Source of the DNA: Brachycybe producta
Taxonomy: Eukaryota; Arthropoda; Diplopoda; Playtdesmida; Andrognathidae
DNA: 64,000 nt
Assembly (NCBI GenBank): GCA_036925085.1
Contig: JAUPFP010000075.1
Span: forward strand, 372,001-436,000
Direction: 5' to 3'
A program made the position numbers and the translations under genes. Below the pieces are notes generated by a model. That model did no database searches and was not told where the DNA came from. It was given only the letters and a program-made list of their open reading frames with translations. Every line of letters begins with the position of its first letter. Position 1 is the first letter of the stretch. Positions 1 through 64,000 of this stretch are shown here, piece after piece.

Positions 1-42
1 TTATATATGATTCCCATTATTTAAAAAATAGAAAAAAATAAT

Positions 43-160
43 GCCAACAACACCCAGTATTTCCAGGCAGTCACCCAACCAAGTACTGACTGTGCCCAAT
101 GTTGCTTAACTTTGGTGATCGGATGAGAACCCGTGTGTTCAACATGGTATGGCCGTTGAC
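43..160 (-). rRNA. 5S rRNA: 5S-like copy 1
   Basis: A flank. Changes T29G, C68A, A83T, G99A. Near twin of copy 26. Confidence 0.75.
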
Positions 161-347
161 ACCCCAAAATGTACAAGTTCAACTTTCGAAAGATCTAAAT
201 AAGTTAACTCTCCACTTCAAAAAATACTTATTACGGTTAACTATTATTGTGTGCATTTTCAGTTATTTATATAAAATAAGTGGTCAATTTTATCATGCCA
301 GTTATTAATATATGATTCCCATTATTTAAAAAATAGAAAAAAATAAT

Positions 348-465
348 GCCAACAACACCCAGTATTTCCAGGCAGTCACCCATCCAAGTACTGACTGTGC
401 CCAATGTTGCTTAACTTTGGTGATCGGATGAGAACCAGTGTGTTCAACATGGTATGGCCGTTGAC
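348..465 (-). rRNA. 5S rRNA: 5S-like copy 2
   Basis: A flank. Changes C68A, G99A. Near twin of copy 27. Confidence 0.77.
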
Positions 466-651
466 ACCCCAAAATGTACAAGTTCAACTTTCGAAAGATC
501 TAAATAAGTTAACTCTCCACTTCAAAAAATACTTATTACAGTTAACTATTATTGTTTGCATTTTCAGTTATTTATATAAAATAAGTGTTCAATTTTATCA
601 TGCCAGTTATTAATATATGATTCCCAATATTTAAAAAATAGAAAAAATTAT

Positions 652-769
652 GCCAACAACACCCAGTATTCCGAGGCAGTCACCCATCCAAGTACTGACT
701 GGGCCCAATGTTGCTTAACTTTGGTGATCGGATGAGAACCAGTGTGTTCAACATGGTATGGCCGTTGAC
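652..769 (-). rRNA. 5S rRNA: 5S-like copy 3
   Basis: A flank. Change G97C only. Confidence 0.78.
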
Positions 770-956
770 ACCCCAAAATGTACAAGTTCAACTTTCGAAA
801 GATCTAAATAAGTTAACTCTCCACTTCAAAAAAATACTTATTACAGTTAACTATTATTGTGTGCATTTTCAGTTATTTATATAAAATCAGTGTTCAATTT
901 TATCATGCCAGTTATTAATAGATGATTCCCATTATTTAAAAAATGAAAAGAAATAC

Positions 957-1074
957 ACCAACAACACCCAGTATTCCCAGGCAGTCACCCATCCAAGAAC
1001 TGACTGGGCCCAATGTTGCTTAACTTTGGTGATCGGATGAGAACCAGTGTGTTCAACGTGGTATGGCCGTTGAC
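957..1074 (-). rRNA. 5S rRNA: 5S-like copy 4
   Basis: B flank. Changes T17C, A77T. T17C faces A61 in helix II, a mismatch. Confidence 0.76.
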
Positions 1075-1261
1075 ACCCCAAAATGTACAAGTACAACTTT
1101 CGAAAGATCTAAATAAGTTAACTCTCCACTTCAAAAAATACTTATTACAGTTAACTATTATTGTTTGCATTTTCAGTTATTTATATAAAATAAGTGTTCA
1201 ATTTTATCATGCCAGTTATTAATATATGATTCCCATTATTTAAAAAACAGAAAAAAATTAT

Positions 1262-1379
1262 GCCAACAACACCCAGTATTCCGAGGCAGTCAACCATCCA
1301 AGTACTGACTGGGCCCAATGTTGCTTAACGTTGGTGATCGGATGAGAACCAGTGTGTTCAACATGGTATGGCTATTGAC
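1262..1379 (-). rRNA. 5S rRNA: 5S-like copy 5
   Basis: A flank. Changes C6T, G7A, A50C, G87T, G97C. Twin of copy 30. Confidence 0.74.
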
Positions 1380-1566
1380 ACACCAAAATGTACAAGTTCA
1401 ACTTTCGAAAGATCTAAATAAGTTAACTCTCCACTTCAAAAAATACTTACTACAGTTAACTATTATTGTGTGCATTTTCAGTTATTTATATAAAATAAGT
1501 GGTCAATTTTATCATGCCAGTTATTAATATATGATTCCCATTATTTAAAAAATAGAAAAAAATTAT

Positions 1567-1684
1567 GCCAACAACACCCAGTATTCCCAGGCAGTCAACC
1601 ATCCAAGTACTGACTGGGCCCAATGTTGCTTAACTTTGGTGATCGGATGAGAACCAGTGTGTTCAAAATGGTATGGCTATTGAC
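1567..1684 (-). rRNA. 5S rRNA: 5S-like copy 6
   Basis: A flank. Changes C6T, G7A, G18T, G87T. Twin of copy 13. Confidence 0.74.
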
Positions 1685-1871
1685 ACCCCAAAATGTACAA
1701 GTTCAACTTTCGAAAGATCTAAATAAGTTAACTCTCCACTTCAAAAAATACTTATTACAGTTAACTATTATTGTGTGCATTTTCAGTTATTTATATAAAA
1801 TAAGTGTTCAATTTCATCATGCCAGTTATTAATATATGATTCCCATTATTTAAAAAATAGAAAAAAATTAT

Positions 1872-1989
1872 GCCAACAACACCAAGTATTCCCAGGCAGT
1901 CACCCATCCAAGTACTGACTGGGTCCAATGTTGCTTAACTTTGGTGATCGGATGAGAACCAGTGTGTTCAACATGGTATGGCCGTTGAC
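1872..1989 (-). rRNA. 5S rRNA: 5S-like copy 7
   Basis: A flank. Changes G66A, G106T. Twin of copy 14. Confidence 0.76.
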
Positions 1990-2174
1990 ACCCCAAAATG
2001 TACAAGTTCAACTTTCGAAAGATCTAAATAAGTTAACTCTCCACTTCAAAAAATACTTATTACAGTTAACTATTATTGTGTGCATTTTCAGTTATTTATA
2101 TAAAATAAGTGTTCAATTTTGTCATGCCAGTTATTAATATATGATTCCCATTTAAAAAATAGAAAAAAAATTAT

Positions 2175-2292
2175 GCCAACAACACCCAGTATTCCCAGGC
2201 AGTCACCCATCCAAGTACTGACTGCACCCAATGTTGCTTCACTTTGGTGATCGGATGAGAACCAGTGTGTTCAACATGGTATAGCCGTTGAC
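2175..2292 (-). rRNA. 5S rRNA: 5S-like copy 8
   Basis: A flank with 3 bp spacer shortening. Changes C10T, T53G, C67T, C68G, which disturb helix V. Twin of copy 15. Confidence 0.73.
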
Positions 2293-2479
2293 ACCATAAA
2301 ATGTACAAGTTCAACTTTCAAAAGATCTAAATAAGTTAACTCTCCACTTCAAAAAATACTTATTACAGTTAACTATTATTGTGTGCATTTTCAGTTATTT
2401 ATATAAAATAAGTGTTCAATTTTATCATGCCAGTTATTAATAGATGATTCCCATTATTTAAAAAATAGAAAAAAATTAT

Positions 2480-2598
2480 GCCAACAACACCCAGTATTCC
2501 CAGGCAGTCACCCATCCAAGTACTGACTGGGCCCCAATGTTGCTTAACTTTGGTGATCGGATGAGAACCAGTGTGTTCAACATGGTATGGCCGTTGAC
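2480..2598 (-). rRNA. 5S rRNA: 5S-like copy 9
   Basis: A flank but with the TAGATGA spacer mark of B. One extra base in the G/C run at 64-69 (119 nt); otherwise consensus. Looks inserted into the six-unit series. Confidence 0.75.
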
Positions 2599-2786
2599 AC
2601 CCCAAAATGTACAAGTTCAACTTTCGAAAGATCTAAATAAGTTAACTCTCCACTTCAAAAAAATACTTATTACAGTTAACTATTATTGTGTGCATTTTCA
2701 GTTATTTATATAAAATAAGTGTTCAATTTTATCATGCCAGTTATTAATATATGATTCCCATTATTTAAAAAATAGAAAAAAATTAT

Positions 2787-2904
2787 GCCAACAACACCCA
2801 GTATTCCCAGGCAGTCACCCATTCAAGTACTGCCTAGGCCCAATGTTGCTTAACTTTGGTGATCAGATGAGAACCATTGTGTTCAACATGGTATGGCCGT
2901 TGAC
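2787..2904 (-). rRNA. 5S rRNA: 5S-like copy 10
   Basis: A flank. Changes C28A, C40T, C69T, T72G, G82A. Confidence 0.73.
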
Positions 2905-3092
2905 ACCCCAAAATGTACAAGTTCAACTTTCGAAAAATCTAAATAAGTTAACTCTCCACTTCAAAAAAATACTTATTACAGTTAACTATTATTGTGTGCA
3001 TGTTCAGTTATTTATATAAAATAAGTGTTCAATTTTATCATGCCAGTTATTAATAGATGATTCCCATTATTTAAAAAAATGAAAAGAAATAC

Positions 3093-3210
3093 ACCAACAA
3101 CACCCAGTATTCCCAGGCAGTCACCCATCCAAGTACTGACTGGGCCCAATGTTGCTTAACTTTGATGATCGGATGAGAACCAGTGTGTTCAACATGGTAT
3201 GGCCGTTGAC
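3093..3210 (-). rRNA. 5S rRNA: 5S-like copy 11
   Basis: B flank. Change C46T. First unit of a six-unit round. Confidence 0.76.
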
Positions 3211-3397
3211 ACCCCGAAATGTACAAGTTCAACTTTCGAAAGATCTAAATAAGTTAACTCTCCACTTCAAAAAATACTTATTACAGTTAACTACAATTGT
3301 GTGCATTTTCAGTTATTTATATAAAATAAGTGTTCAATTTTATCATGCCAGTTATTAATATATGATTCCCATTATTTAAAAAATAGAAAAAAATTAT

Positions 3398-3515
3398 GCC
3401 AACAACACCCAGTATTCCCAGGCAGTCATCCATCCGAGTACTGACTGGGCCCAATGTTGCTTAACTTTGGTGATCGGATGAGAACCAGTGTGTTCAACAT
3501 GGTATGGCCGTTGAC
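3398..3515 (-). rRNA. 5S rRNA: 5S-like copy 12
   Basis: A flank. C box changes T80C, G87A. Confidence 0.75.
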
Positions 3516-3702
3516 ACCCCAAAATGTACAAGTTCAACTTTCGAAAGATCTAAATAAGTTAACTCTCCACTTCAAAAAATACTTATTACAGTTAACTATT
3601 ATTGTGTGCATTTTCAGTTATTTATATAAAATAAGTGGTCAATTTTATCATGCCAGTTATTAATATATGATTCCCATTATTTAAAAAATAGAAAAAAATT
3701 AT

Positions 3703-3820
3703 GCCAACAACACCCAGTATTCCCAGGCAGTCAACCATCCAAGTACTGACTGGGCCCAATGTTGCTTAACTTTGGTGATCGGATGAGAACCAGTGTGTTC
3801 AAAATGGTATGGCTATTGAC
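3703..3820 (-). rRNA. 5S rRNA: 5S-like copy 13
   Basis: A flank. Changes C6T, G7A, G18T, G87T. Confidence 0.74.
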
Positions 3821-4007
3821 ACCCCAAAATGTACAAGTTCAACTTTCGAAAGATCTAAATAAGTTAACTCTCCACTTCAAAAAATACTTATTACAGTTAA
3901 CTATTATTGTGTGCATTTTCAGTTATTTATATAAAATAAGTGTTCAATTTCATCATGCCAGTTATTAATATATGATTCCCATTATTTAAAAAATAGAAAA
4001 AAATTAT

Positions 4008-4125
4008 GCCAACAACACCAAGTATTCCCAGGCAGTCACCCATCCAAGTACTGACTGGGTCCAATGTTGCTTAACTTTGGTGATCGGATGAGAACCAGTG
4101 TGTTCAACATGGTATGGCCGTTGAC
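4008..4125 (-). rRNA. 5S rRNA: 5S-like copy 14
   Basis: A flank. Changes G66A, G106T. Confidence 0.76.
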
Positions 4126-4310
4126 ACCCCAAAATGTACAAGTTCAACTTTCGAAAGATCTAAATAAGTTAACTCTCCACTTCAAAAAATACTTATTACA
4201 GTTAACTATTATTGTGTGCATTTTCAGTTATTTATATAAAATAAGTGTTCAATTTTATCATGCCAGTTATTAATATATGATTCCCATTTAAAAAATAGAA
4301 AAAAAATTAT

Positions 4311-4428
4311 GCCAACAACACCCAGTATTCCCAGGCAGTCACCCATCCAAGTACTGACTGCACCCAATGTTGCTTCACTTTGGTGATCGGATGAGAACCA
4401 GTGTGTTCAACATGGTATAGCCGTTGAC
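4311..4428 (-). rRNA. 5S rRNA: 5S-like copy 15
   Basis: A flank, shortened spacer. Changes C10T, T53G, C67T, C68G. Confidence 0.73.
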
Positions 4429-4615
4429 ACCATAAAATGTACAAGTTCAACTTTCAAAAGATCTAAATAAGTTAACTCTCCACTTCAAAAAATACTTATT
4501 ACAGTTAACTATTATTGTGTGCATTTTCAGTTATTTATATAAAATAAGTGTTCAATTTTATCATGCCAGTTATTAATATATGATTCCCATTATTTAAAAA
4601 ATAGAAAAAAATTAT

Positions 4616-4733
4616 GCCAACAACACCCAGTATTCCCAGGCAGTCACCCATTCAAGTACTGCCTAGGCCCAATGTTGCTTAACTTTGGTGATCAGATGAG
4701 AACCAGTGTGTTCAACATGGTATGGCCGTTGAC
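4616..4733 (-). rRNA. 5S rRNA: 5S-like copy 16
   Basis: A flank. Changes C40T, C69T, T72G, G82A. Confidence 0.74.
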
Positions 4734-4921
4734 ACCCCAAAATGTACAAGTTCAACTTTCGAAAAATCTAAATAAGTTAACTCTCCACTTTAAAAAAATA
4801 CTTATTACAGTTAACTATTATTGTGTGCATTTTCAGTTATTTATATAAAATAAGTGTTCAATTTTATCATGCCAGTTATTAATAGATGATTCCCATTATT
4901 TAAAAAAATGAAAAGAAATAC

Positions 4922-5039
4922 ACCAACAACACCCAGTATTCCCAGGCAGTCACCCATCCAAGTACTGACTGGGCCCAATGTTGCTTAACTTTGATGATCG
5001 GATGAGAACCAGTGTGTTCAACATGGTATGGCCGTTGAC
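4922..5039 (-). rRNA. 5S rRNA: 5S-like copy 17
   Basis: B flank. Change C46T. Twin of copy 11 at 1829 bp. Confidence 0.76.
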
Positions 5040-5226
5040 ACCCCGAAATGTACAAGTTCAACTTTCGAAAGATCTAAATAAGTTAACTCTCCACTTCAAA
5101 AAATACTTATTACAGTTAACTACAATTGTGTGCATTTTCAGTTATTTATATAAAATAAGTGTTCAATTTTATCATGCCAGTTATTAATATATGATTCCCA
5201 TTATTTAAAAAATAGAAAAAAATTAT

Positions 5227-5344
5227 GCCAACAACACCCAGTATTCCCAGGCAGTCATCCATCCGAGTACTGACTGGGCCCAATGTTGCTTAACTTTGGT
5301 GATCGGATGAGAACCAGTGTGTTCAACATGGTATGGCCGTTGAC
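5227..5344 (-). rRNA. 5S rRNA: 5S-like copy 18
   Basis: A flank. Changes T80C, G87A. Twin of copy 12. Confidence 0.75.
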
Positions 5345-5531
5345 ACCCCAAAATGTACAAGTTCAACTTTCGAAAGATCTAAATAAGTTAACTCTCCACT
5401 TCAAAAAATACTTATTACAGTTAACTATTATTGTGTGCATTTTCAGTTATTTATATAAAATAAGTGGTCAATTTTATCATGCCAGTTATTAATATATGAT
5501 TCCCATTATTTAAAAAATAGAAAAAAATTAT

Positions 5532-5649
5532 GCCAACAACACCCAGTATTCCCAGGCAGTCAACCATCCAAGTACTGACTGGGCCCAATGTTGCTTAACT
5601 TTGGTGATCGGATGAGAACCAGTGTGTTCAAAATGGTATGGCTATTGAC
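5532..5649 (-). rRNA. 5S rRNA: 5S-like copy 19
   Basis: A flank. Changes C6T, G7A, G18T, G87T. Twin of copy 13. Confidence 0.74.
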
Positions 5650-5836
5650 ACCCCAAAATGTACAAGTTCAACTTTCGAAAGATCTAAATAAGTTAACTCT
5701 CCACTTCAAAAAATACTTATTACAGTTAACTATTATTGTGTGCATTTTCAGTTATTTATATAAAATAAGTGTTCAATTTTATGATGCCAGTTATTAATAT
5801 ATGATTCCCATTATTTAAAAAATAGAAAAAAATTAT

Positions 5837-5954
5837 GCCAACAACACCAAGTATTCCCAGGCAGTCACCCATCCAAGTACTGACTGGGTCCAATGTTGCT
5901 TAACTTTGGTGATCGGATGAGAACCAGTGTGTTCAACATGGTATGGCCGTTGAC
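5837..5954 (-). rRNA. 5S rRNA: 5S-like copy 20
   Basis: A flank. Changes G66A, G106T. Twin of copy 14. Confidence 0.76.
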
Positions 5955-6139
5955 ACCCCAAAATGTACAAGTTCAACTTTCGAAAGATCTAAATAAGTTA
6001 ACTCTCCACTTCAAAAAATACTTATTACAGTTAACTATTATTGTGTGCATTTTCAGTTATTTATATAAAATAAGTGTTCAATTTTATCATGCCAGTTATT
6101 AATATATGATTCCCATTTAAAAAATAGAAAAAAAATTAT

Positions 6140-6257
6140 GCCAACAACACCCAGTATTCCCAGGCAGTCACCCATCCAAGTACTGACTGCACCCAATGTT
6201 GCTTCACTTTGGTGATCGGATGAGAACCAGTGTGTTCAACATGGTATAGCCGTTGAC
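6140..6257 (-). rRNA. 5S rRNA: 5S-like copy 21
   Basis: A flank, shortened spacer. Changes C10T, T53G, C67T, C68G. Confidence 0.73.
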
Positions 6258-6444
6258 ACCATAAAATGTACAAGTTCAACTTTCAAAAGATCTAAATAAG
6301 TTAACTCTCCACTTCAAAAAATACTTATTACAGTTAACTATTATTGTGTGCATTTTCAGTTATTTATATAAAATAAGTGTTCAATTTTATCATGCCAGTT
6401 ATTAATATATGATTCCCATTATTTAAAAAATAGAAAAAAATTAT

Positions 6445-6562
6445 GCCAACAACACCCAGTATTCCCAGGCAGTCACCCATTCAAGTACTGCCTAGGCCCA
6501 ATGTTGCTTAACTTTGGTGATCAGATGAGAACCAGTGTGTTCAACATGGTATGGCCGTTGAC
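6445..6562 (-). rRNA. 5S rRNA: 5S-like copy 22
   Basis: A flank. Changes C40T, C69T, T72G, G82A. Twin of copy 16. Confidence 0.74.
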
Positions 6563-6750
6563 ACCCCAAAATGTACAAGTTCAACTTTCGAAAAATCTAA
6601 ATAAGTTAACTCTCCACTTTAAAAAAATACTTATTACAGTTAACTATTATTGTGTGCATTTTCAGTTATTTATATAAAATAAGTGTTCAATTTTATCATG
6701 CCAGTTATTAATAGATGATTCCCATTATTTAAAAAAATGAAAAGAAATAC

Positions 6751-6868
6751 ACCAACAACACCCAGTATTCCCAGGCAGTCACCCATCCAAGTACTGACTG
6801 GGCCCAATGTTGCTTAACTTTGATGATCGGATGAGAACCAGTGTGTTCAACATGGTATGGCCGTTGAC
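6751..6868 (-). rRNA. 5S rRNA: 5S-like copy 23
   Basis: B flank. Change C46T. Third round of the six-unit repeat. Confidence 0.76.
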
Positions 6869-7055
6869 ACCCCGAAATGTACAAGTTCAACTTTCGAAAG
6901 ATCTAAATAAGTTAACTCTCCACTTCAAAAAATACTTATTACAGTTAACTACAATTGTGTGCATTTTCAGTTATTTATATAAAATAAGTGTTCAATTTTA
7001 TCATGCCAGTTATTAATATATGATTCCCATTATTTAAAAAATAGAAAAAAATTAT

Positions 7056-7173
7056 GCCAACAACACCCAGTATTCCCAGGCAGTCATCCATCCGAGTACT
7101 GACTGGGCCCAATGTTGCTTAACTTTGGTGATCGGATGAGAACCAGTGTGTTCAACATGGTATGGCCGTTGAC
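7056..7173 (-). rRNA. 5S rRNA: 5S-like copy 24
   Basis: A flank. Changes T80C, G87A. Confidence 0.75.
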
Positions 7174-7360
7174 ACCCCAAAATGTACAAGTTCAACTTTC
7201 GAAAGATCTAAATAAGTTAACTCTCCACTTCAAAAAATACTTATTACAGTTAACTATTATTGTGTGCATTTTCAGTTATTTATATAAAATAAGTGGTCAA
7301 TTTTATCATGCCAGTTATTAATATATGATTCCCATTATTTAAAAAATAGAAAAAAATTAT

Positions 7361-7478
7361 GCCAACAACACCCAGTATTCCCAGGCAGTCAACCATCCAA
7401 GTACTGACTGGGCCCAATGTTGCTTAACTTTGGTGATCGGATGAGAACCAGTGTGTTCAAAATGGTATGGCTATTGAC
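7361..7478 (-). rRNA. 5S rRNA: 5S-like copy 25
   Basis: A flank. Changes C6T, G7A, G18T, G87T. Last unit before the join to the left-edge series. Confidence 0.74.
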
Positions 7479-7665
7479 ACCCCAAAATGTACAAGTTCAA
7501 CTTTCGAAAGATCTAAATAAGTTAACTCTCCACTTCAAAAAATACTTATTACAGTTAACTATTATTGTGTGCATTTTCAGTTATTTATATAAAATAAGTG
7601 TTCAATTTTATGATGCCAGTTATTAATATATGATTCCCATTATTTAAAAAATAGAAAAAAATAAT

Positions 7666-7783
7666 GCCAACAACACCCAGTATTTCCAGGCAGTCACCCA
7701 TCCAAGTACTGACTGTGCCCAATGTTGCTTAACTTTGGTTATCGGATGAGAACCCGTGTGTTCAACATGGTATGGCCGTTAAC
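7666..7783 (-). rRNA. 5S rRNA: 5S-like copy 26
   Basis: A flank. Changes T29G, C44A, C68A, G99A. Confidence 0.74.
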
Positions 7784-7970
7784 ACCCCAAAATGTACAAG
7801 TTCAACTTTCGAAAGATCTAAATAAGTTAACTCTCCACTTCAAAAAATACTTATTACGGTTAACTATTAGTGTGTGCATTTTCAGTTATTTATATAAAAT
7901 AAGTGGTCAATTTTATCATGCCAGTTATTAATATATGATTCCCATTATTTAAAAAATAGAAAAAAATAAT

Positions 7971-8088
7971 GCCAACAACACCCAGTATTTCCAGGCAGTC
8001 ACCCATCCAAGTACTGACTGTGCCCAATGTTGCTTAACTTTGGTGATCGGATGAGAACCAGTGTGTTCAAAATGGTATGGCCGTTGAC
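7971..8088 (-). rRNA. 5S rRNA: 5S-like copy 27
   Basis: A flank. Changes G18T, C68A, G99A. Confidence 0.75.
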
Positions 8089-8274
8089 ACCCCAAAATGT
8101 ACAAGTTCAACTTTCGAAAGATCTAAATAAGTTAACTCTCCACTTCAAAAAATACTTATTACAGTTAACTATTATTGTTTGCATTTTCAGTTATTTATAT
8201 AAAATAAGTGTTCAATTTTATCATGCCAGTTATTAATATATGATTCCCAATATTTAAAAAATAAAAAAAATTAT

Positions 8275-8392
8275 GCCAACAACACCCAGTATTCCGAGGA
8301 AGTCACCCATCCAAGTACTGACTGGGCCCAATGTTGCTTAACTTTGGTGATCGGATGAGAACCAGTGTGTTCAACATGGTATGGCCGTTGAC
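8275..8392 (-). rRNA. 5S rRNA: 5S-like copy 28
   Basis: A flank. Changes G93T, G97C. Confidence 0.76.
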
Positions 8393-8579
8393 ACCCCAAA
8401 ATGTACAAGTTCAACTTTCGAAAGATCTAAATAAGTTAACTCTCCACTTCAAAAAAATACTTATTACAGTTAACTATTATTGTGTGCATTTTCAGTTATT
8501 TATATAAAATCAGTGTTCAATTTTATCATGCCAGTTATTAATAGATGATTCCCATTATTTAAAAAATGAAAAGAAATAC

Positions 8580-8697
8580 ACCAACAACACCCAGTATTCC
8601 CAGGCAGTCACCCATCCAAGAACTGACTGGGCCCAATGTTGCTTAACTTTGGTGATCGGATGAGAACCAGTGTGTTCAACGTGGTATGGCCGTTGAC
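8580..8697 (-). rRNA. 5S rRNA: 5S-like copy 29
   Basis: B flank. Changes T17C, A77T. Twin of copy 4. Confidence 0.76.
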
Positions 8698-8884
8698 ACC
8701 CCAAAATGTACAAGTACAACTTTCGAAAGATCTAAATAAGTTAACTCTCCACTTCAAAAAATACTTATTACAGTTAACTATTATTGTTTGCATTTTCAGT
8801 TATTTATATAAAATAAGTGTTCAATTTTATCATGCCAGTTATTAATATATGATTCCCATTATTTAAAAAACAGAAAAAAATTAT

Positions 8885-9002
8885 GCCAACAACACCCAGT
8901 ATTCCGAGGCAGTCAACCATCCAAGTACTGACTGGGCCCAATGTTGCTTAACGTTGGTGATCGGATGAGAACCAGTGTGTTCAACATGGTATGGCTATTG
9001 AC
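8885..9002 (-). rRNA. 5S rRNA: 5S-like copy 30
   Basis: A flank (AACAG form). Changes C6T, G7A, A50C, G87T, G97C. Confidence 0.74.
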
Positions 9003-9189
9003 ACACCAAAATGTACAAGTTCAACTTTCGAAAGATCTAAATAAGTTAACTCTCCACTTCAAAAAATACTTACTACAGTTAACTATTATTGTGTGCATTT
9101 TCAGTTATTTATATAAAATAAGTGTTCAATTTTATCATGCCAGTTATTAATATATGATTCCCATTATTTAAAAAATAGAAAAAAATTAT

Positions 9190-9307
9190 GCCAACAACAC
9201 ACAATATTCCCAGGCAGTCACCCATCCAAGTACTAACTGGGCCCAATTTTGCTTAACTTTGGTGATCGGATGAGAACCAGTGTGTTCAACATGGTATGGC
9301 CGTTGAC
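9190..9307 (-). rRNA. 5S rRNA: 5S-like copy 31
   Basis: A flank. Changes C60A, C73T, C104T, G107T. Position partner of copy 83, which lacks these. Confidence 0.73.
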
Positions 9308-9493
9308 GCCCCAAAATGTACAAGTTCAATTTTCGAAAGATCTAAATAAGTTAACTCTCCACTTCAAAAAATACTTATTACAGTTAACTATTATTGTGTG
9401 CATTTTCAGTTATTTATATAAAATAAGTGTTCAATTTTATTATGCCAGTAATTAATAGATGATTCCCATTATTTAAAAAATGAAAAGAAATAC

Positions 9494-9611
9494 ACCAACA
9501 ACACCCAGTATTCCCAGGCAGTCACCAATCCAAGTACTGACTGGGCCCAATGTTGCTTAACTTTGGTGATCAGATGAGAACCAGTGTGTTCAACATGGTA
9601 TGGTCGTTGAC
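9494..9611 (-). rRNA. 5S rRNA: 5S-like copy 32
   Basis: B flank. Changes G8A, C40T, G85T. Confidence 0.75.
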
Positions 9612-9798
9612 ACCCGAAAATGTACAAGTTCAACTTTCGAAAGATCTAAATAAGTTAACTCTCCACTTCAAAAAATACTTATTACAGTTAACTATTATTG
9701 TGTGCATTTTCAGTTATTTATATAAAATAAGTGTTCAATTTTATCATGCCAGTTATTAATATATGATTCCCTTTATTTAAAAAATAGAAAAAAATTAT

Positions 9799-9916
9799 GC
9801 CAACAACACCCAGTATTCCCAGCCAGTCACCCATCCAAGTACTGACTGGGACCAATGTTGCTTAACTTTGGTGATCGGATGAGATCTAGTGTGTTCAACA
9901 TTGTATGGCCGTTGAC
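9799..9916 (-). rRNA. 5S rRNA: 5S-like copy 33
   Basis: A flank. Changes C15A, G30A, T32A, G66T, C94G. Confidence 0.73.
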
Positions 9917-10103
9917 ACCCCAAAATGTACAAGTTCAACTTTCGAAAGATCTAAATAAGTTAACTCTCCACTTCAAAAAAATACTTATTACAGTTAACTA
10001 TTATTGTGTGCATTTTCAGTTATTTATATAAAATACGTGTTCAATTTTATCATGCCAGTTATTAATAGATGATTCCCATTATTTAATAAATGAAAAGAAA
10101 TAC

Positions 10104-10221
10104 ACCAACAACACCCAGTATTCCCAGGCAGTCACCCATCCAAGTACTGACTGGGCCCAATGTTGCTTAACTTTGGTGATCGGATGAGAACCAGTGTGTT
10201 CAACATGGTATGGCCGTTGAC
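10104..10221 (-). rRNA. 5S rRNA: 5S-like copy 34
   Basis: B flank (AATAAATG form). No change apart from base 118. Confidence 0.78.
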
Positions 10222-10408
10222 ACCCCAAAATGTACAAGTTCAACTTTCGAAAGATCTAAATAAGTTAACTCTCCACTTCAAAAAAATGCTTATTACAGTT
10301 AACTATTATTGTGTGCATTTTCAGTTATTTATATAAAATCAGTGTTCAATTTTATCATGCCAGTTATTAATAGATGATTCCCATTATTTAAAAAATGAAA
10401 AGAAATAC

Positions 10409-10526
10409 ACCAACAACATCCAGTATTCCCAGGAAGTCACCCATCCAAGAACTGACTGGGCCCAATGTTGCTTAACTTTGGTGATCGGATGGGAACCAGT
10501 GTGTTCAACGTGGTATGGCCGTTGAC
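10409..10526 (-). rRNA. 5S rRNA: 5S-like copy 35
   Basis: B flank. Changes T17C, T35C, A77T, G93T, G108A. Confidence 0.73.
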
Positions 10527-10713
10527 ACCCCAAAAAGTACAAGTACAACTTTCGAAAGATCTAAATAAGTTAACTCTCCACTTCAAAAAATACTTATTAC
10601 AGTTAACTATTATTGTGTGCATTTTCAGTTATTTATATAAAATAAGTGTTCAATTTTATCATGCCAGTTATTAATATATGATTCCCATTATTTAAAAAAT
10701 AGAAAAAAATTAT

Positions 10714-10831
10714 GCCAACAACACCCAGTATTCCCAGGCAGTCACCTATCCAAGTACTGACTGGGCCCAATGTTCCTTAACTTTGGTGATCGGATGAGAA
10801 CCAGTGTGTTCAACATGGTATGGCCGTTGAC
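10714..10831 (-). rRNA. 5S rRNA: 5S-like copy 36
   Basis: A flank. Changes C57G, G85A. Confidence 0.75.
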
Positions 10832-11018
10832 ACCCCAAAATGTACAAGATCAACTTTCGAAAGATCTAAATAAGTTAACTCTCCACTTCAAAAAATACTT
10901 ACTACAGTTAACTATTATTGTGTGCATTTTCAGTTATTTATATAAAATAAGTGTTCAATTTTATCATGCCAGTTATTAATATATGATTCCCATTATTTAA
11001 AAAATAGAAAAAAATTAT

Positions 11019-11136
11019 GCCAACAAAACACAGTATTCCCAGGCAGTCACACATCCAAGAACTGACTGGGCCCAATGTTGCTTAACTTTGGTGATCGGAT
11101 GAGAACCAGTGTGTTCAACGTGGTATGGCCGTTGAC
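11019..11136 (-). rRNA. 5S rRNA: 5S-like copy 37
   Basis: A flank. Changes T17C, A77T, G86T, G107T, G110T. Confidence 0.73.
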
Positions 11137-11323
11137 ACCCCAAAAAGTACAAGTACAACTTTCGAAAGATCTAAATAAGTTAACTCTCCACTTCAAAAAA
11201 TACTTATTACAGTTAACTATTATTGTGTGCATTTTCAGTTATTTATATAAAATAAGTGTTCAATTTTATCATGCCAGTTATTAATATATGATTCCCATTA
11301 TTTAAAAAATAGAAAAAAATTAT

Positions 11324-11441
11324 GCCAACAACACCCAGTATTCCAAGGCAGTCACCCATCCAAGAACTGACTGGGCCCAATGTTGCTCAACTTTGGTGAT
11401 CGGATGAGAGCCAGTGTGTTCAACATGGTATGGCCGTTGAC
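11324..11441 (-). rRNA. 5S rRNA: 5S-like copy 38
   Basis: A flank. Changes T32C, A54G, A77T, G97T. Confidence 0.74.
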
Positions 11442-11628
11442 ACCCCAAAATGTACAAGTTCAACTTTCGAAAGATCTAAATAAGTTAACTCTCCACTGCA
11501 AAAAATACTTATTACAGTTAACTATTATTGTGTGCATTTTCAGTTATTTATATAAAATAAGTGTTCAATTTTATCATGCCAGTTATTAATATATGATTCC
11601 CATTATTTAAAAAATAGAAAAAAATTAT

Positions 11629-11746
11629 GCCAACAACACCCAGTATTCCCAGGCAGTCACCCATCTAAGTACTGACTGGGCCCAATGTTGCTTAACTTTG
11701 GTGATCGGATGAGAACCAGTGTGTTCAACATGGTATGGCCGTTGAC
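11629..11746 (-). rRNA. 5S rRNA: 5S-like copy 39
   Basis: A flank. Change G81A. Spacer mark CAATTTCAAC shared with copy 114. Confidence 0.77.
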
Positions 11747-11933
11747 ACCCCAAAATGTACAATTTCAACTTTCGAAAGATCTAAATAAGTTAACTCTCCA
11801 CTTCAAAAAATACTTATTACAGTTAACTATTATTGTGTGCATTTTCAGTTATTTATATAAAATAAGTGTTCAATTTTATCATGCCAGTTATTAATATATG
11901 ATTCCCATTATTTAAAAAATAGAAAAAAATTAT

Positions 11934-12051
11934 GCCAACAACACCCAGTATTCCCAGGCAGTCACCCATATAAGTACTGACTGGGCCCAATGTTGCTTAA
12001 CTTTGGTGATCGGATGAAAACCAGTGTGTTCAACATAGTATGGCCGCTGAA
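11934..12051 (-). rRNA. 5S rRNA: 5S-like copy 40
   Basis: A flank. Changes G1T, A5G, C15T, C34T, G81A, G82T. Confidence 0.71.
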
Positions 12052-12238
12052 ACACCAAAATGTACAAGTTCAACTTTCGAAAGATCTAAATAAGTTAACT
12101 CTCCACTTCAAAAAATACTTATTACAGTTAACTATTATTGTGTGCATTTTCAGTTATTTATATAAAATAAGTGGTCAATTTTATAATGCCAGTTATTAAT
12201 ATATGATTCCCATTATTTAAAAAATAGAAAAAAATTAT

Positions 12239-12355
12239 GCCAACAACACCCAGTATTTCCAGGCAGTCTACATCCAAGTACTGACTGGGCCCAATGTTGC
12301 TTAACTTTGGTGATCGGATGAGAACCAGTGTGTTCAACATGGTATGGCCGTTGAC
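12239..12355 (-). rRNA. 5S rRNA: 5S-like copy 41
   Basis: A flank. One base short in the C box, around bases 84-90 (117 nt); also G99A. Confidence 0.71.
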
Positions 12356-12542
12356 ACCCCAAAATGTACAAGTTCAACTTTCGAAAGATCTAAATAAGTT
12401 AACTCTCCACTTCAAAAAATACTTATTACAGTTAACTATTATTGTGTGCATTTTCAGTTATTTATATAAAATAAGTGTTCAATTTTATCATGCCAGTTAT
12501 TAATATATGATTCCCATTATTTAAAAAATAGAAAAAAATTAT

Positions 12543-12660
12543 GCCAACAACACCCAGTATTCCCAGCCAGTCACCCATCCAAGTACTGATTGGGCCCAAT
12601 GTTGCTTAACTTTGGTGATCGGATGAGATCCAGTGTGTTCAACATTGTATGGCCATTGAC
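12543..12660 (-). rRNA. 5S rRNA: 5S-like copy 42
   Basis: A flank. Changes C6T, C15A, T32A, G71A, C94G. Confidence 0.73.
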
Positions 12661-12848
12661 ACCCCAAAATGTACAAGTTCAACTTTCGAAAGATCTAAAT
12701 AAGTTAACTCTCCACTTCAAAAAAATACTTATTACAGTTAACTATTATTGTGTGCATTTTCAGTTATTTATATAAAATAAGTGTTCAATTTTATCATGCC
12801 AGTTATTAATATATGATTCCCATTATTTAAAAAATAGAAAAAAACTAT

Positions 12849-12966
12849 GCCAACAACACCCAGTATTCCCAGGCAGTCACCCATCCAAGTACTGACTGGG
12901 CCCAATGTTGCTTAACTTTGGTGATAGGATGAGAACCAGTGTGTTCAACATGGTATGGCTGTTGAC
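12849..12966 (-). rRNA. 5S rRNA: 5S-like copy 43
   Basis: A flank. Changes G7A, G41T. Confidence 0.75.
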
Positions 12967-13153
12967 ACCCCAATATGTACAAGTTCAACTTTCGAAAGAT
13001 CTGAATAAGTTAACTCTCCACTTCAAAAAAATACTTATTACAGTTAACTATTATTGTGTGCATTTTCAGTTATTTATATAAAATAAGTGTTCAATTTTAT
13101 CATGCCAGTTATTAATAGATGATTCCCATTATTTAAAAAATGAAAAGAAATAC

Positions 13154-13271
13154 ACGAACAACACCCAGTCTTCCCAGGCAGTCACCAATCCAAGTACTGA
13201 CTGGGCCCAATGTTGCTTAACTTTGGTGATCAGATGAGAACCAGTGTGTTCAACATGGTATGGCCGTTGAC
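13154..13271 (-). rRNA. 5S rRNA: 5S-like copy 44
   Basis: B flank. Changes C40T, G85T, T102G, G117C. Confidence 0.73.
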
Positions 13272-13458
13272 ACAATAAAATGTAAAAGTTCAACTTTCGA
13301 AAGATCTAAATAAGTTAACTCTATACTTCAAAAAATACTTATTACAGTTAACTATTATTGTGTGCATTTTCAGTTATTTATATAAAATAAGTGTTCAATT
13401 TTATCATGCCATTTATTAATATATGATTCCCAATATTTAAAAAATAGAAAAAAATTAT

Positions 13459-13576
13459 GCCAACAACACCCAGTATTCCCAGGCAGTCACCCATCCAAGT
13501 ACTGACTGGGCCCAATGTTGCTTAACTTTGGTGATTGGATGAGAACCAGTGTGTTCAACATGGTATGGCCGTTGAC
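13459..13576 (-). rRNA. 5S rRNA: 5S-like copy 45
   Basis: A flank. Change G41A. Confidence 0.77.
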
Positions 13577-13764
13577 ACCCCAAAATGTACAAGTTCAACT
13601 TTCGAAAGATCTAAATAAGTTAACTCTCCACTTCAAAAAATACTTATTACAGTTAACTATTATTGTGTGCATTTTCAGTTATTTATATAAAATAAGTGTT
13701 CAATTTTATCATTCCAGTTATTAATATATGATTCCCATTATTTAAAAAATAGAAAAAAAATTAT

Positions 13765-13882
13765 GCCAACAACACCCAGTATTCCCAAGCAGTCACCCAT
13801 CCAAGTACTGACTGGGCCCAATGTTGCTTCACATTGGTGATCGGATGAGAACCAGTGTGTTCAACATGGTATAGCCGTTGAC
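13765..13882 (-). rRNA. 5S rRNA: 5S-like copy 46
   Basis: A flank. Changes C10T, A50T, T53G, C95T. Confidence 0.73.
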
Positions 13883-14068
13883 ACCCCAAAATGTACAAGT
13901 TCAACTATCGAAAGATCTAAATAAGTTAACTCTCCACTTCAAAAAATACTTATTACAGTTAACTAATATTGTGTGCATTTTCAGTTATTTATATAAAATA
14001 AGTGTTCAATTTTATCATGCCAGTTATTAATAGATGATTCCCATTATTTAAAAAATGAAAAGAAATAC

Positions 14069-14186
14069 ACCAACAACACCCAGTATTCCCAGGCAGTCAC
14101 CCATCCAAGTACTGACTGGGTCCAATGTTGCTTAACTTTGGTGATCGGATGAGAACCAGTGTGTTCAACATAGTATGGCCGTTGAC
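14069..14186 (-). rRNA. 5S rRNA: 5S-like copy 47
   Basis: B flank. Changes C15T, G66A. Confidence 0.75.
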
Positions 14187-14372
14187 ACCCCAAAATGTAC
14201 AAGTTCAACTTTCGAAAGATCTAAATAAGTTAACTCTCCACTTCAAAAAATACTTATTACAGTTAACTATTATTGTGTGCATTTTCAGTTATTTATATAA
14301 AATAAGTGTTCAATTTTATCATGCCAGTTATTAATAGATGATTCCCATTATTTAATAAATGAAAAGAAATAC

Positions 14373-14490
14373 ACCAACAACACCCAGTATTCCCAGGCAG
14401 TCACCCATCCAAGTACTGACTGGGCCCAATGTTGCTTAACTTTGGTGATTGGATGAGAATCAATGTGTTCAACATGGTATGGTCGTTGAC
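14373..14490 (-). rRNA. 5S rRNA: 5S-like copy 48 (unit a)
   Basis: B flank. Changes G8A, C28T, G31A, G41A. Confidence 0.74.
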
Positions 14491-14676
14491 ACCCCAAAAT
14501 GTACAAGTTCAACTTTTGAAAGATCTAAATAAGTTAACTCTCCACTTCAAAAAATACTTATTACAGTTAACTATTATTGTGTGCATTTTCAGTTATTTAT
14601 ATAAAATAAGTGTTCAATTTTATCATGCCAGTTATTAATAGATGATTCCCATTATTTAAAAAATGAAAAGAAATAC

Positions 14677-14794
14677 ACCAACAACACACAGTATTCCCAG
14701 GCAGTCCCCCATCCAAGTACTGACTGGGCCCAATGTTGCTTAACTTTGGTGATCGGATGAGAACCAGTGTGTTCAACATGGTATGGCCGTTGAC
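14677..14794 (-). rRNA. 5S rRNA: 5S-like copy 49 (unit b)
   Basis: B flank. Changes T88G, G107T. Confidence 0.76.
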
Positions 14795-14961
14795 ACCCCA
14801 AAATGTACAAGTTCAACTTTTGAAAGATCTAAATAAGTTAACTCTCCACTACAAAAAATACTTATTACAGTAAACTATTATTGTGTGCATTTTCAGTTAT
14901 TTATATAAAATAAGTGTTCAATTTTATCATGCCAGTTATTAATAGATGATTCCCATTATTT

Positions 14962-14977
14962 AAAAAATGAAAAGAAA
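14962..14977 (-). terminator. Split T tract, B-type flank (copy 50)
   Basis: In RNA sense the gene end is followed by GTA, then TTT, C, TTTT, CA and TTTTTT. The first uninterrupted run of four lies further out than in the A type and is shorter, so termination may be weaker or the transcript longer. About 83 copies have this flank, which also replaces C118 with T. Confidence 0.6.
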
Positions 14978-14980
14978 TAC

Positions 14981-15098
14981 ACCAACAACACCCAGTATTC
15001 CCAGGCAGTCACCCATCCAAGAACTGACTGGGCCCAATGTTGCTTAACTTTGGTGATCGGATGAGAACCAGTGTGTTCAACGTGGTATGGCCGTTGAC
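14981..15098 (-). rRNA. 5S rRNA: 5S-like copy 50 (unit c)
   Basis: B flank. Changes T17C, A77T. Confidence 0.76.
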
Positions 15099-15285
15099 AC
15101 CCCAAAATGTACAAGTACAACTTTCGAAAGATCTAAATAAGTTAACTCTCCACTTCAAAAAATACTTATTACAGTTAACTATTACTGTTTGCATTTTCAG
15201 TTATTTATATAAAATAAGTGTTCAATTTTATCATGCCAGTTATTAATATATGATTCCCATTATTTAAAAAACAGAAAAAAATTAT

Positions 15286-15403
15286 GCCAACAACACCCAG
15301 TATTCCCAGGCAGTCAACCATCCAAGTACTGACTGGGCCCAATGTTGCTTAACGTTGGTGATCGGATGAGAACCAGTGTGTTCAACATGGTATGGCTATT
15401 GAC
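15286..15403 (-). rRNA. 5S rRNA: 5S-like copy 51 (unit d)
   Basis: A flank (AACAG form). Changes C6T, G7A, A50C, G87T. Confidence 0.74.
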
Positions 15404-15589
15404 ACACCAAAATGTACAAGTTCAACTTTCGAAAGATCTAAATAAATTAACTCTCCACTTCAAAAAATACTTATTACAGTTAACTATTATTGTGTGCATT
15501 TTCAGTTATTTATATAAAATAAGTGTTCAATTTTATCATGCCAGTTATTAATAGATGATTCCCATTATTTAATAAATGAAAAGAAATAC

Positions 15590-15707
15590 ACCAACAACAC
15601 CCAGTATTCCCAGGCAGTCACCCATCCAAGTACTGACTGGGCCCAATGTTGCTTAACTTTGGTGATTGGATGAGAATCAATGTGTTCAACATGGTATGGC
15701 CGTTGAC
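15590..15707 (-). rRNA. 5S rRNA: 5S-like copy 52 (unit a)
   Basis: B flank. Changes C28T, G31A, G41A. Confidence 0.75.
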
Positions 15708-15893
15708 ACCCCAAAATGTACAAGTTCAACTTTTGAAAGATCTAAATAAGTTAACTCTCCACTTCAAAAAATACTTATTACAGTTAACTATTATTGTGTG
15801 CATTTTCAGTTATTTATATAAAATAAGTGTTCAATTTTATCATGCCAGTTATTAATAGATGATTCCCATTATTTAAAAAATGAAAAGAAATAC

Positions 15894-16011
15894 ACCAACA
15901 ACACACAGTATTCCCAGGCAGTCCCCCATCCAAGTACTGACTGGGCCCAATGTTGCTTAACTTTGGTGATCGGATGAGAACCAGTGTGTTCAACATGGTA
16001 TGGCCGTTGAC
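15894..16011 (-). rRNA. 5S rRNA: 5S-like copy 53 (unit b)
   Basis: B flank. Changes T88G, G107T. Confidence 0.76.
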
Positions 16012-16197
16012 ACCCCAAAATGTACAAGTTCAACTTTTGAAAGATCTAAATAAGTTAACTCTCCACTACAAAAAATACTTATTACAGTAAACTATTATTG
16101 TGTGCATTTTCAGTTATTTATATAAAATAAGTGTTCAATTTTATCATGCCAGTTATTAATAGATGATTCCCATTATTTAAAAAATGAAAAGAAATAC

Positions 16198-16315
16198 ACC
16201 AACAACACCCAGTATTCCCAGGCAGTCACCCATCCAAGAACTGACTGGGCCCAATGTTGCTTAACTTTGGTGATCGGATGAGAACCAGTGTGTTCAACGT
16301 GGTATGGCCGTTGAC
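16198..16315 (-). rRNA. 5S rRNA: 5S-like copy 54 (unit c)
   Basis: B flank. Changes T17C, A77T. Spacer has TAATATTGTG instead of the usual unit c form. Confidence 0.76.
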
Positions 16316-16501
16316 ACCCCAAAATGTACAAGTACAACTTTCGAAAGATCTAAATAAGTTAACTCTCCACTTCAAAAAATACTTATTACAGTTAACTAAT
16401 ATTGTGTGCATTTTCAGTTATTTATATAAAATAAGTGTTCAATTTTATCATGCCAGTTATTAATAGATGATTCCCATTATTTAAAAAATGAAAAGAAATA
16501 C

Positions 16502-16619
16502 ACCAACAACACCCAGTATTCCCAGGCAGTCACCCATCCAAGTACTGACTGGGTCCAATGTTGCTTAACTTTGGTGATCGGATGAGAACCAGTGTGTTCA
16601 ACATAGTATGGCCGTTGAC
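16502..16619 (-). rRNA. 5S rRNA: 5S-like copy 55 (variant d)
   Basis: B flank. Changes C15T, G66A. Takes the place of unit d. Confidence 0.75.
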
Positions 16620-16805
16620 ACCCCAAAATGTACAAGTTCAACTTTCGAAAGATCTAAATAAGTTAACTCTCCACTTCAAAAAATACTTATTACAGTTAAC
16701 TATTATTGTGTGCATTTTCAGTTATTTATATAAAATAAGTGTTCAATTTTATCATGCCAGTTATTAATAGATGATTCCCATTATTTAATAAATGAAAAGA
16801 AATAC

Positions 16806-16923
16806 ACCAACAACACCCAGTATTCCCAGGCAGTCACCCATCCAAGTACTGACTGGGCCCAATGTTGCTTAACTTTGGTGATTGGATGAGAATCAATGTG
16901 TTCAACATGGTATGGCCGTTGAC
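16806..16923 (-). rRNA. 5S rRNA: 5S-like copy 56 (unit a)
   Basis: B flank. Changes C28T, G31A, G41A. Confidence 0.75.
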
Positions 16924-17109
16924 ACCCCAAAATGTACAAGTTCAACTTTTGAAAGATCTAAATAAGTTAACTCTCCACTTCAAAAAATACTTATTACAGT
17001 TAACTATTATTGTGTGCATTTTCAGTTATTTATATAAAATAAGTGTTCAATTTTATCATGCCAGTTATTAATAGATGATTCCCATTATTTAAAAAATGAA
17101 AAGAAATAC

Positions 17110-17227
17110 ACCAACAACACACAGTATTCCCAGGCAGTCCCCCATCCAAGTACTGACTGGGCCCAATGTTGCTTAACTTTGGTGATCGGATGAGAACCAG
17201 TGTGTTCAACATGGTATGGCCGTTGAC
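17110..17227 (-). rRNA. 5S rRNA: 5S-like copy 57 (unit b)
   Basis: B flank. Changes T88G, G107T. Confidence 0.76.
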
Positions 17228-17413
17228 ACCCCAAAATGTACAAGTTCAACTTTTGAAAGATCTAAATAAGTTAACTCTCCACTACAAAAAATACTTATTA
17301 CAGTAAACTATTATTGTGTGCATTTTCAGTTATTTATATAAAATAAGTGTTCAATTTTATCATGCCAGTTATTAATAGATGATTCCCATTATTTAAAAAA
17401 TGAAAAGAAATAC

Positions 17414-17531
17414 ACCAACAACACCCAGTATTCCCAGGCAGTCACCCATCCAAGAACTGACTGGGCCCAATGTTGCTTAACTTTGGTGATCGGATGAGAA
17501 CCAGTGTGTTCAACGTGGTATGGCCGTTGAC
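17414..17531 (-). rRNA. 5S rRNA: 5S-like copy 58 (unit c)
   Basis: B flank. Changes T17C, A77T. Confidence 0.76.
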
Positions 17532-17718
17532 ACCCCAAAATGTACAAGTACAACTTTCGAAAGATCTAAATAAGTTAACTCTCCACTTCAAAAAATACTT
17601 ATTACAGTTAACTATTACTGTTTGCATTTTCAGTTATTTATATAAAATAAGTGTTCAATTTTATCATGCCAGTTATTAATATATGATTCCCATTATTTAA
17701 AAAACAGAAAAAAATTAT

Positions 17719-17836
17719 GCCAACAACACCCAGTATTCCCAGGCAGTCAACCATCCAAGTACTGACTGGGCCCAATGTTGCTTAACGTTGGTGATCGGAT
17801 GAGAACCAGTGTGTTCAACATGGTATGGCTATTGAC
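17719..17836 (-). rRNA. 5S rRNA: 5S-like copy 59 (unit d)
   Basis: A flank. Changes C6T, G7A, A50C, G87T. Confidence 0.74.
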
Positions 17837-18022
17837 ACACCAAAATGTACAAGTTCAACTTTCGAAAGATCTAAATAAATTAACTCTCCACTTCAAAAAA
17901 TACTTATTACAGTTAACTATTATTGTGTGCATTTTCAGTTATTTATATAAAATAAGTGTTCAATTTTATCATGCCAGTTATTAATAGATGATTCCCATTA
18001 TTTAAAAAATGAAAAGAAATAC

Positions 18023-18140
18023 ACCAACAACACCCAGTATTCCCAGGCAGTCACCCATCCAAGAACTGACTGGGCCCAATGTTGCTTAACTTTGGTGATC
18101 GGATGAGAACCAGTGTGTTCAACGTGGTATGGCCGTTGAC
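18023..18140 (-). rRNA. 5S rRNA: 5S-like copy 60 (extra unit c)
   Basis: B flank. Changes T17C, A77T. First of three extra units in this round. Confidence 0.76.
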
Positions 18141-18327
18141 ACCCCAAAATGTACAAGTACAACTTTCGAAAGATCTAAATAAGTTAACTCTCCACTTCAA
18201 AAAATACTTATTACAGTTAACTATTACTGTTTGCATTTTCAGTTATTTATATAAAATAAGTGTTCAATTTTATCATGCCAGTTATTAATATATGATTCCC
18301 ATTATTTAAAAAACAGAAAAAAATTAT

Positions 18328-18445
18328 GCCAACAACACCCAGTATTCCCAGGCAGTCAACCATCCAAGTACTGACTGGGCCCAATGTTGCTTAACGTTGG
18401 TGATCGGATGAGAACCAGTGTGTTCAACATGGTATGGCTATTGAC
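18328..18445 (-). rRNA. 5S rRNA: 5S-like copy 61 (extra unit d)
   Basis: A flank. Changes C6T, G7A, A50C, G87T; its spacer carries the unit c mark TTACTGTTTG, a c/d hybrid. Confidence 0.74.
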
Positions 18446-18632
18446 ACACCAAAATGTACAAGTTCAACTTTCGAAAGATCTAAATAAATTAACTCTCCAC
18501 TTCAAAAAATACTTATTACAGTTAACTATTACTGTTTGCATTTTCAGTTATTTATATAAAATAAGTGTTCAATTTTATCATGCCAGTTATTAATATATGA
18601 TTCCCATTATTTAAAAAACAGAAAAAAATTAT

Positions 18633-18750
18633 GCCAACAACACCCAGTATTCCCAGGCAGTCAACCATCCAAGTACTGACTGGGCCCAATGTTGCTTAAC
18701 GTTGGTGATCGGATGAGAACCAGTGTGTTCAACATGGTATGGCTATTGAC
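18633..18750 (-). rRNA. 5S rRNA: 5S-like copy 62 (extra unit d)
   Basis: A flank. Changes C6T, G7A, A50C, G87T. Confidence 0.74.
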
Positions 18751-18936
18751 ACACCAAAATGTACAAGTTCAACTTTCGAAAGATCTAAATAAATTAACTC
18801 TCCACTTCAAAAAATACTTATTACAGTTAACTATTATTGTGTGCATTTTCAGTTATTTATATAAAATAAGTGTTCAATTTTATCATGCCAGTTATTAATA
18901 GATGATTCCCATTATTTAATAAATGAAAAGAAATAC

Positions 18937-19054
18937 ACCAACAACACCCAGTATTCCCAGGCAGTCACCCATCCAAGTACTGACTGGGCCCAATGTTGCT
19001 TAACTTTGGTGATTGGATGAGAATCAATGTGTTCAACATGGTATGGCCGTTGAC
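18937..19054 (-). rRNA. 5S rRNA: 5S-like copy 63 (unit a)
   Basis: B flank. Changes C28T, G31A, G41A. Confidence 0.75.
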
Positions 19055-19240
19055 ACCCCAAAATGTACAAGTTCAACTTTTGAAAGATCTAAATAAGTTA
19101 ACTCTCCACTTCAAAAAATACTTATTACAGTTAACTATTATTGTGTGCATTTTCAGTTATTTATATAAAATAAGTGTTCAATTTTATCATGCCAGTTATT
19201 AATAGATGATTCCCATTATTTAAAAAATGAAAAGAAATAC

Positions 19241-19358
19241 ACCAACAACACACAGTATTCCCAGGCAGTCCCCCATCCAAGTACTGACTGGGCCCAATGT
19301 TGCTTAACTTTGGTGATCGGATGAGAACCAGTGTGTTCAACATGGTATGGCCGTTGAC
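19241..19358 (-). rRNA. 5S rRNA: 5S-like copy 64 (unit b)
   Basis: B flank. Changes T88G, G107T. Confidence 0.76.
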
Positions 19359-19544
19359 ACCCCAAAATGTACAAGTTCAACTTTTGAAAGATCTAAATAA
19401 GTTAACTCTCCACTACAAAAAATACTTATTACAGTAAACTATTATTGTGTGCATTTTCAGTTATTTATATAAAATAAGTGTTCAATTTTATCATGCCAGT
19501 TATTAATAGATGATTCCCATTATTTAAAAAATGAAAAGAAATAC

Positions 19545-19662
19545 ACCAACAACACCCAGTATTCCCAGGCAGTCACCCATCCAAGAACTGACTGGGCCCA
19601 ATGTTGCTTAACTTTGGTGATCGGATGAGAACCAGTGTGTTCAACGTGGTATGGCCGTTGAC
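19545..19662 (-). rRNA. 5S rRNA: 5S-like copy 65 (unit c)
   Basis: B flank. Changes T17C, A77T. Twin of copy 54 at 3347 bp (11 units). Confidence 0.76.
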
Positions 19663-19848
19663 ACCCCAAAATGTACAAGTACAACTTTCGAAAGATCTAA
19701 ATAAGTTAACTCTCCACTTCAAAAAATACTTATTACAGTTAACTAATATTGTGTGCATTTTCAGTTATTTATATAAAATAAGTGTTCAATTTTATCATGC
19801 CAGTTATTAATAGATGATTCCCATTATTTAAAAAATGAAAAGAAATAC

Positions 19849-19966
19849 ACCAACAACACCCAGTATTCCCAGGCAGTCACCCATCCAAGTACTGACTGGG
19901 TCCAATGTTGCTTAACTTTGGTGATCGGATGAGAACCAGTGTGTTCAACATAGTATGGCCGTTGAC
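19849..19966 (-). rRNA. 5S rRNA: 5S-like copy 66 (variant d)
   Basis: B flank. Changes C15T, G66A. Twin of copy 55. Confidence 0.75.
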
Positions 19967-20152
19967 ACCCCAAAATGTACAAGTTCAACTTTCGAAAGAT
20001 CTAAATAAGTTAACTCTCCACTTCAAAAAATACTTATTACAGTTAACTATTATTGTGTGCATTTTCAGTTATTTATATAAAATAAGTGTTCAATTTTATC
20101 ATGCCAGTTATTAATAGATGATTCCCATTATTTAATAAATGAAAAGAAATAC

Positions 20153-20270
20153 ACCAACAACACCCAGTATTCCCAGGCAGTCACCCATCCAAGTACTGAC
20201 TGGGCCCAATGTTGCTTAACTTTGGTGATTGGATGAGAATCAATGTGTTCAACATGGTATGGCCGTTGAC
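20153..20270 (-). rRNA. 5S rRNA: 5S-like copy 67 (unit a)
   Basis: B flank. Changes C28T, G31A, G41A. Confidence 0.75.
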
Positions 20271-20456
20271 ACCCCAAAATGTACAAGTTCAACTTTTGAA
20301 AGATCTAAATAAGTTAACTCTCCACTTCAAAAAATACTTATTACAGTTAACTATTATTGTGTGCATTTTCAGTTATTTATATAAAATAAGTGTTCAATTT
20401 TATCATGCCAGTTATTAATAGATGATTCCCATTATTTAAAAAATGAAAAGAAATAC

Positions 20457-20574
20457 ACCAACAACACACAGTATTCCCAGGCAGTCCCCCATCCAAGTAC
20501 TGACTGGGCCCAATGTTGCTTAACTTTGGTGATCGGATGAGAACCAGTGTGTTCAACATGGTATGGCCGTTGCC
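20457..20574 (-). rRNA. 5S rRNA: 5S-like copy 68 (unit b)
   Basis: B flank. Changes T2G, T88G, G107T. Confidence 0.75.
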
Positions 20575-20760
20575 ACCCCAAAATGTACAAGTTCAACTTT
20601 TGAAAGATCTAAATAAGTTAACTCTCCACTACAAAAAATACTTATTACAGTAAACTATTATTGTGTGCATTTTCAGTTATTTATATAAAATAAGTGTTCA
20701 ATTTTATCATGCCAGTTATTAATAGATGATTCCCATTATTTAAAAAATGAAAAGAAATAC

Positions 20761-20878
20761 ACCAACAACACCCAGTATTCCCAGGCAGTCACCCATCCAA
20801 GAACTGACTGGGCCCAATGTTGCTTAACTTTGGTGATCGGATGAGAACCAGTGTGTTCAACGTGGTATGGCCGTTGAC
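20761..20878 (-). rRNA. 5S rRNA: 5S-like copy 69 (unit c)
   Basis: B flank. Changes T17C, A77T. Confidence 0.76.
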
Positions 20879-21065
20879 ACCCCAAAATGTACAAGTACAA
20901 CTTTCGAAAGATCTAAATAAGTTAACTCTCCACTTCAAAAAATACTTATTACAGTTAACTATTACTGTTTGCATTTTCAGTTATTTATATAAAATAAGTG
21001 TTCAATTTTATCATGCCAGTTATTAATATATGATTCCCATTATTTAAAAAACAGAAAAAAATTAT

Positions 21066-21183
21066 GCCAACAACACCCAGTATTCCCAGGCAGTCAACCA
21101 TCCAAGTACTGACTGGGCCCAATGTTGCTTAACGTTGGTGATCGGATGAGAACCAGTGTGTTCAACATGGTATGGCTATTGAC
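21066..21183 (-). rRNA. 5S rRNA: 5S-like copy 70 (unit d)
   Basis: A flank. Changes C6T, G7A, A50C, G87T. Confidence 0.74.
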
Positions 21184-21369
21184 ACACCAAAATGTACAAG
21201 TTCAACTTTCGAAAGATCTAAATAAATTAACTCTCCACTTCAAAAAATACTTATTACAGTTAACTATTATTGTGTGCATTTTCAGTTATTTATATAAAAT
21301 AAGTGTTCAATTTTATCATGCCAGTTATTAATAGATGATTCCCATTATTTAATAAATGAAAAGAAATAC

Positions 21370-21487
21370 ACCAACAACACCCAGTATTCCCAGGCAGTCA
21401 CCCATCCAAGTACTGACTGGGCCCAATGTTGCTTAACTTTGGTGATTGGATGAGAATCAATGTGTTCAACATGGTATGGCCGTTGAC
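21370..21487 (-). rRNA. 5S rRNA: 5S-like copy 71 (unit a)
   Basis: B flank. Changes C28T, G31A, G41A. Confidence 0.75.
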
Positions 21488-21673
21488 ACCCCAAAATGTA
21501 CAAGTTCAACTTTTGAAAGATCTAAATAAGTTAACTCTCCACTTCAAAAAATACTTATTACAGTTAACTATTATTGTGTGCATTTTCAGTTATTTATATA
21601 AAATAAGTGTTCAATTTTATCATGCCAGTTATTAATAGATGATTCCCATTATTTAAAAAATGAAAAGAAATAC

Positions 21674-21791
21674 ACCAACAACACACAGTATTCCCAGGCA
21701 GTCCCCCATCCAAGTACTGACTGGGCCCAATGTTGCTTAACTTTGGTGATCGGATGAGAACCAGTGTGTTCAACATGGTATGGCCGTTGAC
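21674..21791 (-). rRNA. 5S rRNA: 5S-like copy 72 (unit b)
   Basis: B flank. Changes T88G, G107T. Confidence 0.76.
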
Positions 21792-21977
21792 ACCCCAAAA
21801 TGTACAAGTTCAACTTTTGAAAGATCTAAATAAGTTAACTCTCCACTACAAAAAATACTTATTACAGTAAACTATTATTGTGTGCATTTTCAGTTAGTTA
21901 TATAAAATAAGTGTTCAATTTTATCATGCCAGTTATTAATAGATGATTCCCATTATTTAAAAAATGAAAAGAAATAC

Positions 21978-22095
21978 ACCAACAACACCCAGTATTCCCA
22001 GGCAGTCACCCATCCAAGAACTGACTGGGCCCAATGTTGCTTAACTTTGGTGATCGGATGAGAACCAGTGTGTTCAACGTGGTATGGCCGTTGAC
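21978..22095 (-). rRNA. 5S rRNA: 5S-like copy 73 (unit c)
   Basis: B flank. Changes T17C, A77T. Confidence 0.76.
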
Positions 22096-22282
22096 ACCCC
22101 AAAATGTACAAGTACAACTTTCGAAAGATCTAAATAAGTTAACTCTCCACTTCAAAAAATACTTATTACAGTTAACTATTATTGTTTGCATTTTCAGTTA
22201 TTTATATAAAATAAGTGTTCAATTTTATCATGCCAGTTATTAATATATGATTCCCATTATTTAAAAAACAGAAAAAAATTAT

Positions 22283-22400
22283 GCCAACAACACCCAGTAT
22301 TCCCAGGCAGTCAACCATCCAAGTACTGACTGGGCCCAATGTTGCTTAACTTTGGTGATCGGATGAGAACCAGTGTGTTCAACATAGTATGGCCGTTGAC
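22283..22400 (-). rRNA. 5S rRNA: 5S-like copy 74 (hybrid d)
   Basis: A flank (AACAG). Changes C15T, G87T: 3' half like unit d, 5' half like the G66A/C15T unit. A recombinant. Confidence 0.75.
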
Positions 22401-22586
22401 ACCCCAAAATGTACAAGTTCAACTTTCGAAAGATCTAAATAAGTTAACTCTCCACTTCAAAAAATACTTATTACAGTTAACTATTATTGTGTGCATTTTC
22501 AGTTATTTATATAAAATAAGTGTTCAATTTTATCATGCCAGTTATTAATAGATGATTCCCATTATTTAATAAATGAAAAGAAATAC

Positions 22587-22704
22587 ACCAACAACACCCA
22601 GTATTCCCAGGCAGTCACCCATCCAAGTACTGACTGGGCCCAATGTTGCTTAACTTTGGTGATTGGATGAGAATCAATGTGTTCAACATGGTATGGCCGT
22701 TGAC
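22587..22704 (-). rRNA. 5S rRNA: 5S-like copy 75 (unit a)
   Basis: B flank. Changes C28T, G31A, G41A. Confidence 0.75.
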
Positions 22705-22890
22705 ACCCCAAAATGTACAAGTTCAACTTTTGAAAGATCTAAATAAGTTAACTCTCCACTTCAAAAAATACTTATTACAGTTAACTATTATTGTGTGCAT
22801 TTACAGTTATTTATATAAAATAAGTGTTCAATTTTATCATACCAGTTATTAATAGATGATTCCCATTATTTAAAAAATGAAAAGAAATAC

Positions 22891-23008
22891 ACCAACAACA
22901 CACAGTATTCCCAGGCAGTCCCCCATCCAAGTACTGACTGGGCCCAATGTTGCTTAACTTTGGTGATCGGATGAGAACCAGTGTGTTCAACATGGTATGG
23001 CCGTTGAC
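22891..23008 (-). rRNA. 5S rRNA: 5S-like copy 76 (unit b)
   Basis: B flank. Changes T88G, G107T. Confidence 0.76.
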
Positions 23009-23195
23009 ACCCCAAAATGTACAAGTTCAACTTTTGAAAGATCTAAATAAGTTAACTCTCCACTACAAAAAAATACTTATTACAGTAAACTATTATTGTG
23101 TGCATTTTCAGTTATTTATATAAAATAAGTGTTCAATTTTATCATGCCAGTTATTAATAGATGATTCCCATTATTTAAAAAATGAAAAGAAATAC

Positions 23196-23313
23196 ACCAA
23201 CAACACCCAGTATTCCCAGGCAGTCACCCATCCAAGAACTGACTGGGCCCAATGTTGCTTAACTTTGGTGATCGGATGAGAACCAGTGTGTTCAACGTGG
23301 TATGGCCGTTGAC
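23196..23313 (-). rRNA. 5S rRNA: 5S-like copy 77 (unit c)
   Basis: B flank. Changes T17C, A77T. Confidence 0.76.
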
Positions 23314-23500
23314 ACCCCAAAATGTACAAGTACAACTTTCGAAAGATCTAAATAAGTTAACTCTCCACTTCAAAAAATACTTATTACAGTTAACTATTAT
23401 TGTTTGCATTTTCAGTTATTTATATAAAATAAGTGTTCAATTTTATCATGCCAGTTATTAATATATGATTCCCATTATTTAAAAAACAGAAAAAAATTAT

Positions 23501-23618
23501 GCCAACAACACCCAGTATTCCCAGGCAGTCAACCATCCAAGTACTGACTGGGCCCAATGTTGCTTAATGTTGGTGATCGGATGAGAACCAGTGTGTTCAA
23601 CATGGTATGGCTATTGAC
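23501..23618 (-). rRNA. 5S rRNA: 5S-like copy 78 (unit d)
   Basis: A flank. Changes C6T, G7A, A50C, G51A, G87T; G51A removes the CpG made by A50C. Confidence 0.73.
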
Positions 23619-23804
23619 ACACCAAAATGTACAAGTTCAACTTTCGAAAGATCTAAATAAATTAACTCTCCACTTCAAAAAATACTTATTACAGTTAACT
23701 ATTATTGTGTGCATTTTCAGTTATTTATATAAAATAAGTGTTCAATTTTATCATGCCAGTTATTAATAGATGATTCCCATTATTTAATAAATGAAAAGAA
23801 ATAC

Positions 23805-23922
23805 ACCAACAACACCCAGTATTCCCAGGCAGTCACCCATCCAAGTACTGACTGGGCCCAATGTTGCTTAACTTTGGTGATTGGATGAGAATCAATGTGT
23901 TCAACATGGTATGGCCGTTGAC
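23805..23922 (-). rRNA. 5S rRNA: 5S-like copy 79 (unit a)
   Basis: B flank. Changes C28T, G31A, G41A. Confidence 0.75.
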
Positions 23923-24108
23923 ACCCCAAAATGTACAAGTTCAACTTTTGAAAGATCTAAATAAGTTAACTCTCCACTTCAAAAAATACTTATTACAGTT
24001 AACTATTATTGTGTGCATTTTCAGTTATTTATATAAAATAAGTGTTCAATTTTATCATGCCAGTTATTAATAGATGATTCCCATTATTTAAAAAATGAAA
24101 AGAAATAC

Positions 24109-24226
24109 ACCAACAACACACAGTATTCCCAGGCAGTCCCCCATCCAAGTACTGACTGGGCCCAATGTTGCTTAACTTTGGTGATCGGATGAGAACCAGT
24201 GTGTTCAACATGGTATGGCCGTTGAC
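24109..24226 (-). rRNA. 5S rRNA: 5S-like copy 80 (unit b)
   Basis: B flank. Changes T88G, G107T. Confidence 0.76.
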
Positions 24227-24412
24227 ACCCCAAAATGTACAAGTTCAACTTTTGAAAGATCTAAATAAGTTAACTCTCCACTACAAAAAATACTTATTAC
24301 AGTAAACTATTATTGTGTGCATTTTCAGTTATTTATATAAAATAAGTGTTCAATTTTATCATGCCAGTTATTAATAGATGATTCCCATTATTTAAAAAAT
24401 GAAAAGAAATAC

Positions 24413-24530
24413 ACCAACAACACCCAGTATTCCCAGGCAGTCACCCATCCAAGAACTGACTGGGCCCAATGTTGCTTAACTTTGGTGATCGGATGAGAAC
24501 CAGTGTGTTCAACGTGGTATGGCCGTTGAC
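24413..24530 (-). rRNA. 5S rRNA: 5S-like copy 81 (unit c)
   Basis: B flank. Changes T17C, A77T. Confidence 0.76.
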
Positions 24531-24717
24531 ACCCCAAAATGTACAAGTACAACTTTCGAAAGATCTAAATAAGTTAACTCTCCACTTCAAAAAATACTTA
24601 TTACAGTTAACTATTATTGTTTGCATTTTCAGTTATTTATATAAAATAAGTGTTCAATTTTATCATGCCAGTTATTAATATATGATTCCCATTATTTAAA
24701 AAACAGAAAAAAATTAT

Positions 24718-24835
24718 GCCAACAACACCCAGTATTCCCAGGCAGTCAACCATCCAAGTACTGACTGGGCCCAATGTTGCTTAACGTTGGTGATCGGATG
24801 AGAACCAGTGTGTTCAACATGGTATGGCTATTGAC
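24718..24835 (-). rRNA. 5S rRNA: 5S-like copy 82 (unit d)
   Basis: A flank. Changes C6T, G7A, A50C, G87T. Last unit of the main four-unit tract. Confidence 0.74.
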
Positions 24836-25011
24836 ACACCAAAATGTACAAGTTCAACTTTCGAAAGATCTAAATAAATTAACTCTCCACTTCAAAAAAT
24901 ACTTATTACAGTTAACTATTATTGTGTGCATTTTCAGTTATTTATATAAAATAAGTGTTCAATTTTATCATGCCAGTTATTAATATATGATTCCCATTAT
25001 TTAAAAAATAG

Positions 25012-25018
25012 AAAAAAA
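25012..25018 (-). terminator. T7 terminator, A-type flank (copy 83)
   Basis: Seven T in the RNA sense, starting five bases after base 118, followed by CTA and a second run of six T at 25003-25008. A run of four or more T is the known RNA polymerase III stop signal. The same arrangement follows about 127 copies. Confidence 0.75.
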
Positions 25019-25043
25019 TTATGCCAACAACACCCAGTATTCC

Positions 25044-25061
25044 CAGGCAGTCACCCATCCA
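25044..25061 (-). promoter_or_regulatory. C box of the internal RNA polymerase III promoter (copy 83)
   Basis: Bases 80-97, reading TTGGATGGGTGACTGCCT in RNA sense in this consensus copy. In the 5S family this box is the main TFIIIA contact. It is the expected sequence except for T92, where related 5S genes have C. Across the array this box is altered in many copies (81, 82, 83, 85, 86, 87, 88, 93, 94 and 95 all vary), which is not expected if the copies must be transcribed. Confidence 0.7.
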
Positions 25062-25068
25062 AGTACTG

Positions 25069-25074
25069 ACTGGG
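25069..25074 (-). promoter_or_regulatory. Intermediate element of the internal promoter (copy 83)
   Basis: Bases 67-72, CCCAGT, which also form one side of helix V with ACTGGG at 103-108. Related genes are expected to have CCCGGT, so a CpG has been lost here. Confidence 0.6.
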
Positions 25075-25076
25075 CC

Positions 25077-25091
25077 CAATGTTGCTTAACT
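25077..25091 (-). promoter_or_regulatory. A box of the internal promoter (copy 83)
   Basis: Bases 50-64, AGTTAAGCAACATTG, matching the A box position and core (GTTAAGC) of type 1 RNA polymerase III promoters. Recurrent variants are A50C, T53G and C57G. Confidence 0.68.
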
Positions 25092-25140
25092 TTGGTGATC
25101 GGATGAGAACCAGTGTGTTCAACATGGTATGGCCGTTGAC

Positions 25141-25326
25141 GCCCCAAAATGTACAAGTTCAACTTTCGAAAGATCTAAATAAGTTAACTCTCCACTTCAA
25201 AAAATACTTATTACAGTTAACTATTATTGTGTGCATTTTCAGTTATTTATATAAAATAAGTGTTCAATTTTATTATGCCAGTTATTAATAGATGATTCCC
25301 ATTATTTAAAAAATGAAAAGAAATAC
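25141..25326 (-). other. Consensus spacer of the repeat unit
   Basis: About 187 bp between the 5' end of one gene part and the 3' end of the next, AT-rich and very similar in all units. In RNA sense, moving upstream from the gene: GGGGT next to base 1, then a CTTTCGAAAG palindrome at about -23 to -32, a TATTTA motif at about -36 to -41, two AGTTAACT boxes about 40 bp apart, and a TTTTATATAAATAACTG stretch near -110. There is no clean TATA box at -25 to -30. Known variants are TTTTGAAAG and TTTCAAAAG, CACTACAAAA, CAGTAAAC, TGTTTGC, AGTGGTC, and a six- or seven-base A run after CTTC. No gene is seen in any spacer. Confidence 0.75.
25163..25172. promoter_or_regulatory. Conserved 10 bp palindrome CTTTCGAAAG in the spacer
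   Basis: A perfect palindrome 23-32 bp upstream of the gene part, present in most units, and holding the only CpG of the spacer. It sits where arthropod 5S genes are known to need upstream sequence, so it could bind a factor, but no function can be shown from sequence. Variants TTTTGAAAG (unit b and unit a) and TTTCAAAAG both look like CpG decay. Confidence 0.4.
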
Positions 25327-25444
25327 ACCAACAACACCCAGTATTCCCAGGCAGTCACCAATCCAAGTACTGACTGGGCCCAATGCTGCTTAACTTTGGT
25401 GATCAGATGAGAACCAGTGTGTTCAACATGGTATGGTCGTTGAC
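25327..25444 (-). rRNA. 5S rRNA: 5S-like copy 84
   Basis: B flank. Changes G8A, C40T, A59G, G85T. Confidence 0.74.
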
Positions 25445-25631
25445 ACCCGAAAATGTACAAGTTCAACTTTCGAAAGATCTAAATAAGTTAACTCTCCACT
25501 TCAAAAAATACTTATTACAGTTAACTATTATTGTGTGCATTTTCAGTTGTTTATATAAAATAAGTGTTCAATTTTATCATGCCAGTTATTAATATATGAT
25601 TCCCTTTATTTAAAAAATAGAAAAAAATTAT

Positions 25632-25749
25632 GCCAACAACACCCAGTATTCCCAGCCAGTCACCCATCCAAGTACTGACTGGGCCCAATGTTGCTTAACT
25701 TTGGTGATCGGATGAGATCCAGTGTGTTCAACATTGTATGGCCGTTGAC
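25632..25749 (-). rRNA. 5S rRNA: 5S-like copy 85
   Basis: A flank. Changes C15A, T32A, C94G. Confidence 0.75.
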
Positions 25750-25936
25750 ACCCCAAAATGTACAAGTTCAACTTTCGAAAGATCTAAATAAGTTAACTCT
25801 CCACTTCAAAAAAATACTTATTACAGTTAACTATTATTGTGTGCATTTTCAGTTATTTATATAAAATACGTGTTCAATTTTATCATGCCAGTTATTAATA
25901 GATGATTCCCATTATTTAATAAATGAAAAGAAATAC

Positions 25937-26054
25937 ACCAACAACACCCAGTATTCCCAGGCAGTCACCCATCCAAGTACTGACTGGGCCCAATGTTGCT
26001 TAACTTTGGTGATCGGATGAGAACCAGTGTGTTCAACATGGTATGGCCGTTGAC
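25937..26054 (-). rRNA. 5S rRNA: 5S-like copy 86
   Basis: B flank (AATAAATG form). No other change. Confidence 0.78.
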
Positions 26055-26240
26055 ACCCCAAAATGTACAAGTTCAACTTTCGAAAGATCTAAATAAGTTA
26101 ACTCTCCACTTCAAAAAATACTTATTACAGTTAACTATTATTGTGTGCATTTTCAGTTATTTATATAAAATCAGTGTTCAATTTTATCATGCCAGTTATT
26201 AATAGATGATTCCCATTATTTAAAAAATGAAAAGAAATAC

Positions 26241-26358
26241 ACCAACAACACCCAGTATTCCCAGGAAGTCACCCATCCAAGAACTGACTGGGCCCAATGT
26301 TGCTTAACTTTGGTGATCGGATGGGAACCAGTGTGTTCAACGTGGTATGGCCGTTGAC
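26241..26358 (-). rRNA. 5S rRNA: 5S-like copy 87
   Basis: B flank. Changes T17C, T35C, A77T, G93T. Confidence 0.74.
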
Positions 26359-26545
26359 ACCCCAAAAAGTACAAGTACAACTTTCGAAAGATCTAAATAA
26401 GTTAACTCTCCACTTCAAAAAATACTTATTACAGTTAACTATTATTGTGTGCATTTTCAGTTATTTATATAAAATAAGTGTTCAATTTTATCATGCCAGT
26501 TATTAATATATGATTCCCATTATTTAAAAAATAGAAAAAAATTAT

Positions 26546-26663
26546 GCCAACAACACCCAGTATTCCCAGGCAGTCACCCATCCAAGTACTGACTGGGCCC
26601 AATGTTCCTTAACTTTGGTGATCGGATGAGAACCAGTGTGTTCAACATGGTATGGCCGTTGAC
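26546..26663 (-). rRNA. 5S rRNA: 5S-like copy 88
   Basis: A flank. Change C57G, which breaks the G21-C57 pair of helix II. Confidence 0.76.
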
Positions 26664-26850
26664 ACCCCAAAATGTACAAGATCAAATTTCGAAAGATCTA
26701 AATAAGTTAACTCTCCACTTCAAAAAATACTTACTACAGTTAACTATTATTGTGTGCATTTTCAGTTATTTATATAAAATAAGTGTTCAATTTTATCATG
26801 CCAGTTATTAATATATGATTCCCATTATTTAAAAAATAGAAAAAAATTAT

Positions 26851-26968
26851 GCCAACAAAACACAGTATTCCCAGGCAGTCACACATCCAAGAACTGACTG
26901 GGCCCAATGTTGCTTAACTTTGGTGATCGGATGAGAACCAGTGTGTTCAACGTGGTATGGCCGTTGAC
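26851..26968 (-). rRNA. 5S rRNA: 5S-like copy 89
   Basis: A flank. Changes T17C, A77T, G86T, G107T, G110T. Confidence 0.73.
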
Positions 26969-27155
26969 ACCCCAAAAAGTACAAGTACAACTTTCGAAAG
27001 ATCTAAATAAGTTAACTCTCCACTTCAAAAAATACTTATTACAGTTAACTATTATTGTGTGCATTTTCAGTTATTTATATAAAATAAGTGTTCAATTTTA
27101 TCATGCCAGTTATTAATATATGATTCCCATTATTTAAAAAATAGAAAAAAATTAT

Positions 27156-27273
27156 GCCAACAACACCCAGTATTCCAAGGCAGTCACCCATCCAAGAACT
27201 GACTGGGCCCAATGTTGCTTAACTTTGGTGATTGGATGAGAGCCAGTGTGTTCAACATGGTATGGCCGTTGAC
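27156..27273 (-). rRNA. 5S rRNA: 5S-like copy 90
   Basis: A flank. Changes T32C, G41A, A77T, G97T. Confidence 0.74.
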
Positions 27274-27460
27274 ACCCCAAAATGTACAAGTTCAACTTTC
27301 GAAAGATCTAAATAAGTTAACTCTCCACTGCAAAAAATACTTATTACAGTTAACTATTATTGTGTGCATTTTCAGTTATTTATATAAAATAAGTGTTCAA
27401 TTTTATCATGCCAGTTATTAATATATGATTCCCATTATTTAAAAAATAGAAAAAAATTAT

Positions 27461-27578
27461 GCCAACAACACCCAGTATTCCCAGGCAGTCACCCATCTAA
27501 GTACTGACTGGGCCCAATGTTGCTTAACTTTGGTGATCGGATGAGAACCAGTGGGTTCAACATGGTATGGCCGTTGAC
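27461..27578 (-). rRNA. 5S rRNA: 5S-like copy 91
   Basis: A flank. Changes A25C, G81A. Upstream spacer is of unit b type, so the unit is a hybrid. Confidence 0.75.
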
Positions 27579-27764
27579 ACCCCAAAATGTACAAGTTCAA
27601 CTTTTGAAAGATCTAAATAAGTTAACTCTCCACTACAAAAAATACTTATTACAGTAAACTATTATTGTGTGCATTTTCAGTTATTTATATAAAATAAGTG
27701 TTCAATTTTATCATGCCAGTTATTAATAGATGATTCCCATTATTTAAAAAATGAAAAGAAATAC

Positions 27765-27882
27765 ACCAACAACACCCAGTATTCCCAGGCAGTCACCCAT
27801 CCAAGAACTGACTGGGCCCACTGTTGCTTAACTTTGGTGATCGGATGAGAACCAGTGTGTTCAACGTGGTATGGCCGTTGAC
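27765..27882 (-). rRNA. 5S rRNA: 5S-like copy 92
   Basis: B flank. Changes T17C, T62G, A77T. A unit c relative. Confidence 0.74.
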
Positions 27883-28069
27883 ACCCCAAAATGTACAAGT
27901 ACAACTTTCGAAAGATCTAAATAAGTTAACTCTCCACTTCAAAAAATACTTATTACAGTTAACTATTATTGTTTGCATTTTCAGTTATTTATATAAAATA
28001 AGTGTTCAATTTTATCATGCCAGTTATTAATATATGATTCCCATTATTTAAAAAACAGAAAAAAATTAT

Positions 28070-28187
28070 GCCAACAACACCCAGTATTCCCAGGCAGTCA
28101 ACCATCCAAGTACTGACTGGGCCCAATGCTGCTTAACTTTGGTGATCAGATGAGAACCAGTGTGTTCAACATGGTATGGTCGTTGAC
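28070..28187 (-). rRNA. 5S rRNA: 5S-like copy 93 (hybrid)
   Basis: A flank (AACAG) and G87T as in unit d, then A59G, C40T, G8A as in copy 84. The switch lies between bases 85 and 60. Confidence 0.75.
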
Positions 28188-28374
28188 ACCCGAAAATGTA
28201 CAAGTTCAACTTTCGAAAGATCTAAATAAGTTAACTCTCCACTTCAAAAAATACTTATTACAGTTAACTATTATTGTGTGCATTTTCAGTTGTTTATATA
28301 AAATAAGTGTTCAATTTTATCATGCCAGTTATTAATATATGATTCCCTTTATTTAAAAAATAGAAAAAAATTAT

Positions 28375-28492
28375 GCCAACAACACCCAGTATTCCCAGCC
28401 AGTCACCCATCCAAGTACTGACTGGGCCCAATGTTGCTTAACTTTGGTGATCAGATGAGATCCAGTGTGTTCAACATTGTATGGCCGTTGAC
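28375..28492 (-). rRNA. 5S rRNA: 5S-like copy 94
   Basis: A flank. Changes C15A, T32A, C40T, C94G. Confidence 0.74.
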
Positions 28493-28679
28493 ACCCCAAA
28501 ATGTACAAGTTCAACTTTCGAAAGATCTAAATAAGTTAACTCTCCACTTCAAAAAAATACTTATTACAGTTAACTATTATTGTGTGCATTTTCAGTTATT
28601 TATATAAAATACGTGTTCAATTTTATCATGCCAGTTATTAATAGATGATTCCCATTATTTAATAAATGAAAAGAAATAC

Positions 28680-28797
28680 ACCAACAACACCCAGTATTCC
28701 CAGGCAGTCACCCATCCAAGTACTGACTGGGCCCAATGTTGCTTAACTTTGGTGATCGGATGAGAACCAGTGTGTTCAACATGGTATGGCCGTTGAC
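28680..28797 (-). rRNA. 5S rRNA: 5S-like copy 95
   Basis: B flank. No other change. Confidence 0.78.
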
Positions 28798-28984
28798 ACC
28801 CCAAAATGTACAAGTTCAACTTTCGAAAGATCTAAATAAGTTAACTCTCCACTTCAAAAAAATACTTATTACAGTTAACTATTATTGTGTGCATTTTCAG
28901 TTATTTATATAAAATCAGTGTTCAATTTTATCATGCCAGTTATTAATAGATGATTCCCATTATTTAAAAAATGAAAAGAAATAC

Positions 28985-29102
28985 ACCAACAACACCCAGT
29001 ATTCCCAGGAAGTCACCCATCCAAGAACTGACTGGGCCCAATGTTGCTTAACTTTGGTGATCGGATGGGAACCAGTGTGTTCAACGTGGTATGGCCGTTG
29101 AC
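28985..29102 (-). rRNA. 5S rRNA: 5S-like copy 96
   Basis: B flank. Changes T17C, T35C, A77T, G93T. Twin of copy 87. Confidence 0.74.
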
Positions 29103-29289
29103 ACCCCAAAAAGTACAAGTACAACTTTCGAAAGATCTAAATAAGTTAACTCTCCACTTCAAAAAATACTTATTACAGTTAACTATTATTGTGTGCATTT
29201 TCAGTTATTTATATAAAATAAGTGTTCAATTTTATCATGCCAGTTATTAATATATGATTCCCATTATTTAAAAAATAGAAAAAAATTAT

Positions 29290-29407
29290 GCCAACAACAC
29301 CCAGTATTCCCAGGCAGTCACCCATCCAAGTACTGACTGGGCCCAATGTTCCTTAACTTTGGTGATCGGATGAGAACCAGTGTGTTCAACATGGTATGGC
29401 CGTTGAC
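29290..29407 (-). rRNA. 5S rRNA: 5S-like copy 97
   Basis: A flank. Change C57G. Twin of copy 88. Confidence 0.76.
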
Positions 29408-29594
29408 ACCCCAAAATGTACAAGATCAAATTTCGAAAGATCTAAATAAGTTAACTCTCCACTTCAAAAAATACTTACTACAGTTAACTATTATTGTGTG
29501 CATTTTCAGTTATTTATATAAAATAAGTGTTCAATTTTATCATGCCAGTTATTAATATATGATTCCCATTATTTAAAAAATAGAAAAAAATTAT

Positions 29595-29712
29595 GCCAAC
29601 AAAACACAGTATTCCCAGGCAGTCACACATCCAAGAACTGACTGGGCCCAATGTTGCTTAACTTTGGTGATCGGATGAGAACCAGTGTGTTCAACGTGGT
29701 ATGGCCGTTGAC
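29595..29712 (-). rRNA. 5S rRNA: 5S-like copy 98
   Basis: A flank. Changes T17C, A77T, G86T, G107T, G110T. Confidence 0.73.
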
Positions 29713-29899
29713 ACCCCAAAAAGTACAAGTACAACTTTCGAAAGATCTAAATAAGTTAACTCTCCACTTCAAAAAATACTTATTACAGTTAACTATTATT
29801 GTGTGCATTTTCAGTTATTTATATAAAATAAGTGTTCAATTTTATCATGCCAGTTATTAATATATGATTCCCATTATTTAAAAAATAGAAAAAAATTAT

Positions 29900-30017
29900 G
29901 CCAACAACACCCAGTATTCCAAGGCAGTCACCCATCCAAGAACTGACTGGGCCCAATGTTGCTTAACTTTGGTGATTGGATGAGAGCCAGTGTGTTCAAC
30001 ATGGTATGGCCGTTGAC
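29900..30017 (-). rRNA. 5S rRNA: 5S-like copy 99
   Basis: A flank. Changes T32C, G41A, A77T, G97T. Confidence 0.74.
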
Positions 30018-30204
30018 ACCCCAAAATGTACAAGTTCAACTTTCGAAAGATCTAAATAAGTTAACTCTCCACTGCAAAAAATACTTATTACAGTTAACTA
30101 TTATTGTGTGCATTTTCAGTTATTTATATAAAATAAGTGTTCAATTTTATCATGCCAGTTATTAATATATGATTCCCATTATTTAAAAAATAGAAAAAAA
30201 TTAT

Positions 30205-30322
30205 GCCAACAACACCCAGTATTCCCAGGCAGTCACCCATCTAAGTACTGACTGGGCCCAATGTTGCTTAACTTTGGTGATCGGATGAGAACCAGTGTGT
30301 TCAACATGGTATGGCCGTTGAC
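30205..30322 (-). rRNA. 5S rRNA: 5S-like copy 100
   Basis: A flank. Change G81A; unit b type spacer upstream, as in copy 91. Confidence 0.76.
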
Positions 30323-30508
30323 ACCCCAAAATGTACAAGTTCAACTTTTGAAAGATCTAAATAAGTTAACTCTCCACTACAAAAAATACTTATTACAGTA
30401 AACTATTATTGTGTGCATTTTCAGTTATTTATATAAAATAAGTGTTCAATTTTATCATGCCAGTTATTAATAGATGATTCCCATTATTTAAAAAATGAAA
30501 AGAAATAC

Positions 30509-30626
30509 ACCAACAACACCCAGTATTCCCAGGCAGTCACCCATCCAAGAACTGACTGGGCCCAATGTTGCTTAACTTTGGTGATCGGATGAGAACCAGT
30601 GTGTTCAACGTGGTATGGCCGTTGAC
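30509..30626 (-). rRNA. 5S rRNA: 5S-like copy 101 (unit c)
   Basis: B flank. Changes T17C, A77T. Confidence 0.76.
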
Positions 30627-30813
30627 ACCCCAAAATGTACAAGTACAACTTTCGAAAGATCTAAATAAGTTAACTCTCCACTTCAAAAAATACTTATTAC
30701 AGTTAACTATTATTGTTTGCATTTTCAGTTATTTATATAAAATAAGTGTTCAATTTTATCATGCCAGTTATTAATATATGATTCCCATTATTTAAAAAAC
30801 AGAAAAAAATTAT

Positions 30814-30931
30814 GCCAACAACACCCAGTATTCCCAGGCAGTCAACCATCCAAGTACTGACTGGGCCCAATGTTGCTTAACGTTGGTGATCGGATGAGAA
30901 CCAGTGTGTTCAACATGGTATGGCTATTGAC
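30814..30931 (-). rRNA. 5S rRNA: 5S-like copy 102 (unit d)
   Basis: A flank. Changes C6T, G7A, A50C, G87T. Confidence 0.74.
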
Positions 30932-31117
30932 ACACCAAAATGTACAAGTTCAACTTTCGAAAGATCTAAATAAATTAACTCTCCACTTCAAAAAATACTT
31001 ATTACAGTTAACTATTATTGTGTGCATTTTCAGTTATTTATATAAAATAAGTGTTCAATTTTATCATGCCAGTTATTAATAGATGATTCCCATTATTTAA
31101 TAAATGAAAAGAAATAC

Positions 31118-31235
31118 ACCAACAACACCCAGTATTCCCAGGCAGTCACCCATCCAAGTACTGACTGGGCCCAATGTTGCTTAACTTTGGTGATTGGATG
31201 AGAATCAATGTGTTCAACATGGTATGGCCGTTGAC
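31118..31235 (-). rRNA. 5S rRNA: 5S-like copy 103 (unit a)
   Basis: B flank. Changes C28T, G31A, G41A. Confidence 0.75.
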
Positions 31236-31421
31236 ACCCCAAAATGTACAAGTTCAACTTTTGAAAGATCTAAATAAGTTAACTCTCCACTTCAAAAAAT
31301 ACTTATTACAGTTAACTATTATTGTGTGCATTTTCAGTTATTTATATAAAATAAGTGTTCAATTTTATCATGCCAGTTATTAATAGATGATTCCCATTAT
31401 TTAAAAAATGAAAAGAAATAC

Positions 31422-31539
31422 ACCAACAACACACAGTATTCCCAGGCAGTCCCCCATCCAAGTACTGACTGGGCCCAATGTTGCTTAACTTTGGTGATCG
31501 GATGAGAACCAGTGTGTTCAACATGGTATGGCCGTTGAC
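31422..31539 (-). rRNA. 5S rRNA: 5S-like copy 104 (unit b)
   Basis: B flank. Changes T88G, G107T. Confidence 0.76.
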
Positions 31540-31725
31540 ACCCCAAAATATACAAGTTCAACTTTTGAAAGATCTAAATAAGTTAACTCTCCACTACAAA
31601 AAATACTTATTACAGTAAACTATTATTGTGTGCATTTTCAGTTATTTATATAAAATAAGTGTTCAATTTTATCATGCCAGTTATTAATAGATGATTCCCA
31701 TTATTTAAAAAATGAAAAGAAATAC

Positions 31726-31843
31726 ACCAACAACACCCAGTATTCCCAGGCAGTCACCCATCCAAGAACTGACTGGGCCCAATGTTGCTTAACTTTGGTG
31801 ATCGGATGAGAACCAGTGTGTTCAACGTGGTATGGCCGTTGAC
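31726..31843 (-). rRNA. 5S rRNA: 5S-like copy 105 (unit c)
   Basis: B flank. Changes T17C, A77T. Confidence 0.76.
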
Positions 31844-32030
31844 ACCCCAAAATGTACAAGTACAACTTTCGAAAGATCTAAATAAGTTAACTCTCCACTT
31901 CAAAAAATACTTATTACAGTTAACTATTATTGTTTGCATTTTCAGTTATTTATATAAAATAAGTGTTCAATTTTATCATGCCAGTTATTAATATATGATT
32001 CCCATTATTTAAAAAACAGAAAAAAATTAT

Positions 32031-32148
32031 GCCAACAACACCCAGTATTCCCAGGCAGTCAACCATCCAAGTACTGACTGGGCCCAATGTTGCTTAACGT
32101 TGGTGATCGGATGAGAACCAGTGTGTTCAACATGGTATGGCTATTGAC
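32031..32148 (-). rRNA. 5S rRNA: 5S-like copy 106 (unit d)
   Basis: A flank. Changes C6T, G7A, A50C, G87T. Confidence 0.74.
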
Positions 32149-32335
32149 ACACCAAAATGTACAAGTTCAACTTTCGAAAGATCTAAATAAATTAACTCTC
32201 CACTTCAAAAAATACTTATTACAGTTAACTATTATTGTGTGCATTTTCAGTTATTTATATAAAATAAGTGTTCAATTTTATCATGCCAGTTATTAATATA
32301 TGATTCCCATTATTTAAAAAATAGAAAAAAATTAT

Positions 32336-32453
32336 GCCAACAACACCCAGTATTCCCAGGCAGTCACCCATCCAAGTACTGACTGGGCCCAATGTTGCTT
32401 AACTTTGGTGATCGGATGAGAACCAGTGTGTTCAACATGGTATGGCCGTTGAC
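32336..32453 (-). rRNA. 5S rRNA: 5S-like copy 107, consensus sequence
   Basis: A flank. No change; twin of copy 83, including GACGCC at the spacer edge. Confidence 0.8.
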
Positions 32454-32639
32454 GCCCCAAAATGTACAAGTTCAACTTTCGAAAGATCTAAATAAGTTAA
32501 CTCTCCACTTCAAAAAATACTTATTACAGTTAACTATTATTGTGTGCATTTTCAGTTATTTATATAAAATAAGTGTTCAATTTTATTATGCCAGTTATTA
32601 ATAGATGATTCCCATTATTTAAAAAATGAAAAGAAATAC

Positions 32640-32757
32640 ACCAACAACACCCAGTATTCCCAGGCAGTCACCAATCCAAGTACTGACTGGGCCCAATGCT
32701 GCTTAACTTTGGTGATCAGATGAGAACCAGTGTGTTCAACATGGTATGGTCGTTGAC
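32640..32757 (-). rRNA. 5S rRNA: 5S-like copy 108
   Basis: B flank. Changes G8A, C40T, A59G, G85T. Twin of copy 84. Confidence 0.74.
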
Positions 32758-32944
32758 ACCCGAAAATGTACAAGTTCAACTTTCGAAAGATCTAAATAAG
32801 TTAACTCTCCACTTCAAAAAATACTTATTACAGTTAACTATTATTGTGTGCATTTTCAGTTGTTTATATAAAATAAGTGTTCAATTTTATCATGCCAGTT
32901 ATTAATATATGATTCCCTTTATTTAAAAAATAGAAAAAAATTAT

Positions 32945-33062
32945 GCCAACAACACCCAGTATTCCCAGCCAGTCACCCATCCAAGTACTGACTGGGCCCA
33001 ATGTTGCTTAACTTTGGTGATCGGATGAGATCCAGTGTGTTCAACATTGTATGGCCGTTGAC
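32945..33062 (-). rRNA. 5S rRNA: 5S-like copy 109
   Basis: A flank. Changes C15A, T32A, C94G. Confidence 0.75.
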
Positions 33063-33249
33063 ACCCCAAAATGTACAAGTTCAACTTTCGAAAGATCTAA
33101 ATAAGTTAACTCTCCACTTCAAAAAAATACTTATTACAGTTAACTATTATTGTGTACATTTTCAGTTATTTATATAAAATACGTGTTCAATTTTATCATG
33201 CCAGTTATTAATAGATGATTCCCATTATTTAATAAATGAAAAGAAATAC

Positions 33250-33367
33250 ACCAACAACACCCAGTATTCCCAGGCAGTCACCCATCCAAGTACTGACTGG
33301 GCCCAATGTTGCTTAACTTTGGTGATCGGATGAGAACCAGTGTGTTCAACATGGTATGGCCGTTGAC
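33250..33367 (-). rRNA. 5S rRNA: 5S-like copy 110
   Basis: B flank. No other change. Confidence 0.78.
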
Positions 33368-33554
33368 ACCCCAAAATGTACAAGTTCAACTTTCGAAAGA
33401 TCTAAATAAGTTAACTCTCCACTTCAAAAAAATACTTATTACAGTTAACTATTATTGTGTGCATTTTCAGTTATTTATATAAAATCAGTGTTCAATTTTA
33501 TCATGCCAGTTATTAATAGATGATTCCCATTATTTAAAAAATGAAAAGAAATAC

Positions 33555-33672
33555 ACCAACAACACCCAGTATTCCCAGGAAGTCACCCATCCAAGAACTG
33601 ACTGGGCCCAATGTTGCTTAACTTTGGTGATCGGATGGGAACCAGTGTGTTCAACGTGGTATGGCCGTTGAC
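33555..33672 (-). rRNA. 5S rRNA: 5S-like copy 111
   Basis: B flank. Changes T17C, T35C, A77T, G93T. Confidence 0.74.
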
Positions 33673-33859
33673 ACCCCAAAAAGTACAAGTACAACTTTCG
33701 AAAGATCTAAATAAGTTAACTCTCCACTTCAAAAAATACTTATTACAGTTAACTATTATTGTGTGCATTTTCAGTTATTTATATAAAATAAGTGTTCAAT
33801 TTTATCATGCCAATTATTAATATATGATTCCCATTATTTAAAAAATAGAAAAAAATTAT

Positions 33860-33977
33860 GCCAACAACACCCAGTATTCCCAGGCAGTCACCCATCCAAG
33901 TACTGACTGGGCCCAATGTTCCTTAACTTTGGTGATCGGATGAGAACCAGTGTGTTCAACATGGTATGGCCGTTGAC
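33860..33977 (-). rRNA. 5S rRNA: 5S-like copy 112
   Basis: A flank. Change C57G. Confidence 0.76.
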
Positions 33978-34164
33978 ACCCCAAAATGTACAAGATCAAC
34001 TTTCGAAAGATCTAAATAAGTTAACTCTCCACTTCAAAAAATACTTACTACAGTTAACTATTATTGTGTGCATTTTCAGTTATTTATATAAAATAAGTGT
34101 TCAATTTTATCATGCCAGTTATTAATATATGATTCCCATTATTTAAAAAATAGAAAAAAATTAT

Positions 34165-34282
34165 GCCAACAACACCCAGTATTCCAAGGCAGTCACCCAT
34201 CCAAGAACTGACTGGGCCCAATGTTGCTTAACTTTGGTGATCGGATGAGAGCCAGTGTGTTCAACATGGTATGGCCGTTGAC
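34165..34282 (-). rRNA. 5S rRNA: 5S-like copy 113
   Basis: A flank. Changes T32C, A77T, G97T. Follows copy 112 directly, one unit type skipped. Confidence 0.74.
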
Positions 34283-34469
34283 ACCCCAAAATGTACAAGT
34301 TCAACTTTCGAAAGATCTAAATAAATTAACCCTCCACTGCAAAAAATACTTATTACAGTTAACTATTATTGTGTGCATTTTCAGTTATTTATATAAAATA
34401 AGTGTTCAATTTTATCATGCCAGTTATTAATATATGATTCCCATTATTTAAAAAATAGAAAAAAATTAT

Positions 34470-34587
34470 GCCAACAACACCCAGTATTCCCAGGCAGTCA
34501 CCCATCTAAGTACTGACTGGGCCCAATGTTGCTTAACTTTGGTGATCGGATGAGAACCAGTGTGTTCAACATGGTATTACCGTTGAC
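34470..34587 (-). rRNA. 5S rRNA: 5S-like copy 114
   Basis: A flank. Changes C9T, C10A, G81A. Confidence 0.75.
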
Positions 34588-34774
34588 ACCCCAAAATGTA
34601 CAATTTCAACTTTCGAAAGATCTAAATAAGTTAACTCTCCACTTCAAAAAATACTTATTACAGTTAACTATTATTGTGTGCATTTTCAGTTATTTATATA
34701 AAATAAGTGGTCAATTTTATCATGCCAGTTATTAATATATGATTCCCATTATTTAAAAAATAGAAAAAAATTAT

Positions 34775-34892
34775 GCCAACAACACCCAGTATTTCCAGGC
34801 AGTCACCCATCCAAGTACTGACTGGGCCCAATGTTGCTTAACTTTGGTGATCGGATGAGAACCAGTGTGTTTAACATGGTATGGCCGTTGAC
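34775..34892 (-). rRNA. 5S rRNA: 5S-like copy 115
   Basis: A flank. Changes G21A, G99A. Confidence 0.75.
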
Positions 34893-35079
34893 ACCCCAAA
34901 ATGTACAAGTTCAACTTTCGAAAGATCTAAATAAGTTAACTCTCCACTTCAAAAAATACTTATTACAGTTAACTATTATTGTGTGCATTTTCAGTTATTT
35001 ATATAAAATAAGTGTTCAATTTTATCATGCCAGTTATTAATATATGATTCCCATTATTTAAAAAATAGAAAAAAATTAT

Positions 35080-35197
35080 GCCAACAACACCCAGTATTCC
35101 CAGGCAGTCACCCATCTAAGTACTGACTGGGCCCAATGTTGCTTAACTTTGGTGATCGGATGAAAACCAGTGTGTTCAACATAGTATGGCCGCTGAC
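35080..35197 (-). rRNA. 5S rRNA: 5S-like copy 116
   Basis: A flank. Changes A5G, C15T, C34T, G81A. Confidence 0.73.
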
Positions 35198-35384
35198 ACA
35201 CCAAAATGTACAAGTTCAACTTTCGAAAGATCTAAATAAGTTAACTCTCCACTTCAAAAAATACTTATTACAGTTAACTATTATTGTGTGCATTTTCAGT
35301 TATTTATATAAAATAAGAGTTCAATTTTATCATGCCAGTTATTAATATATGATTCCCATTATTTAAAAAATAGAAAAAAATTAT

Positions 35385-35502
35385 GCCAACAACACCCAGT
35401 ATTCCCAGCCAGTCACCCATCCAAGTACTGACTGGGCCCAATGTTGCTTAACCTTGGTGATCGGATGAGATCCAGTGTGTTCAACATTGTATGGCCGTTG
35501 AC
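35385..35502 (-). rRNA. 5S rRNA: 5S-like copy 117
   Basis: A flank. Changes C15A, T32A, A50G, C94G. Upstream A run is eight bases. Confidence 0.74.
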
Positions 35503-35691
35503 ACCCCAAAATGTACAAGTTCAACTTTCGAAAGATCTAAATAAGTTAACTCTCCACTTCAAAAAAAATACTTATTACAGTTAACTATTATTGTGTGCAT
35601 TTTCAGTTATTTATATAAAATAAGTGTTCAATTTTATCATGCCAGTTATTAATATATGATTCCCATTATTTAAAAAATAGAAAAAAACTAT

Positions 35692-35809
35692 GCCAACAAC
35701 ACCCAGTATTCCCAGGCAGTCACCCATCCAAGTACTGACTGGGCCCAATGTTGCTTAACTTTGGTGATAGGATGAGAACCAGTGTGTTCAACATGGTATG
35801 GCTGTTGAC
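35692..35809 (-). rRNA. 5S rRNA: 5S-like copy 118
   Basis: A flank. Changes G7A, G41T. Confidence 0.75.
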
Positions 35810-35997
35810 ACCCCAAAATGTACAAGTTCAACTTTCGAAAGATCTGAATAAGTTAACTCTCCAATTCAAAAAAATACTTATTACAGTTAACTATTATTGT
35901 GTGCATTTTCAGTTATTTATATAAAATAAGTGTTCAATTTTATCATGCCAGTTATTAATAGATGATTCCCATTATTTAAAAAAATGAAAAGAAATAC

Positions 35998-36115
35998 ACC
36001 AACAACACCCAGTATTCCCAGGCAGTCACCAATCCAAGTACTGACTGGGCCCAATGTTGCTTAACTTTGGTGATCAGATGAGAACCAGTGTGTTCAACAT
36101 GGTATGGCCGTTGAC
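35998..36115 (-). rRNA. 5S rRNA: 5S-like copy 119
   Basis: B flank. Changes C40T, G85T. Spacer mark CCGAAAATGTAAAAG. Confidence 0.75.
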
Positions 36116-36302
36116 ACCCGAAAATGTAAAAGTTCAACTTTCGAAAGATCTAAATAAGTTAACTCTCCACTTCAAAAAATACTTATTACAGTTAACTATT
36201 ATTGTGTGCATTTTCAGTTATTTATATAAAATAAGTGTTCAATTTTATCATGCCATTTATTAATATATGATTCCCATTATTTAAAAAATAGAAAAAAATT
36301 AT

Positions 36303-36420
36303 GCCAACGACACCCAGTATTCCCAGGCAGTCACCCATCTAAGTACTGACTGGGCCCAATGTTGCTTAACTTTGGTGATCGGATGAAAACCAGTGTGTTC
36401 AACATAGTATGGCCGCTGAC
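36303..36420 (-). rRNA. 5S rRNA: 5S-like copy 120
   Basis: A flank. Changes A5G, C15T, C34T, G81A, T112C. Confidence 0.73.
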
Positions 36421-36606
36421 ACACCAAAATGTACAAGTTCAACTTTCGAAAGATCTAAATAAGTTAACTCTCCACTTCAAAAAATACTTATTACAGTTAA
36501 CTATTATTGTGTGCATTTTCAGTTATTTATATAAAATAAGTGTTCAATTTTATCATGCCAGTTATTAATAGATGATTCCCATTATTTAAAAAATGAAAAG
36601 AAATAC

Positions 36607-36724
36607 ACCAACAACACCCAGTTTTCCCAGGCAGTCACCAATCCAAGTACTGACTGGGCCCAATGTTGCTTAACTTTGGTGATCAGATGAGAACCAGTGT
36701 GTTCAACATGGTATGGTCGTTGAC
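36607..36724 (-). rRNA. 5S rRNA: 5S-like copy 121
   Basis: B flank. Changes G8A, C40T, G85T, T102A. Confidence 0.74.
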
Positions 36725-36911
36725 ACCCGAAAATGTACAAGTTCAACTTTCGAAAGATCTAAATAAGTTAACTCTCCACTTCAAAAAATACTTATTACAG
36801 TTAACTATTATTGTGTGCATTTTCAGTTATTTATATAAAATAAGTGTTCAATTTTATCATGCCAGTTATTAATATATGATTCCCATTATTTAAAAAATAG
36901 AAAAAAATTAT

Positions 36912-37029
36912 GCCAACAACACCCAGTATTCCCAGCCAGTCACCCATCCAAGTACTGACTGGGCCCAATGTTGCTTAACCTTGGTGATCGGATGAGATCC
37001 AGTGTGTTCAACATTGTATGGCCGTTGAC
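36912..37029 (-). rRNA. 5S rRNA: 5S-like copy 122
   Basis: A flank. Changes C15A, T32A, A50G, C94G. Twin of copy 117. Confidence 0.74.
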
Positions 37030-37217
37030 ACCCCAAAATGTACAAGTTCAACTTTCGAAAGATCTAAATAAGTTAACTCTCCACTTCAAAAAAATACTTA
37101 TTACAGTTAACTATTATTGTGTGCATTTTCAGTTATTTATATAAAATAAGTGTTCAATTTTATCATGCCAGTTATTAATATATGATTCCCATTATTTAAA
37201 AAATAGAAAAAAACTAT

Positions 37218-37335
37218 GCCAACAACACCCAGTATTCCCAGGCAGTCACCCATCCAAGTACTGACTGGGCCCAATGCTGCTTAACTTTGGTGATAGGATG
37301 AGAACCAGTGTGTTCAACATGGTATGGCTGTTGAC
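37218..37335 (-). rRNA. 5S rRNA: 5S-like copy 123
   Basis: A flank. Changes G7A, G41T, A59G. Confidence 0.75.
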
Positions 37336-37523
37336 ACCCCAAAATGTACAAGTTCAACTTTCGAAAGATCTGAATAAGTTAACTCTCCAATTCAAAAAAA
37401 TACTTATTACAGTTAACTATTATTGTGTGCATTTTCAGTTATTTATATAAAATAAGTGTTCAATTTTATCATGCCAGTTATTAATAGATGATTCCCATTA
37501 TTTAAAAAAATGAAAAGAAATAC

Positions 37524-37641
37524 ACCAACAACACCCAGTATTCCCAGGCAGTCACCAATCCAAGTACTGACTGGGCCCAATGTTGCTTAACTTTGGTGAT
37601 CAGATGAGAACCAGTGTGTTCAACATGGTATGGCCGTTGAC
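37524..37641 (-). rRNA. 5S rRNA: 5S-like copy 124
   Basis: B flank. Changes C40T, G85T. Twin of copies 119 and 131. Confidence 0.75.
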
Positions 37642-37829
37642 ACCCGAAAATGTAAAAGTTCAACTTTCGAAAGATCTAAATAAGTTAACTCTCCACTTCA
37701 AAAAATACTTATTACAGTTAACTATTATTGTGTGCATTTTCAGTTATTTATATAAAATAAGTGTTCAATTTTATCATGCCATTTATTAATATATGATTCC
37801 CAATATTTAAAAAAATAGAAAAAAATTAT

Positions 37830-37947
37830 GCCAACAACACCCAGTATTCCCAGGCAGTCACCCATCCAAGTACTGACTGGGCCCAATGTTGCTTAACTTT
37901 GGTGATTGGATGAGAACCAGTGTGTTCAACATGGCATGGCCGTTGAC
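37830..37947 (-). rRNA. 5S rRNA: 5S-like copy 125
   Basis: A flank. Changes A13G, G41A. Twin of copy 132. Confidence 0.75.
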
Positions 37948-38133
37948 ACCCCAAAATGTACAAGTTCAACTATCGAAAGATCTAAATAAGTTAACTCTCC
38001 ACTTCAAAAAATACTTATTACAGTTAACTAATATTGTGTGCATTTTCAGTTATTTATATAAAATGAGTGTTCAATTTTATCATGCCAGTTATTAATAGAT
38101 GATTCCCATTATTTAAAAAATGAAAAGAAATAC

Positions 38134-38251
38134 ACCAACAACACCCAGTATTCCCAGGCAGTCACCCATCCAAGTACTGACTGGGCCCAATGTTGCTTAA
38201 CTTTGGTGATTGGATGACAACCAGTGTGTTCAACATAGTATGGCCGTTGAC
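38134..38251 (-). rRNA. 5S rRNA: 5S-like copy 126
   Basis: B flank. Changes C15T, C34G, G41A. Confidence 0.74.
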
Positions 38252-38438
38252 ACGCCAAAATGTACAAGTTCAACTTTCGAAAGATCTAAATAAGTTAACT
38301 CTCCACTTCAAAAAATACTTATTACAGTTAACTATTATTGTGTGCATTTTCAGTTATTTATATAAAATAAGTGTTCAATTTTATCATGCCAGTTATTAAT
38401 AGATGATTCCCATTATTTAAAAAATAGAAAAAAATTAT

Positions 38439-38556
38439 GCCAACAACACCCAGTATTCCCAGGCAGTCACCCATCCAAGTACTGACTGGGCCCAATGTTG
38501 CTTAACTTTGGTGATCGGATGAGAACCAGTGTGTTCAACATGGTATGGCCGTTGAC
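38439..38556 (-). rRNA. 5S rRNA: 5S-like copy 127, consensus sequence
   Basis: A flank with the TAGATGA mark of B, a hybrid spacer. No change in 118 nt. Confidence 0.79.
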
Positions 38557-38743
38557 ACCCCAAAATGTACAAGTTCAACTTTCGAAAGATCTAAATAAGT
38601 TAACTCTCCACTTCAAAAAATACTTATTACAGTTGACTATTATTGTGTGCATTTTCAGTTATTTATATAAAATAAGTGTTCAATTTTATCATGCCAGTTA
38701 TTAATATATGATTCCCATTATTTAAAAAATAGAAAAAAATTAT

Positions 38744-38861
38744 GTCAACAACACACAGTATTCCCAGGCAGTCACCCATCTAAGTACTGACTGGGCCCAA
38801 TGTTGCTTAACTTTGGTGATCAGATGAGAACCTGTGTGTTCAACATGGTATGGCCGTTGAC
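38744..38861 (-). rRNA. 5S rRNA: 5S-like copy 128
   Basis: A flank. Changes T29A, C40T, G81A, G107T, G117A. Confidence 0.73.
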
Positions 38862-39048
38862 ACCCCAAAATGTACAAGTTCAACTTTCGAAAGATCTAAA
38901 TAAGTTAACTCTCCACTTCAAAAAAATACTTATTACAGTTAACTATTATAGTGTGCATTTTCAGTTATTTATATAAAATAAGTGTTCAATTTTATCATGC
39001 CAGTTATTAATAGATGATTCCCATTATTTAAAAAATGAAAAGAAATAC

Positions 39049-39166
39049 ACCAACAACACCCAGTATCCCCAGGCAGTCACCCATCCAAGTACTGACTGGG
39101 CCCAATGTTGCTTAACTTTGGCGATCGGATGAGAACCAGTGTGTTCAACATGGTATGGCCGTTGAC
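39049..39166 (-). rRNA. 5S rRNA: 5S-like copy 129
   Basis: B flank. Changes A45G, A100G. Confidence 0.75.
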
Positions 39167-39353
39167 ACCCCAAAATGTACAAGTTCAACTTTCGAAAAAT
39201 CTAAATAAGTTAACTCTCCACTTCAAAAAAATACTTATTACAGTTAACTATTATTGTGTGCATTTTCAGTTATTTATATAAAATAAGTGTTCAATTTTAT
39301 CATGCCAGTTATTAATAGATGATTCCCATTATTTAAAAAATGAAAAGAAATAC

Positions 39354-39471
39354 ACCAACAACACCCAGTAATTCCAGGCAGTCAACCAGCCAAGAACTGA
39401 CTGGGCCCAATGTTGCTTAACTTTGGTGATCAGATGAGAACCAGTGTGTTCAACATGGTATGGTCGTTGAC
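39354..39471 (-). rRNA. 5S rRNA: 5S-like copy 130
   Basis: B flank. Changes G8A, C40T, A77T, A83C, G87T, G99A, A101T. Confidence 0.72.
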
Positions 39472-39658
39472 ACCCGAAAATGTACAAGTTCAACTTTCGA
39501 AAGATCTAAATAAGTTAACTCTCCACTTCAAAAAATACTTATTACAGTTAACTATTATTGTGTGCATTTTCAGTTATTTATATAAAATAAGTGTTCAATT
39601 TTATCATGCCAGTTATTAATAGATGATTCCCATTATTTAAAAAAATGAAAAGAAATAC

Positions 39659-39776
39659 ACCAACAACACCCAGTATTCCCAGGCAGTCACCAATCCAAGT
39701 ACTGACTGGGCCCAATGTTGCTTAACTTTGGTGATCAGATGAGAACCAGTGTGTTCAACATGGTATGGCCGTTGAC
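39659..39776 (-). rRNA. 5S rRNA: 5S-like copy 131
   Basis: B flank. Changes C40T, G85T. Starts the second seven-unit round. Confidence 0.75.
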
Positions 39777-39963
39777 ACCCGAAAATGTAAAAGTTCAACT
39801 TTCGAAAGATCTAAATAAGTTAACTCTCCACTTCAAAAAATACTTATTACAGTTAACTATTATTGTGTGCATTTTCAGTTATTTATATAAAATAAGTGTT
39901 CAATTTTATCATGCCATTTATTAATATATGATTCCCAATATTTAAAAAATAGAAAAAAATTAT

Positions 39964-40081
39964 GCCAACAACACCCAGTATTCCCAGGCAGTCACCCATC
40001 CAAGTACTGACTGGGCCCAATGTTGCTTAACTTTGGTGATTGGATGAGAACCAGTGTGTTCAACATGGCATGGCCGTTGAC
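39964..40081 (-). rRNA. 5S rRNA: 5S-like copy 132
   Basis: A flank. Changes A13G, G41A. Confidence 0.75.
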
Positions 40082-40267
40082 ACCCCAAAATGTACAAGTT
40101 CAACTATCGAAAGATCTAAATAAGTTAACTCTCCACTTCAAAAAATACTTATTACAGTTAACTAATATTGTGTGCATTTTCAGTTATTTATATAAAATGA
40201 GTGTTCAATTTTATCATGCCAGTTATTAATAGATGATTCCCATTATTTAAAAAATGAAAAGAAATAC

Positions 40268-40385
40268 ACCAACAACACCCAGTATTCCCAGGCAGTCACC
40301 CATCCAAGTACTGACTGGGCCCAATGTTGCTTAACTTTGGTGATTGGATGACAACCAGTGTGTTCAACATAGTATGGCCGTTGAC
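40268..40385 (-). rRNA. 5S rRNA: 5S-like copy 133
   Basis: B flank. Changes C15T, C34G, G41A. Confidence 0.74.
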
Positions 40386-40572
40386 ACCCCAAAATGTACA
40401 AGTTCAACTTTCGAAAGATCTAAATAAGTTAACTCTCCACTTAAAAAAATACTTATTACAGTTAACTATTATTGTGTGCATTTTCAGTTATTTATATAAA
40501 ATAAGTGTTCAATTTTATCATGCCAGTTATTAATAGATGATTCCCATTATTTAAAAAATAGAAAAAAATTAT

Positions 40573-40690
40573 GCCAACAACACCCAGTATTCCCAGGCAG
40601 TCACCCATCCAAGTACTGACTGGGCCCAATGTTGCTTAACTTTGGTGATCGGATGAGAACCAGTGTGTTCAACATGGTATGGCCGTTGAC
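40573..40690 (-). rRNA. 5S rRNA: 5S-like copy 134, consensus sequence
   Basis: A flank, hybrid spacer as in copy 127. No change in 118 nt. Confidence 0.79.
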
Positions 40691-40877
40691 ACCCCAAAAT
40701 GTACAAGTTCAACTTTCGAAAGATCTAAATAAGTTAACTCTCCACTTCAAAAAATACTTATTACAGTTGACTATTATTGTGTGCATTTTCAGTTATTTAT
40801 ATAAAATAAGTGTTCAATTTTATCATGCCAGTTATTAATATATGATTCCCATTATTTAAAAAATAGAAAAAAATTAT

Positions 40878-40995
40878 GTCAACAACACACAGTATTCCCA
40901 GGCAGTCACCCATCTAAGTACTGACTGGGCCCAATGTTGCTTAACTTTGGTGATCAGATGAGAACCTGTGTGTTCAACATGGTATGGCCGTTGAC
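40878..40995 (-). rRNA. 5S rRNA: 5S-like copy 135
   Basis: A flank. Changes T29A, C40T, G81A, G107T, G117A. Twin of copy 128. Confidence 0.73.
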
Positions 40996-41182
40996 ACCCC
41001 AAAATGTACAAGTTCAACTTTCGAAAGATCTAAATAAGTTAACTCTCCACTTCAAAAAAATACTTATTACAGTTAACTATTATAGTGTGCATTTTCAGTT
41101 ATTTATATAAAATAAGTGTTCAATTTTATCATGCCAGTTATTAATAGATGATTCCCATTATTTAAAAAATGAAAAGAAATAC

Positions 41183-41300
41183 ACCAACAACACCCAGTAT
41201 CCCCAGGCAGTCACCCATCCAAGTACTGACTGGGCCCAATGTTGCTTAACTTTGGCGATCGGATGAGAACCAGTGTGTTCAACATGGTATGGCCGTTGAC
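41183..41300 (-). rRNA. 5S rRNA: 5S-like copy 136
   Basis: B flank. Changes A45G, A100G. Twin of copy 129. Confidence 0.75.
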
Positions 41301-41487
41301 ACCCCAAAATGTACAAGTTCAACTTTCGAAAAATCTAAATAAGTTAACTCTCCACTTCAAAAAAATACTTATTACAGTTAACTATTATTGTGTGCATTTT
41401 CAGTTATTTATATAAAATAAGTGTTCAATTTTATCATGCCAGTTATTAATAGATGATTCCCATTATTTAAAAAATGAAAAGAAATAC

Positions 41488-41605
41488 ACCAACAACACCC
41501 AGTAATTCCAGGCAGTCAACCAGCCAAGAACTGACTGGGCCCAATGTTGCTTAACTTTGGTGATCAGATGAGAACCAGTGTGTTCAACATGGTATGGTCG
41601 TTGAC
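41488..41605 (-). rRNA. 5S rRNA: 5S-like copy 137
   Basis: B flank. Changes G8A, C40T, A77T, A83C, G87T, G99A, A101T. Confidence 0.72.
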
Positions 41606-41792
41606 ACCCGAAAATGTACAAGTTCAACTTTCGAAAGATCTAAATAAGTTAACTCTCCACTTCAAAAAATACTTATTACAGTTAACTATTATTGTGTGCA
41701 TTTTCAGTTATTTATATAAAATAAGTGTTCAATTTTATCATGCCAGTTATTAATATATGATTCCCATTATTTAAAAAATAGAAAAAAATTAT

Positions 41793-41910
41793 GCCAACAA
41801 CACCCAGTATTCCCAGCCAGTCACCCATCCAAGTACTGACTGGGCCCAATGTTGCTTAACTTTGGTGATCGGATGAGATCCAGTGTGTTCAACATTGTAT
41901 GGCCGTTGTC
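41793..41910 (-). rRNA. 5S rRNA: 5S-like copy 138
   Basis: A flank. Changes T2A, C15A, T32A, C94G. Confidence 0.74.
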
Positions 41911-42097
41911 ACCCCAAAATGTACAAGTTCAACTTTCGAAAGATCTAAATAAGTTAACTCTCCACTTCAAAAAAATACTTATTACAGTTAACTATTATTG
42001 TGTGCATTTTCAGTTATTTATATAAAATACGTGTTCAATTTTATCATGCCAGTTATTAATAGATGATTCCCATTATTTAATAAATGAAAAGAAATAC

Positions 42098-42215
42098 ACC
42101 AACAACACCCAGTATTCCCAGGCAGTCAACCATCCAAGTACTGACTGGGCCCAATGTTGCTTAACTTTGGTGATCGGATGAGAACCAGTCTGTTCAACAT
42201 AGTATGGCCATTGAC
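42098..42215 (-). rRNA. 5S rRNA: 5S-like copy 139
   Basis: B flank (AATAAATG form). Changes C6T, C15T, C26G, G87T. Confidence 0.73.
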
Positions 42216-42402
42216 ACCCCAAAATGTACAAGTTCAACTTTCGAAAGATCTAAATAAGTTAACTCTTCACTTCAAAAAATACTTATTACAGTTAACTATT
42301 ATTTTGTGCATTTTCAGTTATTTATATAAAATAAGTGTTCAATTTTATCATGCCAGTTATTAATATATGATTCCCATTATTTAAAAAATAGAAAAAAACT
42401 AT

Positions 42403-42520
42403 GCCAACAACACCCAGTATTCTCAGGCAGTCACCCATCCAAGTACTGACTGGGCCCAAAGATGCTTAACTTTGGTGATAGGATGAGAACCAGTGTGCTC
42501 AACATGGTATGGCTGTTGAC
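42403..42520 (-). rRNA. 5S rRNA: 5S-like copy 140
   Basis: A flank. Changes G7A, A23G, G41T, A59T, A61T, G98A; two helix II pairs lost. Confidence 0.71.
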
Positions 42521-42702
42521 GCCCCAAAATGTACAAGTTCAACTTTCGAAAGATCTAAATAAGTTAACTCACCACTTCAAAAAAATACTTATTACAGTTA
42601 ACTATTATTGTGTGCATTTTCAGTTATTTGTATAAAATAAGTGTTCAATTTTATCATGCCAGTTATATGATTCCCATTATTTAAAAAATAGAAAAAAATT
42701 AT

Positions 42703-42820
42703 GCCAACAACACCCAGTATTCCCAGCCAGTCACCCATCCAAGTACTGACTGGGCCCAATGTTGCTTAACTTTGGTGATCGGATGAGATCCAGTGTGTTC
42801 AACATTGTATGGCCGTTGTC
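42703..42820 (-). rRNA. 5S rRNA: 5S-like copy 141
   Basis: A flank, six-base deletion in the 3' side spacer. Changes T2A, C15A, T32A, C94G. Confidence 0.74.
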
Positions 42821-43008
42821 ACCCCAAAATGTACAAGTTCAACTTTCGAAAGATCTAAATAAGTTAACTCTCCACTTCAAAAAAATACTTATTACAGTTA
42901 ACTATTATTGTGTGCATTTTCAGTTATTTATATAAAATAAGTGTTCAATTTTATCATGCCATTTATTAATGTATGATTCCCAATATTTAAAAAATAGAAA
43001 AAAATTAT

Positions 43009-43126
43009 GCCAACAACACCCAGTATTCCCAGGCAGTCACCCATCCAAGTACTGACTGGGCCCAATGTTGCTTAACTTTGGTGATTGGATGAGAACCAGT
43101 GTGTTCAACATGGTATGGCCATTGAC
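43009..43126 (-). rRNA. 5S rRNA: 5S-like copy 142
   Basis: A flank. Changes C6T, G41A; both CpGs of the consensus gene are gone. Confidence 0.75.
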
Positions 43127-43314
43127 ACCCCAAAATGTACAAGTTCAACTTTCGAAAGATCTAAATAAGTTAACTCTCCACTTCAAAAAATACTTATTAC
43201 AGTTAACTATTATTGTGTGCATTTTCAGTTATTTATATAAAATAAGTGTTCAATTTTATCATGCCAGTTATTAATATATGATTCCCATTATTTAAAAAAT
43301 AGAAAAAAAATTAT

Positions 43315-43432
43315 GCCAACAACACCCAGTATTCCCATGCAGTCACCCATCCAAGTACTGACTGGGCCCAATGTTGCTTAACTTTGGTGATCGGATGAGA
43401 ACCAGTGTGTTCAACATAGTACGGCCGTTGAC
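43315..43432 (-). rRNA. 5S rRNA: 5S-like copy 143
   Basis: A flank. Changes A11G, C15T, C95A. Confidence 0.74.
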
Positions 43433-43619
43433 ACCCCAAAATGTACAAGTTCAACATTCGAAAGATCTAAATAAGTTAACTCTCCACTTCAAAAAAATAC
43501 TTATTACAGTTAAATATTATTGTGTGCATTTTCAGTTATTTATATAAAATAAGTGTTCAATTTTATCATGCCAGTTATTAATAGATGATTCCCATTATTT
43601 AAAAAATGAAAAGAAATAC

Positions 43620-43737
43620 ACCAACAAGACCCAGTATTCCCAGGCAGTCACCCACCCAAGTACTGACTGGGCCCAATGTTGCTTAACTTTGGTGATCGGA
43701 TGAGAACCAGTGTGTTCAAAATGGTATGGCTGTTGAC
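43620..43737 (-). rRNA. 5S rRNA: 5S-like copy 144
   Basis: B flank. Changes G7A, G18T, A83G, G110C. Confidence 0.73.
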
Positions 43738-43923
43738 ACCCCAAAATGTACAAGTTCAACTTTCGAAAGATCTAAATAAGTTAACTCTCCACTTCAAAAA
43801 ATACTTATTACAGTTAACTATTATTGTGTGCATTTTCAGTTATTTATATAAAATAAGTGTTCAATTTTATCATGCCAGTTATTAATAGATGATTCCCATT
43901 ATTTAAAAAACGAAAAGAAATAC

Positions 43924-44041
43924 ACCAACAACACACAGCATTCCCAGGCAGTCCCCCATCCAAGTACTGACTGGGCCCAATGTTGCTTAACTTTGGTGAT
44001 CGGATGAGAACCAGTGTGTTCAACATGGTATGGCCGTTGAC
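43924..44041 (-). rRNA. 5S rRNA: 5S-like copy 145
   Basis: B flank. Changes T88G, A103G, G107T. Unit b relative. Confidence 0.74.
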
Positions 44042-44227
44042 ACCCCAAAATGTACAAGTTCAACTTTCGAAAGATCTAAATAAGTTAACTCTCCACTTCA
44101 AAAAATACTTATTACAGTATACTATTATTGTGTGCATTTTCAGTTATTTATATAAAATAAGTGTTCAATTTTATCATGCCAGTTATTAATAGATGATTCC
44201 CATTATTTAAAAAATGAAAAGAAATAC

Positions 44228-44346
44228 ACCAACAACACCCAGTATTACCAGGCAGTCACCCATCCAAGTACTGACTGGGCCCCAATGTTGCTTAACTTTG
44301 GTGATCGGATGAGAACCAGTGTGTTCAACATGGTATGGCCGTTGAC
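44228..44346 (-). rRNA. 5S rRNA: 5S-like copy 146
   Basis: B flank. One extra base in the run at 64-69 (119 nt); G99T. Confidence 0.73.
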
Positions 44347-44534
44347 ATCCCAAAATGTACAAGTTCAACTTTCGAAAGATCTAAATAAGTTAACTCTCCA
44401 CTTCAAAAAAATACTTATAACAGTTAACTATTATTGTGTGCATTTTCAGTTATTTATATAAAATAAGTGTTCAATTTTATCATGCCAGTTATTAATATAT
44501 GATTCCCATTATTTAAAAAATAGAAAAAAATTAT

Positions 44535-44652
44535 GCCAACAACAACCAGTATTCCCAGGCAGTCACCCATTCAAGTACTGCCTAGGCCCAATGTTGCTTA
44601 ACTTTGGTGATCAGATGAGAACCAGTGTGTTCAACATGGTATGGCTGTTGAC
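44535..44652 (-). rRNA. 5S rRNA: 5S-like copy 147
   Basis: A flank. Changes G7A, C40T, C69T, T72G, G82A, G108T. Confidence 0.72.
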
Positions 44653-44838
44653 ACCCCAAAATGTACAAGTTCAACTTTCGAAAGATCTAAATAAGTTAAC
44701 TCTCCACTTCAAAAAATACTTATTACAGTTAACTATTATTGTGTGCATTTTCAGTTATTTATATAAAATAAGTGTTCAATTTTATAATGCCAGTTATTAA
44801 TAGATGATTACCATTATTTAAAAAATGAAAAGAAATAC

Positions 44839-44956
44839 ACCAACAACACACAGCATTCCCAGGCAGTCCCCCATCCAAGTACTGACTGGGCCCAGTGTTG
44901 CTTAACTTTGGTGATCGGATGAGAACCAGTGTGTTCAACATGGTATGGCCGTTGAC
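44839..44956 (-). rRNA. 5S rRNA: 5S-like copy 148
   Basis: B flank. Changes T62C, T88G, A103G, G107T. Twin of copy 145. Confidence 0.73.
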
Positions 44957-45142
44957 ACCCCAAAATGTACAAGTTCAACTTTCGAAAGATCTAAATAAGT
45001 TAACTCTCCACTTCAAAAAATACTTATTACAGTATACTATTATTGTGTGCATTTTCAGTTATTTATATAAAATAAGTGTTCAATTTTATCATGCCAGTTA
45101 TTAATAGATGATTCCCATTATTTAAAAAATGAAAAGAAATAC

Positions 45143-45261
45143 ACCAACAACACCCAGTATTACCAGGCAGTCACCCATCCAAGTACTGACTGGGCCCCAA
45201 TGTTGCTTAACTTTGGTGATCGGATGAGAACCAGTGTGTTCAACATGGTATGGCCGTTGAC
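45143..45261 (-). rRNA. 5S rRNA: 5S-like copy 149
   Basis: B flank. One extra base at 64-69 (119 nt); G99T. Twin of copy 146. Confidence 0.73.
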
Positions 45262-45449
45262 ACCCCAAAATGTACAAGTTCAACTTTCGAAAGATCTAAA
45301 TAAGTTAACTCTCCACTTCAAAAAAATACTTATAACAGTTAACTATTATTGTGTGCATTTTCAGTTATTTATATAAAATAAGTGTTCAATTTTATCATGC
45401 CAGTTATTAATATATGATTCCCATTATTTAAAAAATAGAAAAAAATTAT

Positions 45450-45567
45450 GCCAACAACACCCAGTATTCCCAGGCAGTCACCCATTCAAGTACTGCCTAG
45501 GCCCAACGTTGCTTAACTTTGGTGATCAGATGAGAACCAGTGTGTTCAACATGGTATGGCCGTTGAC
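45450..45567 (-). rRNA. 5S rRNA: 5S-like copy 150
   Basis: A flank. Changes C40T, A61G, C69T, T72G, G82A. Confidence 0.73.
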
Positions 45568-45754
45568 ACCCCAAAATGTACAAGTTCAACTTTCGAAAGA
45601 TCTAAATAAGTTAACTCTCCACTTCAAAAAAATACTTATTACAGTTAACTATTATTGTGTGCATTTTCAGTTATTTATATAAAATAAGTGTTCAATTTTA
45701 TCATGCCAGTTATTAATAGATGATTCCCATTATTTAAAAAATGAAAAGAAATAC

Positions 45755-45872
45755 ACCAACAACACCCAGTATTCCCAGGCAGTCACCCATCCAAGTACTG
45801 ACTGGGCCCAATGTTGCTTAACTTTGGTGATCGGATGAGAACCAGTGTGTTCAACGTGGTATGGCCGTTGAC
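45755..45872 (-). rRNA. 5S rRNA: 5S-like copy 151
   Basis: B flank. Change T17C. Confidence 0.77.
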
Positions 45873-46059
45873 ACCCCAAAATGTACAAGTTCAACTTTCG
45901 AAAGATCTAAATAAGTTAACTCTCCACTTCAAAAAATACTTATTACAGTTAACTATTATTGTGTGCGTTTTCAGTTATTTATATAAAATAAGTGGTCAAT
46001 TTTATCATGCCAGTTATTAATATATGATTCCCATTATTTAAAAAATAGAAAAAAATTAT

Positions 46060-46177
46060 ACCAACAACACCCAGTATTCCCAGGCAGTCAACCATCCAAG
46101 TACTGACTGGGCCCAATGTTGCTTAACTTTGGTGATTGGATGAGAACCAGTGTGTTCAAAATGGTATGGCTATTGAC
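46060..46177 (-). rRNA. 5S rRNA: 5S-like copy 152
   Basis: A flank with C118T. Changes C6T, G7A, G18T, G41A, G87T. Confidence 0.73.
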
Positions 46178-46364
46178 ACCCCAAAATGTACAAGTTCAAC
46201 TTTCGAAAGATCTAAATAAGTTAACTCTAAACTTCAAAAAATACTTATTACAGTTAACTATTATTGTGTGCATTTTCAGTTATTTATATAAAATAAGTGT
46301 TCAATTTTATCATGCCAGTTATTAATATATGATTCCCAATATTTAAAAAATAGAAAAAAAATAT

Positions 46365-46482
46365 GCCAACAACAACCAGTATTCCCAGGCAGTCACCCAT
46401 CCAAGTACTGACTGGGTCTAATGTTGCTAAACTTTGGTGATCGGATGAGAACCAGTGTGTTCAACATGGTATGGCCGTTGAC
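46365..46482 (-). rRNA. 5S rRNA: 5S-like copy 153
   Basis: A flank. Changes A54T, G64A, G66A, G108T. Confidence 0.73.
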
Positions 46483-46670
46483 ACCCCAAAATGTACAAGT
46501 TCAACTTTCGAAAGATCTAAATAAGTTAACTCTCCACTTCAAAAAAATACTTATTACAGTTAACTATTATTGTGTGCATTTTCAGTTATTTATATAAAAT
46601 AAGTGTTCAATTTTATCATGCCAGTTATTAATATATGATTCCCATTATTTAAAAAATAGAAAAAAATTAT

Positions 46671-46788
46671 GCCAACAACACCCAGTATTCCCAGGCAGTC
46701 ACCCATTCAAGTACTGCCTAGGCCCAATGTTGCTTAACTTTGGTGATCAGATGAGAACCAGTGTGTTCAACATGGTATGGCCGTTGAC
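46671..46788 (-). rRNA. 5S rRNA: 5S-like copy 154
   Basis: A flank. Changes C40T, C69T, T72G, G82A. Confidence 0.74.
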
Positions 46789-46975
46789 ACCCCAAAATGT
46801 ACAAGTTCAACTTTCGAAAGATCTAAATAAGTTAACTCTCCACTTCAAAAAATACTTATTACAGTTGACTATTATTGTGTGCATTTTCAGTTATTTATAT
46901 AAAATAAGTGTTCAATTTTATCATGCCAGTTATTAATATATGATTCCCATTATTTAAAAAATAGAAAAAAATTAT

Positions 46976-47093
46976 GTCAACAACACACAGTATTCCCAGG
47001 CAGTCACCCATCCAAGTACTGACTGGGCCCAATGTTGCTTAACTTTGGTGATCAGATGAGAACCAGTGTGTTCAACATGGTATGGCCGTTGAC
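46976..47093 (-). rRNA. 5S rRNA: 5S-like copy 155
   Basis: A flank. Changes C40T, G107T, G117A. Confidence 0.75.
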
Positions 47094-47280
47094 ACCCCAA
47101 AATGTACAAGTTCAACTTTCGAAAGATCTAAATAAGTTAACTCTCCACTTCAAAAAAATACTTATTACAGTTAACTATTATTGTGTGCATTTTCAGTTAT
47201 TTATATAAAATAAGTGTTCAATTTTATCATGCCAGTTATTAATAGATGATTCCCATTATTTAAAAAATGAAAAGAAATAC

Positions 47281-47398
47281 ACCAACAACACCCAGTATTC
47301 CCAGGCAGTCACCCACCCAAGTACTGACTGGGCCCAATGTTGCTTAACTTTGGTGATCGGATGAGAACCAGTGTGTTCAACATAGTACGGCCGTTGAC
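47281..47398 (-). rRNA. 5S rRNA: 5S-like copy 156
   Basis: B flank. Changes A11G, C15T, A83G. Confidence 0.74.
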
Positions 47399-47585
47399 AC
47401 CCCAAAATGTACAAGTTCAACATTCGAAAGATCTAAATAAGTTAACTCTCCACTTCAAAAAATACTTATTACAGTTAACTATTATTGTGTGCATTTTCAG
47501 TTATTTATATAAAATAAGTGTTCAATTTTATCATGCCAGTTATTAATATATGATTCCCATTATTTAAAAAATAGAAAAAAATTAT

Positions 47586-47703
47586 GCCAACAACACCCAG
47601 TATTCCCAGGCAGTCACCCATCCAAGTACTGACTGGGCCCAATGTTGCTTAACTTTGGTGATCGGATGAGAACCAGTGTGTTCAACATAGTACGGCCGTT
47701 GAC
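47586..47703 (-). rRNA. 5S rRNA: 5S-like copy 157
   Basis: A flank. Changes A11G, C15T. Confidence 0.75.
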
Positions 47704-47890
47704 ACCCCAAAATGTACAAGTTCAACATTCGAAAGATCTAAATAAGTTAACTCTCCACTTCAAAAAAATACTTATTACAGTTAACTATTATTGTGTGCAT
47801 TTTCAGTTATTTATATAAAATAAGTGTTCAATTTTATCATGCCAGTTATTAATAGATGATTCCCATTATTTAAAAAATGAAAAGAAATAC

Positions 47891-48008
47891 ACCAACAACA
47901 CCCAGTATTCCCAGGCAGTCACCCACCCAAGTACTGACTGGGCCCAATGTTGCTTAACTTTGGTGATCGGATGAGAACCAGTGTGTTCAACATGGTATGG
48001 CTGTTGAC
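47891..48008 (-). rRNA. 5S rRNA: 5S-like copy 158
   Basis: B flank. Changes G7A, A83G. Confidence 0.75.
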
Positions 48009-48194
48009 ACCCCAAAATGTACAAGTTCAACTTTCGAAAGATCTAAATAAGTTAACTCTCCACTTCAAAAAATACTTATTACAGTTAACTATTATTGTGT
48101 GCATTTTCAGTTATTTATATAAAATAAGTGTTCAATTTTATCATGCCAGTTATTAATAGATGATTCCCATTATTTAAAAAATGAAAAGAAATAC

Positions 48195-48312
48195 ACCAAC
48201 AACACCCAGTATTCCCAGGCAGTCACCCATCCAAGTACTGACTGGGCCCAATGTTGCTTAACTTTGGTGATCGGATGAGAACCAGTGTGTTCAACGTGGT
48301 ATGGCCGTTGAC
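48195..48312 (-). rRNA. 5S rRNA: 5S-like copy 159
   Basis: B flank. Change T17C. Twin of copy 151 at 2440 bp. Confidence 0.77.
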
Positions 48313-48499
48313 ACCCCAAAATGTACAAGTTCAACTTTCGAAAGATCTAAATAAGTTAACTCTCCAATTCAAAAAATACTTATTACAGTTAACTATTATT
48401 GTGTGCATTTTCAGTTATTTATATAAAATAAGTGGTCAATTTTATCATGCCAGTTATTAATATATGATTCCCATTATTTAAAAAATAGAAAAAAATTAT

Positions 48500-48617
48500 G
48501 CCAACAACACCCAGTATTCCCAGGCAGTCAACCATCCAAGTACTGACTGGGCCCAATGTTGCTTAACTTTGGTGATTGGATGAGAACCAGTGTGTTCAAA
48601 ATGGTATGGCTATTGAC
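48500..48617 (-). rRNA. 5S rRNA: 5S-like copy 160
   Basis: A flank. Changes C6T, G7A, G18T, G41A, G87T. Confidence 0.73.
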
Positions 48618-48804
48618 ACCCCAAAATGTACAAGTTCAACTTTCGAAAGATCTAAATAAGTTAACTCTCCACTTCAAAAAATACTTATAACAGTTAACTA
48701 TTATTGTGTGCATTTTCAGTTATTTATATAAAATAAGTGTTCAATTTTATCATGCCAGTTATTAATATATGATTCCCATTATTTAAAAAATAGAAAAAAA
48801 TTAC

Positions 48805-48922
48805 GCCAACAACACCCAGTATTCCCAGGCAGTCACCCATCCAAGTACTGACTGGGTCTAATGTTGCTTAACTTTGGTGATCGGATGAGAACCAGTGTGT
48901 TCAACATGGTATGGCCGTTGAC
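48805..48922 (-). rRNA. 5S rRNA: 5S-like copy 161
   Basis: A flank. Changes G64A, G66A. Confidence 0.75.
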
Positions 48923-49110
48923 ACCCCAAAATGTACAAGTTCAACTTTCGAAAGATCTAAATAAGTTAACTCTCCACTTCAAAAAAATACTTATTACAGT
49001 TAACTATTATTGTGTGCATTTTCAGTTATTTATATAAAATAAGTGTTCAATTTTATCATGCCAGTTATTAATATATGATTCCCATTATTTAAAAAATAGA
49101 AAAAAATTAT

Positions 49111-49228
49111 GCCAACAACACCCAGTATTCCCAGGCAGTCACCCATTCAAGTACTGCCTAGGCCCAATGTTGCTTAACTTTGGTGATCAGATGAGAACCA
49201 GTGTGTTCAACATGGTATGGCCGTTGAC
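49111..49228 (-). rRNA. 5S rRNA: 5S-like copy 162
   Basis: A flank. Changes C40T, C69T, T72G, G82A. Confidence 0.74.
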
Positions 49229-49416
49229 ACCCCAAAATGTACAAGTTCAACTTTCGAAAGATCTAAATAAGTTAACTCTCCACTTCAAAAAAATACTTAT
49301 TACAGTTAACTATTATTGTGTGCATTTTCAGTTATTTATATAAAATAAGTGTTCAATTTTATCATGCCAGTTATTAATAGATGATTCCCATTATTTAAAA
49401 AATAAAAAAAAATTAT

Positions 49417-49534
49417 ACCAACAACACCCAGTATTCCCAGGCAGTCACCCATTCAAGTACTGCCTAGGCCCAATGTTGCTTAACTTTGGTGATCAGATGA
49501 GAACCAGTGTGTTCAACATGGTATGGCCGTTGAC
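49417..49534 (-). rRNA. 5S rRNA: 5S-like copy 163
   Basis: A flank with longer T run and C118T. Changes C40T, C69T, T72G, G82A; an adjacent duplicate of copy 162. Confidence 0.74.
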
Positions 49535-49721
49535 ACCCCAAAATGTACAAGTTCAACTTTCGAAAGATCTAAATAAGTTAACTCTCCACTTCAAAAAAAT
49601 ACTTATTACAGTTAACTATTATTGTGTGCATTTTCAGTTATTTATATAAAATAAGTGTTCAATTTTATCATGCCAGTTATTAATAGATGATTCCCATTAT
49701 TTAAAAAATGAAAAGAAATAC

Positions 49722-49839
49722 ACCAACAACACCCAGTATTCCCAGGCAGTCACCCATCCAAGTACTGACTGGGCCCAATGTTGCTTAACTTTGGTGATCG
49801 GATGAGAACCAGTGTGTTCAACGTGGTATCGCCGTTGAC
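49722..49839 (-). rRNA. 5S rRNA: 5S-like copy 164
   Basis: B flank. Changes C10G, T17C. Confidence 0.75.
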
Positions 49840-50026
49840 GCCCCAAAATGTACAAGTTCAACTTTCGAAAGATCTAAATAAGTTAACTCTCCACTTCAAA
49901 AAATACTTATTACAGTTAACTATTATTGTGTGCATTTTCAGTTATTTATATAAAATAAGTGGTCAATTTTATCATGCCAGTTATTAATATATGATTCCCA
50001 TTATTTAAAAAATAGAAAAAAATTAT

Positions 50027-50144
50027 GCCAACAACACCCAGTATTCCCAGGCAGTCAACCATCCAAGTACTGACTGTGCCCAATGTTGCTTAACTTTGGT
50101 GATTGGATGAGAACCAGTGTGTTCAAAACGGTATGGCTATTGAC
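50027..50144 (-). rRNA. 5S rRNA: 5S-like copy 165
   Basis: A flank. Changes C6T, G7A, A16G, G18T, G41A, C68A, G87T. Confidence 0.71.
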
Positions 50145-50331
50145 ACCCCAAAATGTACAAGTTCAACTTTCGAAAGATCTAAATAAGTTAGCTCTCCACT
50201 TCAAAAAATACTTATTACAGTTAACTATTATTGTGTGCATTTTCAGTTATTTATATAAAATAAGTGTTCAATTTTATCATGCCAGTTATTAATATATGAT
50301 TCCCATTATTTAAAAAATAGAAAAAAATTAT

Positions 50332-50449
50332 GCCAACAACACCCAGTATTCCCAGGCAGTCACCCATCCAAGTACTGACTGGGTCCAATGTTGCTTAACT
50401 TTGGTGATCGGATGAGAACCAGTGTGTTCAACATGGTATGGCCGTTGAC
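50332..50449 (-). rRNA. 5S rRNA: 5S-like copy 166
   Basis: A flank. Change G66A. Confidence 0.77.
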
Positions 50450-50637
50450 ACCCCAAAATGTACAAGTTCAACTTTCGAAAGATCTAAATAAGTTAACTCT
50501 CCACTTCAAAAAATACTTATTACAGTTAACTATTATTATGTGCATTTTCAGTTATTTATATAAAATAAGTGTTCAATTTTATCATACCAGTTATTAATAT
50601 ATGATTCCCATTATTTAAAAAATAGAAAAAAAATTAT

Positions 50638-50755
50638 GCCAACAACACCCAGTATTCCCAGGCAGTCACCCATCCCAGTACTGACTGCACCCAATGTTGC
50701 TTCACTTTGGTGATCGGATGAGAACCAGTGTGTTCAACATGGTATAGCCGTTGAC
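50638..50755 (-). rRNA. 5S rRNA: 5S-like copy 167
   Basis: A flank, normal spacer length. Changes C10T, T53G, C67T, C68G, T80G. Relative of copies 8, 15 and 21. Confidence 0.73.
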
Positions 50756-50942
50756 ACCCCAAAATGTACAAGTTCAACTTTCAAAAGATCTAAATAAGTT
50801 AACTCTCCACTTCAAAAAATACTTATTACAGTTAACTATTATTGTGTGCATTTTCAGTTATTTATATAAAATAAGTGTTCAATTTTATCATGCCAGTTAT
50901 TAATAGATGATTCCCATTATTTAAAAAATAGAAAAAAATTAT

Positions 50943-51060
50943 GCCAACAACACCCAGTATTCCCAGGCAGTCACCCATCCAAGTACTGACTGGGCCCAAT
51001 GTTGCTTAACTTTGGTGATCGGATGAGAACCAGTGTGTTCAACATGGTATGGCCGTTGAC
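50943..51060 (-). rRNA. 5S rRNA: 5S-like copy 168, consensus sequence
   Basis: A flank with the TAGATGA mark of B. No change in 118 nt. Confidence 0.79.
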
Positions 51061-51247
51061 ACCCCAAAATGTACAAGTTCAACTTTCGAAAGATCTAAAT
51101 AAGTTAACTCTCCACTTCAAAAAATACTTATTACAGTTGACTATTATTGTGTGCATTTTCAGTTATTTATATAAAATAAGTGTTCAATTTTATCATGCCA
51201 GTTATTAATATATGATTCCCATTATTTAAAAAATAGAAAAAAATTAT

Positions 51248-51365
51248 GTCAACAACACACAGTATTCCCAGGCAGTCACCCATCCAAGTACTGACTGGGC
51301 CCAATGTTGCTTAACTTTGGTGATCAGATGAGAACCAGTGTGTTCAACATGGTATGGCCGTTGAC
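51248..51365 (-). rRNA. 5S rRNA: 5S-like copy 169
   Basis: A flank. Changes C40T, G107T, G117A. Twin of copy 155. Confidence 0.75.
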
Positions 51366-51552
51366 ACCCCAAAATGTACAAGTTCAACTTTCGAAAGATC
51401 TAAATAAGTTAACTCTCCACTTCAAAAAAATACTTATTACAGTTAACTATTATAGTGTGCATTTTCAGTTATTTATATAAAATAAGTGTTCAATTTTATC
51501 ATGCCAGTTATTAATAGATGATTCCCATTATTTAAAAAATGAAAAGAAATAC

Positions 51553-51670
51553 ACCAACAACACCCAGTATTCCCAGGCAGTCACCCATCTAAGTACTGAC
51601 TGGGCCCAATGTTGCTTAACTTTATTGATCGGATGAGAACCAGTGTGTTCAACATGGTATGGCCGTTGAC
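51553..51670 (-). rRNA. 5S rRNA: 5S-like copy 170
   Basis: B flank. Changes C46A, C47T, G81A. Confidence 0.74.
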
Positions 51671-51857
51671 ACCCCAAAATGTACAAGTTCAACTTTCGAA
51701 AAATCTAAATAAGTTAACTCTCCACTTCAAAAAAATACTTATTACAGTTAACTATTATTGTGTGCATTTTCAGTTATTTATATAAAATAAGTGTTCAATT
51801 TTATCATGCCAGTTATTAATAGATGATTCCCATTATTTAAAAAATGAAAAGAAATAC

Positions 51858-51975
51858 ACCAACAACACCCAGTAATTCCAGGCAGTCAACCAGCCAAGAA
51901 CTGACTGGGCCCAATGTTGCTTAACTTTGGTGACCGGATGAGAACCAGTGTGTTCAACGTGGTATGGCCGTTGAC
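51858..51975 (-). rRNA. 5S rRNA: 5S-like copy 171
   Basis: B flank. Changes T17C, A42G, A77T, A83C, G87T, G99A, A101T. Confidence 0.72.
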
Positions 51976-52163
51976 ACCCCAAAAAGTACAAGTACAGCTT
52001 TCGAAAGATCTAAATAAGTTAACTCTCCACTTCAAAAAATACTTATTACAGTTAACTATTATTGTTTGCATTTTCAGTTATTTATATAAAATAAGTGTTC
52101 AATTTTATCATGCCAGTTATTAATATATGATTCCCATTATTTAAAAAATAGAAAAAAAATTAT

Positions 52164-52281
52164 GCCAACAACACCCAGTATTCTCAGGCAGTCAACCATC
52201 CAAGTACTGACTGGGCCCAATGTTGCTTAACTTTTGTGATCGGATGAGAACTAGTGTGTTCAAAATGGTATGGCTATTGAC
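52164..52281 (-). rRNA. 5S rRNA: 5S-like copy 172
   Basis: A flank. Changes C6T, G7A, G18T, G30A, C47A, G87T, G98A. Confidence 0.71.
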
Positions 52282-52468
52282 ACCCCAAAATGTACAAGTT
52301 CAACTTTCGAAAGATCTAAATAAGTTAACTCTCCACTTCAAAAAATACTTATTACAGTTAACTATTATTGTGTGCATTTTCAGTTATTTATATAAAATAA
52401 GTGTTCAATTTTATCATGCCAGTTATTAATATATGATTCCCATTATTTAAAAAATAGAAAAAATTTTT

Positions 52469-52586
52469 GCCAACAACACCCAGTATTCCCAGGCAGTCAC
52501 CCATCCAAGTACTGACTGGGCCCAATGTTGCTTAACTTTGGTGATCGGATGAGAACCAGTGTGTTCAACATGGTATGGCTGTTGAC
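52469..52586 (-). rRNA. 5S rRNA: 5S-like copy 173
   Basis: A flank with TTTTTGCC edge. Change G7A. Confidence 0.77.
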
Positions 52587-52773
52587 ACCCCAAAATGTAC
52601 AAGTTCAACTTTCGAAAAATCTAAATAAGTTAACTCTCCACTTCAAAAAAATACTTATTACAGTTAACTATTATTGTGTGCATTTTCAGTTATTTATATA
52701 AAATAAGTGTTCAATTTTATCATGCCAGTTATTAATAGATGATTCCCATTATTTAAAAAATGAAAAGAAATAC

Positions 52774-52891
52774 ACCAACAACACCCAGTAATTCCAGGCA
52801 GTCAACCAGCCAAGAACTGACTGGGCCCAATGTTGCTTAACTTTGGTGATCGGATGAGAACCAGTGTGTTCAACGTGGTATGGCCGTTGAC
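52774..52891 (-). rRNA. 5S rRNA: 5S-like copy 174
   Basis: B flank. Changes T17C, A77T, A83C, G87T, G99A, A101T. Confidence 0.72.
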
Positions 52892-53078
52892 ACCCCAAAA
52901 AGTACAAGTACAGCTTTCGAAAGATCTAAATAAGTTAACTCTCCACTTCAAAAAATACTTATTACAGTTAACTATTATTGTTTGCATTTTCAGTTATTTA
53001 TATAAAATAAGTGTTCAATTTTATCATGCCAGTTATTAATATATGATTCCCATTATTTAAAAAATAGAAAAAAATTAT

Positions 53079-53196
53079 GCCAACAACACCCAGTATTCTC
53101 AGGCAGTCAACCATCCAAGTACTGACTGGGCCCAATGTTGCTTAACTTTGGTGATCGGATGAGAACTAGTGTGTTCAAAATGGTATGGCTATTGAC
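53079..53196 (-). rRNA. 5S rRNA: 5S-like copy 175
   Basis: A flank. Changes C6T, G7A, G18T, G30A, G87T, G98A. Confidence 0.72.
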
Positions 53197-53383
53197 ACCC
53201 CAAAATGTACAAGTTCAAGATTCGAAAGATCTAAATAAGTTAACTCTCCACTTCAAAAAATACTTATTACAGTTAACTATTATTGCGTGCATTTTCAGTT
53301 ATTTATATAAAATAAGTGTTCAATTTTATCATGCCAGTTATTAATATATGATTCCCATTATTTAAAAAATAGAAAAAAATTTT

Positions 53384-53501
53384 GCCAACAACACCCAGTA
53401 TTCCCAGGCAGTCACCCATCCAAGTACTGACTGGGCCCAATGTTGCTTAACTTTGGTGATCGGATGAGAACCAGTGTGTTCAACATGGTATGGCCGTTGA
53501 C
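53384..53501 (-). rRNA. 5S rRNA: 5S-like copy 176, consensus sequence
   Basis: A flank with ATTTTGCC edge. No change in 118 nt. Confidence 0.8.
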
Positions 53502-53688
53502 ACCCCAAAATGTACAAGTTCAACTTTCGAAAGATCTAAATAAGTTAACTCTCCACTTCAAAAAATACTTACTACAGTTAACTATTATTGTGTGCATTTT
53601 CAGTTATTTATATAAAATAAGTGTTCAATTTTATCATGCCAGTTATTAATATATGATTCCCATTATTTAAAAAATAGAAAAAAATTTT

Positions 53689-53806
53689 GCCAACAACACC
53701 CAGTATTCCCAGGCAGTCACCCATCCAAGTACTGACTGGGCCCAATGTTGCTTAACTTTGGTGATCAGATGAGAACCAGTGTGTTCAACATGGCATGGCC
53801 GTTGAC
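53689..53806 (-). rRNA. 5S rRNA: 5S-like copy 177
   Basis: A flank. Changes A13G, C40T. Confidence 0.76.
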
Positions 53807-53993
53807 ACCCCAAAATGTACAAGTTCAACTTTCGAAAGATCTAAATAAGTTAACTCTCCACTTCAAAAAAATACTTATTACAGTTAACTATTATAGTGTG
53901 CATTTTCAGTTATTTATATAAAATAAGTGTTCAATTTTATCATGCCAGTTATTAATAGATGATTCCCATTATTTAAAAAATGAAAAGAAATAC

Positions 53994-54111
53994 ACCAACA
54001 ACACCCAGTATTCCCAGGCAGTCACCCATCCAAGTACTGACTGGGCCCAATGTTGCTTAACTTTGGTGATCGGATGAGAACCAGTGTGTTCAACATGGTA
54101 TGGCCGTTGAC
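53994..54111 (-). rRNA. 5S rRNA: 5S-like copy 178
   Basis: B flank. No other change. Confidence 0.78.
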
Positions 54112-54298
54112 ACCCCAAAATGTACAAGTTCAACTTTCGAAAAATCTAAATAAGTTAACTCTCCACTTCAAAAAAATACTTATTACAGTTAACTATTATT
54201 GTGTGCATTTTCAGTTATTTATATAAAATAAGTGTTCAATTTTATCATGCCAGTTATTAATAGATGATTCCCATTATTTAAAAAATGAAAAGAAATAC

Positions 54299-54416
54299 AC
54301 CAACAACACCCAGTAATTCCAGGCAGTCAACCAGCCAAGAACTGACTGGGCCCAATGTTGCTTAACTTTGGTGATCGGATGAGAACCAGTGTGTTCAACG
54401 TGGTATGGCCGTTGAC
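54299..54416 (-). rRNA. 5S rRNA: 5S-like copy 179
   Basis: B flank. Changes T17C, A77T, A83C, G87T, G99A, A101T. Confidence 0.72.
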
Positions 54417-54603
54417 ACCCCAAAAAGTACAAGTACAGTTTTCGAAAGATCTAAATAAGTTAACTCTCCACTTCAAAAAAATACTTATTACAGTTAACTA
54501 TTATTGTGTGCATTTTCAGTTATTTATATAAAGTAAGTGTTCAATTTTATCATGCCAGTTATTAATAGATGATTCCCATTATTTAAAAAATGAAAAGAAA
54601 TAC

Positions 54604-54721
54604 ACCAACAACACCCAGTAATTCCAGGCAGTCAACCAGCCAAGAACTGACTGGGCGCAATGTTGCTTAACTTTGGTGATCGGATGAGAACCAGTGTGTT
54701 CAACGTGGTATGGCCGTTGAC
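54604..54721 (-). rRNA. 5S rRNA: 5S-like copy 180
   Basis: B flank. As copy 179 plus G65C. Direct neighbour of its near twin. Confidence 0.72.
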
Positions 54722-54909
54722 ACCCCAAAAAGTACAAGTACAGCTTTCGAAAGATCTAAATAAGTTAACTCTCCACTTCAAAAAATACTTATTACAGTTA
54801 ACTATTATTGTTTGCATTTTCAGTTATTTATATAAAATAAGTGTTCAATTTTATCATGCCAGTTATTAATATATGATTCCCATTATTTAAAAAAATAGAA
54901 AAAAATTTT

Positions 54910-55027
54910 GCCAACAACACCCAGTATTCCCAGGCAGTCACCCATCCAAGTACTGACTGGGCCCAATGTTGCTTAACTTTGGTGATCGGATGAGAACCAG
55001 TGTGTTCAACATGGTATGGCCGTTGAC
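54910..55027 (-). rRNA. 5S rRNA: 5S-like copy 181, consensus sequence
   Basis: A flank with ATTTTGCC edge. No change in 118 nt. Confidence 0.8.
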
Positions 55028-55214
55028 ACCCCAAAATGTACAAGTTCAACTTTCGAAAGATCTAAATAAGTTAACTCTCCACTTCAAAAAATACTTACTA
55101 CAGTTAACTATTATTGTGTGCATTTTCAGTTATTTATATAAAATAAGTGTTCAATTTTATCATGCCAGTTATTAATATATGATTCCCATTATTTAAAAAA
55201 TAGAAAAAATTTTT

Positions 55215-55332
55215 GCCAACAACACCCAGTATTCCCAGGCAGTCACCCATCCAAGTACTGACTGGGCCCAATGTTGCTTAACTTTGGTGATCGGATGAGA
55301 ACCAGTGTGTTCAACATGGTATGGCCGTTGAC
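55215..55332 (-). rRNA. 5S rRNA: 5S-like copy 182, consensus sequence
   Basis: A flank with TTTTTGCC edge. No change in 118 nt; adjacent consensus pair with copy 181. Confidence 0.8.
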
Positions 55333-55519
55333 ACCCCAAAATGTACAAGTTCAACTTTCGAAAGATCTAAATAAGTTAACTCTCCACTTCAAAAAATACT
55401 TACTACAGTTAACTATTATTGTGTGCATTTTCAGTTATTTATATAAAATAAGTGTTCAATTTTATCATGCCAGTTATTAATATATGATTCCCATTATTTA
55501 AAAAATAGAAAAAAATTAT

Positions 55520-55637
55520 GCCAACAAAACACAGTATTCCCAGGCAGTCACCCATAAAAGTACTGACTGGGCCCAATGTTGCTTAACTTTGGTGATCGGA
55601 TGAGAACCAGTGTGTTCAACATGGTATGGCCGTTGAC
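55520..55637 (-). rRNA. 5S rRNA: 5S-like copy 183
   Basis: A flank. Changes G81T, G82T, G107T, G110T. Confidence 0.73.
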
Positions 55638-55824
55638 ACCCCAAAATGTACAAGTTCAACTTTCGAAAGATCTAAATACGTTAACTCTCCACTTCAAAAA
55701 ATACTTATTACAGTTAACTATTATTGTGTGCATTTTCAATTATTTATATAAAATAAGTGTTCAATTTTATCATGCCAGTTATTAATATATGATTCCCATT
55801 ATTTAAAAAATAGAAAAAAATTAT

Positions 55825-55942
55825 GCCAACAACACCCAGTATTCCCAGGCAGTCACCCATCTAAGTACTAACTGGGCCCAATGTTGCTTAACTTTGGTGA
55901 TCGGATGAGAACCAGTGTGTTCAACATGGTATGGCCGTTGAC
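55825..55942 (-). rRNA. 5S rRNA: 5S-like copy 184
   Basis: A flank. Changes C73T, G81A. Confidence 0.75.
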
Positions 55943-56129
55943 ACCCCAAAATGTACAAGTTCAACTTTCGAAAGATCTAAATAAGTTAACTCTCCACTTC
56001 AAAAAATACTTATTACAGTTAACTATTATTGTGTGCATTTTCAGTTATTTATATAAAATAAGTGGTCAATTTTATCATGCCAGTTATTAATATATGATTC
56101 CCATTATTTAAAAAATAGAAAAAAATTAT

Positions 56130-56247
56130 GCCAACAACACCCAGTATTCCCAGGCAGTCAACCATCCAAGTACTGACTGGGCCCAATGTTGCTTAACTTT
56201 GGTGATCGGATGAGAACCAGTGTGTTCAACATGGCATGGCCGTTGAC
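56130..56247 (-). rRNA. 5S rRNA: 5S-like copy 185
   Basis: A flank. Changes A13G, G87T. Confidence 0.75.
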
Positions 56248-56434
56248 ACCCCAAAATGTACAAGTTCAACTTTCGAAAAATCTAAATAAGTTAACTCTCC
56301 ACTTCAAAAAAATACTTATTACAGTTAACTATTATTGTGTGCATTTTCAGTTATTTATATAAAATAAGTGTTCAATTTTATCATGCCAGTTATTAATAGA
56401 TGATTCCCATTATTTAAAAAATGAAAAGAAACAC

Positions 56435-56552
56435 ACCAACAACACCCAGTATTTCCAGGCAGTCAGCCAGCCAAGAACTGACTGGGCCCAATGTTGCTTA
56501 ACTTTGGTGATCGGATGAGAACCAGTGTGTTCAACGTGGTATTACCGTTGAC
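56435..56552 (-). rRNA. 5S rRNA: 5S-like copy 186
   Basis: B flank. Changes C9T, C10A, T17C, A77T, A83C, G87C, G99A. Confidence 0.71.
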
Positions 56553-56739
56553 ACCCCAAAAAGTACAAGTACAGCTTTCGAAAGATCTAAATAAGTTAAC
56601 TCTCCACTTCAAAAAATACTTATTACAGTTAACTATTATTGTTTGCATTTTCAGTTATTTATATAAAATAAGTGTTCAATTATATCATGCCAGTTATTAA
56701 TATATGATTCCCATTATTTAAAAAATAGAAAAAAATTAT

Positions 56740-56857
56740 GCCAACAACACCCAGTATTCCCAGGCAGTCAACCATCCAAGTACTGACTGGGCCCAATGTT
56801 GCTTAACTTTGGTGATCGGATGAGAACTAGTGTGTTCAAAATGGTATGGCTATTGAC
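56740..56857 (-). rRNA. 5S rRNA: 5S-like copy 187
   Basis: A flank. Changes C6T, G7A, G18T, G30A, G87T. Confidence 0.73.
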
Positions 56858-57044
56858 ACCCCAAAATGTACAAGTTCAACTTTCGAAAGATCTAAATAAG
56901 TTAACTCTCCACTTCAAAAAATACTTATTACAGTTAACTATTATTGTGTGCATTTTCAGTTATTTATATAAAATAAGTGTTCAATTTTATCATGCCAGTT
57001 ATTAATATATGATTCCCATTATTTAAAAAATAGAAAAAAATTAT

Positions 57045-57162
57045 GCCAACAAAACACAGTATTCCCAGGCAGTCACCCATCCAAGTACTGACTGGGGCCA
57101 ATGCTGCTTAACTTTGGTGATCGGATGAGAACCAGTGTGTTCAACATGGTATGGCCGTTGAC
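57045..57162 (-). rRNA. 5S rRNA: 5S-like copy 188
   Basis: A flank. Changes A59G, G66C, G107T, G110T. Confidence 0.73.
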
Positions 57163-57350
57163 ACCCCAAAATGTACAAGTTCAACTTTCGAAAGATCTAA
57201 ATAAGTTAACTCTCCACTTCAAAAAATACTTATTACAGTTAACTATTATTGTGTGCATTTTCAGTTATTTATATAAAATAAGTGTTCAATTTTATCATGC
57301 CAGTTATTAATATATGTTTCCCATTATTTAAAAAAATAGAAAAAAATTAT

Positions 57351-57468
57351 GCCAACAACACCCAGTATACCCAGGCAGTCACCCATCTAAGTACTGACTG
57401 GGCCCAATGTTGCTTAACTTTGGTGATCGGATGAGAACCAGTGTGTTCAACATGGTATGGCCGTTGAC
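57351..57468 (-). rRNA. 5S rRNA: 5S-like copy 189
   Basis: A flank, ATATGTTTCCC in the spacer. Changes G81A, A100T. Confidence 0.75.
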
Positions 57469-57655
57469 ACCCCAAAATGTACAAGTTCAACTTTCGAAAG
57501 ATCTAAATAAGTTAACTCTCCACTTCAAAAAATACTTATTACAGTTAACTATTATTGTGTGCATTTTCAGTTATTTATATAAAATAAGTGGTCAATTTTA
57601 TCATGCCAGTTATTAATATATGATTCCCATTATTTAAAAAATAGAAAAAAATTAT

Positions 57656-57773
57656 GCCAACAACACCCAGTATTCCCAGGCAGTCAAACATCCAAGTACT
57701 GACTGGGCCCAATGTTGCTTAACTTTGGTGATTGGATGAGAACCAGTGTGTTCAAAATGGTATGGCTATTGAC
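57656..57773 (-). rRNA. 5S rRNA: 5S-like copy 190
   Basis: A flank. Changes C6T, G7A, G18T, G41A, G86T, G87T. Confidence 0.72.
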
Positions 57774-57960
57774 ACCCCAAAATGTACAAGTTCAACTTTC
57801 GAAAGATCTAAATAAGTTAACTCACCACTTCAAAAAATACTTACTACAGTTAACTATTATTGTGTGCATTTTCAGTTATTTATATAAAATAAGTGTTCAA
57901 TTTTATCATGCCAGTTATTAATATATGATTCCCATTATTTAAAAAATAGAAAAAAATTAT

Positions 57961-58078
57961 GCCAACAACACACAGTATTCCCAGGCAGTCAGCCATCCAA
58001 GTACTGACTGGGGCCAATGTTGCTTAACTTTGGTGATCGGATGAGAACCAGTGTGTTCAACATGGTATGGCCGTTGAC
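57961..58078 (-). rRNA. 5S rRNA: 5S-like copy 191
   Basis: A flank. Changes G66C, G87C, G107T. Confidence 0.74.
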
Positions 58079-58266
58079 ACCCCAAAATGTACAAGTTCAA
58101 CTTTCGAAAGATCTAAATAAGTTAACTCTCCACTTCAAAAAATACTTATTACAGTTAACTATTATTGTGTGCATTTTCAGTTATTTATATAAAATAAGTG
58201 TTCAATTTTATCATGCCAGTTATTAATATATGTTTCCCATTATTTAAAAAAATAGAAAAAAATTAT

Positions 58267-58384
58267 GCCAACAACACCCAGTATACCCAGGCAGTCACCC
58301 ATCTAAGTACTGACTGGGCCCAATGTTGCTTAACTTTGGTGATCGGATGAGAACCAGTGTGTTCAACATGGTATGGCCGTTGAC
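58267..58384 (-). rRNA. 5S rRNA: 5S-like copy 192
   Basis: A flank. Changes G81A, A100T. Twin of copy 189. Confidence 0.75.
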
Positions 58385-58571
58385 ACCCCAAAATGTACAA
58401 GTTCAACTTTCGAAAGATCTAAATAAGTTAACTCTCCACTTCAAAAAATACTTATTACAGTTAACTATTATTGTGTGCATTTTCAGTTATTTATATAAAA
58501 TAAGTGGTCAATTTTATCATGCCAGTTATTAATATATGATTCCCATTATTTAAAAAATAGAAAAAAATTAT

Positions 58572-58689
58572 GCCAACAACACCCAGTATTCCCAGGCAGT
58601 CAAACATCCAAGTACTGACTGGGCCCAATGTTGCTTAACTTTGGTGATTGGATGAGAACCAGTGTGTTCAAAATGGTATGGCTATTGAC
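58572..58689 (-). rRNA. 5S rRNA: 5S-like copy 193
   Basis: A flank. Changes C6T, G7A, G18T, G41A, G86T, G87T. Twin of copy 190. Confidence 0.72.
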
Positions 58690-58876
58690 ACCCCAAAATG
58701 TACAAGTTCAACTTTCGAAAGATCTAAATAAGTTAACTCACCACTTCAAAAAATACTTACTACAGTTAACTATTATTGTGTGCATTTTCAGTTATTTATA
58801 TAAAATAAGTGTTCAATTTTATCATGCCAGTTATTAATATATGATTCCCATTATTTAAAAAATAGAAAAAAATCAT

Positions 58877-58994
58877 GCCAACAACACACAGTATTCCCAG
58901 GCAGTCAGCCATCCAAGTACTGACTGGGCCCAATGTTGCTTAACTTTGGTGATCGGATGAGAACCAGTGTGTTCAACATGGTATGGCCGTTGAC
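58877..58994 (-). rRNA. 5S rRNA: 5S-like copy 194
   Basis: A flank. Changes G87C, G107T. Confidence 0.75.
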
Positions 58995-59181
58995 ACCCCA
59001 AAATGTACAAGTTCAACTTTCGAAAGATCTAAATAAGTTAACTCTCCACTTCAAAAAATACTTATTACAGTTAACTATTATTGTGTGCATTTTCAGTTAT
59101 TTATATAAAATAAGTGTTCAATTTTATCATGCCAGTTATTAATATATGATTCCCATTATTTAAAAAATAGAAAAAAATTAT

Positions 59182-59299
59182 GCCAACAACACCCAGTACT
59201 CCCAGGCAGTCACCCATCTAAGTACTGACTGGGCCCAATGTTGCTTAACTTTCGTGATCGGATGAGAACCCGTGTGTTCAACATGGTATGGCCGTTGAC
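59182..59299 (-). rRNA. 5S rRNA: 5S-like copy 195
   Basis: A flank. Changes T29G, C47G, G81A, A101G. T29G links it to copies 1 and 26. Confidence 0.73.
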
Positions 59300-59486
59300 A
59301 CCCCAAAATGTACAAGTTCAACTTTCGAAAGATCTAAATTAGTTAACTCTCCACTTCAAAAAATACTTATTACGGTTAACTATTATTGTGTGCATTTTCA
59401 GTTATTTATATAAAATAAGTGGTCAATTTTATCATGCCAGTTATTAATATATGATTCCCATTATTTAAAAAATAGAAAAAAATTAT

Positions 59487-59604
59487 GCCAACAACACCCA
59501 GTATTTCCAGGCAGTCACCCATCCAAGTACTGACTGGGCCCAATGTTGCTTAACTTTGGTGATCGGATGAGAACCAGTGTGTTCAACATGGTATGCCCGT
59601 TGAC
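59487..59604 (-). rRNA. 5S rRNA: 5S-like copy 196
   Basis: A flank. Changes C9G, G99A. Confidence 0.75.
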
Positions 59605-59791
59605 ACCCCAAAATGTACAAGTTCAACTTTCGAAAGATCTAAATAAGTTAACTCTCCACTTCAAAAAAATACTTATTACAGTTAACTATTATTGTGTGCA
59701 TTTTCAGTTATTTATATAAAATCAGTGTTCAATTTTATCATGCCAGTTATTAATAGATGATTCCCATTATTTAAAAAATGAAAAGAAATAC

Positions 59792-59909
59792 ACCAACAAC
59801 ACCCAGTATTCCCAGGCAGTCACCCATCCAAGAACTGACTGGGCCCAATGTTGCTTAACTTTGGTGATATGATGAGAACCAGTGTGTTCAACGTGGTATG
59901 GCTGTTGAC
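59792..59909 (-). rRNA. 5S rRNA: 5S-like copy 197
   Basis: B flank. Changes G7A, T17C, C40A, G41T, A77T. Confidence 0.73.
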
Positions 59910-60096
59910 ACCCCAAAATGAACAAGTACAACTTTCGAAAGATCTAAATAAGTTAACTCTCCACTTCAAAAAATACTTATTACAGTTAACTATTATTGTT
60001 TGCATTTTCAGTTATTTATATAAAATAAGTGTTCAATTTTATCATGCCAGTTATTAATATATGATTCCCATTATTTAAAAAATAGAAAAAAATTAT

Positions 60097-60214
60097 GCCA
60101 ACAACACCCAATATTCCCAGGCAGTCAACCATCCAAGTAATGACTGGGCCCAATGTTGCTTAACATTGGTGATCGGATGAGAACCAGGGTGTTCAACAAG
60201 GTATGGCTATTGAC
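60097..60214 (-). rRNA. 5S rRNA: 5S-like copy 198, divergent
   Basis: A flank. Changes C6T, G7A, A16T, A27C, A50T, G75T, G87T, C104T: the most divergent unit type in the window. Confidence 0.7.
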
Positions 60215-60401
60215 ACACCAAAATGTACAAGTTCAACTTTCGAAAGATCTAAATAAGTTAACTCTCAAATTCAAAAAATACTTATTACAGTTAACTATTA
60301 TTGTGTGCATTTTCAGTTATTTATATAAAATAAGTGTTCAATTTTATCATGCCAGTTATTATTATATGATTCCCATTATTTAAAAAATAGAAAAAAATTA
60401 T

Positions 60402-60519
60402 GCCAACAACACACAGTATTCCCAGGCAGTCACCCATCCAAGTACTGACTGGGCCCAATGTTGCTTAACTTTGGTGATCGGATGAGAACCAGTGTGTTCA
60501 ACATGGTATGGCCATTGAC
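60402..60519 (-). rRNA. 5S rRNA: 5S-like copy 199
   Basis: A flank. Changes C6T, G107T. Confidence 0.75.
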
Positions 60520-60706
60520 GCCCCAAAATGTACAAGTTCAACTTTCGAAAGATCTAAATAAGTTAACTCTCCACTTCAAAAAATACTTATTACAGTTAAC
60601 TATTATTGTGTGCATTTTCTGTTATTTATATAAAATAAGTGTTCAATTTTATCATGCCAGTTATTAATATATGATTCCCATTATTTAAAAAATAGAAAAA
60701 AATTAT

Positions 60707-60824
60707 GCCAACAACACCCAGTACTCCCAGGCAGTCACCCATCTAAGTACTGACTGGGCCCAATGTTGCTTAACTTTCGTGATCGGATGAGAACCCGTGT
60801 GTTCAACATGGTATGGCCGTTGAC
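60707..60824 (-). rRNA. 5S rRNA: 5S-like copy 200
   Basis: A flank. Changes T29G, C47G, G81A, A101G. Twin of copy 195. Confidence 0.73.
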
Positions 60825-61011
60825 ACCCCAAAATGTACAAGTTCAACTTTCGAAAGATCTAAATTAGTTAACTCTCCACTTCAAAAAATACTTATTACGG
60901 TTAACTATTATTGTGTGCATTTTCAGTTATTTATATAAAATAAGTGGTCAATTTTATCATGCCAGTTATTAATATATGATTCCCATTATTTAAAAAATAG
61001 AAAAAAATTAT

Positions 61012-61129
61012 GCCAACAACACCCAGTATTTCCAGGCAGTCACCCATCCAAGTACTGACTGGGCCCAATGTTGCTTAACTTTGGTGATCGGATGAGAACC
61101 AGTGTGTTCAACATGGTATGCCCGTTGAC
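61012..61129 (-). rRNA. 5S rRNA: 5S-like copy 201
   Basis: A flank. Changes C9G, G99A. Twin of copy 196. Confidence 0.75.
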
Positions 61130-61316
61130 ACCCCAAAATGTACAAGTTCAACTTTCGAAAGATCTAAATAAGTTAACTCTCCACTTCAAAAAAATACTTA
61201 TTACAGTTAACTATTATTGTGTGCATTTTCAGTTATTTATATAAAATCAGTGTTCAATTTTATCATGCCAGTTATTAATAGATGATTCCCATTATTTAAA
61301 AAATGAAAAGAAATAC

Positions 61317-61434
61317 ACCAACAACACCCAGTATTCCCAGGCAGTCACCCATCCAAGAACTGACTGGGCCCAATGTTGCTTAACTTTGGTGATATGATGA
61401 GAACCAGTGTGTTCAACGTGGTATGGCTGTTGAC
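61317..61434 (-). rRNA. 5S rRNA: 5S-like copy 202
   Basis: B flank. Changes G7A, T17C, C40A, G41T, A77T. Confidence 0.73.
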
Positions 61435-61621
61435 ACCCCAAAATGAACAAGTACAACTTTCGAAAGATCTAAATAAGTTAACTCTCCACTTCAAAAAATA
61501 CTTATTACAGTTAACTATTATTGTTTGCATTTTCAGTTATTTATATAAAATAAGTGTTCAATTTTATCATGCCAGTTATTAATATATGATTCCCATTATT
61601 TAAAAAATAGAAAAAAATTAT

Positions 61622-61739
61622 GCCAACAACACCCAATATTCCCAGGCAGTCAACCATCCAAGTAATGACTGGGCCCAATGTTGCTTAACATTGGTGATCG
61701 GATGAGAACCAGGGTGTTCAACAAGGTATGGCTATTGAC
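61622..61739 (-). rRNA. 5S rRNA: 5S-like copy 203, divergent
   Basis: A flank. Same eight changes as copy 198. Confidence 0.7.
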
Positions 61740-61926
61740 ACACCAAAATGTACAATTTCAACTTTCGAAAGATCTAAATAAGTTAACTCTCAAATTCAAA
61801 AAATACTTATTACAGTTAACTATTATTGTGTGCATTTTCAGTTATTTATATAAAATAAGTGTTCAATTTTATCATGCCAGTTATTATTATATGATTCCCA
61901 TTATTTAAAAAATAGAAAAAAATTAT

Positions 61927-62044
61927 GCCAACAACACACAGTATTCCCAGGCAGTCACCCATCCAAGTACTGACTGGGCCCAATGTTGCTTAACTTTGGT
62001 GATCGGATGAGAACCAGTGTGTTCAACATGGTATGGCCATTGAC
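61927..62044 (-). rRNA. 5S rRNA: 5S-like copy 204
   Basis: A flank. Changes C6T, G107T. Upstream spacer has a longer A run. Confidence 0.75.
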
Positions 62045-62231
62045 GCCCCAAAATGTACAAGTTCAACTTTCGAAAGATCTAAATAAGTTAACTCTCCACT
62101 TAAAAAAAATACTTATTACAGTTAACTATTATTGTGTGCATTTTCAGTTATTTATATAAAATAAGTGTTCAATTTTATCATGCCAGTTATTAATAGATGA
62201 TTCCCATTATTTAAAAAATGAAAAGAAATAC

Positions 62232-62349
62232 ACCAACAACACCCAGTATTCCCAGGCAGTCACCCATCCAAGAACTGACTGGGCCCAATGTTGCTTAACT
62301 TTGGTGATAGGATGAGAACCAGTGTGTTCAACGTGGTATGGCTGTTGAC
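62232..62349 (-). rRNA. 5S rRNA: 5S-like copy 205
   Basis: B flank. Changes G7A, T17C, G41T, A77T. Confidence 0.74.
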
Positions 62350-62536
62350 ACCCCAAAATGAACAAGTACAACTTTCGAAAGATCTAAATAAGTTAACTCT
62401 CCACTTCAAAAAATACTTATTACAGTTAACTATTATTGTTTGCATTTTCAGTTATTTATATAAAATAAGTGTTCAATTTTATCATGCCAGTTATTAATAT
62501 ATGATTCCCATTATTTAAAAAATAGAAAAAAAGTAT

Positions 62537-62654
62537 GCCAACAACACCCAATATTCCCAGGCAGTCAACCATCCAAGTAATGACTGGGCCCAATGTTGCT
62601 TAACATTGGTGATCGGATGAGAACCAGGGTGTTCAACAAGGTATGGCTATTGAC
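62537..62654 (-). rRNA. 5S rRNA: 5S-like copy 206, divergent
   Basis: A flank. Same eight changes as copy 198; its upstream spacer has the ordinary TTAATATATGA. Confidence 0.7.
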
Positions 62655-62841
62655 ACACCAAAATGTACAAGTTCAACTTTCGAAAGATCTAAATAAGTTA
62701 ACTCTCAAATTCAAAAAATACTTATTACAGTGAACTATTATTGTGTGCATTTTCAGTTATTTATATAAAATAAGTGTTCAATTGTATCATGCCAGTTATT
62801 AATATATGATTCCCATTATTTAAAAAATAGAAAAAAATTAT

Positions 62842-62959
62842 GCCAACAACACACAGTATTCCCAGGCAGTCACCCATCCAAGTACTGACTGGGCCCAATG
62901 TTGCTTAACTTTGGTGATCGGATGAGAACCAGTGTGTTCAACATGGTATGGCCATTGAC
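62842..62959 (-). rRNA. 5S rRNA: 5S-like copy 207
   Basis: A flank. Changes C6T, G107T. Confidence 0.75.
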
Positions 62960-63146
62960 GCCCCAAAATGTACAAGTTCAACTTTCGAAAGATCTAAATA
63001 AGTTAACTCTCCACTTCAAAAAATACTTATTACAGTTAACTATTATTGTGTGCATTTTCTGTTATTTATATAAAATAAGTGTTCAATTTTATCATGCCAG
63101 TTATTAATATATGATTCCCATTATTTAAAAAATAGAAAAAAATTAT

Positions 63147-63264
63147 GCCAACAACACCCAGTATTTCCAGGCAGTCACCCATCCAAGTACTGACTGGGCC
63201 CAATGTTGCTTAACTTTGGTGATCGGATGAGAACCAGTGTGTTCAACATGGTATGGCCGTTCAC
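63147..63264 (-). rRNA. 5S rRNA: 5S-like copy 208
   Basis: A flank. Changes C3G, G99A. Confidence 0.75.
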
Positions 63265-63450
63265 ACCCCAAAATGTACAAGTTCAACTTTCGAAAGATCT
63301 AAATAAGTTAACTCTCCACTTCAAAAATTACTTATTACAGTTAACTATTATTGTGTGCATTTTCAGTTATTTATATAAAATAAGTGTTCAATTTTATCAT
63401 GCCAGTTATTAATAGATGATTCCCATTATTTAAAAAATGAAAAGAAATAC

Positions 63451-63568
63451 ACCAACAACACCCAGTATTCCCAGGCAGTCCCCCATCCAAGTACTGACTG
63501 GGCCCAATGTTGCTTAACTTTGGTGATCGGATGAGAACCAGTGTGTTCAACATGGTATGGCCGTTGAC
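63451..63568 (-). rRNA. 5S rRNA: 5S-like copy 209
   Basis: B flank. Change T88G. Confidence 0.77.
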
Positions 63569-63754
63569 ACCCCAAAATGTACAAGTTCAACTTTCGAAAG
63601 ATCTAAATAAGTTAACTCTCCACTTCAAAAAATACTTATTACAGTTAACTATTATTGTGTGCATTTTCAGTTATTTATATAAAATAAGTGTTCAATTTTA
63701 TCATGCCAGTTATTAATAGATTATTCCCATTATTTAATAAATGAAAAGAAATAC

Positions 63755-63872
63755 ACCAACAACACCCAGTATTCCCAGGCAGTCACCCATCCAAGTACTG
63801 ACTGGGCCCAATGTTGCTTAACTTTGGTGATTGGATGAGAACCAATGTGTTCAACATGGTATGGCCGTTGAC
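63755..63872 (-). rRNA. 5S rRNA: 5S-like copy 210
   Basis: B flank (AATAAATG form). Changes C28T, G41A. Last complete copy; its spacer runs off the window. Confidence 0.76.
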
Positions 63873-64000
63873 ACCCCAAAATGTACAATTTCAACTTTCG
63901 AAAGATCTAAATAAGTTAACTCTCCACTTCAAAAAATACTTATTACAGTTATCTATTATTGTGTGCATTTTCAGTTATTTATATAAAATCAGTGTTCAAT

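Follow-up and report, generated by a model that had tools for sequence, protein, structure and literature searches.

Coding regions of ribosomal DNA are generally several-fold less variable than the non-coding regions, according to a review that deals mostly with 45S rDNA (PMC10462631). The tandem 5S arrays described in Pollicipes and Tribolium follow this pattern in that the gene is usually less diverse than the spacer (PMC3215682, PMC11202950). For Pollicipes, the diversities reported for gene and spacer were 0.004 vs 0.021 (n 35) and 0.015 vs 0.048 (n 43), and the exceptions given, in which the gene was not less diverse, were only types represented by 2 to 4 sequences (PMC3215682). For Tribolium castaneum the spacer is described as slightly less similar than the gene (PMC11202950). 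The array analysed here resembles these arrays in having a gene of about 120 bp, a short spacer and a T-rich terminator. In contrast to both, its gene is the more diverse part (0.057 vs 0.032).

The window, i.e. the whole stretch of 64,000 nucleotides that was analysed, consists of a single tandem array of 210 5S genes. Searching it with Rfam RF00001 gave 210 5S matches above the gathering score, all on the minus strand among the 150 matches listed. Units were cut by means of an anchor placed in the flank upstream of the gene, and this also yielded 210 units, all on the minus strand. Of these, 209 were complete, whereas the 210th was partial and was left out of all counts. The unit is about 305 bp long (gene 119, spacer 186), with a unit-to-unit spacing of 300–307 bp, and one and the same spacer family is found in all 210 units. 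The GC content is 50% in the gene and 23% in the spacer. The complete units comprise 151 distinct ones, among which there are 114 gene haplotypes. Exact-pattern searches of viral contigs and genome contigs for relatives of the array gave no match. In its resemblance to known 5S genes the array looks animal-like, perhaps arthropod. The features referred to below are as follows:

1 to 64000, minus strand: tandem 5S rDNA array, from the Rfam RF00001 matches and the anchored units
25022 to 25140, minus strand: example of a gene identical to the array consensus (Rfam score 108.6 bits; zero gene changes)
24836 to 25021, minus strand: spacer after that gene (positions 120–305 in unit coordinates), starting with a T-rich terminator
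25141 to 25165, minus strand: the 25 bp preceding that gene (unit positions 281–305), lying in the high-diversity segment of the likelihood scan
42521 to 42820, minus strand: shortest complete unit, 300 bp, with six bases missing at spacer positions 158–163

The first-pass annotation had claimed that the gene part varies more than the spacer, and this was borne out: with duplicate units collapsed, the per-site diversity was 0.0567 in the gene and 0.0317 in the spacer, a ratio of 1.79 (block bootstrap 1.60–2.06). Its count of about 80 altered gene positions out of 118 agrees with the 82 of 119 that we found to differ in one or more distinct copies (86 of 186 in the spacer), and its range of two to seven gene changes per copy holds for 181 of the 209 copies. 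Its accompanying figure for the spacer, mostly zero to three changes, applies as it stands to only 103 of 209 copies, but to 189 of 209 when a linked block at positions 118–155, present in about 40% of the copies, is disregarded. Substitutions per copy are about equally many in both parts (3.9 in the gene, 3.7 in the spacer), so the inversion lies in the variation per site. The gene also exceeds the spacer in distinct alleles per site (1.03 and 0.59) and in separate origins per site (1.49 and 0.90).

The two corrections that the annotation had proposed left this picture standing. Collapsing of duplicates at 1, 2, 3 or 4 differences gave ratios of 1.76–1.79, with the gene never equal to or below the spacer, and higher-order duplicates were therefore rejected as the cause. 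Without CpG sites and the linked block the ratio was about 2; since it persists, CpG decay is not the whole cause. The gene consensus contains two CpG dinucleotides, and gene and spacer have similar numbers of distinct C>T alleles for each C site (0.57 and 0.62). When each quarter of the window was taken separately, the ratio ranged from 1.74 to 2.41 (CpG and linked-block sites removed), and it was 2.16 and 2.36 (all sites) within the two spacer subtypes, which comprise 98 and 51 distinct units (2 of the 151 were mixed and were omitted). As the ratio exceeds 2 within each subtype, the subtypes were rejected as the cause as well.

The annotation had also suggested relaxed selection on the RNA, and at the level of single copies this is supported, as conserved, paired and promoter sites are as variable as other gene sites. 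Among the copies, alleles were as numerous at Rfam-conserved as at other gene sites (ratio 0.97), and the number of alleles per site was 1.015 for paired and 1.039 for unpaired sites, and 1.10 for the internal promoter and 0.99 for the rest of the gene. A weak excess of structure-sparing changes (P about 0.03) indicates that selection is not wholly absent. At least one helix pair is broken in 101 of the 151 distinct units and none in the other 50; broken pairs per unit amounted to 1.11 compared with 1.57 simulated, a comparison that we do not rely on because the simulation ignores shared ancestry. The consensus gene, by contrast with the single copies, is a good 5S gene by Rfam, which was the standard used rather than the true 5S of the species. 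All 34 of its 34 helix pairs are canonical, including 12 that are changed on both sides relative to the Rfam consensus, and 36 of 39 Rfam-conserved bases are retained. TTTT occurs within 25 nt past the gene in all 151 distinct units, a requirement that a T-rich spacer containing two T runs easily satisfies. These results show that a gene more variable per site than its spacer, with hardly any constraint visible among copies, goes together with an intact consensus. Within-array variation is decoupled from long-term constraint.

Base composition accounts for part of the excess. With composition alone taken into account, the gene was expected to hold 0.437 of the alleles instead of 0.390. When sites were stratified by base and CpG and linked sites were removed, the gene still had 1.54-fold the alleles per site of the spacer (z 3.1; site permutation, P 0.0008), and a regression that added local context reduced this to 1.39-fold, which is borderline (z 1.96). 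With regard to location, a likelihood scan blind to the gene boundaries located the variable stretch between −25 and +123 (P 0.01), close to the putative transcription unit. The 25 bp upstream of the gene reached 1.63-fold the core spacer (z 1.96), while the first 16 bp downstream showed no excess (0.91). Among the 305 rotations of the unit the gene window ranked 27th, and the best rotations begin 7–9 bp upstream of the gene. Within the gene, A>G alleles were found at 16 of 29 sites and T>C alleles at 6 of 30 (P 0.03), an excess that the spacer lacks. As a separate and unpredicted observation, changes to G and to C numbered 33 and 16 in the gene and 13 and 29 in the spacer (Fisher, P 0.0007).

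The excess also depends on the age of the variants. Short tree edges (at most 3 substitutions) carried 66 gene and 87 spacer changes, for which composition alone fits; the excess sits on longer edges, with 183 gene vs 163 spacer changes (P 0.0008). In the scanned segment it rose with allele count (1.31, 2.03 and 2.69), a trend not predicted by a simple difference in rate; Fisher's test of singletons vs alleles seen 4 or more times gave P 0.048 for this segment, which was chosen post hoc, and 0.39 for the gene. The gene share of differences likewise climbed with pair distance, from about 0.49–0.52 to 0.57–0.59.

The reading that we prefer, at close to even odds (about 0.48), is that of a 5S array with nearly neutral individual copies and a raised input of mutations into its putative transcribed part. 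This neutrality would result from the high redundancy of the array, which would nevertheless maintain a good 5S consensus overall. With selection gone copy by copy, the difference between gene and spacer would reflect mutation input, one share of which may stem from the base composition of the GC-rich gene and the remainder from a raised mutation rate over a stretch reaching from about 25 bp upstream of the gene to the terminator, the putative Pol III transcription unit. Unequal exchange would then spread and mix the variants. A more specific and less probable version is that Pol III transcription-associated hypermutation over −25 to +123 has left its mark on the array. Raised mutation, together with one copy among hundreds being invisible to selection, would in that case leave the transcribed part the least uniform.

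Composition combined with chance offers a rather doubtful alternative: the gene, being rich in GC, would mutate more, and since independent histories are few within a unit of 305 bp, older lineages would by chance have survived in it than in the spacer. The shift in expected allele share, the borderline z once context is included and the growth of the gene share with pair distance all agree with this. On the other hand, all six gene sub-windows lie at or above expectation and 7 of 10 spacer sub-windows below it (below 1), linkage decays over tens of bases so that histories are averaged, and the ratio recurs in the four quarters and both subtypes. Gene-limited exchange is an unlikely explanation, in which other 5S loci have the gene and the adjoining flanks in common with this array, and not the spacer, so that conversion imports variants into the gene part alone. 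It would account for the increase of the excess with variant age, and −25 to +123 could equally be the stretch common to such loci. Pairs of gene sites also show four-gamete combinations more often than equally distant pairs of spacer sites (for example 0.197 vs 0.041 at 16–30 bp), as more exchange or recurrent mutation in the gene would give, so that exchange may still contribute. However, gene alleles were not found on a greater variety of backgrounds: they occurred on 1.62 backgrounds per allele compared with 2.0 for spacer alleles, and their carriers were no more unrelated (relative distance 0.54 vs 0.61, P 0.28). With one spacer family in all 210 units, moreover, no donor is seen in the window.

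Far less probable is the proposal of the first-pass annotation, a satellite derived from 5S whose spacer is now kept constant by selection or conversion, or a dead 5S array of the same kind. The lack of a constraint footprint at conserved sites, the broken helix pairs in two thirds of the distinct units and the presence of a consensus gene in just 9 of 209 units would suit it. A gene less variable than its spacer, which is usual in a functional array and not strictly defining, is absent here (0.0567 vs 0.0317). A pseudogene array is expected to have a consensus with disrupted structure; here all consensus pairs are canonical and the terminator is present in every distinct unit, which speaks against the satellite claim. 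The spacer is low in variation yet far from fixed and contains no discrete conserved element, and gene alleles do not lie on more backgrounds. In PcP190, a known satellite derived from 5S, it is the 5S-like part that is described as the slow one (PMC11675491); here the 5S part is not the more conserved. The readings of a 5S-derived satellite and of a spacer under selection are not supported.

That the gene is more diverse than the spacer, contrary to what is usual, suggests that selection hardly touches individual copies. The conservation that 5S rRNA shows across species would then not need to stem from effective selection on each copy, and the array may be a place to measure the mutation of a Pol III gene with little interference from selection. 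There may be fewer working 5S genes than copy counts suggest, given that consensus genes make up 9 of 209 units and that 50 of 151 distinct units lack a broken pair. If the hypermutation reading is true, active 5S arrays would wear down their genes more quickly than their spacers and depend on continual replacement by intact copies.

A parallel may exist in the 5S genes of wheat relatives, for which Kellogg and Appels (1995) reportedly found gene variation within arrays to be decoupled from conservation between species, the same mismatch as seen here. A raised mutation rate is said to have been found by Thornlow et al. (2018) at tRNA genes, i.e. Pol III genes. These genes are described as remaining conserved despite the raised mutation (PMC9023262), whereas the gene studied here shows the excess. 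The PcP190 satellite of frogs is, like this array, a tandem repeat of a 5S-like and a non-5S part, but its 5S-like part, about 69% similar to true 5S according to the description, is the conserved one (PMC11675491), while here the 5S consensus is intact and the 5S part more variable. Cardamine 5S shares the unusual gene variation, with 6% between two types; each of these types is reported to be homogenised (PMC13087485), whereas the 151 distinct units of the present array hold 114 gene haplotypes.

The window is made up of a single tandem array of 5S rRNA genes, as established by Rfam and by anchoring of the units. Rfam gave 210 matches to RF00001 above the gathering score in the window, all 150 among the matches listed lying on the - strand, and anchoring on the flank upstream of the gene placed 210 units on the - strand, 300–307 bp apart. 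With the final partial unit left out of all counts, the array holds 209 complete units, 151 of which are distinct. ARAGORN detected no tRNA genes in the window. The unit, numbered from the gene start (negative numbers lie before the gene), has this consensus:

Unit consensus, 305 bp
Positions 1–119, 5S gene
Positions 120–305, spacer

The shortest complete unit (42521–42820, 300 bp) lacks six bases at spacer positions 158–163. A six-unit higher-order repeat with a period of 1829 bp occupies 2599–7478; its near-identical blocks open at the units starting at 7478, 5649 and 3820, the first two having five of six units identical, which is a sign of recent unequal exchange. Between about 14200 and 32450, there are many repetitions of a four-unit repeat of ~1217 bp, along with a longer block that returns at 7313 bp (units 32453 and 25140, for example, are identical). 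Moreover, two spacer subtypes are split by a tightly linked block at unit positions 118–155, which spans the 3' end of the gene and the terminator and is found on many gene backgrounds; one form occurs in 83 of the 209 units, the alternative in 124, and two are mixed.

The first-pass annotation had proposed that the gene varies more than the spacer, and this proved correct: diversity was 0.0567 for the gene and 0.0317 for the spacer after exact duplicates were collapsed, with 82 of 119 gene and 86 of 186 spacer positions variable. Merging units at up to 1, 2, 3 or 4 differences (124, 96, 72 and 46 units left) gave gene/spacer ratios of 1.79, 1.76, 1.79 and 1.77, and block bootstrap across the array gave 1.60–2.06. 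The ratio was 1.74–2.41 across the window's four quarters (CpG sites and linked block removed), and 2.16 and 2.36 inside the two spacer subtypes (all sites; 98 and 51 distinct units, the two mixed ones omitted). Mean substitutions per copy were roughly the same in the two parts, 3.9 in the gene and 3.7 in the spacer (209 units). The accompanying statement that spacers mostly carry zero to three changes applies as worded to just 103 of 209 units, and to 189 of 209 once the linked block is disregarded. The inversion is real and moderate in size.

With regard to its position, a likelihood scan over circular segments, from which the gene location was withheld, picked unit positions 281 to 123, i.e. 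-25 to +123 (P 0.01, with shuffled sites as the null). When a 119-bp window was placed at all 305 rotations, the top positions began 7–9 bp upstream of the gene, the gene window itself ranking 27th. Relative to the core spacer (136–280), variability was 1.71-fold in the gene (z 3.5), 1.63-fold in the 25 bp upstream (z 1.96) and 0.91-fold in the 16 bp downstream.

GC content is 50% in the gene and 23% in the spacer, and G and C sites are more variable in both. With CpG and linked-block sites removed and the others stratified by base, distinct alleles gave a gene/spacer ratio of 1.54 (z 3.1; P 0.0008 by site permutation inside base classes), which fell to 1.39 (z 1.96) when the GC content of six neighbours and same-base neighbours were included; composition therefore accounts for part of the excess, and the remainder is borderline under that model. 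All six gene sub-windows lay at or above expectation (1.02–1.38), and seven of ten spacer sub-windows fell below 1; the top spacer value, 1.32, came from the 11 bp directly upstream of the gene.

Judged by its sequence, the consensus of the array makes a good 5S. Each of its 34 helix pairs is canonical, 12 being altered on both sides relative to the Rfam consensus, and 36 of 39 Rfam-conserved bases are retained compared with 40 of 79 others. The 119-nt consensus gene (e.g. 25022–25140, all 34 helix pairs intact) contains only two CpG dinucleotides; animal 5S genes usually carry more. Among the copies this constraint is hardly visible. The 36 conserved sites carried alleles at 0.97 times the rate of other gene sites and 1.49 times that of the spacer (z 1.97), and alleles per site were similar at paired and unpaired sites (1.015 and 1.039) and in what we take to be the internal promoter and the rest of the gene (1.10 and 0.99). 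The consensus gene is present in 9 of 209 units, and 50 of the 151 distinct units have no broken pair. A weak sign that some selection on gene copies persists comes from pair-keeping alleles at paired sites (23/69, 0.333, against 0.264 expected; P 0.034) and from the folding-energy cost of the 122 observed alleles, slightly below that of random ones (P 0.032).

Linkage drops off rapidly, and units exchange gene and spacer with one another: the 151 units carry 114 gene and 110 spacer haplotypes. On average a gene site had 1.49 separate origins and a spacer site 0.90, and alleles of the gene did not occur on more backgrounds than those of the spacer, an indication of greater mutation input rather than broader spread. 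In the gene, A>G was found at 16 of 29 sites and T>C at 6 of 30 (P 0.03), an excess absent from the spacer (9/68 and 16/75). Strand asymmetry of this type is expected under transcription-linked mutation. In a post hoc count, distinct changes to G and to C numbered 33 and 16 in the gene, and 13 and 29 in the spacer (Fisher P 0.0007).

Other results count against a mutational origin and would also fit import of variants from other 5S loci. Short tree edges match composition alone (66 gene and 87 spacer changes), the excess lying in longer edges (183 versus 163, P 0.0008); any errors among singletons would likewise dilute the youngest class of variants. The excess in the scanned segment rises with allele count (1.31, 2.03, 2.69), a trend with a Fisher P of 0.048 there and 0.39 for the gene itself, and at a given distance four-gamete combinations are more frequent among gene sites than among spacer sites.

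The inversion is best read as extra mutation in the transcribed part of near-neutral copies: the units of the array would be nearly free of selection, and mutation would enter the transcribed part more often. The suggested 5S-derived satellite with a conserved spacer found no support.

The nearest precedent is reportedly that of Kellogg and Appels (1995). In titles and abstract openings, the papers listed on 5S coding regions exceeding their spacers in variability offered no case, and those listed on intragenomic 5S diversity by long reads no inverted one. According to excerpts of the respective papers, rDNA coding regions are generally several-fold less variable than non-coding ones (review, PMC10462631); gene diversity in Pollicipes lies below that of the spacer, except in types of 2–4 sequences (PMC3215682); spacer similarity in Tribolium castaneum is slightly below that of the gene (PMC11202950); and Cardamine has two gene types 6% apart, each homogenised (PMC13087485). 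The 5S-derived satellite PcP190 shows a pattern reversed relative to the present array, as far as its excerpt goes (PMC11675491).
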